From Rhytidiadelphus loreus (Eukaryota > Streptophyta > Bryopsida > Hypnales > Hylocomiaceae): a stretch of DNA of 64,000 nt. The notes under the pieces were generated by a model. That model saw nothing but the letters and a program-made list of their open reading frames with translations. It was not told the DNA's origin and ran no database searches. A program made the translations under genes and the position numbers. This document shows, one piece after another, positions 1-64,000 of this stretch. Where the stretch lies: NCBI GenBank assembly GCA_947034895.1, contig OX344762.1, positions 22,300,760 through 22,364,759 of the forward strand, read 5' to 3'. Positions within the stretch are counted from its first letter, which is position 1. Each line of letters starts with the position of its first letter.

Positions 1-636
1 TTCATTACTATCAAATTATTCTAAACTACAAACTTGAAAGACCTTTGACCATACAAATATTGAAATATCTACAATTAAAGTTCAATTGTTTTTCTTAAAG
101 TTTTTTTTCTCAAGCAAAAATGACTTCGGGGGTCCATATTTCATATTTTTTTTAAAACAATAATATTTTTGACTAAATGCAATTATGAACAAATGAATTA
201 AGAATATGCATGCCAATATTTATAAGGATTGGAGCAATGAAAAGATTGTTTTCAAGGCTTTTCAATCAAGTGAGGCACATGTATTGGAAAACCAAAAATT
301 TATCTTGCCATTATGCCCATTCACTATTAATATGCTCCAACCAATTAGTCCCTTGTCCACTTGTACACCTATGAATTTTTTTTTGAGGGATGGCCTTTGA
401 ATGGTTGATTGGGGATTGGGGGTTTAATGTATGCTAATTTAAAATAGAATCATAGTTTTTTTTATCATCTCTACTAACATAGGCTTCCCTATATTCCTCA
501 TGATCATGGTTTTAAGGTTTTAAGGGTTTGTTCATGCACATGGTGGCCCATGGAGTATTAATTTTTTGGACAATTGATCACTTAAGAGATATACGTCTTT
601 TTGAGGGAATATTGAGCAATAGATTCCATGTCTCAA

Positions 637-1364
637 TTAACCCCTAAAGGACCAGGACCATTCTTTTGTCAAAAACTACTCAAAACTGTCATTTTTACAA
701 CATTCATCCAAAAATACAATTTTTTTTTTAGAATCTAACCGTAGGATCTTGTACTTTACTAGTCGATGATCATGTGGTAAAAATTTCATGGAGTTTGATC
801 ATACAGATTGAAAGATATTAGCATTCAAAGTTGAAAAAAGAAAGTTTTTTTGAACACTAGCCTGCAATTTTAGATGACTTTGAATGCCATTTGTGGAATT
901 TTTTTGCACCATGGACCTTGAATTAAAAAAAATTTGTGTTGAAGAATTGAGTTGAAAGTCTAAAAAAAAATTAAAAAAAAACACACGCTTGATTTTCATT
1001 CTTTAAAAAATTGTTAAGTAGAAGTAGGTCCAAGATTGAAAGAAAAACTAAATTGTTAATAGCTCTAAAATGGGATTGAAACACAATAATCTCAATGGTG
1101 ATCTTTAAGAAGGAAAAAATTGAAAAATTAATTTCAAATTTTTGTAACTTTCTTTTTCTGCACGGTGACGTGAAAATTATATTTAAGATGCCATAACTTT
1201 TGTTCCCGGGCACCAATTGAAATAAAATTTATATTCCCACAAAGCTAATAAGCTTTTCTATCTTATGAGAAAGTTTCAAAAAGTTTCATAAAAAATTGAG
1301 ATCATAGGAATCTGCCCGAAATCCATTTTGTCCCCCGAGGGGACAATGGTCCTTTAGGGGTTAA
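637..1364. mobile_element. 728-bp MITE with TTAA ends (piggyBac-like)
   Basis: Perfect 18-bp terminal inverted repeat: TTAACCCCTAAAGGACCA at 637-654 and its reverse complement at 1347-1364. The outer TTAA on both sides followed by CCCC resembles piggyBac ends with a TTAA target duplication. There is no coding capacity. Diverged relatives occur at 15337-16100 (similar length), from 9251 (partial), at about 34480-35240 (inverted, partial) and at 35283-35480 (partial), sharing blocks such as 'taaccgtaggat', 'cccgggcacc(a/g)attg' and 'tattcccacaaagct'. Superfamily assignment is inference; TTAA could instead be part of the inverted repeat. Confidence 0.7.
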
Positions 1365-1589
1365 AAGTCTAAAATCAATAATAGAAAAAAAAATTGATTG
1401 TAAGGAGATCTATACAAACATTCCGAGATCTTTACAAACATCAAGAGATAATTATCCAAATGTTTTGTTCAAAATTCATTGAATAGTCCAAATACGACAT
1501 TTTCCCTCTTTTTAGTGGATGAAATCATTCAATTGTTACATATTCTAGAGACAATTATATCGCTCTATTATGGATGACTTTTATACAAT

Positions 1590-1825
1590 TTTGGATGAAT
1601 ACATTCATTTTCATCTACATTTTGCATCTACATACTTGTGGATGTAAATAACTTCTACTTCACTATGCATCACTTTGTGTGTTGCTTCAAAATAATGAAA
1701 TACTTTTGGATGAATATATTCATTTTCATCCTCATTTTACATGTTTCATCCATGCTTGTGGATGTAAATAGCTTCCACTCCACTGTATATCACTTTGTGT
1801 GCTGCTTCAAAATAATGAAAAAAAA
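1590..1825. repeat. tandem duplication, 120-bp period
   Basis: Two diverged copies of a unit containing 'cttgtggatgtaaata' (starting near 1638 and 1758) and 'cactttgtgtg..gcttcaaaataatgaa'. No function seen. Confidence 0.7.
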
Positions 1826-1836
1826 TCATCTTTTGC

Positions 1837-1880
1837 AATGAAATTCCGTTTCATTTGAAAAAAAATAAAAAATAAAAAAT
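1837..1880 (+). repeat. retroposon 3' tail: stem-loop plus A-rich tail
   Basis: AATGAAA-TTCCG-TTTCATT (1837-1855) forms a 7-bp hairpin followed by an A-rich tail. The same hairpin with tail is at 3513-3553 (+), and the hairpin alone in reverse at 61411-61429. It looks like the 3' end of a plant LINE/SINE family. Confidence 0.6.
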
Positions 1881-2656
1881 CAACCCAATACAGCCCACAT
1901 GGCTCCGTAGTGAGTTGCAGGCGTTGACGTGGACTTGCACTCTGTCACTCCTGGGCAGTTAATTAATTGAATTAAGGTAATATGCTCTAAAAGCGACCAT
2001 TTAAGAGCTGGTCTGCCTTTTTCGTAGGCTGAAGTGGACAAAATTGTTTTTCTATCATTTTTCAGATGAAGAAAAATGGATGTGGAACCTAACGCAAGTG
2101 GTTTTGTATTTTTCCAAGCATTTTTGAATTAGTTACAAATTTTCAAAGATTCTGGACATAGGCACCTATTTGTGACTATAGGTCTCCCAAAATCTGTCCA
2201 CTTGCAACTTGTAAAGCAATGTGTGGAAATCAAAGACAATGATTGGCTCTTACAATAGAAAAACAATTTTTCTTTGGTGCATTCAATTGCTATAATGGTC
2301 CATTTAAGGATCAGCCCATCTCCATTCTCCACCTAAAAATAGGGGCGGTTTGAAGAAGATGGGCGCTTTTAGAACACACTACCTTAGTTGCAGCATTTAG
2401 TCTGTTTTCAACGATACTAAGTTAGTATGCCCTAAGTATGTGGTTGCCACGCACCCAAATAAAAGTACAAGTCTTTTTAAAAAAAATTTAAACCAAAAAT
2501 AACTAATTTTTTTATAAATTTCACATCGTAGATCCAAATGTCAAGAAACAAAGCCCTTGTACCTCTCCATGTAGAGGGCTGGTTTTCCAACTGTACCAAG
2601 AATGTGGTTGAGAGACACATGGTCCATGAGATCTCATTGTAACAAACAACTTAACT

Positions 2657-3217
2657 TAGCTTTACACCTAGAAGCTGGGCCAGTTTTTTGTCAAGCTAGT
2701 TGCATAAAATTTCAGCCCCTTTTGGACTAGAAACCATCCTCAACTACTCATAAGAATAAGCTTATAATAGGGGTTAATTTTCCCATATGTGAAGGCCTCG
2801 AGGCCAAGATTGATGGGTTGATTCAATAAAACCTATAAAAGAGAGAGAAGTGCTGAAATTTTCAAGGTTGCTTTACACCTAGAGGTTGGGCCAATTCTCC
2901 TTTATGCTGATTGCACAATATCCAATAGATTTGATTTGTTGAAGAAAAAAAAAATTATATAAAAAGTTTTTTTAATTTGGCAGTGGCTCCTAGGCCAAGA
3001 ATTAGCCTCCCATTTTCAGTGCACCCAATTTAGAGAGCTCACTGAGGCCATGTTAGATCATGTCTTTTTGGATGAGAAAAACTCATTTCACCATATTGGC
3101 CTAGCCTCTAGGTGTAAAGGGGTTGGGACGGATTTCAGGGTTTTGTCCAATCACAAGTGAGGATTCTTGACCTCTGACATAGAAAATTGGCCTAGCCTTC
3201 TGGATGTAAAGCAACCC
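2657..3217. repeat. diverged inverted repeats
   Basis: 'gctttacacctaga(a/g)g(c/t)tgggcca' at about 2658 and 2868 is repeated in reverse as 'tggcctagcctctaggtgtaaag' (3101) and 'tggcctagccttctggatgtaaag' (3188). Probably overlapping remains of a foldback/MITE family; boundaries are unclear. Confidence 0.5.
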
Positions 3218-3471
3218 TAATTGACGATCTATTTGACAGGTTAGCAAGTGGAGTCCCTCCAAATTTAAGTCACCGCAGTGACACCACTTGACAGTGTTCC
3301 TATTCCGAAAAACACACGCTGACGGATCGGTGCCCAGAGTTGTTGCGGTAATTAAGTTAAGCTCTCATCATTCTCACTCCTGCGGTCCTGCCTGACGTGC
3401 GGTGTGACCGTGTCCTTCCGCCCCACGCTTGCCTTCCGCATTCGTGCTGCAGGCAGCTTCTCTGCGCTTGT

Positions 3472-3569
3472 AACTTGTATTCCTGGCTGGCAGGTTTGTT
3501 TTTCACTCTTGCAATGAAATTTCGTTTCATTTGTTTCAAAAAAAAAAAAAAAAACTTGTATTCCTGGCC
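3472..3569 (+). mobile_element. 5'-truncated retroposon with 16-bp target duplication
   Basis: The 66-bp insert at 3488-3553 ends in the AATGAAA/TTTCATT hairpin (3513-3531), TTGTTTC and a run of A. It is flanked by a perfect 16-bp direct repeat, AACTTGTATTCCTGGC, at 3472-3487 and 3554-3569. Poly(A) plus a long variable target duplication is the hallmark of LINE-driven integration. The insert is too short to tell LINE from SINE. Confidence 0.8.
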
Positions 3570-4031
3570 ATGACTGACGGACTTCCCCAATCCCCATGCT
3601 TGCCCCGCCATGGTCTGATCGCTTTTCTTTTCAGACGTGCTCCGAAGTCTACTCTCTCAGACACTGCAACATTCAGTTGACGTGTATATTTTCGGGGCCC
3701 AAAACTGATTGAAAGTCAATCCATCAAAGGAAGATGGGTGTACTGTACTGTAACGAGCTTAAAATGGAAGAGGCCTTTCAATTGGTTCCTTGCCTTGGTT
3801 TTCGGAGGAGACGGTTATGCCAGGATTCCAGGAAGGGAGGGAGGGAAAAAGTGGGCCATCGTTCTGACATTTGTGCTCCGTTGGGCTGACATTAGAAGCA
3901 ACGCTGCCCACTTTTTCTCACGCTGCCGAATGATGCACCTAGAGTCTCACCAGACACGGCGGGCGGGCGCTCCCATTCATTCGCATTACTGCCGGATTCC
4001 ATCCGTTGCGTACCTTCCTCACTCGGTGCAT

Positions 4032-4464
4032 TAGGGGTAGTCACACCTTCTTCACTTTGCACTTGGAGAATGGAGAATGAGAAGTTGGGGAGGGTTTGGA
4101 GGAGCCAATGGGAAGCCGTGGTGAGTGAAGGAGGTGTGACACCCCTAAAAGATGTGTTGAGAGTGGAGAATGAAAAAAGTGGAGAAGCAACTTACCTAAA
4201 CCTAAGATTAGACATAAAGTTGGAGGAAAATCGGCAACAACAAAAGTAAAGCGGCAATGAAAGGTAAAAGTGTAGAGCACAAAAGAATCTTCTTAAGTGC
4301 TTAAATCTTCCGCACTCCCAACCTTCACCTCAAGAGGTGAAGACTAGGAGTGTGGAAGATATAAGCATTTAAGTATATTCTACCAACATGAAGCCAACCC
4401 CAAGCCGCCACCTTTCCATTCTCCATTCTCCAAGTGCAAAGTGAAGAAGGTGTGACTACCCCTA
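4032..4464. mobile_element. 433-bp MITE with perfect 48-bp inverted repeats
   Basis: Bases 4032-4079 (TAGGGGTAGTCACACCTTC...) are an exact reverse complement of 4417-4464. Only TA can be recognised as target duplication. No coding capacity. Perfect 48-bp ends imply recent insertion. Superfamily undetermined (PIF/Tourist- or Tc1-like ends are possible). Confidence 0.85.
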
Positions 4465-4868
4465 TTGTTGATTCTTTGTTGGGGTTGCTGCTGGGGTTGA
4501 ATCCGTTGGAAAGGAAACTAATAAGAGCCCGTCTCCATTGGAGCCTGGACCTCCGATTCTGGATTGGACGGGTCGGGGCTCCATTGCAAATGAGCAACTG
4601 GCTAGAGGTTTGGGCTCTAACCCGCGCAATGAGGAAGTGTAGGATTGGAGAGGCCAGACCCTCCCCTTGAATACTCTATTTCTAGCATTTTTTTCATGAA
4701 CTAAAGGTAAAGTGTTGTATGGGTGAGTGCTAGGGAAATAGCACTAGAAAAAAGTGTATTTTTTGGCCCTCCAAGTCCAGTCCTCCAAACGCAATGGAAA
4801 GCTGTTGGAGCTAGGTCGCCCTCCGTGGACCTGGAGGTCCGGACTTGTCCAGTGCCTGGACGTTTGGG

Positions 4869-4909
4869 CCCTAATGGAGACTGGCCCTAAGAGCCAGTCT
4901 CCATTAGGG
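4869..4909. repeat. perfect 17-bp hairpin
   Basis: CCCTAATGGAGACTGGC (4869-4885), a 7-base loop, then its exact complement (4893-4909). Probably the core of an old foldback element. Confidence 0.75.
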
Positions 4910-5848
4910 AGCCGTACGTCTAGATGCTGGACAGGTTTGGTTGTCTAGGTCGCCTTTGGCCACAGTCCAAACACTTGCCATTGCACCTGGAAGGCCGACC
5001 CTAGAGCACCTTGGTACTTGCCCATTGCATAAATTGTTTGCTTCCTTTATGTAAATATTGCATCCAAGAGAGGGTCTGGTCCTTCCAACTATGCACTTCC
5101 CTAAACCTCGGAATGGGGCCCTTCTACTCGTCCAAAATCAAACGTCCACCTCTTCAATGGAAACCGGTTTTAAGGGGCTGTTCAAATGGAGGACTAGACC
5201 ATATCTCCAATAGGTCCCAAGGAGGTTTATTTGCTAAAATTGTAGATCAAATTTTGATGTGGAGCTCCGGTTCCTTCCTTTCTTTAATTATAGGATTTGC
5301 AAGTCTATTCTCCTTTCCATCAACCCAACTTACTATTTTTCTAAAAGTATCTTTCACTTGTCTTGTTGTCTCACCTCATTCATTGGTTGCCACAAGCCAC
5401 TTAATTCCAAACATTAATAAATAAAAAAGTGGATTTTATTTATTTGGAGAACTAGTGTTCATCGGGAGAGGCATGATATGGTATTGACTAAACCTTATGG
5501 CTTGGCGCTTGGAGCTCTACCTTTGATCCGGTCCTTGCATACAAAAGATCCTAAGGCATCTTATTTGTGTGGCTACTACTATGTATCAACAATGCACATT
5601 TCAAAATTGAGATTGGAAATTTGAAATGTGCACTAATGAAGTAGTGATAACTTAAGACCTATTTCCATTGGGCACGTGGAGTAGGTTGGACATTGTAAGT
5701 GGGCCTCAACATCCAAATTGTTTCCATTGGGATCCATCACTCTACATCAATGCACTAGTCGTGGACGGAATCTTAATCCAAATTTTCCAACATTGAAGCT
5801 CCATCTTGTATAAAAGATAGTTGTATCAACAAACTTTAGTAATCTTCC

Positions 5849-6267
5849 CTACATCACAAAGTTTACAATCTATAGTTTGTCAACAATTATCATGTGGATG
5901 GTCAATTTCGTTAAAATGGCGGTATTCCGCATGCCATTTTAATGGAATATCTTCTACAAATGAAGAATAAGTGTGCCACGATAGGGTTATACATGTGCCA
6001 ATTTTATGCCTAGCACATTCAAATCACTCATAGTTCACGCATTTCCACTCCCCTCGGACAATCTTTCCATTGTTTTCATTCTTTCAGTGGTTTCATTTTG
6101 TGCCATTTTAATGGAATACCGCCATTTTAACGAAATTGACCATGTGGTTACTATTGTTTTATAGTTATCGTATTGTTACAACGCATTACTGCAAAATTTA
6201 CTATATTGTTAAGATGCATCATCAATTGCATGTTGACAAATTATAGGTTGTAAACTTTATGATGTAG
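5849..6267. mobile_element. MITE interrupted by a second MITE
   Basis: A 36-bp near-perfect inverted repeat (5849-5884, starting CTACATCACAAAGTTTAC, versus 6232-6267) marks an older element. Another element (5900-6141) sits inside it with its own target duplication in this element's sequence. Non-coding. Confidence 0.75.
5900..6141. mobile_element. 242-bp MITE, 8-bp target duplication (hAT-type)
   Basis: 29-bp inverted repeats GGTCAATTTCGTTAAAATGG... at 5900-5928 and 6113-6141. Flanks ATGTGGAT (5892-5899) and ATGTGGTT (6142-6149) are an 8-bp duplication with one mismatch, suggesting a hAT-mobilised MITE. Confidence 0.8.
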
Positions 6268-6599
6268 TCAAAATTGCAGTTCCTCTCCTATATCTTTTTC
6301 TGTAATTTTATTCCCTCTAGCCATGCACCAAGGCCTTTTTACTTGGCTTTGCATTTGAGGAAAACAAAGGCTACAGGATGGAAGGGATGTTAGAGGCTTG
6401 GTTGAAGCTCCACTCTTGATGTAAAGCACAATTTTTTTTAAATTAAGGAGCTCCATGTCGGCAATGGAAATATACTCTTAGTAGTGGTTCAAATAGGCTT
6501 TCAAACTAAATTGTAGCACAAATAGGCCATAGCTTAGCTCTAGAAGGATGGATTGGTCACCATGAAAATCATCTTTTTTGGTATTGCATTAGAAGAGTT

Positions 6600-6860
6600 T
6601 TGGAGCCACTAGGAGACCTCGAGTTCTCCGACGTTCCTGGACTGTGGGAACATCGGAGGACCAATAGTCCGACCTGGCATAGAGACTACCAAGTCGGACT
6701 GCAGTAATGAATTAATTAAAATTAATTAATTTAATATATATATATATATTAAAAATTAAAATAATTTTAATTTTTTTTTAAATTAATTAATTAATTTTTA
6801 ATTAGACTGTCCGGCCATGGTTCGCAGCATGGGGAACCATGGCCGGAAGGTCTCCCAGAG
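6600..6860. repeat. foldback-rich segment with an AT core
   Basis: Contains 'ggccatggttc...gaaccatggcc' (6812-6843), 'gtccgacctgg...accaagtcggac' and an AT-only core of TTAATTAA/TATATA (6710-6805). Looks like a degenerate foldback element; ends not defined. Confidence 0.45.
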
Positions 6861-7969
6861 GCCTCAATTCCTTTCTAATGTGTGAATTATTTTCTTAAGA
6901 AAATTCAAGAGCACTCATTAGAGGTCAAACTATTGTGCGAGACCTCCCCTTTTTACACAAAAGTTCAAAGATGAACGTGTGTGCTTCTATTTTTCATAGG
7001 AGGATTCTTTGTCATCCATCAAACACTTAGTGTTTGTAGCATCCTTCTAGGGTTGAATGTGACCTCAATTGTAACCATGTTGAAAAAACAAATTTTGACT
7101 CCCAATGTAGCTCATACTTCACTCAACCTCACTTTCTTTCCACATTCAATACATCAACTAAAATATTTAATTATCATTTATGTGATTTAAACTCTAAATT
7201 CTATATTTGTTTCAAGCTATAAGCGATCTCCAAATATTCTTCCTAAAACAATGCTATATTCTTCATATTTATTACTTGGAGTACTTTTTTTGTACATCCA
7301 ATTGTAGAATTTCTTAATTAACGTGTCAAAGTGTGTCAAAGTATATGGCTTCTACTCTAACAATGACAGATCTCACCAATTACAAGCCAGTGATGCTTGA
7401 ATTTCAAAAACAAGTTTTTTTCTAAATCCATTCCCATGGGTATTTTTCATCTTTCAACACTTTTTTAGAGAATTCAGGTGTCCCAAAACCTAAGGAAAAA
7501 ATCTCTTCTTGAAGAAATTAGTTGAGACATGTTTTTTATGTCAAAGGTCGTATACGTTGTGAGTCAAGAAATATTGAATGGAAAAAAATTCAAAACAATA
7601 TAAATATCTTCAATTCCATTGGTCATAATGTTGCAATCAACAATCTATTGGGCAAAAAACAATCTATTACTGATAGTACATTGTGATTTTGTTTTTACCT
7701 AAAATTCTTAAAAAAATTCTTAAAACAAAACTTCTAATTTATTTTTTGTTAAAAAGTTGCCATGTCTTCAGCACTTGCAAATAAAATTTCAAATGAAACT
7801 TGTGATAATTTCTTTTCATCAATAGAAACATAATTTCTCACATGTACACTAATCAAATTGCATTCATTTTTTAAAGGCAAATTTCTTAGCTAATTAGATT
7901 GCCCAAAATTTCCATCAAAACAAAACAAAATTCAATATCATATGGTAGTGGGGATGGCTGTTACAGCCA

Positions 7970-8046
7970 ATTTTGGGTGCATTGTGACAAACTGTGTCAC
8001 AATGCACCCAAAATCCAATTAAAATTTTTAATTGGATTTTCATTCC
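7970..8046. repeat. 20-bp perfect hairpin and adjacent palindrome
   Basis: ATTTTGGGTGCATTGTGACA (7970-7989) pairs exactly with 7995-8014. Directly after it, AATCCAATTAAAA/TTTTAATTGGATT forms a second palindrome. Confidence 0.75.
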
Positions 8047-8124
8047 CTTCCCCCTTCTCCTTGCCCTCTTGTAATTTTCAAAAAGGAATGCAATTGACAA
8101 ACAATATAGGATAAACAACATCCC

Positions 8125-8300
8125 ATATCTTATATCCATATCGTATCGTATTCGTATTCAATATTGTATCATACATGTATCTGTATTCAATACAATATCA
8201 TATTTGTATCTATATTCACATTTTGTATTATTGTGTAATTGTATACAATATTGTATCTGTATCCAATATTCATTTTGGTATCCGTATTTGTATTGATAAT
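8125..8300. repeat. TATC/ATTC low-complexity tract
   Basis: Degenerate repeats of 'gtatc(t/c)gtattcaatattgtatc' cover the stretch. No function seen. Confidence 0.6.
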
Positions 8301-8973
8301 TGGACGGCTCAAATTAATTCTCACGAAATCAACGGCTTGTGATTTTCTGAGAAATCAATGGTGATTTTGAAAGCAAACATTTTTTGAGAAAGGGAGGGGG
8401 AAACTAATACAAACCAGAGGTGACAACCTCTTTTTACTAGATTGTGTGTATGGTGAAATTTTTTCATTTATTTTAGTTGCTTAACTTGATAATTGGTAAA
8501 AAATGGTGGTGATGAATAGTAATTTCCGATTGAGAGGTATTTTAGATTATGATGTGGTAAAATATGAAGAGGCTAGAAGGAATATTGTGCTTGTTGAACA
8601 AAACCTCAAACAGGCTAATCCACAAGTTCTTAAGAGATGACAAGAATAGTTCATTTAAAAACAAACAAAATTTATAGTCTTTTCATAGTACCCATTTGCA
8701 AATTGCACAAATTTGGCATTAAACTTACAAATGACAAATTCAAATTCAAATCAATATATTAGAAGCATGGCACAATCTTGCATTAACACTTATCAAACAC
8801 AAACACAAGTCTTTGTTCAATTTAATATGAAAAAATAATTTTTGCTTGATTTTAAATCAATAATGATGTGGAACCAATTAATAGGGTCCATCAATAAGGG
8901 TAGATAGAGACCGCCTAAGTCCACAAACTATTCAAATATAAACATTTGCACATCAATGTCTACAGTCATAAAA

Positions 8974-9161
8974 CTACACTTTTATACACTCAAAAGGAGT
9001 ATAATTGCACCTACTTTTTTCTAACCTACTTTCTTTAAACCTCCTTGACATTTCTAGAAGCCACGGATGCTCCAAAACCTCCGATGCACTCAAACGCTCC
9101 TTGACATTGTATGTCAACATTCTTTGAATTAGATTTTTTGCACCATTCAAGAAGTGTGGCC
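8974..9161 (-). pseudogene. C-terminal piece of the split CDPK/PPCK-type kinase
   Basis: On the minus strand this reads NLIQRMLTY..RLSASEVLEHPWLL, the end of a Ser/Thr kinase C-lobe (subdomains X-XI, with the 'HPW' typical of the CDPK-SnRK group), and stops at TAG (8974-8976). There is no room for EF-hands, so the protein is the size of a PEPC-kinase rather than a CDPK. The piece begins exactly at the edge of the 37-kb hAT element. Removing that element and one copy of its 8-bp target duplication joins this frame to DPWP at 46464 without shift. It can no longer be made as part of a kinase. Confidence 0.85.
9154..9161. repeat. left target-site duplication of the outer hAT
   Basis: GTGTGGCC, matching GCGTGGCC at 46464-46471 with one transition at a CpG. 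Eight bases is the hAT standard. Confidence 0.9.
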
Positions 9162-9240
9162 CAGGGTTGTCATACCGGACGGACGTCCGGTTCGCCCGTC
9201 CGATAGAGGTCTCGCCCGTCCGATGTGGTCAACACTAAAG
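9162..9240 (+). repeat. left terminal inverted repeat and subterminal repeats of the outer hAT
   Basis: CAGGGTTGTCATACCGGAC followed by CGTCCG/CGGACG repeats ('ggacggacgtccgg', two 'cgcccgtccgat'). Mirrored at 46395-46463. Subterminal repeats of this kind are usual transposase binding sites in hAT elements. Confidence 0.85.
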
Positions 9241-10200
9241 TTGACTTTTTTTAACCCTTAAAGGACCGTCACTATGTTTTCACCAAAAACTCTCTAAAAC
9301 TGTCATTTCTAGTACAACTACCAAAATTTTGATTAAAAACATTTTTTGACATATCTAACCGTAGGATGTTGTATTATATAGTATCAAAAACTTGTGGTAA
9401 AAATTTCAGACATTTCCACCGGGTGGATTGCAAGATATAAGCATTCAAAATTTCAAATTAACTAAAATCATTTTTTTGACCCTGCGAAAAGCAGGGCAGC
9501 TGCACTTCACAAGCTCACATTTCTATGAAAAAATGACCTAAATGGTGGTGCTTCTTTGGATTTGTTTTCCTAGACAAGTTGGCCACATGCTTGAAAAATT
9601 TCAGATCATTTGGAATAGTACAACATATAGGAAAAAAATAGTAAGTAGGTAGTACTAGAGAATGATTAAAAATACTAAATTATTTACAAATTAAATATGG
9701 AATTGAAAATTTACAATTCCAATGGTCGAAATGTTGTAATAATGTATGTACATCCTATAATTTTATTTTTGTCCAAAAATATTGAAAATTGGATAAGATA
9801 AAGGATGTCAAAGTTTATTTTAGAGCAAGAAATCCAAAACTGCCCGCAAACAGAAAATCCTCATAATCCTCATAATTTTTTACTCATTGATCAAAACCGA
9901 ATGATTCTAAGCTTTTTGCCTTTTTCTGTATATCAAACTCTAAAAAATCAATTTCAAATCTAATTAGTTGTTTGCTACTTTGTTTACTACACATTCACAA
10001 ATTCACAGAAGTCATACAACTGTCTTGATGGAAGAAAGACCAAATTGCATATTACAAGATTTTCACCATATGTCCGTATCTTTATGTATGAAATGTGTAG
10101 CAACCATGAAATATACATGCTTGATGCTCTTCTAACCAAAAATGTGTGGTCTGCCTATAAAACTATCACATACTAGAGCTCAAAAAGTAAAAACAATATA
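9241..10200. other. AT-rich arm with a partial TTAA-MITE relative
   Basis: From 9251 'ttaacccttaaaggaccg' and 'taaccgtaggatgttgta' match the 637-1364 family, but the right end is not recognisable. The rest is AT-rich 3' flanking sequence of the kinase gene. No gene seen. Confidence 0.5.
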
Positions 10201-11781
10201 TTATGTCCGATAACAACAGTCGGGCATAGTCCAACAGTGAGGTGCCTTCCTCAAAGTGTCTAGAACATCAGACACAGATGCCCTCTCGCCTACATCTATT
10301 TTCTGGAGGCTCAGTAGTTGAATCCTCAAATGCTGATATTGCTCTGGGTTTTTGGTCGTAAAATACTTTGGATCCCACTCTTCTTTCCAAATTTGATATG
10401 CTATCCATCCAGTTGCATATGCATCAGCAGCCATGGAGTAGAAGTGTTTTTTCTGCATGACTTCAAGTGAGGTCGCTGACCCCTTCTCTCCATACATGTA
10501 GAACAACTCAGGGGCTGCATGTTTTCGTTGTTTTTTCTCCCGTTGGAGCTCCTCCATGGTTCGATAACCATACCTTGATGGCTCCTTCTCTACAACTCGA
10601 CCAGAAAGCCCCCAATCGCAAATCCCAATGTACACTGTGTTTTCTTTCCATTCATCAAAATGGAGCAAAACGTTGGATGGAGTAATGTCATTGTGTAAAT
10701 ATTTTGCTTCATGGCATTTTCCCACTATGACAAGCAATGATAAAGCCAAATTCACGCGGTTTCGGCAATAAGTTGCAACCCAACCGAGTTCTTCCTGCGT
10801 CAACCCTACATCATGTTGTCTCGTGATGTCATCCACATCCAACGATTCACTCACTTTTGAGTTGTACTTGGCCAAGAAAGAAATCAAAGACCCTCCATTC
10901 CACCATAGCATATAGCCTTCCATTGTTTTTGGATGGATGTACGCAAGTCTTACGACACCAGGATGTATCACTGGACACCCCCCCGCCTCGCTTACAATAG
11001 CTTGGCGCTTCTCCTTCTCATTTGAGGTCTTCAAAGTCTTCCCGGCGAAGCAAATCCAACTGGGAATGCTTTGTAGTCTCGTGAGCACCACCTTCCTCAC
11101 AGTCCCATATGATCCAGTCATAGTTTGATTCGGCATGGGATTCACTTTCACGCAACTTTCCAACCACTTGAATGTTCCGCTCACACAATGAGCTCGTATT
11201 TGGTCTTCAAGCGTCGCTTTCCATGGTGCTTGTTTCTTTCTACGCGAGGAAGAAAATTATTGGGAGAACTTCTGAATTTGGTACAATCTTGAACCAAATT
11301 CCTTGTCATGCGTGTCCCAATCACTACCATCATCTTTCTTCTTTGTGTGATAACACCAATTCGCCACAATATTGGTGGTAAGCTGCGACACTTGTTTATC
11401 CAACCACTCAGAGTGCAACCAATAATCTTGATAGTTGTTGAATCGTTCGGATGCTCTAAATTTGGTCTCCAACTCTCGCCACACTTCAACATTCAACTTG
11501 TGGTACCCTTCTTCGTTGAAATTCACGTATTCTCTGTACATCATTCCCACACTTTGTCGTGTGTAAAAATTGACCGCTATTGCTCTAGCCTCGAGCACAT
11601 ATTCGTGAGGGGGCATGTCAGGATTGGGTTGTTTTTTACGCTTCGACCTGCTGGATGATGAGGGATTGGATGACCCTGAAGCCCCTGACACATTCGTGGC
11701 TGGAGGCACCACCTCAAAAATTGCATCCAAGTCTTCAAACACCGAGCGGTGACCCGATGACCCACTCCCTTGTCCTGCCAT
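10201..11781 (-). pseudogene. HND-type protein kinase, hAT cargo, one stop codon
   Basis: A single minus-strand frame of 527 codons from ATG (11779-11781, MAGQG) to 10201, broken only by TAA at 11257-11259, which fits CAA to TAA. The N-terminal ~170 residues form an unrecognised domain (FEDLDAIFEV..., a basic KRKKQ stretch, then HSEWLDKQV) shared with the inner kinase at 28601. The rest is a divergent kinase: glycine loop GSYGTVRKV, lysine in CFAGKTLK, catalytic loop LHNDITPSNVLLHF (HRD as HND, with catalytic D and N kept), CDWG in place of DFG, and APELFYMYG. Key catalytic residues are present, so it was probably active. It is transcribed divergently from the WCHI/RING gene across a shared array. 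Target unknown. Confidence 0.85.
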
Positions 11782-11939
11782 TGTACGATATTTTGGAACC
11801 ACCAAAGTTTCGGAGAAAATAAAAAAAACCGGGTGCTATATGTGGGCCAAGCCCAATCACCCACCAAACTCACTTCCAAGGGTCGCTTGCGCAAACAAAG
11901 GTGTGAGGCGTAGGGCGTGGACTTGGCAAAGGAAAAATG

Positions 11940-12180
11940 AGGGAGCACATGGGATTTATAGTCCCCGCCCCTCCCACGTCCGCGCCCTGGCCCGACACGT
12001 CCCCGCCCTGGCCCGAGCCGTCCCCGCCCCAGCCCGACACGTCCCCGCCCTGATCCGAGCCGTCCCCGCCCTGGCTCGTACACGTCCCCGCTCTGGTTCG
12101 GAAACGTCCCCGCCCTGACAGGCAGATTTGAGGACTATAAAAGTCCGTCCCCGCCCCATTAGTCCCCGCCCTGCGTATTC
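11940..12180. promoter_or_regulatory. bidirectional promoter with CGTCCCCGCCCTG array
   Basis: About nine copies of a ~21-bp unit (cgtccccgccctggcccgag and variants such as cccgacacgtccccgccctg) lie between the divergent kinase and WCHI/RING genes. At each side is the same TATA motif: GGACTATAAA facing left (reverse complement of 'tttatagtcc', 11954-11963) and GGACTATAAAAG facing right (12131-12142). The start codons lie about 170 and 130 bases beyond. The array is GC-rich and CpG-dense, unlike the AT-rich surroundings. The same unit recurs only in this element's other arm. Confidence 0.75.
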
Positions 12181-12266
12181 CAAATCCTCCACCTCTTCAT
12201 TGAGCTGGTCGTTGGCGTTGTGCAGGGCCCTTTACAGTATACAGGTTTTTGCCAAAAAAATTCACG

Positions 12267-14633
12267 ATGGCGACACCACCAAGAACCAACAAAGTTGAAT
12301 GAGACAGGACTCGACTAAGGCAGGGTAACAAACATCGGAAGAGGTTACATGTACTTCGAAACCCCGAAAAACTGGCATTTAGGGGCTGGAATGACGTGCC
12401 AGAACCGTGGAGTTTCGAAACTTGCATCACTTACATAGAATGGTGCCACATTGACAAGGCCTTCCCTGAAGAGCGACACAACTACCACCGCCGATTTCAT
12501 AAAGCAAATTTGAAACACTTCATCGATGAGGCCTTTAAACAAAGATGCATCGAAGTATACCAAGTGTTATACGAAAAACCCACTGTGAAAAGGAATGAAA
12601 TTCACCTTTTCATTGCACGAGGTGTACATGCGGAGGTGAGATTGAACAAGCGGGTGGATTGGTCCACTTTGAAGGGCACGCCAACCACAGCAGATGGTAT
12701 CAAGATACCAACACCAGCAAATGGAATGATTCCAAGGGGGGTTATAAGATATCCCGAAGAAGGGCTGGGTAGGGTCAACACACGTATTGAGCCGCCTGAC
12801 ACATACGAGACGGCGGATTCTACTACTGACGATGACTCTGATGGATCTCATGTTGTGGTGGAATTAACCCCCAGAGGACAACAACGTGCACAAAGGAGAA
12901 GGGCGCAACGTGCACCTCGTGAACAACTTCCAGAACCAAATATTCGTGTACAGGTCCAGGGCCCCGTTGAACCAGTACTTGGAGTTGCTCAGGCGCAATT
13001 CCAAGCACCTGATGAACCAACTCTTGGAGTTGTTGATGTCATGGCTGCTGCAGACACCGTACAAAGCTTGAGGGTGCAGTTACAAGACCGAGGTGATGAA
13101 CTACATTCTCTATATGAAGATGTGGGCAAGTTACGAGAAGACATCACGCTCAAAGACAGAGTAATTGCTCAACAAGCACGTGACATAGAGGAGCTTCGGC
13201 AAGCTCTACAAGCAGCACAAATGATGAACGAAGGTCAAGATCCACGAGGACATGCACAAGGACCTCCTCGGGATTCTCAAATTCTGAGGCAAAATGCTCC
13301 AAGTGATGCTGCCATGTCTACACAAGAAGATTCATTGGCCTTTCCCGAAATAATTGCCACCAGCAATGTACCAATGCAGACTGAAGTTCGGGGCATGGGT
13401 ATGGACAACAACCTTGAGCTCAACAACTTGCGAGGCGAAAATCAAACATTACAAAATCGTTTGCATGCCTTGGTGGAGCAGTACTACCAGTGGAAGTTGG
13501 CATGCGTGTTCACCGTTGACAAGACACGACAACTGGTAGCAGAGTTCAAGAAATTGGACCACTACTACAGTGAGCACAATCAAGAAAGGGTGTTTGGCTT
13601 GACTTCATGGGCCCTTGTGGATGATCTTTTCAGTCCCAACATGGCAATCATTGAGCTTGATGGTGGAAAAACAATCATTGATTGGTCCAAACACAATTGG
13701 GATTTCAAAAACCAACTTGGGTTGAAGGTCGACTACAAAGGCAACCCGTTGTTGGAGTGGCCAAATCCTTCAAGTTTTGTGCACGACGGGACCACATGTT
13801 CCATTTGTATGAATCCATTTGGCCCTAAAGGTGGAATGCAGTTGGGCACGTGCAACCATGTATACCACCCATTTTGCCTCATCAGTTTCATGATTGTTCG
13901 TCGTCAGTGCGCAATGTACAAGGCTCCCTTCCACGAGCGCTTGTACGAGTTGTTTGGCTTGGTCCCATACATGCCACCACATTGGGAATACAATGCCACG
14001 AATGCCCCAGATCACCGTAGAATGTGGGGAACAGACTTGGTGTGGAGTTGGAAATTACAAATGACATCGTTGGACAAGACACAAGTCGCTGCTGAATGTG
14101 GTTGGGAGACTGACCCCGATCAAATTGTCCAAGTCTGCCACCATTTGATTCTGATGAAAGACAAGCATAGCCAAGGACGGCGGAATTTTTTCTTTCAATG
14201 CTTCAATGGACATTGGGACGAGGTTGGACTCAAGTTTCAATTTGGACCTCACCCTCGGCGATGGTTATGGGGCGTTGATGGAGTTCGAGTCACCGATGAC
14301 AATGGAATTCGTATTGGGGAGGACCCTGACATGCCCGACCCCGCGAAGCTTGCTCAATTATCGGAATCTGAGTGGAGGGAAACTTTCAGAAATGAAGGGC
14401 TGGATTTTTTGCTTGAACAACATAGCCCGGATACACGCCGAGCTCTGGAGAGTCTCAAGCAATCACAAATCATGAGGGCCATTCTAAAAGAAGACGGACC
14501 AGCGAGGAGAACTCGGTCTGTGGTTCGTAGACTTCAACTAGGCTCCAACGAAGATTTTCCAATGCAACGCGGCGCACACGACGACGAGGCTGGACCTAGT
14601 GGCACTGCAAACAGTCCAATGAACATCGACTGA
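12267..14633 (+). pseudogene. WCHI-domain/coiled-coil/RING protein, hAT cargo, one stop codon
   Basis: A 789-codon frame starting at ATG 12267 (MATPP), interrupted only at codon 12 by TGA (12300-12302; CGA to TGA). A re-start downstream of the stop is possible. Order: basic N-terminus; conserved 'WCHI' domain (GWNDVPEPW, YIEWCHIDKAFP, RCIEVYQVLY, VDWSTLKG); acidic linker; coiled coil around codons 270-340; a second conserved region (GLTSWALVDDLF); and a RING-type finger from about codon 511 (CSIC...CNHVYHPFC...CAMY). The last zinc ligand is Tyr where the inner homologue (35967-38474) has Cys, again a G-to-A change. The C-terminal domain continues (FFFQCFNGHWDEVG). Presumably a ubiquitin-ligase-like element protein; the partner is unknown. 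Confidence 0.85.
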
Positions 14634-15336
14634 GTGCATTTTTTAGTGTGCTAAACTAGTAATTACTAATTAACAAAGCATGTTTTGCATATACAGTTAT
14701 AGACTTTGGCACTTATCATTACCGAGGCTTATAGAATTGCTACTTTGGTAGTTCGGTACTACGAACAGTATTAGACAAAGACTTGTGGATATGCATATTT
14801 TCTCGTGGAAAAAGTATTGTATAATGTATACTTTTCAATTTTGTACTACATGATGCATATGAAATACATATATTCAATTGTTGAATTCCTTTGCATGATA
14901 TGGCATGTGTGATATGTGGATATAATAATGTACTCATGGCCTAAGAATAAGTGCATTTCGGATTTTGAGTGTATGAAGGTATATATTCATGTAAATATAT
15001 ATGTATTAATATTATTGTATGTGTATAAAAATTAAAAAGATATTAACAATTTAACATTAATGTATATTTTGTTACAAATATATTGATGTTAATGTATGAA
15101 GGGATACATTAACCTTTGAATGACTTGATCCATCCAAAAATGGTAAAATTTCTTATTTTAGCTTGAATAACAATCATGTATTTTTATTGCTTAAAACTTT
15201 GAATTCTATATCATTTACAGAAATTGCAATTTTGTTCGCGAATGTTTCTAATTGTTATCATTTCTAACTTTCTATTGCAGAAAATCAGCATATAATCATA
15301 TATGAGGAAAAAGAGGAAAACAATTCAATCACCCCC
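14634..15336. other. AT-rich 3' flank
   Basis: Downstream of the RING gene. AT-rich with 'tatattcatgtaaatatatatg' type sequence; no gene, repeat array or clear terminator recognised. Confidence 0.5.
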
Positions 15337-16100
15337 CTAATGACATTTTTTCTGTCTAAAAACAATAAAAACTGCCATTTCTACTACGTTGTCCAAGATT
15401 CCAACAAAATTGTATTTTTGTAACTGAACCCTAGGATCTTGAAATTTACTTGCTTGAAATTATGTGGTTAAAATTTCATGAAGTTAGACTGTATAGATTG
15501 AAAGATATGACTATATGAGCATTCAAAATTTAAAAAACAAGGTTTCTTCAACACTAAACTACAATTTTAGATGACTTTTATTGCTATTTGTAGAAAAAAT
15601 GTGTACTATGGAATTTGAATTAAAAATTTATTGTGTTGAAGACTTGAGTTGGGAGTCTATGAAAAAAAATTCAAAAAATAACAACTTCATTTTCATACTT
15701 CAAGAAATTGTCAAGTAGAACTGTAGAACTGTAGAAGCACGTTTAAAATTGAAAGAAAAAATAAACAATTAATAGCTCTTAGATGGGATTGAAATACAAT
15801 AATCCCAATGGTGAGATTGTTCTAGCAAACAAACATAACCTTTTAAAAAACCAAAAATCTGAAAATTGCATTCTAAAGATTCAATTTCTTTTGCTGCCCA
15901 CCAAATTCAATTCTACGCATCTTGTGGTATAACTTTGGCTTCCAGGCACCGATTGAAATAAAAATTATATTCCCACAAAGCTTATTACATTTTCTATCTT
16001 CAAAAAAAGTTTTGCAAAATTAGGATAAAATTTCAGCCCATAGAAACCTGCCCGAATTCTAAAGTGTCCCCTTAGGGGACAATGGGACTTTAGGGGTTAA
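15337..16100. mobile_element. second copy of the TTAA-MITE family
   Basis: About 764 bp, collinear with 637-1364: start 'caccccctaatgaca', middle 'gaaccctaggatcttgaa', 'aagaaattgtcaagtagaact', 'ggcaccgattgaaataaa' and end 'gggactttaggggttaa' (16084-16100). The left TTAA is lost. It lies in the left arm of the outer hAT. Confidence 0.7.
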
Positions 16101-16243
16101 TTTGAAATTTTGGGGGGAGGTGCAAGTAGTAATGGAGGTGAACCAAAAAGAAATCCAATTGCTTATTTTATTTTTCACACAAAAGAAAGCCACATCAAAG
16201 TATCAAATAAGTGAAACAACTTGAAGTCGAATTCCATCTTGAC

Positions 16244-16800
16244 CAGGGTTGTCTTGTCTGACATATTTTTGGGTTTAGGCGTCGTGTATGACGTCTGACG
16301 TCGCGTGTCGCGTGTCACGAAGTGTCGAGTTTACTTGACATCGCGTCGCGGAGGGGTAAAAATTTTTACCCCATGGTAAATAGATTTTGCCTACGTGGCA
16401 GGGCTTCGGAACTGACGTGGACAGCCAGCATGGGCGACTGCGGGTGTGGGCGCGTGCAGGTCTGCCTTGGGCGACCTCGGGTGGAAAAATTGAAGCGACT
16501 ACGGGTGAAGGGGCGACTGCGGGTCTGGGGCGCTAGGGCAACTTCGGGTGAAGGGGTGACCTCGGGTGGAAAAAATAGAGGCGACTGCGGGTTTAGGCTT
16601 GAAGGCGACTGTGGGTGAGTGGGCGACTGCGGGTCAGGGGCTTTAGGGCGACTTCGGGTGAAGGGGCGACCGTGGCTTCGGGTACTGAGGGCGACCGTGG
16701 GTCCGACAGGTAGAGGCGACTGCGGGTTATAGGGCGACTGCGGGTCGGAGCAGCAGACAGCGACCGCGTGTTCTAGGGCGACCGCAGGTTCAGTTTAGGA
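16244..16800. repeat. left end and subterminal GCGACTGCGGGT array of the inner hAT
   Basis: Terminal CAGGGTTGT, then GTCGCG/GACGTC-rich DNA (16278-16350), then about 15 units of GGCGACTGCGGGT and variants to about 16795. The right end (38795-39155) shows the same order in reverse. This array has no gene of its own on its left, so it is probably a true terminal (binding-site) array rather than a promoter. Confidence 0.8.
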
Positions 16801-17316
16801 TTTCAGTTTGGCATATTCAGTCTTTGAAGTAACACGTCACATAGGTGTTTTATAAGCGCAGAATTAGGTGCTACGTTATATTGGGGTTTACAATTTACAA
16901 GTGCAAATAATAGAGCCCATGAAATGTAAATTGGACAAACTTCTCTAATCCCAAAAATTCACCCAGTATAAGGCCACAATAATAATGTCAACAACGATTA
17001 TATTAATAAGTCATCGATATTGCTTTCAAGCGGACTTCAAATGTAGCCATACTTGCATTGCACTTTTATAACCTCGTTGCAGTCATCACCTAACTGCCTA
17101 CCAATTAGAACTCAACATATATTTTAAAACCGGTAATCTGTCCCTCACTCTAATATGCTCATATGCTTGATGAAGCATTACAAAATCCTTACACATTAGG
17201 ATGAAGGCTCAAAGCTTGAACTACAAAGATTTGCTACCTAACATATAAGCTAAAACCTTATAACTATAATTATAACTATAACTATAATTATAATTATTGT
17301 TTACTTCTCTAGTACT
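16801..17316. other. 3' flank of the inner transposase gene
   Basis: AT-rich; a (TATAATTATAAC)-type microsatellite lies at about 17258-17299. No gene seen. Confidence 0.5.
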
Positions 17317-20300
17317 CTAGTCACCAGGCGTGAATGTGGAATCGCTCGGCACCTCATCAGCATTAGGGTCTGTATCTTCGTAAGACTCTTCGTTGCTCCT
17401 GTTGTCGCCCGAGCTTTCGATTTCATCATCTTCCCTTGTTACTACTTCGATTTGTACCTCACGCTCTACCTCTGAGTTCAGATTTCGAACTTCTGTATCT
17501 ACACCACTGAACCCTTCAGTTTGCACAAGTCGTTTCGTGAGCCTCAACGTATCCGTAGTTCCATCCATGTTGGATGCAGGGTGTCGCCCTCCTCTACTTG
17601 ATTGTCCAACATTCTAGGTGGAACATCCCGCTCCAATGGTACACCGTTGGACAATTTGAGTGGGTCGTTTAGGGTTTCGAGGTCCCCTCTCGTCAACCCT
17701 CCTAATACGCCTTTTCTGGCCTCTACTGTTGCGCCCCTGGATTCCTAATGATGATTCGCCAGGGCCAGACACGGATGAAGGTTGAGTGGGTTGTGGAGCT
17801 GAGCTGTGAACCTCTTCATCAATCGTCCGTAGAGCACCTCCACGCACCAGTGGCCTTGTTGGAAGGGTTGGGATAGACCTCCTCACTGTTGCCACATTTG
17901 TAGTCGTCTCTGGATTCAACGGCACATTCCGACTTCGATTCATAACATATGCCAATGGCACATCATCATCATCATCTGTAGTAATAGTTGTTCCGAGGGT
18001 AGATGCGTTCAATACAACGGGATTTGGTATTCCCTCGTGTACAACTTCATTGACTTCGATGGCCTCTTCTTCATGTTCGCTTCTCATTGGAACTTGTGCA
18101 CTGCTTCTTAAATTGCGGGCCATATTTGGAGGCGAACTAGTTGATATTGCAGATCTAGCTTCTTCCTCTACGGGTGCCATGGGAATAGGTACGCCTTTGT
18201 CGTTGTTGTCGGGGGTGCTTTCCCTCCTCAGTGATGCATGTGCCGGCGAAATTGCATCCATATTGTGCACGACGTTCTGTGGTGGACTGCGTACAGGTGA
18301 ATTTCCAAGAGAAACATACCCATCGTCACTAAAATCAAATGTATTCCCGTATATTGGTCGTGGAGGACTATGTGGCGGCCTAACCATTGCATTCCAAGGA
18401 TTGTTGCGCAACCGATCCTCTTCATCCCTGCGGTTCTCGCGTTCTCTCATAAAATCTGGAACAACGTCGTCTTCTTCCCCTGAAGACAAAGGCCCATCAC
18501 GCTCGTCCTCATCGTCTCCATCTGCAAGCATCTGGTCGTAAAAAATGGTTGGGTTGTGTCCATGTTTTGACGTTCAAGTTTGCTGTTCGCGTAGATATAC
18601 ACCAATGTCTCCGCCTTTGTCGTGGCCAAGCGGTTTCGCACTTTATTGTGCACAAAGGAATACATGCTCCAATTCCTTTCACACGAAGATGCAGAGCACG
18701 TCAAACCGAGAATTCACTTTGCAATTTTTGGAAGAGCATTGCCCCCTACACGATTCCACCATTGATGAGGCAATAATTGACATTCAATGATATCGGGAGC
18801 CTCATGTAAAGGATCAAATGCACCTGTCTTCTCTTCAAATTGAGTTAGCTCCTGCATTGCTTCCACCACTGACACGTTCAATGGTACACTCAGTTTTCGT
18901 ATGACTCGATTCAAAGCTCCCTTCGCGTAGCCATTGTTATGAATAGCCTCCACGTCACTCAAGTATGGATTTAGTAGTGCCCCCGCATAGTGTAGGTCAG
19001 TAATCATCAACTTCCAGCGAGCATCAAATTGTTTCTCATATCGTGTTGCCACCACTGGATCAAGGAAAAATGGAGCATTCTTGAGAGAATAAATGTGCTC
19101 CTTCAAGGCTGTCATCATTACTAAAGCTTTCGGCATTGCCGGGACTTTTCCATCAAAATGACGAAGACAAAGCAGCACGGGCTCTACCATATAGAGGAAA
19201 TTGTCGCACTGAATCCAGAACTCTTCTGAACGGATATCTTGCCTTGCAAGTTTGGCCTTGCCCATAATGAAATGTCCATTTCTGCGGTTTTGCAAACTCA
19301 ACTCGAACGTCATGTATGTCTCATCCAGTGTCACGTTGTGCATTGCTTGCTTGCAGTCTACCAAACGATCAATCATCAAGAAATTTGTGGCAAAACGTGT
19401 TTTGCTTGGAAGTCTCAACACTTTGTTTGGTGAAAATCTCCGAAACAACGCCAAAGTATGTTGGTATTTCTTGATGAACTTCACAATTGATGAAGCCTTT
19501 TTTACCAACTCCTTTACTCTCTGATCCTTTCCCCAGTCTTCTAAGAGTAAGTCCAAAATGTGTGCCGCACAACCCTGCCTATAAATGTGAGGGTACCTTT
19601 CTTCCAACCTTGCCATCGCCCCCGTCATGACTGCAGCATTGTCCGTACACAATTGCACAACGTTGGTAGGCCCAACTTCCTCAATGTATCGTGCCATCGT
19701 CTCAGTCGTGTAAGATATATCCTTCTTCTCCCCAGTACTATCCACTGATCCCAAAAAGACATCCCCGGCGGGACACACCAACATCATATTTAGTAACGAC
19801 CGCGAATTAGTATCGGACCAACCATCTGAACAAATTGTCGCTCCATACTGACTTATTGAAACCCTCGTCCGCTCCGAGACCATGGCTTCAACCGATGCCT
19901 TCTTAACATCTATCATTTTCGTGCGAATCGCATTATACGGTGGCGGTTGGTACACGAATCCAGCTGCTGCAGTTTGTTTAACAGCATTCACGAAGGCCGG
20001 GTGGCGCACAACATTAAATGAAATGTTCGCCTCGTAAAAGAAAGAAGCCCACAACCTATCCAACTCTTGTCTGCGGCCCGTCTGTAATGATTCATCCATG
20101 CTTCTTTGCCGAGAAACAGATGGCATGTTCCTCCTTCTCTCAAGCGTTGTTCCAGTAGAATCTACTGAATCAGGAGTAGGATTTGGTCTTGCATTTGATT
20201 CAAAGGGATTGAGAGACCCTTCTTCTTCGACATCCAACGCAGGTGCGACAATAGACTTTGCAACATGAATTGGTGCATCATGTCTAGTCGGTGCATCATA

Positions 20301-20591
20301 CATCTCTTCGTAACTCATGGACCTTGGAACTTGCTCCTCGCCAGTTCGAAACTTTTCTCGTACAATTCTAGGGATCTCCTTACAACGCTCCGATGTAGTC
20401 GAGCCGCCATAGCCAAAGTGAATCAATGCTCTCTTTCGTACAAATGCTTTGCTCCACCCACAAAACACGCATTTTCGAGCATGGGGGGAATTATCAATTG
20501 GGGTACACGGTACTAGCCAAGGGTCCCAATCCTTTGTGGACCTCCGCGTATCATTCATGGTCCCCCCCCTCCCAACACCTTGTCCAGCCAT
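17317..20591 (-). pseudogene. hAT transposase of the inner element
   Basis: Start chosen at MAGQG (ATG 20589-20591). BED-type zinc finger C41-x2-C44, H58, C70; transposase core with D256 (CSDGWSD), D317 (LCTDNAA) and the CxxH motif at 341-344; hAT C-terminal dimerisation block SCERNWSMYSFVHNKVRNRL. Breaks: in-frame TGA at 18711-18713 just before the hATC block (CGA to TGA), a one-base shift near 18545-18565 in a T run, and TAG at 17614-17616. The C-terminal tail (17317-18531) is long, acidic and low complexity, as in the outer transposase (42042-45524), to which it is clearly homologous. It would cut and paste the element from the nucleus if intact. Confidence 0.9.
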
Positions 20592-20814
20592 GTAGTAGAT
20601 CAACACTGGGTCTTCAAAGAAAATGACTACAATAATCACACTAATACTATGGAAGATGTAATGACAAAGCAACCCGCTTAGAGTGGTCTTGTAAACCCTT
20701 CTAAACACGGTTGTTGCCCTTCGAAGAAGTTAAACGTCCGCATGAAGCCTCTTTCGAAGGTCCAAGACAAGAGTTTTATGAACGGAGCCAAGGTGATAAA
20801 ACAAGGGGTACCCC

Positions 20815-21050
20815 TAGAACTTTATACAAGAAAACTCCTTGGACCCGCGGTCGCCCCATGAGAGAATGCGGGTCCAAAAACCTGAAATCAGTTAGGTGAT
20901 GGGCGACAGCGGGTCCAGAAGTGGGCGCCACGGGTCTAGTAATGGGCGACTGCGGGTCCAGAAACAGGCGACTGCGGGTCCAGTAATGGGCGACTGCGGG
21001 TCCAAAAACAAGCGACTGCAGGTCCAGGAACGGGCGACTGCCATTTGTTT
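20815..21050. promoter_or_regulatory. array promoter of the inner transposase gene
   Basis: About eight units of GGGCGACTGCGGGTCCAG-type sequence (20868-21045). On the transposase's strand they read ggacccgcagtcgccc, the sense orientation shared by all genes of this element. A TATA-like 'cttgtataaagttc' lies on the minus strand at about 20818-20831. Confidence 0.65.
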
Positions 21051-21520
21051 GGATAATTCTTGCATTCCCTGGGGGTAATTTGGGGCCTATAAATGAAACT
21101 ATGAATTCAAAATTTCCACTAAAGAAATAAGCCTTGAAAATAAAAAATTCTAGTGTTTGCCCTGGAGTGGCAATGAGTAGGTCAATTCACCCTAGCCGTG
21201 ACAATTGCTTTGAACTTCAATAACAAGTTCTTTTCCAATCCGGCAAGTTTTTAATTTTCCTTTTTTTTTTAATTCTCTTTTAATTCCGAAAATCCTAACT
21301 CCCAAGGTCATTTTCCTGCCAAAATTCCTAGAATATTCAAGTTTTCACAACATTGCAAACATAAATAACCAAAAATTCATATCTATATTTATGTACTCTT
21401 GTCAAGGAACTACATAGAATTCAATGTGCTTGCATTGGAATGTTCAAAATGGATAATATCCTTTTATATATACATAAGATGGAATATACATAGTCCTCAA
21501 AAATGTGCTAAAAATGAAAA
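21051..21520. other. intergenic, 3' side of the 21521-23124 gene
   Basis: AT-rich, no gene or array. Confidence 0.5.
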
Positions 21521-23124
21521 TCATTCAACATCCATTTTGGCCTTTTCTTTGCGGTCATGTGCCTCACGTTCCATCTCATACAAGACTTTCCTACCTTCCA
21601 ACTGCAAATTCCTAAGGTATCTATCATCCTTCCCCAACTTCTTTTCCAACCAAAATTGCTTGTATGATTTACTGAACTTCAAAAGCGCCTTCAGTGCATC
21701 CCGATGTTCTTCCAATTTTGGATCCAATGACAAAGAAACCCCAAGCTTCTTTTTCAAGTCAACTACTTCCGTAAGAGACAATGTTTGTTTAGTAGCCACA
21801 TCTTTCCAACCACACATTTCTACAACACGATCAAGGGGGGCTTTGTCCTTTAATGCTTTCAAGGAATTTAATCTTGATCGTGCTTCTTCCACCCCTCGCT
21901 TCTCCAAGTCTATCTGATCTTCCTCCAGCTTGCATGCTTCCATAATTTTGGCAAGCCGTTTGTTCGCAAACTCATTGCTAGAAGAACTAGATCCTCCAGC
22001 ATGCCGAGAAGAGAATCTAAGGTAAAATGCTTCCAAGTCTAAAATCTTTGTTATTTGCGTTGACAGAAGAACTTGCCGACTTTCAAGTTCAGCACGTAAG
22101 CTATTTACAATATCTCCACTCAAAGTTTGCGTTTCTTGATTGCGAAGCTTCTCACATTCTAGATGCTTTTCATCCAACTCATTTAGAAGCTTCTTGAGTT
22201 GAGCTTTGTAAACAACTTTGGTGTCCAACATTACTGTGTCAGAGACAGTTCCATCTTCAACGAATTCTTCACTTCGGTACATGTCATCAACACAATCCAA
22301 TTGGAACAAAGAAGGCTTCACATCTTCTTCTGTTTCCATCTCTGTATAAAAAACATCATCTTCTGCTTCTTGCATGCAAGCACATACTGCAAAACTTCGT
22401 CCTCTTTATTGCAAGGGACTATTATTGGATTCACCATAGCAAGAGGCAAAACATCAAGATTTTGTGGTTGCCTAGCTGGTTCACCCTCTTCTTCCATTCT
22501 CAGGGGAGGTACATTTTGTGAAGTAGAAGCCGCCCTCGCCATGTTTTTAGGCTCCATTGGAGGGTCTTCACCAGGATTGTCTTCCTCTGCGGAAGATGAA
22601 TCAGATGATGTCCATTGAAACTGCTCATCAAGCACTCCCTCCTTCAAGTTTTTCTTCTGGCCTAGCCCTTCACGTGGATTGGCTGATAGAGCCGCCCTTG
22701 GGATGTCTTTTGTCGGTGGAAGGCGAGCATGCTTCACTCCCTTGATTGAACTCCAATCCACGCTTCGAAACAAAATGAGTTCCGCATACACCATTGCACA
22801 TATGAAATACGGGACTTCGCTCCTGGGCACTGAATATGTGCCATACAAGTATCGATAAATTTCGATACAACGTTGCACAAATGCATCATTACGGCATGGA
22901 TGCAAATTGGCCGTATTGTTGCGCCGATTTGTGTAGTGCCGATGATAGGGGAATAACTTGTCGATGTGGTACCACCCCACGAAGGACTTACAAGTCTTGG
23001 CGGTCCAGTGGCCCGTAATTCGATCCCAACCTCGGTAGGCCACACACGCTGGGTCCAAAAGGATGTGTCGTTGCCTAGGGTGCATGGCTCCTTTTGCCTT
23101 GGTCTTCTTCTTGTGGTCCGCCAT
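21521..23124 (-). CDS. WCHI-domain/coiled-coil protein without RING (frame change inside)
   Basis: Two overlapping minus-strand frames: 23124 (MADHKKK) to 22318, and 22375 to 21521. The first carries the WCHI domain in a variant form (FVGWYHIDKLFP, RCIEIYRYLYG, VDWSSIKG) and an acidic linker. The second is a long, mostly helical region (AQLKKLLNELDEKHLECEKL, LGKDDRYLRNLQLEGRKV) ending near 21521. The 58-base overlap with a frame difference suggests a one-base indel near 22376; programmed frameshifting is possible but unsupported. No RING. The gene follows a sense-oriented array and leader (23281-23640). It resembles the 32804-34294 gene in layout. Function unknown. Confidence 0.75.
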
Positions 23125-23280
23125 TGGAGATGCTCTTGAGATTTGGGGCAAGGAATCTAAACTTAACCCTAAACCGCAAAGTATTATTTAGCTAAACTTA
23201 ACCCTAAACCGCAAAGTATTATCTAGCGATTAGTGAGTGATGGAGTAAAATCAAGAACATGAGCCACATGTAAGTGAAAC

Positions 23281-23640
23281 TCAAAACCCAAGCTCCCGGG
23301 CACGCAATCAGCCACTGTAAAGTAGGTGAAAGGCAGTACGCAGCAAGAAGGGAAAGTGACGAAGTCGGGTGGGGAGACAGCTAATTAACCCGCAATCGCC
23401 CTGGGGCGAGTGCGGGAAGGGGCGCGTGCAGGTCTGAGAGCGACCGCGGGTAGGGCGACTGCGGGTCTAAGGGGCCGACTGCGAAGGCGACTGCGGGTAG
23501 GGCAACTGCGGGTTTGGGGCTACTGGGGATGGGCGACCGCGTGTGGGGCACCACAGAGTAATTTCTGGACCCCTACAGTGGGGTGACTGCGGGTAGGGCG
23601 ACCGCGGGTGGGCGACTGCGGGTACAGGGCGGGATTTTGA
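23281..23640 (-). promoter_or_regulatory. leader block and array upstream of the 21521-23124 gene
   Basis: On the minus strand: ACCCGCAGTCGCCC-type units (23640 down to 23390), then the shared leader 'gtactgcctttcacctac...gtggctgattgcgtgcccggg' (23341-23295), then the gene. The same order is found at 28250-28550 and 31945-32625. Confidence 0.7.
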
Positions 23641-24920
23641 ATTTCTGAACCTCTAAGACTTTCACTTTGAAGTTCTCTTACACAAAATTGTGGACATAAA
23701 TTTTAGTTACCAATGCACTTCATAAAAATGTATTGCACCTTTTCATCTTTTATTTAAAAATTTGGGTTATGCATCTTTAGCCATTTTATTAATTATTGTT
23801 GCAACTTATTAGATTTGACATGCAAAAAGAGGATTCCCACCCTAACATCACTTCTGCAATTTCAATAAGAAAATAATCAAACATAAGAAATTTACCATCC
23901 ATGATTCACATGGTTGCGTTTTATTTTCCAATGCAATCTCTATTATGTTTAATTTGAATTTGTATGGTGAATCCATTGTAAAACAAGATCCAACTATGAA
24001 GAATGTGGGATTCTTGATCAATGTAGACCACTTTCGGAGAGCTCCCAAAGAAGGGGTTTGGGAATTGAGGGATAAATACCTTTTATTCATTTATGGTCAA
24101 GTGTGATTGACACATTATAAATTGCATGAGAGAACAAAACTCAATATAATCAATTATACAATGCATAGGATAGGTGTAGTAAGATGGTTGTTCAAATATC
24201 CCATAAGGATTGGGTGTGACAGCATGAGCTCCCATATAACTTTCATTATGTGCTTCATCAAGCACCGTGAAGGTGTAGTTGGGAACTAATTGTCACAATT
24301 AATTGTCATAGCTATTTCCCAGCTGATTTCATGGTTTTGTTCAAATTTTATTTATCTGTACATTCATAGGTATCCAAACAATAAAACTTGTTTCATATTA
24401 ATTAAAAGTGTAGCCATCATATTTACAAACAAAGGGATTAAATGAAGGGCATACATTTGTACATTTTCAATATTTAGGGATTTCAAACTTGTGAACCAAG
24501 AATAACAAGCCACAACATTTATGGGTATATATTTTATTGGGGGGGTCACATTTATGGGTATATATTTTATTGGGGGGGTCACATTTATGGGTATATATTT
24601 TTTGGGAGGGGTCACATATGTAAACCATTAAAGTATTGGGCACTAATCAATTAAACATTCATATACCATGGATTGTTTAGCAAAATATGATCATCCATCT
24701 GAGATAAACAATCCATGCATTGTTTAGCAAAATCATAGTATAGAAATGTAAAATGAAGTTCTTTGTCAAGCACATTGCTATTTCACATGTCTAACATGAC
24801 TTTACTACTACTATCTTCATAAATAACTTATTTCTTTTTATGATCCCAACTCAAAAATCAAAATAGGGTCTTATGCCATGGTACAAGGCTGCCGTTTGAT
24901 GCACCACAACAATGTCTCTA
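23641..24920. other. intergenic with a 33-bp triplication
   Basis: Mostly featureless AT-rich DNA. At 24515-24614 the unit ACATTTATGGGTATATATTT...GGGGTC is repeated three times with exact 33-bp period. Confidence 0.6.
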
Positions 24921-25890
24921 GTCACGAACGATTTGCCCGTGGCACAAGGTTGTCCAAGTTTGCGCGAGCTTGGTTTAACCTATTATTGGTCTGCTCAAAG
25001 ATATCCATGGTGTTGATTTGAACGCTCAAAGATTGTGTAAATGCGCGTTCCGTCCCATGCTCATCATCCTAAGGTGGAATTGTCATTAGTACATATGATA
25101 TTCACAGAATGGGGTACAAACAATACTAACCTAGCAAGTATATTAACTCGTATTGTGGTATTGCACTAACCTTAATGAGTTGTAACAACAAGCATCCATT
25201 CTCAGACTCGGAAAGTTTCTCGACATCCTCAAATTCTTCTAATAAAGCCCTGCATCTCCAGGCCCCCCATATCAATGAATATTAAAACATAACAACTACA
25301 TATGGGTATTTTTAGCATATAATCTTATAATACAAGTTCTATACTAGAACAACCGAACCTGAGGTTTGTGCAATCTTTTCCTTGCCGAACCCACACATAT
25401 TCTTCTATCATGGCCCACCCCTCCCTAATGGCCTCATCAAATTTGGCTCCCCAAACAATATCGCGTGTGTTTTGTATCAAACACATCACTCGTCCTGCAG
25501 CAAATAAGCACTAATAGTGAGATGAAATGTCCACCACTAACTATCCAACTAGAAATGTTCATTAATACATGTTCATTTCATTATTCAAGGATTCAAATCA
25601 CCTATACAAAATGAAGGGCAATATTTTACTCACCCATTTTGCTGGCTTGGAAATGGCCTTTGGACTCATTGCACTGGCCATAATGAACAAAGCAATACAA
25701 TTTGTAGCCTTTCCAAAAGTCCTTAATCCTATTTCAAAGATCACAAATCAATTCCAATAGAATAGTCATTGTCATGGTGATTCTCCCACCTATTAAAAAG
25801 ACATTGTCTATAATACAAGTGGATGACAATAAGGAAGTCAAAGGCAAACTAAACAAATTTTTACCGGAAATATTCATGGTCGAGAATAAT
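24921..25890 (-). CDS. intron-containing cargo gene, unknown function
   Basis: Phase-consistent exons on the minus strand with GT-AG borders: 25728-25634 (or longer upstream), 25494-25359, 25255-25171 and 25068-24921 (stop TGA). The translation includes KDFWKGYKLYCFVHYGQC, WGAKFDEAIREGW and FEDVEKLSESENGC. The region upstream of 25728 stays in frame to about 25796 if TGA at about 25732-25734 is read as a decayed CGA, and a further exon may begin at ATG about 25880. Another coding-like piece (PFDVEGLETAIAFIVAKLLN, 26115-26242) may belong to it. It is the only cargo gene with clear introns, so it may be a captured host gene. A leader and array precede it (26341-26970). Confidence 0.6.
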
Positions 25891-26340
25891 TATGACTTCC
25901 TCTGAGCACTTGCTAAATTGAACACCTGCCATTAAGCCTGTAAGGAGCCAAATAACTAATCATTAGCAATGCAAGAAGATTAAATTTGAATAGGCTACAT
26001 AACAATTGAGGCCCCCCTACGTTACTATAATACCCAAAAATGAAAGAGAATCAATGAAGAACCAAATGAATCATTTTCATTTGAATTGCTAATTGTTTTA
26101 AATGTGAATTTAGTGTACCCTTTTTTGGTGACTTCACACCCATTTGTGTGTGCATCCTTATTATTCAACAACTTTGCCACAATGAATGCAATTGCCGTTT
26201 CAAGGCCCTCTACATCAAATGGCTTTGATATTCTCACTATCCTAAACTAATGGAAAAGATTTTGGGTTCATTGAAGTATACAAGAAGTGTCTGCTGTATT
26301 GTTGGCTGTTTGTGGGAAACTAAAAAAACCACGAGACCTC

Positions 26341-26970
26341 CACAACATTGGGCCCACATTCAGCCACTACAAGGTAGGTGAATTACAAGGCGCGTTTATG
26401 AAAATTATGGACCACAGGCTGGAACAGCCCATGAAATACCCGCGGTCGCCAGGGGCGCATGTACTAACCCTAACACGGATACTAGGGCGACTGCGTGTGG
26501 GGCGACCGCGGGTCCGGTCCAAGGATCCCTCGCGTCTTTCAAGGGCGACCTCGGGTCCTCAAGGGGAAAACACATTTCAAAATCCCCCCTCCATCAGGGC
26601 GACTGCGCATAGGGGGCGACTGCGGGTCAAGGAGAAAATGCAAACTCCTTGACCCGCAGTCGTCCCCTACGCGCAGTCGCCCATATGGAAGGGGAGGGAG
26701 ACACCAAATACTTTTCCGCCCTCTATCAGGGCGACTGCGCGTAGGGGGCGACTGCGGGTCAAGGTGGGAGCAACCTAACTATTTCAAAATGCAATCTCCC
26801 CCCTTCAATCAGGGCGACTGCGCGTAGGGGGCGACTGCGGGTCAAGGTGGGAGACACCAGAAATTTCGAAAATGCAATCTCCCCCCTTCCATCAGGGCGA
26901 CTCCGCATAGGGGGCGACTGCGGGTCCCCAGATCACTTCCAAAATCAGACCTGGGGTTCTAGGGCGACTG
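26341..26970 (-). promoter_or_regulatory. leader block and mixed-orientation array
   Basis: Leader on the minus strand 'ttcacctaccttgtagtggctgaatgtgggccc' (26382-26350), then GGGCGACTGCGCGTAGGGGGCGACTGCGGGTCAAGG units (26440-26970, plus strand). One short block, 26649-26685, is inverted (ccttgacccgcagtcg). It fits the rule that arrays read ACCCGCAGTCGCCC toward the gene they precede. Confidence 0.65.
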
Positions 26971-26984
26971 CGGGTATGGGCATG

Positions 26985-27550
26985 TTTCACAAGATTAATT
27001 TTTTTTTGGGACCCCTCTCCCTTATTGTTTCTAATTACCTTTAATAATATGTTACTTCCTCCATTTTGTTTACAAATTCAACAAGACAAACAAATCCTAG
27101 GTTTTGCATTAGCTCTCCAACACTCCTTTGGCAAGAAGTTCCAAATGAAAGTTTTATGTACATTCTAATAGTGGGGAGGTGTAATTAGATTTATTTGGGC
27201 ATGATTCACGAGATGGTGTTTTTTTTGGGACCTCTCCCTTATTGTTTCTAATTCCCTTTAATCATATGTTACTTCCTCCATTTTGTTTACAAATTCAACA
27301 AGACAAACAAATCCTAGGTTTTGCATTAGCTCTCCAACACTCCTTTGGCAAGAAGTTCCAAATGAAAGTTTTATGTACATTCTAATAGTGGGGAGGTGTA
27401 ATTAGATTTATTTGGGCATGATTAGATTTATTTGGGCATGATTCATGAGATGGTGTTTTTTTTGGGACCTCTCCCTTATTGTTTCTAATTTCCTTTAATC
27501 ATATGTTACTTCCTCCATTTTGTTTACAAATTCAACAAGACAAAAAAGAC
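26985..27550. repeat. 2.5 tandem copies of a ~217-237-bp unit
   Basis: 'cttattgtttctaatt..cctttaat.atatgttacttcctcc' starts at about 27021, 27238 and 27475. The third interval is 20 bases longer through a local duplication of 'attagatttatttgggcatg'. Not coding. Confidence 0.8.
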
Positions 27551-27840
27551 ATGATTCTGTTTTAGGTCTAAAACACTACATCTGGTGTAGGATGTGTAAG
27601 TATTTTATGTAGGTTTAAGGATTTGATTCTAGATAAAAGTTGTATTATTGTTTTCCAAGGTCTAGGGTCTAGGGTTTAGGGTTTGGGAAACCCTTCACAT
27701 TGTGAGAATAATTCTTCCATTGCCTTGCTATGTCTTTGATATGAACTGACGCCTAACATTTATTACCAATTTAGTATGTGAGATAAGGAAAAATCAATTA
27801 GAATATGCTGCAGATGCTAATTAGTGTTGGGTCAGATTGG
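27551..27840. other. intergenic
   Basis: AT-rich; includes 'ggtctagggtctagggtttagggtttggg' (27659-27688), loosely like plant telomere repeats but too short to be more than chance or an interstitial remnant. Confidence 0.4.
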
Positions 27841-28560
27841 TTGTTGGTTTAGGGCGACCTTGGGTCAGGGGCGACCGCGGGTCATCGACGAAGCAAAAAA
27901 CACATTTGAATCAGGGCGACTGCGCGTAGGGGGCGACTGCGCGTAGGGGGCGACTGCGGGTCAAGGAGGGAGACTAATTTTTTGGAAAATGCAAACTCAA
28001 TCTCCAGTAGGGCGACTGCGCGTAGGGGGCGACTGCGGGTCAAGGAGGGAGACTAATTTTTTGGAAAATGCAAACTCAATCTCCAGTAGGGCGACTGCGC
28101 GTAGGGGGCGACTGCGGGTCAAGGAGGGAGACTGATTTTTTGGAAAATGCAAACTCAATCTCCAGTGGGGCGACTGCGCGTAGGGGGCGACTGCGGGTCG
28201 AAGAGACTTCTTTGTGGGCGACCGCGTGTGCAAGTTTCGGGATGCTTTAGTTGGTACCCGCGGTCGCCCACGATCCGTAGTCGCCCATTTCAGGGCTCCA
28301 AAAACGCGCAGTCGCCCATTCCCGCTGTCTTCAGATCCACAGTCGCCCCTCCTCAGACCCGCAGTTGCCCCCTCCCGACTCGCAGTCACCCAAACGCACG
28401 CGCCCTGAGGCGACTTCGGGTACTTAAGCGTTAGCCCCACTTCCGATTCTCAACTTACTTTAGCCTTGCGCACTGTCTTTCACCTACCTTCAGGTGGCTG
28501 GATGCATGCCCGTGGGCTGGGGTTTCAATTGGGGGGGGAATTTTTACCCTTTCAATCTAC
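27841..28560. promoter_or_regulatory. head-to-head arrays and leader of the inner kinase gene
   Basis: Plus-oriented GGGCGACTGCGCGTAGGGGGCGACTGCGGGTC units (27853-28220; a 64-66-bp higher-order unit is repeated at least three times) meet minus-oriented ACCCGCGGTCGCCC units (28255-28430) at about 28250. Then comes the leader 'gcgcactgtctttcacctac' (28468-28487) and 'ggtggctggatgcatgccc', then the kinase ATG at 28601. The gene-proximal half has the sense orientation. Confidence 0.7.
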
Positions 28561-28600
28561 GAATTTTGAACTACGGTTTTGAATTGTTTTTAAGTACAAC

Positions 28601-30193
28601 ATGGCTTTTCCACATGAAGGCAACACTACAAGGAGAAAGTCTTTATGGGATCTGGACCTCGATGATCCAATTTTTTTCGAGGTTCCGATAGCTGTAAATG
28701 AAAACGAAGAAGGAGGGAGTCAAGAGCGACGGAAGGGCAAGAAGCAGAAGTCAGCACATGACAAGGACTCCAACTATCTTCCCCCGAGTTATACCCGATA
28801 TGCATACGAAGCGTGTCTCCAGTGGTACGCAGGGAAAAGTGTACAATTCTTGGAGGCAAGCTATTTGAGGTGTCCTACAACTGGTAGTGTGGCCTTGCCA
28901 AACGATTTACAAGCACGGATTTTAACCAAGCTAAAGGGATCCGATGATTTCGCAGACATTGACTTGACATATTCTTCGAGACTATTTGAATGGCTTGATA
29001 ACACATTGAAAGCGGTGATGTTCAATACCAAGAAATTGATGGAGGAACATCGACCGTTTCTTCCGATAGTAGAGGAATCATAAGACATCAAGGCATTCCG
29101 CCAAAAAATGGAGTAGTGGTCCAGCGCAGTGAAGAAATTGGCAAGAGGCTCGGCAAGGGGTTTTAAGTGGAAAAATGCAGCGGTGCAGGCAGCATTTGCA
29201 CGAGATGGTGGATTGTGTATCACGTGGATCCCCGATACGGCGAAAGTGGTGCCCCTTAGTGCTTTTGAACGTGAAGGGGGGTATGCAAAAGTGCGTAAGG
29301 TACGCATTGAAGGAATGGATACAATTCCAAGCTACATCGCTTTTGCTGGGAAAGTATCCAAGGCAATAAACCCGCGCGAGGGGAGAGCGCAACGATCCAT
29401 GGAGTCCCTTGCATGCCCCTTGAACCACCCTGGCATCATTAAGTTTTTTGCCATTCATTCTCGCACGAATGAAGCGTACACTTTGTGGTAGAATGGGGGC
29501 CATTTGAATGAGTTGAGGCATTTAGATCGTTCTGTATCACCAACCATTGACTGGCATGAAATGCAAAAAGCCACAAGACTTCCTGAAGAGAAACAAAAAG
29601 AACTTGGTCTCTTCCAAAGGCACAAGGCAAAGTTGGCATGGGCTTTAGTATATGTGACAAATCTCATGCACAAGTGCCACGTGCTACACAATGACTTGTC
29701 TCCCATGAACATCATGTTGCATTTTCCGGATTATTCAAACGACATAATCAACATTGGAATTTGTGATTTTGGAATATCAAGTCGTTTTGACGAAAACGCG
29801 CCTTCACATTTTGGAAAGCCATCTGAGGCCGAGAGGGATCAATACCGAGAAGGTCGTTGGTGGGTTGCCCCGGAGTTGTTTTATGCATATGGACCTCCAA
29901 ATTCCGATACAAGCATACCGATCATGCAACAACGGTATAAATATACGCAACAGTCAGACTCGTATTCTATTGGGAAGTTGACCGAATGGATGAGAATTGG
30001 TGATATGGACGATTGGGACAAGGATTTGTTCAAGAGCCGCGAGGGATCAATGTACTTTGGAATGAAGTTGCGTGAACTCGTGAACACTGACCCAAAGAAG
30101 AGACCAACGTGTATAGAGATCACAAATTCCCTTATGTCTCTACCATGGTCCATGATGCCCCCCGAATTGGTGTTCCGAGACTCACCTTTGTAA
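28601..30193 (+). pseudogene. HND-type protein kinase of the inner hAT, three stop codons
   Basis: One 531-codon frame from ATG 28601 to 30193, with TAA at 29081-29083 and TAG at 29114-29116 (C-to-T in CAA/CAG) and TAG at 29489-29491, where the outer homologue has Trp (TGG to TAG, G-to-A). No indels. N-terminal domain as in the outer kinase (LWDLDLDDPIFFEV, KGKKQKS, RLFEWLDNT), then kinase motifs GGYAKVRKV, FAGKVSK, LNHPGIIKF, LHNDLSPMNIMLHF, CDFGISS and APELFYAYG. Catalytic Asp, Asn and a normal DFG are all there, so the ancestor was probably an active kinase. Cargo of the hAT; substrate unknown. Confidence 0.88.
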
Positions 30194-31944
30194 TAGGATA
30201 GTCTAGAGTAAGAGTTTAGTGCTGCAAGCAATGAGCTTGGTGGCCAATTATGTGTTGCTTACTTTGTAATATTTTCCTATAATATATGAAGGAATTTTAT
30301 GCTACGCGCCTTGTCTTTAGAAAAACAATTACTCAATGGGCTATTTGTCAAATTGTATATATTGAATATGGCCTTTTACACATTGTTATACAAAGTGTAA
30401 CAACTTTTGAATTCAAATGTTCTTGGTCCTTTTTGATTCCGTAGTATATAATGGACGCAAGGAAAATAAGAAAATGAAAATAAATTAGTTGGTAATTGAT
30501 GTTGAAGACTTGTATTATTTCTTGAATAAAATGTGCTAGTATGCATTTGAAAGGAGTTTTACTTTCATGGTCATTGAATTCAAATAGTTGTTTTTTCAAT
30601 CCCTAAAAAAATGTAAGTCATACATCATTTACATTCTCTTATTATTTTTTCTATTTCCAGAAATAAAAGCAAGTTTTTTTTTTTTTCCTATTTATTCTAA
30701 TTCAAATATAGGAAACATACATTTTAGACTTTTTTAGACTTTTCCTTTTTATTCGTACTTTACCTATTTCAAAATAGATGAGAGATGTTTTTATTTATTT
30801 ATTTAACCTTTTTCGCTCTCTTCCTATTTATTTTATTTGGAAAAAGGAAGTTCATTGACTTCTTGCGACCCTTTTTTTTTTTGACAATGAAACAAGAGTG
30901 GATATTGCAAAAAAGATATGTAGCCATAATCTTTGTCATTTATTAAACACGCAATTCGAGAAAACTTGGATGAATTCAATAATAAATGTAAATCTGGTTT
31001 TACCATATATATTATTCCTAGTAGCATAATGTTTTCTTACCATATTCTTTTTTTTGGTATATGTCATCCAAATTGATAAAAACACACATTCTTTCATAGA
31101 TGGTTGGAGTATGATATAAGTCCAACAATGACTTTCATTTATAGATTTGTGTCCGTACAAGAAATTTAGTTATTAGGCATGTAATTTACCAAAATTAGTG
31201 TGTGTAACATAGTATGTAATTTGAGTCTACATCCAAAAATACATAATGAACATCTCATGTCAAAACAATTACAAAGACATTATTGTTACAATTGCAATGG
31301 TTAATAATCATAACACTGGTTATTAACAATTGAATTAGTTATTAACAATAAAATTAGTCATTAACAATGAAATAAGTCATTTACAATAAAATTAAGAATT
31401 AACAATGAAATTAATTAATAAGAAAAAAATTAGTTAACAACAACTTCTTCTAAAACAATTGCAAAGATTTAACTTCTGTTCAGATAATCAATAAGGAATC
31501 CATTTGTACCACAACCGACCTCAACCCTAATGGCTCCCCAAATATAGTATAAAGTATAAACTAGTATTCCATAAATTTTGCAACACAAATGGGATTGAAC
31601 TCACAATCCTTTTTTTTTCCCTTGAGATTTGGTGCTCAAAAGCAACAAAAAATTTAGGCTAGCTATAAGCTATAGGAATTTTTTAGGAAAATTTTGGATG
31701 AAATTGCTAGAAAAACTTCAACTTCTAGAAAAGTCTTCAATGAAATCGCCACAATGTAAATGAAAATAGAATTTTAGATACTTAGTATCACATTTTCTAT
31801 CCAGTACGTGGATGAATGTTGAAGCTTGGAGCCCCTCCGTAACATTTAGTATCGCCACTTTCCCAGCGCAAGGAAAAATGGAAAAAAATATCACAATCTA
31901 TAAACATGTACTAAGAAAGAAAAGAAAAGTCCATGCATTAATAG
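30194..31944. other. AT-rich spacer with a 21-bp minisatellite
   Basis: No gene. At 31318-31440 there are about six degenerate units of 'ttattaacaatgaaattagt'. Confidence 0.5.
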
Positions 31945-32625
31945 ATGGACCCGCGGTCGCCTGGGACCCAAGGTCGCCCAGGACCCGTTGTTGCCCAGGA
32001 CCCGCGGTCGCCTTCGCAAAGTGGACCCGTGGTCGTCCTGGACCCGCGGTCGCCTAGGACCCGCAGTTGCCCTGGACCCGAAGTCGCCCTGGACCCGCAG
32101 TTGCCCTGGACCCGAAGTCGCCCTGGACCTGCGGTCGCCTAGGACCCGCAGTCGCCCTGGACCCGAAGTCGCCCACTCGCCCGGGCTCCTTCGACCCGCG
32201 GTCGCGTTGGAGCACCTGTCCAAACCCGCAGTCGCCCCACTCTAGGACCCGCGGTTGCTCTGGAGCACTTGCGCTGACCCGCAGTCGCCCCACTTCCGGA
32301 CCCGCGGTCGCCCTGGAGCACCTGTCCAAACCCGCAGTCGCCCCACTCTAGGACCCGCGGTCGCTCTGGAGCACTTGCGCTGACCCGCAGTCGCCCCACT
32401 TCCGGACCCGCGGTCGCCCTGGAGCACTGGGTTGACCCGCACTCGCCCCACTTCAGGACCCGCACGCGCCCCAGGGGCGACCTCGGGTACATCAGCGTTC
32501 TCCTCCACCCGCAGTCGCCATTAAATTTTCCCTGGCATTCTGCGCACTGTCTTTCACCTGCTGACGTGGCTGAATGCGTGCACAAAAGCTAGGGGTTTGA
32601 GTTGTGGGGGGGGATTTTTGTCCCT
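31945..32625 (+). promoter_or_regulatory. array and leader upstream of the 32804 gene
   Basis: About 30 units of GGACCCGCGGTCGCCCT and variants, all in one orientation (31948-32520), including a ~114-bp higher-order duplication ('ctggagcacctgtccaaacccgcagtcgcccc...', near 32210 and 32312). Then the leader 'gcgcactgtctttcacctgctgacgtggctgaatgcgtg' (32542-32580) and 'gtggggggggatttttgtcc' as at 28531-28550. Confidence 0.75.
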
Positions 32626-32803
32626 TTGCATGGCTCATTTTATTCACGCTTGGATGACATAGGGTGTTTCACGAGAACATTGTATTTTTGTAAATGTTAA
32701 ATGTGATAGGATTACGTTTAGCATTTTTTACACCTACGGTTTAGGCTTGCAACCCTAAACCGCATAGTACTTAGTTGGCTACTTTTGAGACGAAGTGATC
32801 GTT

Positions 32804-34294
32804 ATGGAGGGCGAGGACTCTCAACCGCCACACGGTATGTCAAGATACCGACTTCGGCTCAACAAAAAGGCGGTTCGTGACAAGGATCGTAAAAGGAGCG
32901 GCAAACCTCGCAAGAAGCGTGTACCCATCTTGTTGCATCCAAAGATGAAGGCCTTTTTGGGATGGGAAGTAGAACCAGAGCCTTGGACATATGAAACTGT
33001 AAACAAATATGTGGATTGGTGCCACATCAACAAGTTGTTCCCGTTTTGGCGACACCCTTTGCACGTGAAGTCTAATAAGGCAAATTTGGCTTACTGCAAG
33101 AGTGTTGTCTTCCAGCGAAGGTGTTTGGAGGTATGGCAGCAACTCTATTTGGAGTCCCAGCCTTATCGAAATGACAACTTCTCTTTCTATCTTGTGCAAA
33201 TGGTGTACGTTGAAGTTCAATTGAAGAAAAAGGTAGATTGGACAACCTTGAAGGAGCTTCCTATCGGTGACCGCCCGGACAGACCGATAGTGCTGGATGA
33301 AGAAGGACTTCTTCAAGCAAATTAGAAGCTTTTAGAGGCAAAGCCTGGCAAGTTGGCTGTTGGTGATGACCAAGTTCAATGGTCTTCAACTTCTAGCTCA
33401 GATGAGCACACTCATGAATACGATGGATATTCTTTTGAGAGTGACGACGAAGACATTGGCAAAGAAAAACAAGAGGCGGCTGAAGACGTTCAAGTTGACA
33501 AGAAGGGCAAGAGGAAGCTTGAGGAGCCGCAATCATTGTCCAAGATTCAAAAACAAAGCGAAGATGTTCATGTACCGATCAATGTGGACTGTTCTGGTGC
33601 AGACATTGGGTCTAGCGGAAGTAGTGACAATGATTCGGAAGACAATTTAGAGATGTTGGGCACTAAGATCGAAAGTGCACGAGCAGCTTTGATTTCAACA
33701 GTAGCGGATCTTATGAATTTGAAAGAGAAGGTACAACATCTTCCAGTGAATCCAACTGTTGTGGATGGGTTGAAGAAGGAGTTAGAGGCGACTGAAAACG
33801 CCATTGCTGAAAATGAGAAGATTTACTCTAAGTTAAACAAAAGTAGAGTAAATTATTTCAAGAAGATCGAAGACGGGCGAGCACACATTTCCGATGATTT
33901 AGCGGTGCTTCAAAATAAACTTGATCTTTTGCAACGTGATAAATGGTCCCATCAAAGCGAAAGGAGAAGCTTGAATCTTCAAATACGTGAGCTAGAGATG
34001 GAATATTATGATGATGCCTTAAAAGAAGCCAAAAAAGAGGGCATCTTGGCTTTAGCTCCGGATTATGGTAGCAATACAGAAGAAAGAGCAACGCTTTTTT
34101 ATTTGGTGAAGCTACTGGAGAAAAAACAAGAGTTGTTGCACGAGGGCATATTGGACTTGGAGCGCCACATCCTTTATTTTAAGGAATGGCGCAAGTGGGC
34201 CTATGAAGGCATAGGTGCCACCCGTGCGGAACTTCAAAGAATGAGACCGGAGCCCAAAGAAAGTGACTTTGTGAATAGTGAAAAAAATGCTTAG
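32804..34294 (+). pseudogene. WCHI-domain/coiled-coil protein, one stop codon
   Basis: One frame from ATG 32804 (MEGEDSQPP) to 34294, 497 codons, interrupted by TAG at 33323-33325 (CAG to TAG). First part: basic stretch, then the WCHI domain (GWEVEPEPW, YVDWCHINKLFP, RCLEVWQQLY, VDWTTLKE). Second part: acidic linker (SSTSSSDEH, SFESDDED), a basic KKGKRKL, then a largely helical, coiled-coil region (LNLQIRELEMEYYDDALKEA) to the end. No RING. Same layout as 21521-23124. Broken by a single substitution, so recently functional. Function unknown; a shared N-terminal domain suggests the WCHI proteins act in the same process. Confidence 0.8.
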
Positions 34295-35966
34295 TGGTTG
34301 GATCTAGTGTGGTAGAAAAAAACAATTTGGCCTTCCAATTTTTGATTTTCCAAAGGTTTTGTGGAATAAAGAAATTCACACCTTTGTTTTTGAAATGTAC
34401 ATATGTTTTTATTATATTTTGAATACGAGGGCTATGAATTTGGTGTCTTTGCAAGAATGGATGTCAGAGATGGTACCTACGGGCTGAAATTTGGGACTGA
34501 ATTTTTGAAACTTTATTTGAAGATAGAAAAAACGATTACCTTTGTGGTAATATAACTTTTTTTCCAATCGGTGCCCGGGAACAAAAGTTATGCCCATATA
34601 GTCCAAACTCCAAAGCAGGGGAGAATGGGCAGCAAAAAAATGTGACAAGCATTTGAATTTATTTTTCTAAGTTTTTTTCCCTCATAGATTATAATTTTGT
34701 CTATCCGGAAAGCTTTTTTTCATTTCATTTGGATATTTTATGAGAAAGTTATGGACAATCTTGTTTATTGGGCAATTAGAGCTTCTGGTGGGAAAAATAC
34801 CTTGTAAGATTAATTTAGGAACGCAATTTTGGCAATTGTTCAAGAAAAGAAGTTTGACATGGTTTAGTTTGCTTGCAACAACAATTTGACTGTGGGGATT
34901 AGTGCATTTTAATTCTATCTTAGAAAGAAAATAGATTTTCATTCAATCTCATATGTACTTCTATTCTACAAGTTTTTTAAGAATGAAAATTAAGTTTTTT
35001 TGAAAACCTTTTTTTTATTTAGACTCTCAACTCAATTCTCCACTATATTTGTTTAAAGCTCAAAACTCTGTAGTGCAAGAAATTAAAGTGAAAAATGTTA
35101 AAAGTCAAATAATGTAGTCCAGCAATGTGCTGAAAAAATTGTTTTTTTCACTCTAAATGCGGATATCTTGCAATTTGTAAGATGAAAAATTCTGAAATTT
35201 TTTCCACACATTCTCATACTAGTAAGGTGTAAGATCCTATGGTTATGTGTGGGAAAAAAACAATTTTCAAAAACAATTTTGGATACTTTAAGAAATTGTT
35301 GAGTAGAAGTAGGTAAGATGTAGTTGTAAAATTTAAATAATGAATATCTCTAAAATGAAATGAAAATGGTGAGAGTGTGCTATCAAGTGAAGTTAACTAT
35401 GTGACCGGACCTAATTTTTTTTTAGATTGTAGAAATTGCCTGGAGAAACAAATCCTACAAGCAACTTTTAAAAGAAGAAGTTGTAGACTCAAGTTGCCCG
35501 CCAAACAAAATGGTCCATAACTTTCTCATAAAAAATATGAATGGAATGAATCAAATTTTTCCATGTAAACAAAAACATGTTGTATGAGAAAAAAATCCAA
35601 AAGGAAAAAATTCATTAAAAGATTTGAAGATAGCAATTTTGTGGGGACCGTGTATGGAATCATTGTGTGAGGCATTACAACAAATGTATTTGCATTTCAC
35701 CAATTACATTTTAGGCTACAAATGTATAAGTATGCCCAAACCTTCAAAACCAAAGCAATAGAAGGTTGTTGTCCATAAGCATAGTAGTACAATACACAGC
35801 CAAGGCGGTATAGTTTTAGAAGCCAACATCTTAACCCTAACTTTTGCTAGAGTACTACATTGTGCGAGTATGGATATACTACAGCCCTTATACTATGGGC
35901 CTTACATCTTGTATACTACTACGATTAACTAGAACCACCGTTGAAGTAAGTATCTCATAGAAATAT
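34295..35966. other. intergenic with degraded TTAA-MITE copies
   Basis: About 34480-35240 matches the 637-1364 family in reverse ('ccaatcggtgcccgggaacaaaagttatg', 'gtgtaagatcctatggtta'). 35283-35480 matches part of it in direct orientation ('aagaaattgttgagtagaagtagg'). Neither has intact ends. No gene. Confidence 0.55.
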
Positions 35967-38474
35967 TTAGTTCAAGTCCATTGGATTGTTCTGAGAACCA
36001 CTCGTTGCACCTTGTTCGTAATCATTGGACTCTCCAACAACGAGTTTCTTCTTAGCACGAGTCCTTGAAGCAGGTCCATCTGCTTGTAAAATAGATTCCA
36101 AGACATTGGAGTTCTTGAGAGCTTCAAGTGTCCTTTTAGTTTGCGGAGAGTGTAACTCCAATAGATAATCGAGTGCTTGGCTTTGATAATAAGGCCCGTA
36201 TGTTGAGTCGAGGTAAGCCATACTATTCAAGTCTTCTGGAGTGGCATTTTCATCACGATTAGCCCCTTGTTCACCTTCAAAATTCCAACGGTGTCCTTCC
36301 GGATGAGCACCCCACTTGAAGGTTTGGGATGTCTTATCAAAATATCCACCAAGGCATTGAAAAAAAAACGCCCTCTTCCCTGCATTGTGAGCTCCTTTTC
36401 CCATAAGGTTGAATGCCACTCTTAGAATTTCACGTGGGTCCGTTTCCCAATTCAATTGTGAGGCAGCAGCTCCCATTTCTTGATCATGTAGGCCTTCTCG
36501 CCAACTCCAAAGCAAGTCTCGTCCCCAAAATCGTGTCTCTGCCGTCGTGTCTCTATTGTGTTCCCAAGAAGGTGGCATGTAAGTCATCAAGTTGAACATG
36601 GTATACAAGCGATCATGGAATGGTGCTGCACAAATCACACATCGTCGTCTAATCAGACATTGAGTGATGAGACACTGAGGATGGTACACATGTGTACATG
36701 ATCCAAGTGCCCATCCTCCTTCTGGCCCAAATTGTTCTAGACATATGGGGCATTTGGTATGATCCAAGACGAAATGAGCTGGCTTTGGCCACAATAGACT
36801 TTGGTCTTTTTCGTTGAAGTGACTAGACATCTGATTTCCATGGTCCCAACCATTTTGTGCCCAGTCTATGACATTTTTTTCCGCCACGTCAAGCATGGAC
36901 ATGTTATCCGGAAACATGTCCTCCATCAATGCCCATGATGTCAATCCATTCTCTCGTTTAGGGGCATTTGCTACAAAGTTCTTCGAAACTTTGTCTAGCT
37001 CTTTCGCAACTTGTTGAGATCGATCCACGGAGAGAATGCACGCGACCTTCCAATGATAGTATGTCGCTGCCAACACTGCCAACTTCTCTCGAAGCATTCT
37101 ATTTTCCTCAGCCAAATCAAGTTCCTTTGATGATTGTAGATGTGGAATGGCAGGAAACGAAAGTGAATCCTGAGTCCCTTGCAAACCATCAACGTGCGGA
37201 TTGCTAGAATCTCTTGAAACGAACGGAAGTGGTGCCATTGGAAGAATTGAAGAACGCTTCGTACGCTTGGCAGGGGGAGAAAGGTGAATGACATCGCTGG
37301 TGAGGTCCCCAACAAGCTTGTCCAAGTGATGTGGATCCTGCTCAACAAAGGTTTCGTCCATGTCCGACAATGTGAAAGTCTGACGCTCTTTTTCTCGAAG
37401 GCCTTGTAATTCTTTGGATTGTTGAGAAATGAGAGCATTTTTTTGTTCACATGTAGACCGCCATTTCTTCACATCACCTTCTAAGGTTGCAATTTGTGCA
37501 TCCTTGGTCTTCAAGAGGTCGAGAGCCTTCGCCAACGTCATCGCATTGTGAACAACATCAGATTCAGACTGTGGAATGGGAATGTGACTTCTGGCACATA
37601 CGGGCGAGTCGTCACTTAAAGCAAAGTCGAAGACGTTGCTGGCGTCTTGTGGTGGCAAGATTGGAGTCGCAATTGTGGTTGAGGCTGATGCCAATCTAAT
37701 TTTCGTGGTGGACCGTCGCACCTTGGCAGGATGTTTCATCTTCTTTCCCTGCGATGATGAAGCGGCTTGAACATTTGGATCTGGAACTGGAACTGGAACT
37801 GGAACTTGGACGGGGGTGATAATCTGCTCCTTCACTCGTACAAGCTTAGGAATCCGTGTGCCATCTGAATCATTATCCTCTTCTGATTCTTCCGTGTCCA
37901 CCTCTTGAGTTTCTTTGTTTTGTGGATCACTTCGAAAAGGCCCAAGTCCACCCTCCGGAAATTTGAGAACCCCTCTTGGAATTATTCCAACTTCTAGACG
38001 CTCCACGTAGGTACTTTCTTTGATCGTGGTCCAGTCAACTTGTTTGTTCAAGGCGACCTCAGCATAGGCACCTCTAGCAATGAACAAAGGGGCCTCATTC
38101 CTATCTACAAAAGGGGTTTTGTAGAGGACCTGCCACAATTCTAAACACCTTCGTATGAAAGCTGGATTTTCACAATACTTCAAATTTGCCTTGTTATTGT
38201 GTCGGTTGTGATGATGGCGCCATGCCGGAAAGAACTTCCCGATGTGACACCATTCAATGTAGTCTTCGCACACCTGCATACTCCTAGGCTCTGGCTCCTC
38301 GTTCCACCCTTTGAAAGCTAGGTGGTTATCATTGTTCAACACATGCCATCGCTTCTTGTGAATGTTACCCCTCCTTTTTCTAGTCTTATCTTTGGCAGCC
38401 TTCCTAATTGCACCAGGAGTGCGTACAGTGGAAAAACCCGGAAGGGACCCATCACTGCTACCTCCAGTTGCCAT
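35967..38474 (-). CDS. intact WCHI-domain/coiled-coil/RING-H2 protein (835 aa)
   Basis: Complete minus-strand frame, ATG 38472-38474 to stop at 35967, the only fully open cargo gene. Order: basic N-terminus (KDKTRKRRGNIHKKRWH); WCHI domain at about residues 55-165 (GWNEEPEPRS, YIEWCHIGKFFPAWRHH, RCLELWQVLY, VDWTTIKE); acidic linker with NDSDGT; basic KKMKHPAKVRR; coiled coil around 315-375; conserved GLTSWALMEDMF; RING-H2 at about 575-620 with C-x2-C, C-T-H-V-Y-H, C and C-V-I-C all present; conserved C-terminal domain (KRAFFFQCLGGYFD). It is the homologue of 12267-14633 in the outer element, which supports the predicted start. Likely a nuclear E3-ubiquitin-ligase-like protein of the transposon (inference). 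Confidence 0.88.
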   Translation of the reverse strand: MATGGSSDGSLPGFSTVRTPGAIRKAAKDKTRKRRGNIHKKRWHVLNNDNHLAFKGWNEEPEPRSMQVCEDYIEWCHIGKFFPAWRHHHNRHNNKANLKYCENPAFIRRCLELWQVLYKTPFVDRNEAPLFIARGAYAEVALNKQVDWTTIKESTYVERLEVGIIPRGVLKFPEGGLGPFRSDPQNKETQEVDTEESEEDNDSDGTRIPKLVRVKEQIITPVQVPVPVPVPDPNVQAASSSQGKKMKHPAKVRRSTTKIRLASASTTIATPILPPQDASNVFDFALSDDSPVCARSHIPIPQSESDVVHNAMTLAKALDLLKTKDAQIATLEGDVKKWRSTCEQKNALISQQSKELQGLREKERQTFTLSDMDETFVEQDPHHLDKLVGDLTSDVIHLSPPAKRTKRSSILPMAPLPFVSRDSSNPHVDGLQGTQDSLSFPAIPHLQSSKELDLAEENRMLREKLAVLAATYYHWKVACILSVDRSQQVAKELDKVSKNFVANAPKRENGLTSWALMEDMFPDNMSMLDVAEKNVIDWAQNGWDHGNQMSSHFNEKDQSLLWPKPAHFVLDHTKCPICLEQFGPEGGWALGSCTHVYHPQCLITQCLIRRRCVICAAPFHDRLYTMFNLMTYMPPSWEHNRDTTAETRFWGRDLLWSWREGLHDQEMGAAASQLNWETDPREILRVAFNLMGKGAHNAGKRAFFFQCLGGYFDKTSQTFKWGAHPEGHRWNFEGEQGANRDENATPEDLNSMAYLDSTYGPYYQSQALDYLLELHSPQTKRTLEALKNSNVLESILQADGPASRTRAKKKLVVGESNDYEQGATSGSQNNPMDLN

Positions 38475-38635
38475 GAGATTTGCGGACGTCGCAAAATTCT
38501 AAGAACCAAATGATAGCAAAAAATAGTATATATATTATCCAAAAGGGTCACGCATGCAGCCAACAAAGGTTGCAAGACAGAAAGCCTCAATGGAAAATGA
38601 AGGTGATAGCATGATGATGGGCTACTGCCTATATT

Positions 38636-38790
38636 GGGCGAGTGACTTCGGTCTAGGGGGGCGAGTACGGATAGGGCAACTGCGTATCCCGCGACTGCGG
38701 GTTTGGGTAGGGCGACAGCGGGTCTCGAGAGGGCGACAGCGGGTCCAAATTGGGCGACTTCGGGTCCACCACCGGGTCTAGGTACCTTTT
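38636..38790 (-). promoter_or_regulatory. array upstream of the WCHI/RING gene
   Basis: GGGCGACAGCGGGTC and GGGCGACTTCGGGTC units on the plus strand, i.e. sense ACCCGCTGTCGCCC toward the gene starting at 38474. It abuts the oppositely oriented terminal array at about 38790. Confidence 0.65.
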
Positions 38791-38794
38791 GCGC

Positions 38795-39155
38795 ACCCGC
38801 GGTCGCCCACCCAAGAACACTTCCTGAACCCGCGGTCTCCCTGCCAAACCCGCAGTCGCCCACCCGCGGTCTCCCTCAGAAATCCGCAGTCGTCCATCCG
38901 CAATCGCCCTCGCCCACCCGTAGTCGCCCTCTTCCACCCGCAGTCGCCCACTCGCAGTCGCCCCTACCCACAGTCTCCTACCCGTACGCGCCCTCCAGTT
39001 TGCCAAGTGGATGCCATGTGGCATCCACCTGGAGGGGGGTAATTTCCTGTAAAGTCAAAGGTAAATTTGACTTTTCGTAACGTCGCGCGGGCTCTACTAG
39101 ACGTCGCGCGACGTCTGTCTGTCGCGGTGTCGCGCTGTCGCAGCGAACAACCCTG
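38795..39155. repeat. right end and subterminal array of the inner hAT
   Basis: ACCCGCGGTCGCCC/ACCCGCAGTCGCCC units to about 39000, the short palindrome 'ggatgccatgtggcatcc' (39010-39027), GTCGCG-rich DNA (39080-39143) and the terminal ACAACCCTG (39147-39155), followed by ATCTTGAC. A mirror image of 16244-16800. Confidence 0.85.
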
Positions 39156-39163
39156 ATCTTGAC

Positions 39164-41675
39164 GTCCTAAACTTGAAGTTGAAACCAAATGAATCCTTTT
39201 ATGTAATTGATATACAAAATTTATATACATTTTGCTAGTTCCTCCGATATTTTTTCTTCTTATTTTTTGTTTTTACAATAATTTAGGAATAAAAGTAAAA
39301 TTATTCTGATTTCTTAAAGGTAAAGGTGGAAATAAAATTATATGAATTACAAAATATATATTAGAGTAATCCATAATTTGTGTTGTAAGCCTGTAAAGTG
39401 TAAAGTTTAAATTAAGAATGTAGGGTGGAATTGTTTTGGGAAAGTTGTATTGTTGTAAAAATGTTGAAGCATGTAGTCATGTACTCATTTAGCCAACTTG
39501 CCATGAAGAATGAATTCATAGAATAACCACAATTTTCTGCCTCCACCATTCATCATCTGAAATTCTTATAAGCTAAAATTTGAACAGTCAATATTTGTTA
39601 TAATTAATTACACACATCCTACTATCCTAAATATAGTAGGATTTTTTTTGGTATGCTTCTATAAAGAAATTCAAATACATTCCATACTTGCTCAAATTTT
39701 CTGAAATTGTTATCATTGAATACCCCAAATTTCCATACTTGCTCAAATTCTCTTAAATTTCGTTGAAACATTTCTAAAACCCTTTTTTTTGGAATTCCAA
39801 ACCCTTTTAGCTTCTATTTTGGAGAACTATAACATTCATCCTTTAAGTCTTCAACTTGAATTTTCAAAAACGAGTACCTTGTTTACCATTACAAATCCTA
39901 AAACTTCTAGCATCTTATTATATTTATTTTCTTGAAAGTGTGCAACTTAGTTTTAATTCTCTAGAAATCCCATTTTTGGGGTGTGGGGACTATTTCTCAA
40001 GTCCTTGGAGAAGCGAAGAAGACCAAGGGCGATACATGAAGGAAACACATCTTTCCATGAATTCTCTTTCAACTCAAAAAGTAGTTGGACTTCTTAATAC
40101 AGCCATTGACTTCAAGAAATTCCCCGAGCTCAAATTAATGGTTGACTGCATTAATTGGTTTCCCTCTTTCCCTCTCTCCATAGGAAGGGAGAATCCCATG
40201 CTAATTTCAAATCTCAAGGTCAATTCCATTCCCCCCCGTCGTTGGTGGAGAGAGTTCTTGCATCCGAGGTCAAGGCATGAGGGCGGGGATGTCAAGGCGT
40301 GGACGTCCCGTCAAGGCAGGGACGTCAGGGCGGGGACGCCAGGGCGCGGACGTAGGGCCGCGGATTCCAATTCCAATTCCAATTGCAATTTTGAACTCCT
40401 TCCTTGAACTCCTTCCTTGAACTCCCTCCTTGAACTCCCTCCAAGCCAATTTTGAACTCCCTCCAAGGGTTTGCTATCCCCATACCCAAAATAATGAGAT
40501 GAACCGTTGCCCTTGAATTAAAAAATCACTTAACTAGTATTTCATTTCAATACCCACCCCTCCTAAGTCCTAGACTTGCTTTAGAGTTTAGAGCTCTAGG
40601 ATCCCATTACACAAATTAGAGGGTGGAGTCTAATGATTGAATATTTGAAATCATAAACAATTTTGCTTCATTTCATTCCCAAAGACCCAAACCACTTTGC
40701 TATCCCCATACCCAAAATAATGAGATGAATCGTTGCCTTTGAATTAAAAAATCACTTAACTAGTATTTCATTTCAATACCCATCCCTCCTAAGTCTTAGA
40801 CTTGCTTTAGAGTTTAGAGCTCTAGGATCCCATTACACAAATTAGAGGGTGGAGTCTAATGATTGAATATTTGAAATCATAAACAATTTTGCTTCATTTC
40901 ATTCCCAAAGACCCAAACCACTTTGCTATCCCCATACCCAAAATAATGAAATGAACCGTTGCCCTTGAATTAAAAAATCACTTAACTAGTATTTCATTTC
41001 AATACCCACCCCTCCTATTTTACCCATTACAAGAAATTTTGGTTAAAGTCTTTAAGCCCTATATCCTTGTACCCTTTTTCACGGAAAAAATCCCTTCAAG
41101 CATATTCTAAAGCATTATGATTTGTATTTGATTTAAATCCAAAACCTTGTAGCTTTGTATTTAAAAAATGAAGACTTAAACCAAAAGCTTGAGAAGTATA
41201 CGTTGGTAATAGTTTGATTTGTGAACTTCAAATCCAAAATCACAAACACCTTTTCTTAATAAGAATGAAATATAAACTTTGAACTTGAATTTAAACAATT
41301 ATGTACCTTGACTTTCATTAGGACTCGAAATCCTTTGGGATTTTAGTTACACAAATTTAGTCTTTCTTGTTTGGAAGTTCAATTTCATTTTCTATTTTTA
41401 TTTTGGGTTCCAACTTTACATGGGTCCTACTTCTCAAGTGCTTGATGAAGGCAAGAACTTGAAATTTGGCCTCAAGAAGGAAGTGACATGCTTTAATACG
41501 TTGTCATTGAACTCAAAAAGTAGTTGGACTTCTTAATGCAGCCATTGACTTGAAGATATTCCCTGTGCTCAAATTAAGAACTGACTACATTAGTGAATTT
41601 TCCTCTCTCTATGGGAAGGAAGAATCCCACAACGGAATTCGTACCAAAGTCTATGGTAGGACCTCCCCCTCCTGC
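39164..41675. other. repeat-rich arm of the outer hAT upstream of its transposase
   Basis: No convincing gene. A segment around 40005-40230 ('actcaaaaagtagttggacttcttaat.cagccattgactt') recurs about 1.44 kb on at 41440-41645, a direct duplication of promoter-proximal sequence. Outer-type array in reverse orientation lies at 40264-40365 ('gggcggggacg', 'ggcgtggacgt'). 'ttgaactccctcc' units are at 40389-40450. A 226-bp tandem repeat follows (next entry). Confidence 0.55.
40471..41015. repeat. 226-bp tandem repeat, 2.4 copies
   Basis: 'ttgctatccccatacccaaaataatga' starts at 40471, 40697 and 40923, exactly 226 bases apart; copies are nearly identical. No function seen. Confidence 0.85.
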
Positions 41676-41795
41676 CGTCCGGGAACGCGTCGCGCTAGGG
41701 CGTGGACGCGTTGGAATTGTGTAACGTCCGCGCCCCTAACGTCCCTGCCCCTGCAGAAGAGGTCCGCGCCCCTGCACTCCCAGGCTATAAAGCCA
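41676..41795 (+). promoter_or_regulatory. outer-type array and TATA box of the outer transposase gene
   Basis: 'gggcgtggacgcg', 'acgtccgcgcccctaacgtccctgcccctg' and 'ggtccgcgcccctgc' are CGTCCCCGCCCTG-like units, followed by GGCTATAAAGCC (41783-41794), about 250 bases ahead of the start codon at 42042. Confidence 0.65.
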
Positions 41796-42041
41796 AGCTT
41801 GTCGGATTGACTTCTTTACATTTGTCATCTTGGCCTCATCATCTTGGACTTCAATTCACTTTGAGCTCCTTGGGAGTCTACTTGGGTGACAAATGGCCCT
41901 AGTTAGCTGTTGAGGTGATGTAAAAGTCAGTTCAAGCAGTTGATTGGCGCTAACTACTATTTTGTCCTTTTCATTTGGTGTAATAGCCTCTTCTACAATT
42001 CTACCTCCTCCAAGAAAACGTTTGCATTCGTCGTGAACGCA

Positions 42042-45000
42042 ATGGGAAGTCAATGAAAGCAAACAAAAGAATGGGAACCGTGGTATAATTTCTCTGAGAA
42101 CGGGGGGAAAGTGAGTTGTGTATTTGGCAATGCAACATTCACCTATAAACGCGAGCGCACTTTTGCTCACTTTGGATATGGCGCGAAGTCCGAGAGGTCA
42201 ATTTGTCGTAATGCAACGTGAGCCGTGCGCCACCGATTTGCAAATTGTGCAAACTTTGTTCCTCAACGATTGAGCCCCGAAGACATGTATGAAGGAGAAT
42301 CAATTCCCACTGGTCCATCAAGAGCAACTCCAGTTGCAAGTTCAAGCCAATCCTTTCAAAACGAAGTGATGGGAGGGGGTTCATGTGACGCCCAAGCTGA
42401 AGGGGTTACTCTCCCTGAAGGGAATGATGCAATACAGAGGTCCCAAAGTCTCGCTGCATCAAATTCCACAAGATCTGGGTCATTACTTCAGCAACGTATG
42501 AAGGATGCTTTTAATGTTACGAAGAGGAAGGAGTTGGATGACAAGTGGGCATCATTTTTTTACGAGGCGAACGTGCCATTTAATGTGGCAAGAAATCCAG
42601 CCTTTATTGAGGCAGTGAGGGCAACCTCAATGGCAAGGTTTGAATACAGTCCACCTTCTTACCATCAGTTCAGGACGAAATTGATTGAACCGAAGAGGTT
42701 GCAGATCGAGAAGCAAATTGAAACCAAAGTTGGTTTTGCAGTGAAACATTATGGGGTGACAATATGCACTGATGGCTGGGATGACGTGAACCGGAGGCCT
42801 CTAATGAATGTAATGATGTCGTGCCCTACCGGTGATGTATTTTTGGGGGCCATTGACACCACCGGGCAAAAGAAGTCCATGCGCTACATAGCGGACCAGA
42901 TGAAGGTATTCATTGAGAAAGTGGGTTCAAAGTACGTGATATAGGTTTGTACGGATAATGCAGCGAATATGCTTGGAGCATTGGATGATATCGTTCGCAC
43001 GTATCCACACATTTTCAAGCAGGGGTGCATGGCACATGCTTTGGATCTCATGTTGGAAGATTGGGCCAAAGTACCAGAATTCAAAGATTTAATTCAGAGG
43101 GCAAGAAGATTGTGCCAATACATTCAGAACCATCACGCGACCATGTCGGTATTCCGGGAGTTGAGTCCGACCCTTCAGTTAGTAGTGCCCAGCGAAACCC
43201 GCTTTGCTTGTAATTTTCTCATGTTGCAGCGATTGGAGAAACTTCGCAGAGTACTGCTGCGGTGAAAAGACTATGCGCGCGTTCAAAATTACTTTGATGG
43301 TCTGCGAGACAGACAAAATGCGGAGCAAGCAGCTACAACTTCACGTAATGTGGTGTCAACTATCGAAGACATGGGCTTCTGGCAACGATGTGCAAATTAC
43401 GTGCACATGACTGAAGACATGTTAAAGGCATTGCGCATATTTGATGGCCGAGAACCAGCTATGGGTCGGGCGTGACTCGTAATGCACAATTTGAGAGCAC
43501 ATGTGTTTTCTTTAAGAGGGCCACCCTTCAACCTACGAGATGACATAGCCACCACCATGGAGGAGTCTTTCACATCCAGGTGGGACATGGTGTTCACGGA
43601 TGTTCACTATGCTGGGGCCCTTCTAAATCCGTATCTCTTGGATAACGTGGCACTTAGGGTTGATGGAGTTGCACTCCGTGCATTGTATCGAGTCATCCGC
43701 AAAATGGAAAATGTAGTGGATGTGGAGTTTAACAACGTATTGGCGGAATTAACAGAATTCGAGGAGGGCACGGGGCCATACAGTGCAGCAGAGACACCTG
43801 ACATCCGAGCGACACAGATGCTTCTTCACCAGTGGTGGCACAGGGTTGGAGATCGAGCACTATCTAAGATTGCCGTTCGTATCTTGTCATTGACGTGTTC
43901 AACATGTTCATGTGAAAGGAATTGGAGTATGTATTCCTTCGTCCACAACAAGGTCCGGAATCGGTTAGCCCCCGAGAAGGCTGAGTCATTGGTATATATT
44001 TATACCAATAGCCGTGTACTTCAGCAAAGACCAGGGGCCGATCCTGTTCGTTGGTATGATGCTAATATCCTCTCGGAGTATTCTGATCCAGATGCCCTTG
44101 GCCCCGTTCCAGTGGCTGAACGCAATCGTGAATTTGACGCAATGGTAGCTGAGGAAGAAGAAGAGGCTGATGTGGAAGCTAACCGAGCACCCCGAGAATA
44201 CCGACCAAATCCAGAGTTGTGGAGGGCGGGGGCTGATCACCTTGCAGAAGCTAGAAATTACTACGGAGATGGTCATGAAGTGGAAGAGGAAGTCCTCCCT
44301 GGTCGCTGGGGCCCTTGGGGAGCCGATCCTCGCCGAAGTCCTACACCCATTGGCGATGAAAATGTAGTTGTTTCTGAAGTGCAACCTTTGTCATCGTCTT
44401 CCGAGAGTGATCACCCGGCCACAGTGGACGCCGATGATGATAATGTTATCTCGAACAATGACGACAACCTCCCTTTGGAAAACGAAGGGAGAAATGGAAA
44501 TGGTAGTGAGAATCTGAGGAACAATGCAACTCAGAATACTGAAGGATCCGTTTGTGATCGTGATGGCAATAGGGGGCCCAGAGGAGTGGGGGGCCGCGAT
44601 AGCAACAGAGTTGTTGGAGGACGCCATGGCCAAAACATTGGAAATACAAGGATGGCACGACCGATTACAAGACATGTTGTGGAGGTTAATGCAGTGGGAA
44701 GAACGCGTTTTGACCCTGAACATTTAGATCACAATGATGTTTTTGCGTTTACTGACCCGCTTGAAGACGAAGCCCATATACCACCACCAGTTGCAGTGCA
44801 TACTATTATTTCTAACCCTTCATCTCCCGCAACTTCGAGTGCTCCTTGTCGACCTTCCGAAGAAGTGCTAGGCTCAGTGGGAAATGTTGCAATGACGACT
44901 CAAAGCATTTTAAATGTTACAACGGGTGGTAGACACCGTACCGCCTTTCAACCCGCAATTCACTACACTATGGGTGAATATCAACAAGGACGTGGAAGGA

Positions 45001-45524
45001 GTTTCGTCCGTGGAAGAGCAAGAGGTCATGCAACGATTGGAGGCCGTGATATTAGAGGTGGACGAAACAATAACGAAGCGTTGTCATCGAGGCCCCCTAA
45101 ACGCCCTCTTCTAGGAATTGGGGTCCGAGACCCGAACGTGGTGATAGAGCCATTTTTGAATACGTATGTCCCAGGACCAACTTTGTCCACTCCAGCGTAT
45201 GTCGTTCCTCGAGTACAAGGAGGCCCCATTATAAATTTTGACGTGGAGGACCCTAGAGCTCAACGGCACAAGAAGTTTAAACGTAGTCGTAGGCATGGTC
45301 AAACAGCTATGGAGCTTCGAAATGAGAACTCGGAAGTGAAAAACCAGTGGACCACAGACAGTGACGATGGAGAAGATGAATGTGGAACTAGTGAAGTTGG
45401 TGATGATGAAGACGACCCTGATTGTGATGAGGCACCAGCAGATGATGATGTGGTCATTCGAGATGTTGCATTATCAAATCCGGGTACACAAGAAGTTCGC
45501 AAATCAAGTCGTTTCAACAATTGA
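42042..45524 (+). pseudogene. hAT transposase of the outer element, five stop codons and no frameshift
   Basis: A single 1161-codon frame from ATG 42042 to 45524. Stops: TGA 42054-42056, TGA 42219-42221, TAG 42942-42944, TGA 43263-43265, TGA 43473-43475; each is one C-to-T change from CGA or CAG, and where the inner homologue aligns at 42942 it has Gln. Domains: BED-like finger (KEWEPW, CVFG, HFGYG, C) with one finger Cys apparently missing (CVFG for CVFC); RNase-H core with CTDGWDD and VCTDNAA; CxxH (CMAH); hATC block SCERNWSMYSFVHNKVRNRL; and a ~500-residue acidic, low-complexity tail with an RGRGR-type segment. It would have mobilised the 37-kb element. Confidence 0.92.
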
Positions 45525-46300
45525 GGGGCACCTGACAGCATCTGTGTTCTGTAGACCTTCATTCATCATGAGTTCAAGACAGTTGCACTAATTGAAACAT
45601 GAAGTAATGAAGATCTACAAGAAGAAGAAGGAGAATCTTAGATAACCAGTAGAAGAGGAGGTGTATCTTGAGAGCAGTATATTCATTGTGTTGTGAACTT
45701 GTTATTGTACTGAATAACGCTTGAAATATAAAAATGTTTTTGGTTATCTAAAATAAAAAAGTTTCCAATTGTGTTTGTAGAATTATCACATTTGCCATGC
45801 ATGAAGATGACATTCATGAGTGTAGTTATATTGTATAGTTTGAATGTTGTAAGTAAGGTGTACTAAATTTATTACTATCCTTGCATTCACGTAGAAAAAA
45901 ACATTCACTACTATCATCTTTGATGCCTTCCGAAGGGCTGAAAATTTGTTATTTAAACATGAAATTCTTTTCACAAAATGATCTCTTTGCTAATAACATG
46001 TGTGCTAAATTTCAAGGCCAGAAGATTTACACATAAAAAGATATTCACAATGTACCAACATGTGTACTTGTGTGGTTCAGAGAAACAATTTCAATGCTAC
46101 CAAGTACCAACTCCTAGAAATTGAGAAATCAAAATTCGGCCATGAATTTTTTGGCATGAGATCATGTCTATGTTGATAACATGTGGGTCAAATTTGAAGT
46201 TCAAAGGATTTGCCTATAAAAAGATACTGGAAATGTTTTTCACCCTATGAAAGCAAGAATTCGTAAATGAAGTACAAAAATTCTCCAAAAATTCGGATTA
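45525..46300. other. 3' flank of the outer transposase gene
   Basis: AT-rich. 'cttgaaatataaaaatgttttt' (45720) could be a polyadenylation region. No gene. Confidence 0.45.
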
Positions 46301-46304
46301 AACT

Positions 46305-46463
46305 GATGCGTCCCCGCCCTGTCCAAGACGTCCCCGCCGTGACGGAAACGTCCGCGCCCTGATTTCAGTGTTGGAAAATTTCAAAAATGAAAGGTGTCCG
46401 AAGCGTCCGAAGCGTCCGTTCGTCCCGTCCGATCACTCCGACCCGTCCGGTATGACAACCCTG
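46305..46463. repeat. right end of the outer hAT with both repeat types
   Basis: Three CGTCCCCGCCCTG-type units (46310-46362), then GTCCGAAGC/CGTCCG repeats (46395-46450), then the terminal inverted repeat ending ATGACAACCCTG at 46463 and the target duplication GCGTGGCC (46464-46471). Confidence 0.85.
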
Positions 46464-46912
46464 GCGTGGCCATGGATCCTTGGAAAACAAGTCATGTCGC
46501 TTCATGATTTCTTCGTATATATCTGTGAATGTGCAACCATCAAAAGGAGGAAACCCTACTAAGAGACCATATAGTACCACCCCAAGGCTCCAAATGTCCA
46601 CTTTGGGTCCATATTTGCACTCCACAACTTCAAGGGCTATATACAACGGAGTCCCAAAGACATTGGTCAATACACCACCCCACTCAAAGAATTGGGCCAA
46701 CCTAAAATCAATCACTTTGAGTGCCAAATCTTTGTCTTCGGTTTGGAACAACACGTTTCAAGCTTCAAGTCCCTATAGACAATGCCAAAGCCATGGCAAG
46801 CCTTGATAGCACTAGCAATTTCCTTCATCATTTGAGCAGCTCTTGGCTCGTCAAAAGTACCATTTTGAAGCATACGATCAAATATTGTCCCTCCTTTACA
46901 TAACTCCATGAC
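46464..46912 (-). pseudogene. middle piece of the split CDPK/PPCK-type kinase
   Basis: Reads VMELCKGGTIFDRM, AIKACHGFGIVYRDLKLE, then after a one-base deletion near 46752, FQTEDKDLALKVIDFRLAQFF, GTPLYIALEV, KVDIWSLGVVLYGLLVGFPPF and DLFSKDPWP. HRD is YRD, DFG has become DFR (GGG to AGG) and APE has become ALE (CCT to CTT); both of the last are C-to-T/G-to-A changes. The piece is bounded by the 11.9-kb element on the right and the 37-kb hAT on the left. The family normally phosphorylates Ser/Thr; this copy is dead. Confidence 0.88.
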
Positions 46913-47084
46913 CAACGGTGCTAGATTGTGAGCGTGTGAGCGCGAGCTTGCGAGCGTTGAGCAGGAAGTATGTGAGCGTGGAGTTCTGAAATTGTAAAAA
47001 ACTCAGTAATATTTCAGAAAATTGAATTTTTTTAATAATTATTATAAAATTTACTATTTTTAGTAAATTTTAGTATACAATGAC

Positions 47085-47165
47085 TGTGGACCTATGACCG
47101 TGGACCTATGACTGTGGACTTAACACCTTGGACCTCTTACCCGTGGATCTATTACCGTGGTTATG
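47085..47165. repeat. CCGTGGACCTATGA short tandem repeat
   Basis: About five degenerate units ('gtggacctatgaccgtggacctatgactgtgg...'). A single 'cctatgaccgtgga' in reverse near the right end (58752-58765) suggests a subterminal motif of the element. Confidence 0.6.
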
Positions 47166-47407
47166 TACAATTTGTATAAATTTTTGAATTTTAATCATTG
47201 GTTATAGTAATAGAAGTACATATTGTGAAAGAAAAACAAATGACCTATAGGAAAATGCAAATTCTAATTGAAGATAGGCTGTACTGAATACTTCAAGAAA
47301 TTACTGTATTTGTCCAAATACAAAATGGTACTTCTGAAGCTAGACATCTAACTTTAGTCTACAGTCCTTCAATCATTAACACCAATCACTTAGGTATTGT
47401 TGGACTT

Positions 47408-50400
47408 CTAAACATGTTGAAGACTATCCTCCGAAACTTTGATGATACCGGCCTTTGTGAGAAGGAGCTTCACTTCATTGAAGCTGAAGCTTGGAGAATG
47501 TATGAACTTATCCTCTGTCGGATTCATTTTGCTGAAGTAGCGAAGTAAGTAATAAAGATGTTTGCAATGCACATACTGCTGGCGTCCACCAATTGCTGAA
47601 ACGGCCATGTCGACAAAATTGGGACAAGTGCACTCTGGATACATGCCAAGTGTAATGCAATAAAGCTTTTGCCTTGGCTCAAGTCCGGATTGAAGGGAGA
47701 TAATGGCTCCAAGTCCAGGGAAGGGGAGCAAGGTTACTCCCAAAATCGTTCCCTTGACATTACCAGCGCTCTCCCATTTATTGCGGTGCTCTGTTATAGG
47801 AGCATTTGCAATACGTCGAATAGCCTTGCTCCTTCGAGTAGTTGGATTTGCGTCTGCATGTGAAGGACTAGGATGATCATAGTAGATGGCCTGGAAAACA
47901 TTGGACATGGTGAACAAACGTCGAGGGGACATAGTTGGCCGCTGTTGTAGCTGGAAACCAGCCTCCTACAACAGCAACGTCTCTTGGCGGGTCAAATTAG
48001 TGCCTGTTAGTACAGGCCACACATCCGGGACTTGGGGCCAATCAATTACCCAACTACGTTTAGAGCCTCGTACACATCGTTCAATATCATCTGGGCAAAA
48101 CCAGAAGTCGGTTATGATGTCCTTGTTTCCGCCATACTGTTTTTTTCTACCACGGTAGGTCGGAGCTGGAGTACCTCTAGATCCCTTTGCAATTTTGGCA
48201 ACGCAACGGATGTTTGAACTTCTTTGTTGCGTGTGACACTTGCAACTGGACTTGTGTGAAATTCTTGCGATATGCCACTGTGAAGTATCACATTCACTCT
48301 CCATTGCAGTTGTCACATGTGGTACACGGACAAAATCAACCAGCGCGTCTGCTTCATTAGGGGCAACCGTGGGTGAACGTGTCGATCGTGTCTGTACTCG
48401 GGGCTGAGAGAAGTTTACCTTGTCTGGACGATGGGAGTCACCATCTGACCCAATGGGAAGGTCAAGCTTGCGCTTACTGCTACCAAATACTTCTTCGCCT
48501 TCCAAATGCGGAATACGTGATGCAACACCAGCCCCTCCAGGAAGGTCATTGAGTGCCTCCGCAATCTTCTTTGGATCACCGCTACGTCTAGCGCCTCGTA
48601 ACTTTAACTCCTCCTTGGAGGGCCCTGACCTTGATATGTTGCCTTTAAGAAAAGCTTGATAATTGGTCATTTGCATGAAAGCTCGAATGCAGTCATCAGA
48701 AGTGGCGGCAAATAAATCATTACCCCGATTACCTGACTGCTGCAACCACCTATTATGGACTGTTTCGGATAAGTTGCATGACGGCATGTCCGCCATCTCC
48801 TCAACATTTAAGTCCTGAAACAATGATATCAAAGTAAAAGTAAAAGAAAATTAAGTATCACCACTCATAGTTCTCATTTACAATGACACAGTTAAACTTT
48901 GATCTAACTACTATGCGGCAAAGGCTCCCCTCGGCGCCGAGGGAAAAATCCCCGATACCCTGGACTGATTAATATCTCCAAACAAGGCAAAAATATTTTT
49001 TCCGAATTTGGTTTCAGAAAAATAAAAGTGGATCCAGAAGATTGCAGAATGAAAATAATTAGGTAGAAGAAATACCATTTGCATAAAGCCGCCCCATTGA
49101 CGATATCTAAAGTGCCAAAATGCAAGCCACAACTCCAATTCCCTCATAGCGTCTTCCGAGGCTGCTCCAGATGAAAGCCACCAAGATCGTATCGCTAGGT
49201 AACGCATCTCAGCTTCGTCCATAGATTTGGAATCTTTGTATTGCTTACAAAGTCGAGTATGTTGGTGTTGCAAGTTCGGCTTGATGAGCTTCTGTGTATG
49301 GCGATGCAAAGAGGTACTCCAATGTAAAAGACATGTTCGCTCCCGGTTCACCATCTCTATTTTAGGATCTCCTAATCCGTAGACAATTTGAACGGCATTC
49401 CAATTCGCTTGTGCACTGTCTGCCATAAAGCCTTTAAAGTTTGGATTCTCAATGCCATTGCGTCTCATGACTCTGTTCAGAGATCTCCACATGATGCATT
49501 GAACCACAGTGTCCTCAGATTGCATATCACACATAGCAATTGTCATGACTTTCCTGCAACCTGTATCATAAACGTGACAGGCCATGGTTGTCCAGTCTTT
49601 AACCCGCTTGACATGGTCAAACATAAGCCACGCGTTCTCCAGATCTCCACCCGGTTGCATCCGATTGACAAGGTCCACACCACTCCCTGGCCCTTCTATT
49701 AGCATTTTAAACAAATAAACCTTCTCCTTGCCTTAACCAGGAAACACACTGTCATGGATGTACTCAAACCTCAAATTTCTTTTCATATTCATGATACTAT
49801 CTATTATTCCACTTTTGCCACTTGAACGGAAAGACGAAATAACATTTCGGATATTAGGAGAACTTAGTATTTGGAACTTGTCCATGACATCATCTAACAA
49901 ATCTCCCCACAACATCTGCTTTGGACCTTCACCATTGTGTATCAAGTGGTTATCAAGAAATTTCTTGCTAGCTGCTAGGGCAATGGCAGAGTTAGTGGCA
50001 CTAGGGGTTTTTGAAACCTCGCCAGCGATGAGTCCGGCTACAACACCTAAGGACTCTCTACATGTTCCTGAAGCTACAGGATGCACGTGATTTCCCAAAT
50101 GAATGCAAGCTCTAGTCATGCTTGCAGAATCTCCGAAAACGTAATAGATTCGAGCATGACAGACATTGATGCAATGAGGTGGACATTTGCATATCTTACA
50201 GAGGAGAGTAGAATCCTTTGGAGGGAAGGCACCAATACAAAATGGCCCAGGAGTAAAACCACACCACTCAGTCTCGTTCGGATCAGAAGAACGCTTCAAG
50301 TAGTTGCATTCTGAATTCTTACAGATAAGATGCCTGGCATAGGAAGATTTTTTGAACTTTAGGCCGTCGTGATTGTTGATGTTAGACGTCATTGTCCTAC

Positions 50401-51223
50401 ACCAAGCGTGACCATTGTATCGTTTATCCATGCCCTGTAACCTCCCAGCAGAGGACGACAAAATTGAAATTGGAAGAGAAGGCAACTCAAAAACTACATC
50501 CCCGTTAAAATTTGTAGAAAGGTACTACACCTTGTGATGGATGAGTGTATCATAGTCTATCGAAGCTACTTTGTTCCGAGAACCATGCATTGCCGCTAGC
50601 TTTCATAGGCAACCAACAATACTAATCGCGGATGTACAACTAGGATATGTTGGTGGACGCGAGTGAGTGGATAGAGCAGGACTACTACAAGGCGTTAGAT
50701 TTAAACTAGATGGTGTCATGTGGGCCCCCTCGGAAACTCTACTAGGAAGTGCTAGTTGGTTTGGAGACTCTCCCTCGGACTCCCTCGACAGATCTATGAC
50801 ATGGTCATTTGGTTCCTGCTTGACGGTGATAAACGGAAGAGGAGTGACAACATTCGTAACATGCTCGCGTTCTAAAGTGTTCCGGTAGTCACGATGGGAA
50901 AGAGGCATGTCAACTATAGAATGCTCGAAATGACGAGGTAAAATGTGAGTGGAGTCTGTACTCATCACAGACGGTAAACCATAAGCTCGATAGCGCCCTG
51001 GACGAAGATGCCAGACATGATTGTCATCAACTACCATTCTTTGCATATGGATCTACTCTCTCAAAATGCCAGACTCAAACAGTACCTCCTCTTCAATATA
51101 GATACTAGATAGAGAAAATCCAAAACGTACATGAAGAAGGTGAGCAGACACCACAACAAAATCTTCATCTCCTAGAGGGAGTATGAGAGGAACCTCGTGG
51201 CCATCCGCTCTAAGGGAGGCCAT
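47408..51223 (-). pseudogene. MULE-like transposase with SWIM finger
   Basis: Start at ATG 51221-51223 (MASLRADGHEV). Exons: 51223 to about 50615 (stop TAG at 51053-51055, CAG to TAG); about 50530 to 49734; 49696-49074 after a short intron of about 40 bases; 48816-47408 after a second intron (49073-48817), with TAG at 47966-47968. Parts in order: N-terminal unknown region; Cys/His cluster ending IHLGNHVHPV, like the WRKY-GCM1-type finger of Mutator transposases; DDE-like core (CDMQSED, MADSAQANW); and a SWIM finger near the C-terminus (CTC...VHCKH, CxCxnCxH). Both stops are C-to-T changes. Family assignment rests on domain order; the catalytic triad was not fully located. Confidence 0.75.
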
Positions 51224-52644
51224 CTTTCAGAAATCAAAGAACAACATCGACAATGACAATATGACCTAAACTTCTGCAGCGCTCAAGAAAGGTTGAATCT
51301 AGAGCCTCTCCCAAATGGATTTGATAATAAAGAATTTTCAGTCTCAGTATCTGCAATTAAATCCATTAATGAAATAGAATCCGTATACAATATACTTGGA
51401 AGCGCCGACCATTCAGACGGTTGCGGTTGTAATTAAGGAAATGCACTCACCTACTTATTGAATAAGATTAACACCAAAGCGAAATGAAATGAACTTTATT
51501 AAGGTTAGTAGTTTGTTTATGGCGCCATATGAGGCTTATGAGCATGAAGTAATTCTTGAACTTCTCTGTAACCAACTTTCTGCTATTACGTAAAGGAGAT
51601 CGTTCCTTCTAGAAATTAAGTAGCGCCGACTATGGAGTCTAAACATAAAGTGCCACCAGTCACCAACCAAATTATGGGCACACGCCAGTGAAAATGGAGT
51701 ACTCTATTCTAGTAATAGGCAATTTCAAAGATCAGATTAGACAATCCTATGGTACTTTAAAATATCAATTATAGTAATTCAAATGACTAGTAGGTTCAAA
51801 TCATGTACGCCTGAGACGAATTGGAATATTAAAAGTTTGGAAGCCTCCTTAGCAGAGGCAGTGATGATAGCATCATTGGTTACAATTATGTAGAATGCAT
51901 AGATTGTTCTACTTCAATATAATACCCCACTTTCCACTGATAAGCAACAATATGGTCAACTGTATATACTGTTAGTCATATGCTTACGCCAGATTGCACA
52001 CACGATGGAATTGTGCATAGATATACGAAAAGGAGGAAGAGAAGAAAACTTTTATTTTCTTCTAGTAGGGAGTTGCACAGGTCAAGAAATAGAAGTCAGA
52101 AGGTTGCTTTACTGTGTGAGTCCGAGTCGTGCGAAGGAACTCCAACTGCTCAAATGCAAGAAGACGACTTCCATGGAGATCTCATTGCTGAGAGTCAACA
52201 TATTGTAACCATCATAGAAGAAGGGCCGCAAAGGAACAGCATTGGCCACGGGCGATTGCGTAATTTCGTAAGTAAATCTACTCTCTCTTCACAATTGCTA
52301 CCTCTTCGCAATATTGTGCATTGAAGATACCATTATTATACCTACTACTATATTTGGATATGGCAGAACGTACATAAATAAATCATGTAGTCATTCTCAA
52401 AGTAAAAAAGTTCTAGAAATAATCTCACCGCCACATTAGGAATGAAATTCTGATAGATCACTCGTCCTAAATACGAAGACTATTGGTCGGACAGTAAGCT
52501 TTGTAGAGTCTAAGACATTGAGCGTTGGTTCAGTCCTTGAACAAGTTCCTGAGAGGTTGGGGTTCCAAGTCAATCTTCATTGAAGGACCGATTCCTTAAT
52601 CACGGATCATTGACGTTGTATTTCTTGTCAACACGGAGACCGAA
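51224..52644. other. divergent promoter region of the 11.9-kb element
   Basis: Lies between the two divergent genes. No array like those in the hAT elements. A short ORF at 51980-52324 (basic, KRRKRRK) has no recognised homology and I do not call it. Confidence 0.45.
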
Positions 52645-55600
52645 ATGGTGAGAAGACGCACCACTAGGAGCGCGGTCGCCGAGGCCCAGAGAAGTGAAGA
52701 GCACAATATGAACAGCAACGATGAGGAAGAAGGGCCACCTCAAGTGAACACAACGGATGCACAACCAACTGTGGGTTCTGAGGAAGAAGGGCCGCATCAA
52801 GTGATCACGATGGTTGCACCACCAACTACGGGCTCTGAGGAGGAAAGGCCGGATCAGGTGAACACAACGAATGAACCGCCAACTGCAGGATCTGAGGTAA
52901 TCGTCATTCCACCTTCGCTAGAAATCCTCGCCGATGGTGGCAACATGAATACACAGTAAACTGGATTGTTGATCGTTTTCGAGGTTTGGTCCGCAAAGGT
53001 AAGGCTCCGATAGAGCTTATCGTATTTTGTTTTAGATTTAGGCTACCCACGATCAAACTCCCGACCCTGCCATCGGTGCCGAGAGGAAGGAAATCCCGTA
53101 GAGGGTTAAATCCGCGGAGGTAGAGACGGCCCACATCGGGTCTGATCAGCGGCATATTTCTTGTCACTTTCTTTTCGTATTGTGAATCCAGATCAGAGAA
53201 AGCTCCCCAGGCCATGCCATCTGCACCAAGGGGACGGGAAGAACACGTTGGGTTTGATCCGAATAGGGTTGGCGTTGAGGGGAGGCTCACGACAATGTTG
53301 GTCTGATCCAGCAAGGACTCACCCCAGGTGAGTTTCTCGTCATTTTTTTTGTCTCTTCGAGTAGGGATCAGAGCACGACCCCGAGAGCCACGCTATCGGC
53401 GCCGAGGGGAGGCTCACGACAATGTTGGTCTGATCCAGCAAGGACTCACCCCAGGTGAGTTTCTCGTCATTTTTTTTTGTCTCTTCGAGTAGGGATCAGA
53501 GCACGACCCCGAGAGCCACGCTATCGGCGCCGAGGGGAGGCTCACGACAATGTTGGTCTGATCCAACAAGGGCTCACCCCAGGTGAGTTTCTCGTCATTT
53601 TTTTTTGTCTCTCCGAGTAGGAATCAGAGCATGACCCCAAGAGCCACGCTATCGGCGCCGAGGGGAGGCTCACGACTGTGCTGGACTGATCTAGCAAGGG
53701 GTGACCCCAAGTGAGTTTCTCATCATTTTTTTTTGTCTCTCCGAGTAGGGATCAGAGCACGACCCCGAGGGCCACGCTATCGGCGCCGAGGGGAAGGTCA
53801 GACCACAGAGGGTCTGATCAAAGAAGGTAAACTTCATATAATGGTTTTGTCTATTCAATGACCTTTTTCATTGTCCTTTATGTTTCAGGTGGAAGTAGGT
53901 GCACCAGTTCCGGTTCTGGAGTTTGCAATGGATAACATTACACCCGGTGTCAATGACAACGTGATCATGAATATTGATGAAGCCATGGGGGAGGTTCAAG
54001 AGAATTTCAAATCCGAGGATGCCTACAGGAGGTCCCAGAAGGTGAATTCCGTGGCCTCTATCGCCGACTTACGTCTGAAGCCTACTTCCATATCTCGGTT
54101 GCGGATTCCGTTGTGTCGCCTTGTCCAGATGCCCATGGTTAGACCCGCACTTCAGAGTGATCTCACAAAATTGGAGCATGAGTGAGTTCATGGGTACAGA
54201 GATGGATCAAATTTTTTTTATGTGTCACTCACTAATGAGCAGGGGGAGACTGATATGGTGTTTGATGCGGAAAGAGAGGCTTGGGGGCCGATGTGGAATG
54301 AAGAGAATGACATCTTTAATGCGATTCTGGACGCCACACCAGGTTTGCAAAACTTCAAGGGGTCTAAGTTCTTTGTTTGTGATGGAAACCATAGACTTCT
54401 GGCGTGGATCTCTTACATCAGCAAACACCACAACTGTGACAAAGATTGGCATATATCAGTGGATTCGATCATTCTTGATACAAAGGGGAGGATTGGTGAT
54501 GTCATGCATGCTATGCACGACATCAATAAGTAAGTGCTCTCATTCAAGCATTTTTTCATTTTTGGTTAACTATGTGATCATTTCAGAAGATTTTGACATT
54601 TTTTTTTTCTGTTTCAGGCATACGGAAAGTTCATTTATCAAGACCAATCTTATTCATACGCTTTATCGTGTTCAGAAATATGGCATGCTTCCGCTGGAGA
54701 AGTTCTCAGAGCATTTGAGTGAGTCCGAGATGACTCAATGCCACCAGAATCTCCGGAAAAGTTGGTACTCGATGTCCGTTGAGGTGTTCACTTCATTCAT
54801 CTACCGGGTAACGATTCTCACATATCGTGTGCGTATTCCTTGTATGTTTGAGTTGTGTAGAAGCATTAATCCTTCCAATGTTTTGTTCACTTCCATGTTG
54901 TTTTGTTTTGCAGTATGAGATAGCAGCGGCTGCTGACCTAGCAGTTAGGTTGTATAGGGAAGAGACACCTGAGGATATGCAGTCAAAGGCGGGTGTCTTG
55001 GCTGCCATGAGGTTAGGTACGAAGGAGAAGACAACAAGGTTAGTGCAAAAGTTGGGAAAGTTGACTGTTGTGGCCAATCCCAATCTGGGAAATGAGTGGC
55101 TCTAGGAGGTATGATGACATCTCTTTAGACCTCTCCTTTTTTGTTTTCTTCTCGTTTCATTTAGTTCATTCAACTTAAAGTAATTTGTACTTTTAGATCG
55201 AGCGTCATTGGAGCTCCAACATCACTCCAGAAATGACTCTGGAGAAGTTGCAATTGATTACAACATGCAACGTGAGCAAGGAGCATAAGGTTAAGTGGCT
55301 TACATGGTGGAACTCATCAGTTCAAACAAGGGAGGCAAGAAGGTTCCCACTAAAGCCAGCTGGAGAGATAGAACTGAAGTCTTTCCTAGCGAAGGCGTGC
55401 AGGTATGCAGGGGTAAGTGTTCTTCTTTCATTTCATTCATGTTTTATTCATCTCATTTTGTGGTTGTGATCTAGTCCACGGTGACATTAGATGGTTAGTG
55501 CAATTTGGATTGCGATGTAATCTATTAGTATACATCACGACTTTTAATGGCCTTGCAGATACAAGACACGGGAGCTGAAATGTTTGATAACATTGTGAAG

Positions 55601-58238
55601 AAAGACCAGTTGAAGTTAGCCATGGACTCTCCCCAGGAGCCCGAGACTTTTCTAGATTATGTTGAGGACTGGAGAATTCGAGTGTGGGACCACACTTTCT
55701 TGCCCCAATTTAGGGGACACGATGTCTTCAGAAAGTCAGATGACTTCAAGAAACACAAGGGCTCTGATCTAGTTGTCAAATGGGTGATTTACCGGTAACA
55801 TTCTAATATCTTAATGCCATTGTGAATTTGTGATATGTTTGATTAAGTTTGTTTATTGCCGATGTTTAATCATTTTTTTGTATTCTGAAGAGTTTGGTCT
55901 ATACAGGTATTTCAAGTATGAACTGTTGCCTAAGGGGGCAATTGCAAAGCGCGATCTACCTGCGTTTTTGGGAACATGGTTGGATGTTTCATCAGAGCAT
56001 TGCATGTTCTCGGCATCGCAATTGAGATGGTGGACGAGTTTGCATTTGAAAACCGGTGCGTGGTATTTGGATTGCCCGCCGGAATTCACGCCGTTGCCTG
56101 AGGACCATTTGAAGCGGTCGATCAATACTGATGCTGTGGTTCAGAATGTCGACGAGCTTGCCGGTCTTGATGAGGATGCCAAGGCGAAGGCAATCAAGAG
56201 GAGAGACGACGTCGACAAGAAGATTGCACTCAAGAACTCGGAGGCGGTGGACAAGGCAAAGGAGAAAGCCATGAAGAAGACAAAGAAGCTTACTGAGTCT
56301 GAGCAGGTACTAGCGGCGGAGAAGGGAAAGGGGAAGGGGAAGAATCCCCAAGAGGGTGTCTTACGTTCATCCACAAATGACGAGGGCTCCCAACATCAAC
56401 GCTCCAATTCACATGGCACCAAGTGTGATTCTGAGTATGCTTCACTTAGCAATGACGAGATGCACATGGTCCATCCGCTGTAGAGTACTTGCAGGATTCG
56501 GAGATATTGATTGACGAGCTGGTTCTGAATTACTCTCTTACTGATGTCTTGGCCGATCCTCTACCCCAAGTATACCATGACATTGTCAGTTTTGTTGACA
56601 AGGTTCGCATTTCACTTTCTTCCATTTTTTACTTTGGTTTTTGCTCTTTAACATTATTGGTCTGTTTTCTAACTGATTAAATCATTTTGCAACACAAAGG
56701 AGAGAAGGACCGTTTCTTCTGTGGTGTTCGGAGTGATAAACCCCGAGTGGACCTCGTCATTGCGGACATGCCCAAGGGTTTGCCTGTCCCAGGTCTATCG
56801 GCACCTGCACATATTGTTCTGAAATGGAACATGGTCCACCCTTCTGGGCTGGAGGCGGTGTTCAAGTTCGCTGATGGTCATTTTCACGATGACGATGCGT
56901 TACTCATTATTCATTCTCGGAGTCCTTTCGTCAAGGCTACGATTTTGAAGTACGCTGCAACATATTCGTTTAAGAAGATGAAGGATTGGTGGGGAACAAA
57001 CTGGCTTCATTTGGCCTTACCAGTGTCTACTGGATGTACGGTATGATCATCCTTCACTTTTCCCTACTTTATTCATGGATTCGTCTTCTGTTGAAAAAAA
57101 TGCTTTCATTCTTGAATATGACATAATCTACTGTAGGTGGTGTATTTTTTGTTTACTTCTATTTAGATTCTCTTAATTGATTACATTTCTACTTCTATGG
57201 GTTTGTTATGGCAACTAATAGTTTATATTTGATCATTCAATTTGGACTAATTCACCATGTACCTCTACGCTCTTGCAGACTCAATTCTTCCGCGTCATGT
57301 TGTTGGTCAGGAACTTGGATGGTATTGGTCCTTCCAAGTTTCAATTCCAGCCATGCCCAAAGTTGAGGGAGCTAAGAGGAGATGTGGCAGTTGATGATGT
57401 TATTCAGAATTTCACGAAGAAAGAGACGTTGACTATGGATAGCAAATTCAAACCTTGAAGGGGTACAAGAGAAAAGGATCCCCGTTTTATGCAAATGTTG
57501 ATTGAAGTATCAACGTTTGCCAACGATGTTGTTATTGATTGCACTGCTGCGACAAGTATGTGCATGAGCATTTCCTGTCTTCTATTGTTTTCGTTGATTC
57601 TTATTTTTTCTTCAATTCTCATTGAGTATTGTAGTAATTCGATTTGTTTTGTTCTGTGGATTAGGGGCTTCCATCCACGCATGTAGGATTTCGAGCAGGC
57701 ACGTCATTGCACTTGAGGAAGACAAAGCCATTTTTGAGGCAATTTTGGCCCCAATTATTCGCGCACCAAAAGATATTCCACCTACTGTCGTTGCCGTTGT
57801 ACAGGATTCTGACGATGAGGAAGCTCAGGAAATTGAAGTTCCCCACATCGTGAAGAAATCTCGTTTCAGTAAGTAAGTCTACCCATGCTTGCTTTTTTCC
57901 AAAATTTTCTAAAGAGAGATGTCTATTATTCATTATTCTCACTTCAACTTTTTTTTACAAGCTTCTTTCATCGTGAATGTGAACTTCTTGCCATTCCTAA
58001 TTATCATTTTTTCATTTGCAGCATGACTTACAATTCGGTGGCTCCCCGGTCATTTTTCACTCTACCATCGTTTTTTCCAAGCCCGGAGAAGCCCTTTCTA
58101 TTGCCATCGTATGCAGAGGCTATTGCTGGGACATTGGCCTGTCAAGAGGATTTTTGTAGACGGAGAAAGTCTAAGTCTTTAGACCCTACAATTCTGCAAT
58201 TTATAGATGAGACAACCCTAAAATCAGAGCAGGAGTAG
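52645..58238 (+). pseudogene. ParB-like plus DNA-methyltransferase-like protein, 12 exons, three stop codons
   Basis: Exons with consistent phase and GT-AG borders: 52645-52896, 53889-54529, 54618-54807, 54914-55108, 55197-55412, 55559-55794, 55907-56306, 56495-56602, 56705-57040, 57279-57555, 57665-57872, 58022-58238; together 1092 codons. Stops TGA 54183-54185, TAG 55103-55105 and TGA 57456-57458 each fit C-to-T. Exon 1 encodes three ~19-residue repeats (GSEEEGPHQV...). Exon 2 has a ParB-like segment (IADLRLKP, PMVRPAL, CDGNHRLLAW). Exon 7 is lysine-rich. Exon 9 has VDLVIADMPKG, placed like the DPPY motif IV. Exons 10-11 have DVVIDCTAAT..ASIHACR and HVIALEED, like motif I of N6/N4 methyltransferases. 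The order IV then I is the permuted type. Motif residues are non-standard, so activity is uncertain. Confidence 0.72.
53366..53830. repeat. 128-bp tandem repeat in intron 1, each unit with a splice-donor consensus
   Basis: Four units start at 53366, 53494, 53622 and 53750. Each holds 'gatcagagcacgacc', the 12-bp palindrome-like 'tatcggcgccgagggg' and, between units, 'ccccaggtgagttt', a near-perfect donor CAG|GTGAGT. Diverged copies extend back to about 52985, and one lies in a transposase intron (48917-48965, reverse). Confidence 0.8.
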
Positions 58239-58842
58239 TGACGACTCTCATTCTATGTCTTCGTCATCTACATGACTCTGTTTTTTGTTTGTTTTGGGGG
58301 GTTGATTTTTATTTTTTTGTTTATTGTACGTTGTTTTGTGTACTTCAATTATAATTATCTACACAAGCCTAATCAAGAACAAATGGTTAGAGGTACAACT
58401 TCATATTTCTTGGAAGTACCTTCATACCCTAAACCCTGATCCAAATCTTCTTGTTGAATCAAAAACTGCATTCTATAAGCTATATTTCAGTAAGTAGACA
58501 AACATCATGAACATTTTATTTTTATGGATGAAATTCACATCATCAACACCAAAAATAAATAGCCTTACTTCAGTGCAATTGTGATTTGTAGACTAATTAT
58601 CTTTTTCTTTATAAAAACCCTAACATAGTGTCAATAAAATTTGCAATGAATTTCACTGAAAATGGATTGAGTAACTCTACAATCAAAAAATTTTAATCGC
58701 AATTTATTTTTTCCCATCATATATTGTGAGGTGTAGTCCTCATTCCAATTTCCACGGTCATAGGTACTTCATCAATTTCCAACAGAAAAAATTGTATGCT
58801 CGCACGCTTACACACTCACACACTCACAAAATAGCAACCCTG
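58239..58842. other. right terminal region of the 11.9-kb element
   Basis: AT-rich DNA after the methyltransferase-like gene, then GTGAGTGTGTGAG-type repeats in reverse (58798-58828) and the end TAGCAACCCTG (58842). Confidence 0.6.
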
Positions 58843-59116
58843 ACTCCATGACTATGTGTACATGGTCATCATCTTCCAAAACATCTTCGAGTGCCACTAT
58901 ATTTGGATGGTCTCTGAGATTGATCAAGCGTAGGATGTCCACTTCACATTCTATCATTTCCAATACTTTTTGTGAAACAAGGTTGCTTTTTGGTATGCAT
59001 TTGCATGCATAATGTTTTCCGGTTGCAATTTGGGTGCACAAGTATGTTACGCCAAAGCTTCTGGCCCCCAATTGCTTGCCTTTAGTATACAAGTCCATCA
59101 TTTTGATTGTATTCAT
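58843..59116 (-). pseudogene. N-lobe of the split CDPK/PPCK-type kinase
   Basis: Start ATG 59114-59116 (MNTIKMMDLYTKGKQLG). Glycine loop LGARSFGVT, VAIK lysine in YACKCIPK, alpha-C glutamate region ECEVDILRL and DHPNIVALEDVLEDDDHVHIV are all canonical for the CDPK/PPCK group. The piece ends in the 10-bp target duplication of the 11.9-kb element and continues in frame at 46902. Counting the three pieces, one copy of each duplication and the one deleted base gives 298 codons, the size of a PEPC kinase without EF-hands. Confidence 0.88.
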
Positions 59117-59587
59117 TTTGAAGAGCAACAATTGACAAGGTTGTAAAAGCAAAGACACAAGAATAGTAGATGCCAAGCGTTGGTTATTATAGATCTACAC
59201 TAAATAGTGAAATTAGATTGCCCTTCACTAATTTCTCAACATTTCACACTAAATAAATAAAATATTTACTTTTTTAAAGTGGTAGTTTTCAAAATTAATT
59301 AATTCAATGAAAAAACTTATCAATAAAACTACCAAATGCTAATTTGAATTAGTTTTGATTTCTTTCAAAAAATTTACCAAGCATTTGAAGGTTGTGTTCT
59401 ATTACAGTAAGATTACATGAAAGTCACAATAGGTCACCAATTTCAAACCAAACTGAATTGAAAGTATCATCAGCTTCAAAACCAAACTAAATTGAAAGTA
59501 ATAATCACAAGTGCAATGTTGTATTTTTCTTAAAGATGAAACCATTAAAGAGAATAGAAAAAAAACATTCCTTAGAAGATAAAACCA
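59117..59587. other. upstream region of the split kinase
   Basis: AT-rich, no gene. Would contain the kinase promoter, but no clear elements are visible. Confidence 0.45.
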
Positions 59588-61080
59588 TCAAAGAAGAATA
59601 GGAACTGGAGCTCCTCTAAAATGATTAGGATACTTTGCAATGATGTTTTGAAGTTCCATAGTCAGTTGTTTGACATGCCATCCACCAAGGATATTATGTG
59701 CTAAGCCTGTACAAATCATAGCCTTCTGAGCAAAATTAATTCCTCTTTCATCTCTTTGCTCATTAACATCCTTCACAGCAGCTACTGCCAACTCCATGAA
59801 AAAAAAATTTCCAAGGTTTTTCAACATTCCCAATACCCTCCCATCCACACGTACTTCGTCTTGCCAATTTCTAGTTTGAACGCAATGTAACTTATAGGCT
59901 TCCCAACGCAAGGACCATGCATCCTTGATTTTCGCAATGACAAAGAGTCAACCAGCTAGCACAAATTTGTTGCATTTGCAGGAAGTTTTTTAATTTCTAT
60001 GTTCAACCTATCAGTTGTCAAAAGTGCTTGTGTAGTATCATTGTGAGATGCACAATTATCTACGTACATCAATTTTCTTCGCCCCAAGTAATCCGGTTGA
60101 ATGGCTCTTGGCTCATTCAAATAGTCATTCCATACCACTTCTGTCATGAAAACCTTTGTAGCTCGCTTTGTAGCAGTTTGATAGCTCACACCAACTACAT
60201 CATCTAGACAACCTCGAATAGGATATGTGCATCCTTGATTCTGAAATATCAAGAAGGGATCATGTTTTACACCATTTTCCTAATATTTGTACCACCATTG
60301 TAATTCCAACTCCACCTAACACTACATCTGCATACTTCACAAAGTCATCTCCTCTAAATCCCAAGGTTTTGCCATTATCCACATTGATGATGAAATGAGT
60401 CTCATCAACATTTTCTATAAGGTCCTCATTCAAATCACCACTCTCAAAGCCCCTACTCAACTCACCCATATGATAGGTCACTATTTGTTCAATATAGGTA
60501 TGTTTGATAGGACTCACTAACAGCTTGCCTGTTTGAGTCCTTCCAACAATGTTGAAACGCACCATGAATGCTTGGATCCAAGAGAGATTCACCAAATCCA
60601 ACAAACATTTTTTTGCTCCTGATTCTCTATGGTGTGGTGAGAATAGAGGGTGATGAGATGTTGACAAAATGTCTTTTGCCAAAGATAGCAATAACTTTGC
60701 AAAGAACTTGACACCAGTAACTCTTAGTCTCAAAAATTCACCTTTGAGTTCTTCATGCAGCCATAGGACCCAAGGTACTTGCTTCCTTCCTCGACTAGAT
60801 AGGACTTTGACATCCATCCTTTGTCGGATTGCAGTACTAGAACGTACCATTGAAAGGTGATTTCCTTCATCTTTCAATTGTTGAAAAAAATCAGCTCGTC
60901 CTTTCCACCATTTATTGGCCTTTGTAATGTTAGCATGGTAGTTTTTATGCTGAAAATGCTAAGGGAAATAGGGAATTCCTTCAAAAAAATTCCCATAAGA
61001 CCAACTACCCCATCTCTCTCTAATGTGCTTATCATCCACTTAATAACACATTTACGGGTTGCTTTTTTTGAAACTTATTG
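59588..61080 (-). pseudogene. DDE-superfamily transposase, frameshifted
   Basis: Minus-strand pieces in shifting frames: upstream 61080-60880 (RKCVIKWMISTLERDGVVGL; HKNYHANITKANKWW), 60877-60260, 60252-59956 and 59911-59588. Motifs in order: VDETHFIINVDNGKT (first Asp), GCTYPIRGCLDD, MYVDNCASHND (second Asp), LPANATNLC then a shift and KIKDAW (third acidic position). This resembles pogo/Tigger-like DDE_1 transposases. Frameshifts near 60255 and 59945 and stops upstream inactivate it. Unlike the big elements it shows indels, so it is probably older. Its ends were not identified. Confidence 0.7.
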
Positions 61081-62408
61081 AATGGACTCTCCATTTGGCA
61101 TAACTGAATTAAACAAATAAAACAATGTTGTTGGTCAATTGCAAATTAACTTTGAAATCTCCCACAAGCAATTACTTTCTCTAACTACATATTATCATGG
61201 AAAAGTGACAACTTTCATTTAGTCTCATTAAAGTATAATTCTTCTTAATGATTTGACATCAAAACAAAATACAAAGTAATCCCACATCATCATAGTACGT
61301 CTTTGATATGAAATCTAAAAATACAAAACTTTCTTATAGACCACAAGCACTTTCATTTTCTCCTTATCTTTTAGTCTTCCTACAATAGGTTTTTTCCATT
61401 ATTTGAAACAAATGAAACGGAATTTCATTACTAGGGGAAATATAGAGACACAAGCCATGGTGGACCAAAAAAGAACAACATTGATCTTCCTTTGTGATTG
61501 CAACTCAATTGAGTATGGCTGAGGTTTATAAGTTTATAATATACAAGATGATTATTTATATTACAATGCATGAGGTTTCAACAGTACATGAGTTTTCAAC
61601 AATTAATCTTTTAGTTCAAACTGACTAAAGTTTATCATCCTCTCTAATTTCTACAATGTGAGATTGGTGTACACTCATACATCAAACATTCACTATTTAG
61701 TGTATGGAGTTGACATAAGGAATTAAGTACGTGGCAGGTAGGTCTTGAAGTTTGATTTGAATGGGTTGTCGGTTGCCAAATTTTTCTTGCAGTTGGTGTG
61801 AGTATCAAAGTTTGAGACCAGGATGGAGGCTATCTCTATACTATGTGTGTGTAAGAGGTAATCATAATGTTTTAAAATATTCTTAGTTATTGTTTTAACT
61901 TCAAAAATTCACAAATAATTCTACAAAGGACCAAAAAAATCAAGCAACTTGATATAAATCTACGGTCACATGTTTTTTCCTAGCTACAAAAATTTACAGA
62001 AAAAAATTTCAAAGAATTGAGCTTCAAACCTCAAAATGCAATAAGCTCTTTAATAAGTGCTAGTAGAGTATACCAAGAGAGTTGAAGCCTTAACAACATT
62101 GTCGCCATACTTGCATAAATGGTGTTTCAGTTGTTTTGCTTCAATTTCAATCAAACTCATAGATTGTTCAAGTTTTCTTTCTCTGAAACACACCCTTGCA
62201 TTAACAAACCAAGTATACAATATAGTACAGTCAAGCTTCATGATAGTGTTCAATTGAAAAAAAAAAAAACTAAAAAAACTTAAAGAATACCTAAATGAAG
62301 GAGGGGGGTAAGAAAGCCTTACAATGTAGATTGAAAAAGTCATGTGATTTAAACACTACTCAGACAACCAGTAACCCTACAACAAACTTGTAGAGAAGAG
62401 AATCAAAC
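61081..62408. other. AT-rich region with a reversed retroposon tail hairpin
   Basis: Hairpin AATGAAA-CGGAA-TTTCATT at 61411-61429 (reverse of the 1837 and 3513 tails). A possible small minus-strand exon near 62075-62180 (LEQSMSLIEIEAKQLKHHL between 'tttcag' and 'gtatac') cannot be joined in phase with the sirtuin exon, so it is not called. Confidence 0.45.
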
Positions 62409-62525
62409 CTTAGTGAAATCTAGCTCGGCAACAACTTTGCCCTTGGCTTGAAGAGTCCATACACTAGATGGTCCACGAAAATCAAGAATACCTGTTGCTG
62501 TAGAAATGCCTGCTCCTATGTACGC
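62409..62525 (-). pseudogene. single sirtuin (SRT1/SIRT6-like) exon
   Basis: A 39-codon exon with acceptor 'tttgcag' before 62525 and donor 'gtttga' after 62409. It encodes GAGIST, then [18 protein letters not shown]. GAGxS, DFRGP and GVWTLQ-like are the NAD-binding signature of class IV sirtuins (SIRT6/plant SRT1), NAD-dependent deacylases. Only this exon is recognised. The neighbouring sequence is interrupted on its upstream side by the element beginning near 62580, so it may be a fragment or one exon of a gene with long introns. Pro in the usual GIPDFRGP is Leu here, a C-to-T type change. Confidence 0.65.
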
Positions 62526-62579
62526 CTGCAAATGAGCATGTCATTCTTCCGATTTAGATCTTAAACCAAATAAAAGCCT

Positions 62580-63188
62580 TACTGTCGCAGTGTGAATTTT
62601 TGGTTTTGTCAAGTTATCTTAAAATTAGGAGCGGAAGTTCTCTGCAGGAACACCAATCCGGTTTAGGGATAAGTTAGAACCAGAAGTTAGTTGAGGAATA
62701 CAGTTAAGGAACTAACCGGGTTCTAGTCTGTTACGGAATCTGTTTGGACCGGATTGGTTTTGATCAGATTGGGCAGTCCGAACCGGATTGGTTCTGTCCG
62801 GATCAGATCTGGAGGACCGGATTAGGTCAGGATCGGATTAGGGTTAACCGGATTAGGTCATTTGACCTAATTTCTGGCGGCGCTGAGAGCCTGGGACTAT
62901 ATAAGGAGAGGCCTTGCCAGTTAGTACCCCTTTTCTACCTTGAGCGTTGAGGCTTGTTTTCACGCTTGGGGCTGTTTTGTGTTTTCTTTTTGCGATTTCT
63001 CTTCAGATTTGTGAGGTAGGGCGTCATTAGTGAGTAGTTCTTTTGGGCGCTGTGGGGTTGGACATCCACAGTTGCAATTTGTTACTTTCCGGTCAGGACC
63101 AGGAGGGAAAGTAAGGAACGGGACGTGCGGCTAGGAATGGAAGTGAGGTAGTCTCTGGGAGGTGCTTGAGCGCCTCAGGAACGCGTCC
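62580..63188 (+). promoter_or_regulatory. promoter/LTR-like leader of the terminal ORF
   Basis: Includes six or so degenerate ACCGGATT(A/G)G units (62750-62860), a TATA box CTATATAAGG (62896-62905) and about 280 bases of leader. It could be a 5' LTR starting 'tgtcgcagtg' (62583), but I see no second LTR, no convincing primer-binding site and no target duplication. Confidence 0.45.
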
Positions 63189-64000
63189 ATGCCGCAGCTA
63201 CGCAGGTCAAGATTTAGCCCGGTCTTGACAGAAGTAAAACTCCGGAAGGTGGTTCCGGTTATTCCTTCGACAGAACCGGAAAAGACCGCGCTGATGGAGG
63301 ATCTCGCGAAGATGGGGTGCGCTGGTCTGGCTGAGAAGCCATGGGGTTTCAAGGAAGAGCGGGTCGTCCGCGAGCTGTTGGGGAAGCTATCGAACCAGTT
63401 CGATAATACGGTTAGAGGAAGTCCGGGTCGCTGGACAGAAGAGAAGTGGAGAGAAGTCTACAAGTTCCAGTCGGGAGGCTCAAGGATGGCCAGCCGGAAG
63501 GACGAGTACATCAAGGACAAGTTCTCGGGACCAGCGAACCCGAAGGATGGATACGCGGTGGATGATTGTGAGGATGACCGGAACCGGAACCTACTCAAGT
63601 TCCTGATTCCGATCTTCCACCCGGAGAAGCCGACAAGAGTGACGGTGACTCTCGGCAACACAATTTTTGGTGCGCTAACCGGAGAGCGGAAAGCGGATTG
63701 GGCGCGGATCATCAGTGACTTGGTTTCCAATTTGGTGCCTCGGGTAGGGAAGAGTAGGCCCACGCCTCTGTCCCCCTACCTGTTTCACATGTATCATCAC
63801 GATCAAGTCCTGACTGATACGGAGGAGAAGACCTGGCGATCTCAGGAGTCGATTTTGAAGTATGGAGAATCGGAGACGGATGATGAACTGGAAGAAGAAG
63901 GTTCCGGAACGAAACCGGAAGATGATGAGACAGATGAAGAGGAGGAGTCGTTGAAGAGGACGAAACGGCAGAAGACGACACCTCCGCACGGAAGAGGAAC
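63189..64000 (+). CDS. open reading frame running off the window, gag- or transposon-like
   Basis: ATG 63189-63191 (MPQLRRSRFSPV) opens a frame of at least 270 codons without a stop. The base composition is GC-richer than its surroundings. Visible features: GRWTEEKWREVYKF, a conserved-looking LGNTIFGALTGERKADW, a Pro/Leu motif (TPLSPYLFHMYHH), then a strongly acidic C-terminal part (DDELEEEGSG, DETDEEEESL) followed by a basic KRTKRQK. It has the look of plant retrotransposon ORFs of the gag/plant-mobile-domain sort, but I cannot assign a family. The promoter with TATA lies about 285 bases upstream. Confidence 0.65.
   Translation, partial: MPQLRRSRFSPVLTEVKLRKVVPVIPSTEPEKTALMEDLAKMGCAGLAEKPWGFKEERVVRELLGKLSNQFDNTVRGSPGRWTEEKWREVYKFQSGGSRMASRKDEYIKDKFSGPANPKDGYAVDDCEDDRNRNLLKFLIPIFHPEKPTRVTVTLGNTIFGALTGERKADWARIISDLVSNLVPRVGKSRPTPLSPYLFHMYHHDQVLTDTEEKTWRSQESILKYGESETDDELEEEGSGTKPEDDETDEEEESLKRTKRQKTTPPHGRG

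Follow-up and report, generated by a model that had tools for sequence, protein, structure and literature searches.

Two nested hAT elements, probably of one lineage, in Rhytidiadelphus loreus share a gene set and carry element-specific GC-rich repeats

Introduction

Canonical hAT transposons have short inverted repeats of the CAGGG type, and in the CACTA (En/Spm) transposons of plants a protein of the element binds the end repeats and also regulates the element's promoter. In the portion of the literature represented by passages of PMC4890040, the hATs Ac, Tam3, Tol2, and Tgf2 are described with a single transposase gene, encoding ~600-800 residues, and subterminal repeats are reported as binding sites of hAT transposases. 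Accessory genes of DNA transposons have already been published, among them a TET/JBP gene in hATs of fungi and an alpha-kinase in IS3EU (as given in part of PMC12730594), and for the giant elements of algae one accessory protein has been proposed to bind its own transposon (excerpt of PMC12477816). Here we describe a 64,000-nucleotide stretch of R. loreus contig OX344762.1 (the window), which holds two nested, old, partly decayed members of one hAT lineage with a common gene set. What is new here is a private GC-rich repeat in each element, located upstream of genes and having a pentamer in common with that element's own ends.

Results

The outer element spans positions 9162-46463, 37.3 kb in total, and is bounded by a perfect 21-bp terminal inverted repeat (TIR), the left copy of which (9162..9182, + strand) is followed by CGTCC words and the right copy of which lies at 46443..46463 (- strand). 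The 8-mers flanking it, GTGTGGCC on the left (9154..9161) and GCGTGGCC on the right (46464..46471), match at 7/8 bases as the two copies of a target duplication. Inserted inside this element is the inner one (16244-39155, 22.9 kb), with a perfect 9-bp TIR (16244..16252, + strand, and 39147..39155, - strand, the latter with GCGAC words inward of the repeat) and the flanking copies ATCTTGAC and ATCTTGAC (16236..16243 and 39156..39163), which match at 8/8 bases; no strand is assigned to either duplication. Both the short TIRs and the 8-bp target duplications are those of the hAT superfamily. The window contains 10 CAGGGTTG...CAACCCTG pairs, and only the outer and inner pairs have at least 7 matching flank bases, a level which random 8-mer pairs reach 117 times in 200,000.

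When the outer flanks are joined with one copy of the duplication, the frame stays open across the junction and a CDPK-like kinase stretch is restored. The rejoined flanks match PDB chain 9vhu_A (named calcium-dependent protein kinase 3) without gaps over 119 residues (E 1.9e-31), and they match PF00069 (E 3.2e-24). The preliminary description had presented two independently bounded hATs of 37.3 and 22.9 kb; these bounds are upheld by the TIRs, the duplications, and the outer empty site. The outer element does not amount to 37 kb by itself, because the inner insert accounts for 22.9 of the 37.3 kb, leaving ~14.4 kb of its own DNA.

Common to both elements are a DUF659/hAT-C transposase, a protein kinase, and a WCHI/coiled-coil/RING protein, with a gene order and orientation that differ between the two. 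The outer transposase (42042..45524, + strand) has DUF659 and hAT-C and a long tail, and its first 673 codons contain five in-frame stops. The inner one (17617..20591, - strand), also with DUF659 and hAT-C, has one in-frame stop and one frame change. The hAT-C dimerisation domain (PF05699) scores 37.6 bits in the outer transposase and 23.9 bits in the inner read-through, above the cut-off of 21.4, and the two proteins are 42% identical (best BLASTP E 1e-52). Stretches of the form TxCxDGW, CTDNAA, and CERNW are conserved in both, and we take these as candidates for the hAT catalytic acidic triad. Each transposase had been proposed to be of the BED/hATC kind; Pfam recovers DUF659 and hAT-C in both and yields no BED match in either. 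By eye, the inner protein has a CxxC and a following His as candidate residues of an N-terminal BED zinc finger, and the outer protein is missing the second Cys.

The outer kinase (10201..11781, - strand) consists of an N-terminal part and a PF00069 domain with an HND motif, and it is broken by one in-frame stop; the inner kinase gene (28601..30193, + strand) has three. PF00069 matches reach 42.5 bits for the outer kinase and 46.6 bits for a piece of the inner one (Pfam cut-off 31.7), and the two are 29% identical (best BLASTP E 4e-34 and 4e-19). Searches of the element kinases against PDB gave no match at E 0.001 or better, and the N-terminal part has no Pfam match.

The outer WCHI/coiled-coil/RING gene (12267..14633, + strand) has one in-frame stop near its start. 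Its inner counterpart (35967..38477, - strand) runs for 836 codons with no stop and keeps all eight RING ligands; the two proteins are 40% identical (best BLASTP E 2e-103). Of the 12 proteins aligned, 11 have Cys or His at every one of the eight RING-H2 zinc-ligand sites, two of these having Cys in place of the first His; the exception is the outer copy, which has Tyr at the last ligand. Pfam RING matches fall just below the Pfam cut-offs, a PDB search matched RNF24 at E 1.8e-5, and the WCHI domain has no Pfam match. Two more WCHI genes are found in the inner element, namely a WCHI/coiled-coil gene in two overlapping frames due to a frame change (21521..23124, - strand) and a third WCHI gene with one in-frame stop after the WCHI domain (32804..34294, + strand). 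The earlier account of a homologous HND-type kinase and WCHI/coiled-coil/RING protein in each element thus agrees with Pfam and BLASTP, except that the inner element has three WCHI genes and not one.

The third codon position is the least conserved in 8/8 comparisons, a pattern suggestive of protein-level selection on the element genes. On an unrelated biocrust contig (L001), the one relative examined with its surrounding DNA, a RING-type gene lies ~500 bp from a CAACCCTG hAT end. Together with the gene homology and the third-position pattern, this gene supports the earlier proposal that the cargo set is inherited by the transposon lineage. No complete intact copy was seen among the two window elements and L001, the last of which comprises one end and one gene only. 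Since the same three kinds of genes occur in both elements, the accessory genes are likely working parts of the hAT element.

Each element has its private GC-rich repeat: all 48 of 48 strict inner units lie inside the inner element, and all 12 of 12 strict outer units in outer-only DNA. The outer repeat, with the unit CGTCCSCGCCC, forms an array between the divergent kinase and RING genes (11961..12171, + strand) and recurs near the right end (46309..46362, + strand) and upstream of the outer transposase (41725..41772, + strand), where there is only one strict motif along with two words found by a shorter pattern. Inner arrays, of the GCGACNGCGGGT type, are located near the left end and not upstream of a gene (16432..16789, + strand), upstream of the WCHI/coiled-coil gene (23440..23624, + strand), and, with no strand assigned, upstream of the transposase start (20843..21041), the kinase gene (27852..28391), the third WCHI gene (31946..32520), and the RING gene, there adjoining the right end (38691..38995); a further one has no directly adjoining gene (26438..26975, likewise unstranded). 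Among looser inner words, 1 of 117 falls in the left flank. L001 carries 7 outer-type units, and all but one of these 7 lie upstream of the RING gene there.

With pentamers and gene starts chosen after inspection, the nearest motif lies 122-317 bp upstream of the gene start in 8/8 window genes, and random motif placement serves 5/5 inner genes in 4 of 20,000 trials. Motif clusters away from genes make up 3/8 of the inner and 2/4 of the outer ones. The pentamer of each private repeat recurs in the ends of the same element. CGTCC occurs 5, 5, and 5 times per 100 bp in the two outer ends and the L001 end and is absent from the inner ends; GCGAC, with 2 copies in one inner end and 6 in the other, is absent from outer-type ends. 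Subterminal repeats, as known from hATs, are thereby present at both ends of each element (CGTCC 5/5 outer, GCGAC 2/6 inner, vs shuffle means of 0.16-0.31). GACGT, which among inner end words has the best balance (4 and 5 in the ends), does not occur in the inner arrays. CpG is kept in the arrays (0.86-1.36) and the inner ends (1.70 and 1.38) and is low in element noncoding DNA (0.33-0.51).

Discussion

The reading we favor, at a probability of roughly 55%, is one hAT lineage with a shared gene set, whose accessory genes likely form one regulon through element-specific GC-rich repeats with a core that is also in the ends. In such a multi-gene hAT, ends and promoters would share a DNA-binding code, the binding itself being inferred. 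Binding of the repeat core by an element protein, with the transposase N-terminus and the WCHI proteins as candidates, would serve excision at the ends and cargo expression at the promoter arrays; each element type would therefore read its own code alone. The kinase and RING protein, by their predicted activities of phosphorylation and ubiquitin transfer, may target this machinery, or else proteins of host silencing and repair. The earlier account took the kinase plus RING proteins to suggest that the element manipulates host signalling or protein turnover; the repeat pattern instead favors, in the first place, a regulatory role within the element. We more tentatively entertain, at well under even odds, that WCHI is a new transposon-specific DNA-binding domain which reads a family-specific GC-rich word in ends and cargo promoters, that transposase, kinase, and RING form one self-recognising regulon, and that divergence of the word between families prevents cross-activation of nested elements.

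Alternatively, the gene set could belong to the hAT lineage while the kinase and RING act on the host only (in signalling, silencing, or repair), and the arrays could be CpG-rich promoters of the usual kind, with no tie to binding by the transposase or WCHI. High GC and CpG are often seen in promoters, kinase and RING domains are typical of regulators, and 3/8 inner clusters are not at genes; nevertheless, each element has array units found in it alone, which have pentamers in common with the ends of that element, and the outer pattern recurs in L001. We regard this alternative as less likely than the reading we favor. Less probable is that the kinase and WCHI-RING genes are a module that moves between transposon families and was acquired separately by the two elements. 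The differing gene order and orientation would fit such a module, as would the account, in part of PMC12730594, of TET/JBP genes that passed passively from one transposon superfamily to another, but the transposase and RING identities are alike (42% and 40%), as joint descent predicts, with the kinase lower at 29%; we consider it unlikely. Chance capture of ordinary host genes, which would now be decaying as passengers, would account for the in-frame stops in both kinases. However, the occurrence of the same homologous gene types in the two elements, the third-position pattern of protein-level selection, the RING-type gene beside the hAT end in L001, and the lack of Pfam matches for the WCHI domain and the kinase N-terminal part all speak against capture, which we judge very improbable.

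Because hATs are described as one-gene transposons, retention of a kinase, a RING protein, and an undescribed WCHI family across deep divergence in one of their lineages would demonstrate a capacity for phage-like accessory modules. A repeat common to ends and promoters offers the testable idea of a eukaryotic transposon that couples mobility to cargo expression, and also of a way in which related transposons could stay insulated from each other.

The CACTA (En/Spm) elements belong to a transposase superfamily other than hAT. Similar to the elements described here, the canonical hATs Ac, Tam3, Tol2, and Tgf2 have 8-bp duplications, short inverted repeats, subterminal repeats, and a DUF659/hAT-C transposase. 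In contrast to their one transposase gene, as described in passages of PMC4890040, there are here three shared genes, WCHI paralogues, and promoter arrays. TET+ hAT7 and IS3EU of fungi are likewise DNA transposons with accessory genes, one of them a kinase (the IS3EU alpha-kinase); hAT7, however, has 7-bp duplications, and in place of a PF00069 kinase with RING and WCHI proteins their cargo is TET/JBP and alpha-kinase (per the available part of PMC12730594). No Pfam match to a TET/JBP dioxygenase or alpha-kinase was found in the 23 ORFs scanned out of 31 window ORFs of at least 150 aa. ToxhAT/ToxTA of wheat-infecting fungi is also a cargo-bearing transposon (14 kb) and was first named as a hAT, but it is now regarded as Tc1/Mariner-like and has a 2-bp TA duplication, unlike the elements here (excerpt of PMC12506042). 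The giant KDZ, EnSpm, and Sola-1 elements of Ectocarpus and other algae resemble the present locus in being large DNA transposons that carry additional genes and contain nested insertions, and differ from it in their superfamilies and genes, as far as the relevant sections of PMC12477816 describe them.

Results

The window holds two hAT elements, one nested in the other. The outer element (9162-46463) is bounded by a 21-bp perfect inverted repeat with the flanking 8-mers GTGTGGCC and GCGTGGCC, and the inner element (16244-39155) by a 9-bp perfect inverted repeat with the 8-mer ATCTTGAC at both sides. CAGGGTTG occurs 7 times in the window against 2.3 expected, and among the 10 pairs that it forms there with a downstream CAACCCTG, these two elements are the only ones with at least 7 matching flank bases, a level reached by 117 of 200,000 random 8-mer pairs. 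The preliminary description had proposed an empty-site comparison, and for the outer element this comparison fixes the ends, i.e., when the flanks are rejoined with a single copy of the duplication, the frame is open across the junction. The rejoined 120-residue stretch matches PF00069 and gives a gapless 119-residue alignment with PDB chain 9vhu_A, named calcium-dependent protein kinase 3. The outer insertion thus split a calcium-dependent protein kinase-like (CDPK-like) gene on the minus strand, pieces of which lie at 46472-47100 and 8400-9153, either side of the element. A frame change lies upstream of the junction in the rejoined sequence, and this gene is therefore possibly a pseudogene. 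A CDPK-like gene fits the plant-type host read in the preliminary description. No coding frame of note is present in the inner flanks, so the evidence for the inner ends is the inverted repeat together with the duplication.

Several other features were seen outside the outer element. In the left flank, 637-1364 has 74-79% identity to outer noncoding DNA at 9251-9408 and 15344-16100 and may be what is left of a related element. Four adjacent minus-strand ORFs of 185, 294, 273, and 263 aa at 47408-50524, without a match in a Pfam scan, may be one decayed long gene, and a 128-bp tandem repeat (4.1 copies, 94%) occupies 53277-53794.

The outer element's own DNA, about 14.4 kb, encodes a kinase (10201-11781, minus strand), a WCHI/coiled-coil/RING protein (12267-14633, plus), and a transposase (42042-45524, plus); a 226-bp tandem repeat (40470-41017; 2.4 copies, 97%) lies between the insert and the transposase. 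The 22.9-kb inner element encodes a transposase (17617-20591, minus), a WCHI/coiled-coil protein (21521-23124, minus), a kinase (28601-30193, plus), a third WCHI gene (32804-34294, plus), and a WCHI/coiled-coil/RING protein (35967-38477, minus). The cargo had been described as homologous between the elements, and the alignments bear this out, with identities of 40% for the RING proteins (736 codons) and 29% for the kinases (513); the transposases are 42% identical (656). The kinases were likewise rightly called HND-type, since the aligned kinase domains of both have HND instead of the usual HRD; the roughly 180 residues at their N-termini are also shared. Codon position 3 is the least conserved in all eight comparisons (e.g., 0.54, 0.63, and 0.36 across the three positions for RING), the pattern given by selection on protein. 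Within the aligned stretches, in-frame stops number 5 and 1 in the outer and inner transposases, and 1 and 3 in the outer and inner kinases; the three RING frames have none. A single stop (read by eye) immediately precedes the aligned part of the outer RING gene, and the inner RING gene is one open frame of 836 codons. Together with one frame change each in the inner element's transposase gene and its WCHI/coiled-coil gene, these stops indicate that both copies are old.

The N-terminal WCHI domain, which owes its name to the preliminary description, spans about 170 residues around an EWCHI motif and is encoded by the outer RING gene as well as by each of the three inner WCHI genes. A Pfam scan gave no match to it above cut-off. 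Its predicted structure is confident and mostly helical (pTM 0.71), with no usable match in PDB and viral structure libraries, and the first 165 residues carry a net charge of +9 to +11 in three proteins.

When the 7994 candidates with most shared words were scored, the inner RING protein had at least 12 relatives in the protein database (E 0.001) on contigs of 2.6-5.8 kb each, and the best full-length relative among them had 66% identity across 98% of the query. A tree of 12 RING proteins places the outer protein and that of a biocrust contig, L001, on one side and the inner protein on the other, with a weak deep split (76/87).

The two elements carry different GC-rich repeats. All 48 window copies of the strict inner unit, GCGACNGCGGGT, fall within the inner element, and all 12 of the strict outer unit, CGTCCSCGCCC, fall in outer-only DNA. 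With looser words the counts are 116 of 117 and 15 of 15, respectively; the lone inner-type word elsewhere is at 4821, in GC-rich DNA of the left flank. With gene starts taken as the first ATG chosen by the analyst, a motif lies upstream of all five inner starts (nearest at 214-316 bp), and random placement of the 8 inner clusters in inner noncoding DNA served all five genes in 4 of 20,000 trials. The outer kinase and RING genes diverge from a single array, with motifs 196 and 122 bp upstream, and the outer transposase has one strict motif 317 bp upstream. Not every cluster is gene-proximal: the exceptions are 3 of 8 in the inner element (at the left end, at the transposase tail, and at 26.4 kb) and 2 of 4 in the outer element (at 40.3 kb and at the right end). 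The observed/expected ratio of CpG is 0.86-1.10 for the arrays of the window and 1.36 for that of L001, and the two inner ends have ratios of 1.70 and 1.38; noncoding DNA of the elements has 0.33-0.51, and genes have 0.63-0.83.

The ends carry words related to their own element's repeat. Of two words chosen after inspection, CGTCC occurs 5 and 5 times in the terminal 100 bp at either side of the outer element and 0 times in the inner ends, and GCGAC has 2 and 6 copies in the inner ends and none in the outer and L001 ends. The inner ends also contain GACGT (4 and 5 times), a word that the inner arrays lack.

L001 was the sole locus from one scan of prokaryote genome assemblies, a 4906-bp contig filed in a cyanobacterial bin, and is most simply a eukaryotic contaminant. 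It covers one end and the RING-type gene but does not extend to the left end or to any kinase or transposase gene. The RING-type frame stops at 4323, CAACCCTG follows at 4822, and the final 100 bp hold five CGTCC/GGACG words. Of its seven strict outer-type units, six lie at 1548-1674, upstream of the RING start near 1921, and one near the end; strict inner-type units number zero. In the sole relative with readable surroundings, the RING-type gene thus adjoins a transposon end of the same kind. Upstream of the RING gene, positions 1-300 contain two nearly complementary stretches, read by eye, of about 28 bases each and separated by some 260 bp, perhaps a small inverted-repeat element.

Discussion

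Binding of hAT transposases to their inverted and subterminal repeats, with a contribution from the N-terminal zinc finger, is reported (PMC4890040). The transposase, or a WCHI protein, might also bind the promoter arrays, and such dual binding would place transposition and cargo expression under one switch, separate for each family. As effectors, the kinase and the RING protein would target either the element's machinery or the silencing and repair systems of the host. We infer the array binding, the gene expression, and the effector targets.

Canonical hATs are described as having a single transposase of about 600-800 residues (PMC4890040), whereas the present lineage also encodes a RING-type protein, a kinase of the PF00069 family, and several WCHI paralogues. 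Accessory genes are described in other DNA transposons, though of different kinds: TET/JBP genes occur in fungal hAT7 elements and in other superfamilies, and IS3EU has an alpha-kinase (PMC12730594). In Ectocarpus and other algae, giant elements of the KDZ, EnSpm, and Sola-1 types carry extra genes, and for one of these elements a gene has been proposed to act by binding and modifying the transposon that carries it (PMC12477816). The hAT assignment of ToxhAT has since been dropped (PMC12506042). The papers listed in literature searches included no hAT lineage that combines a PF00069 kinase with a RING-type protein, several WCHI paralogues, and end-matched promoter arrays. Accessory genes in DNA transposons are already known; the gene combination and the end-matched arrays appear new.
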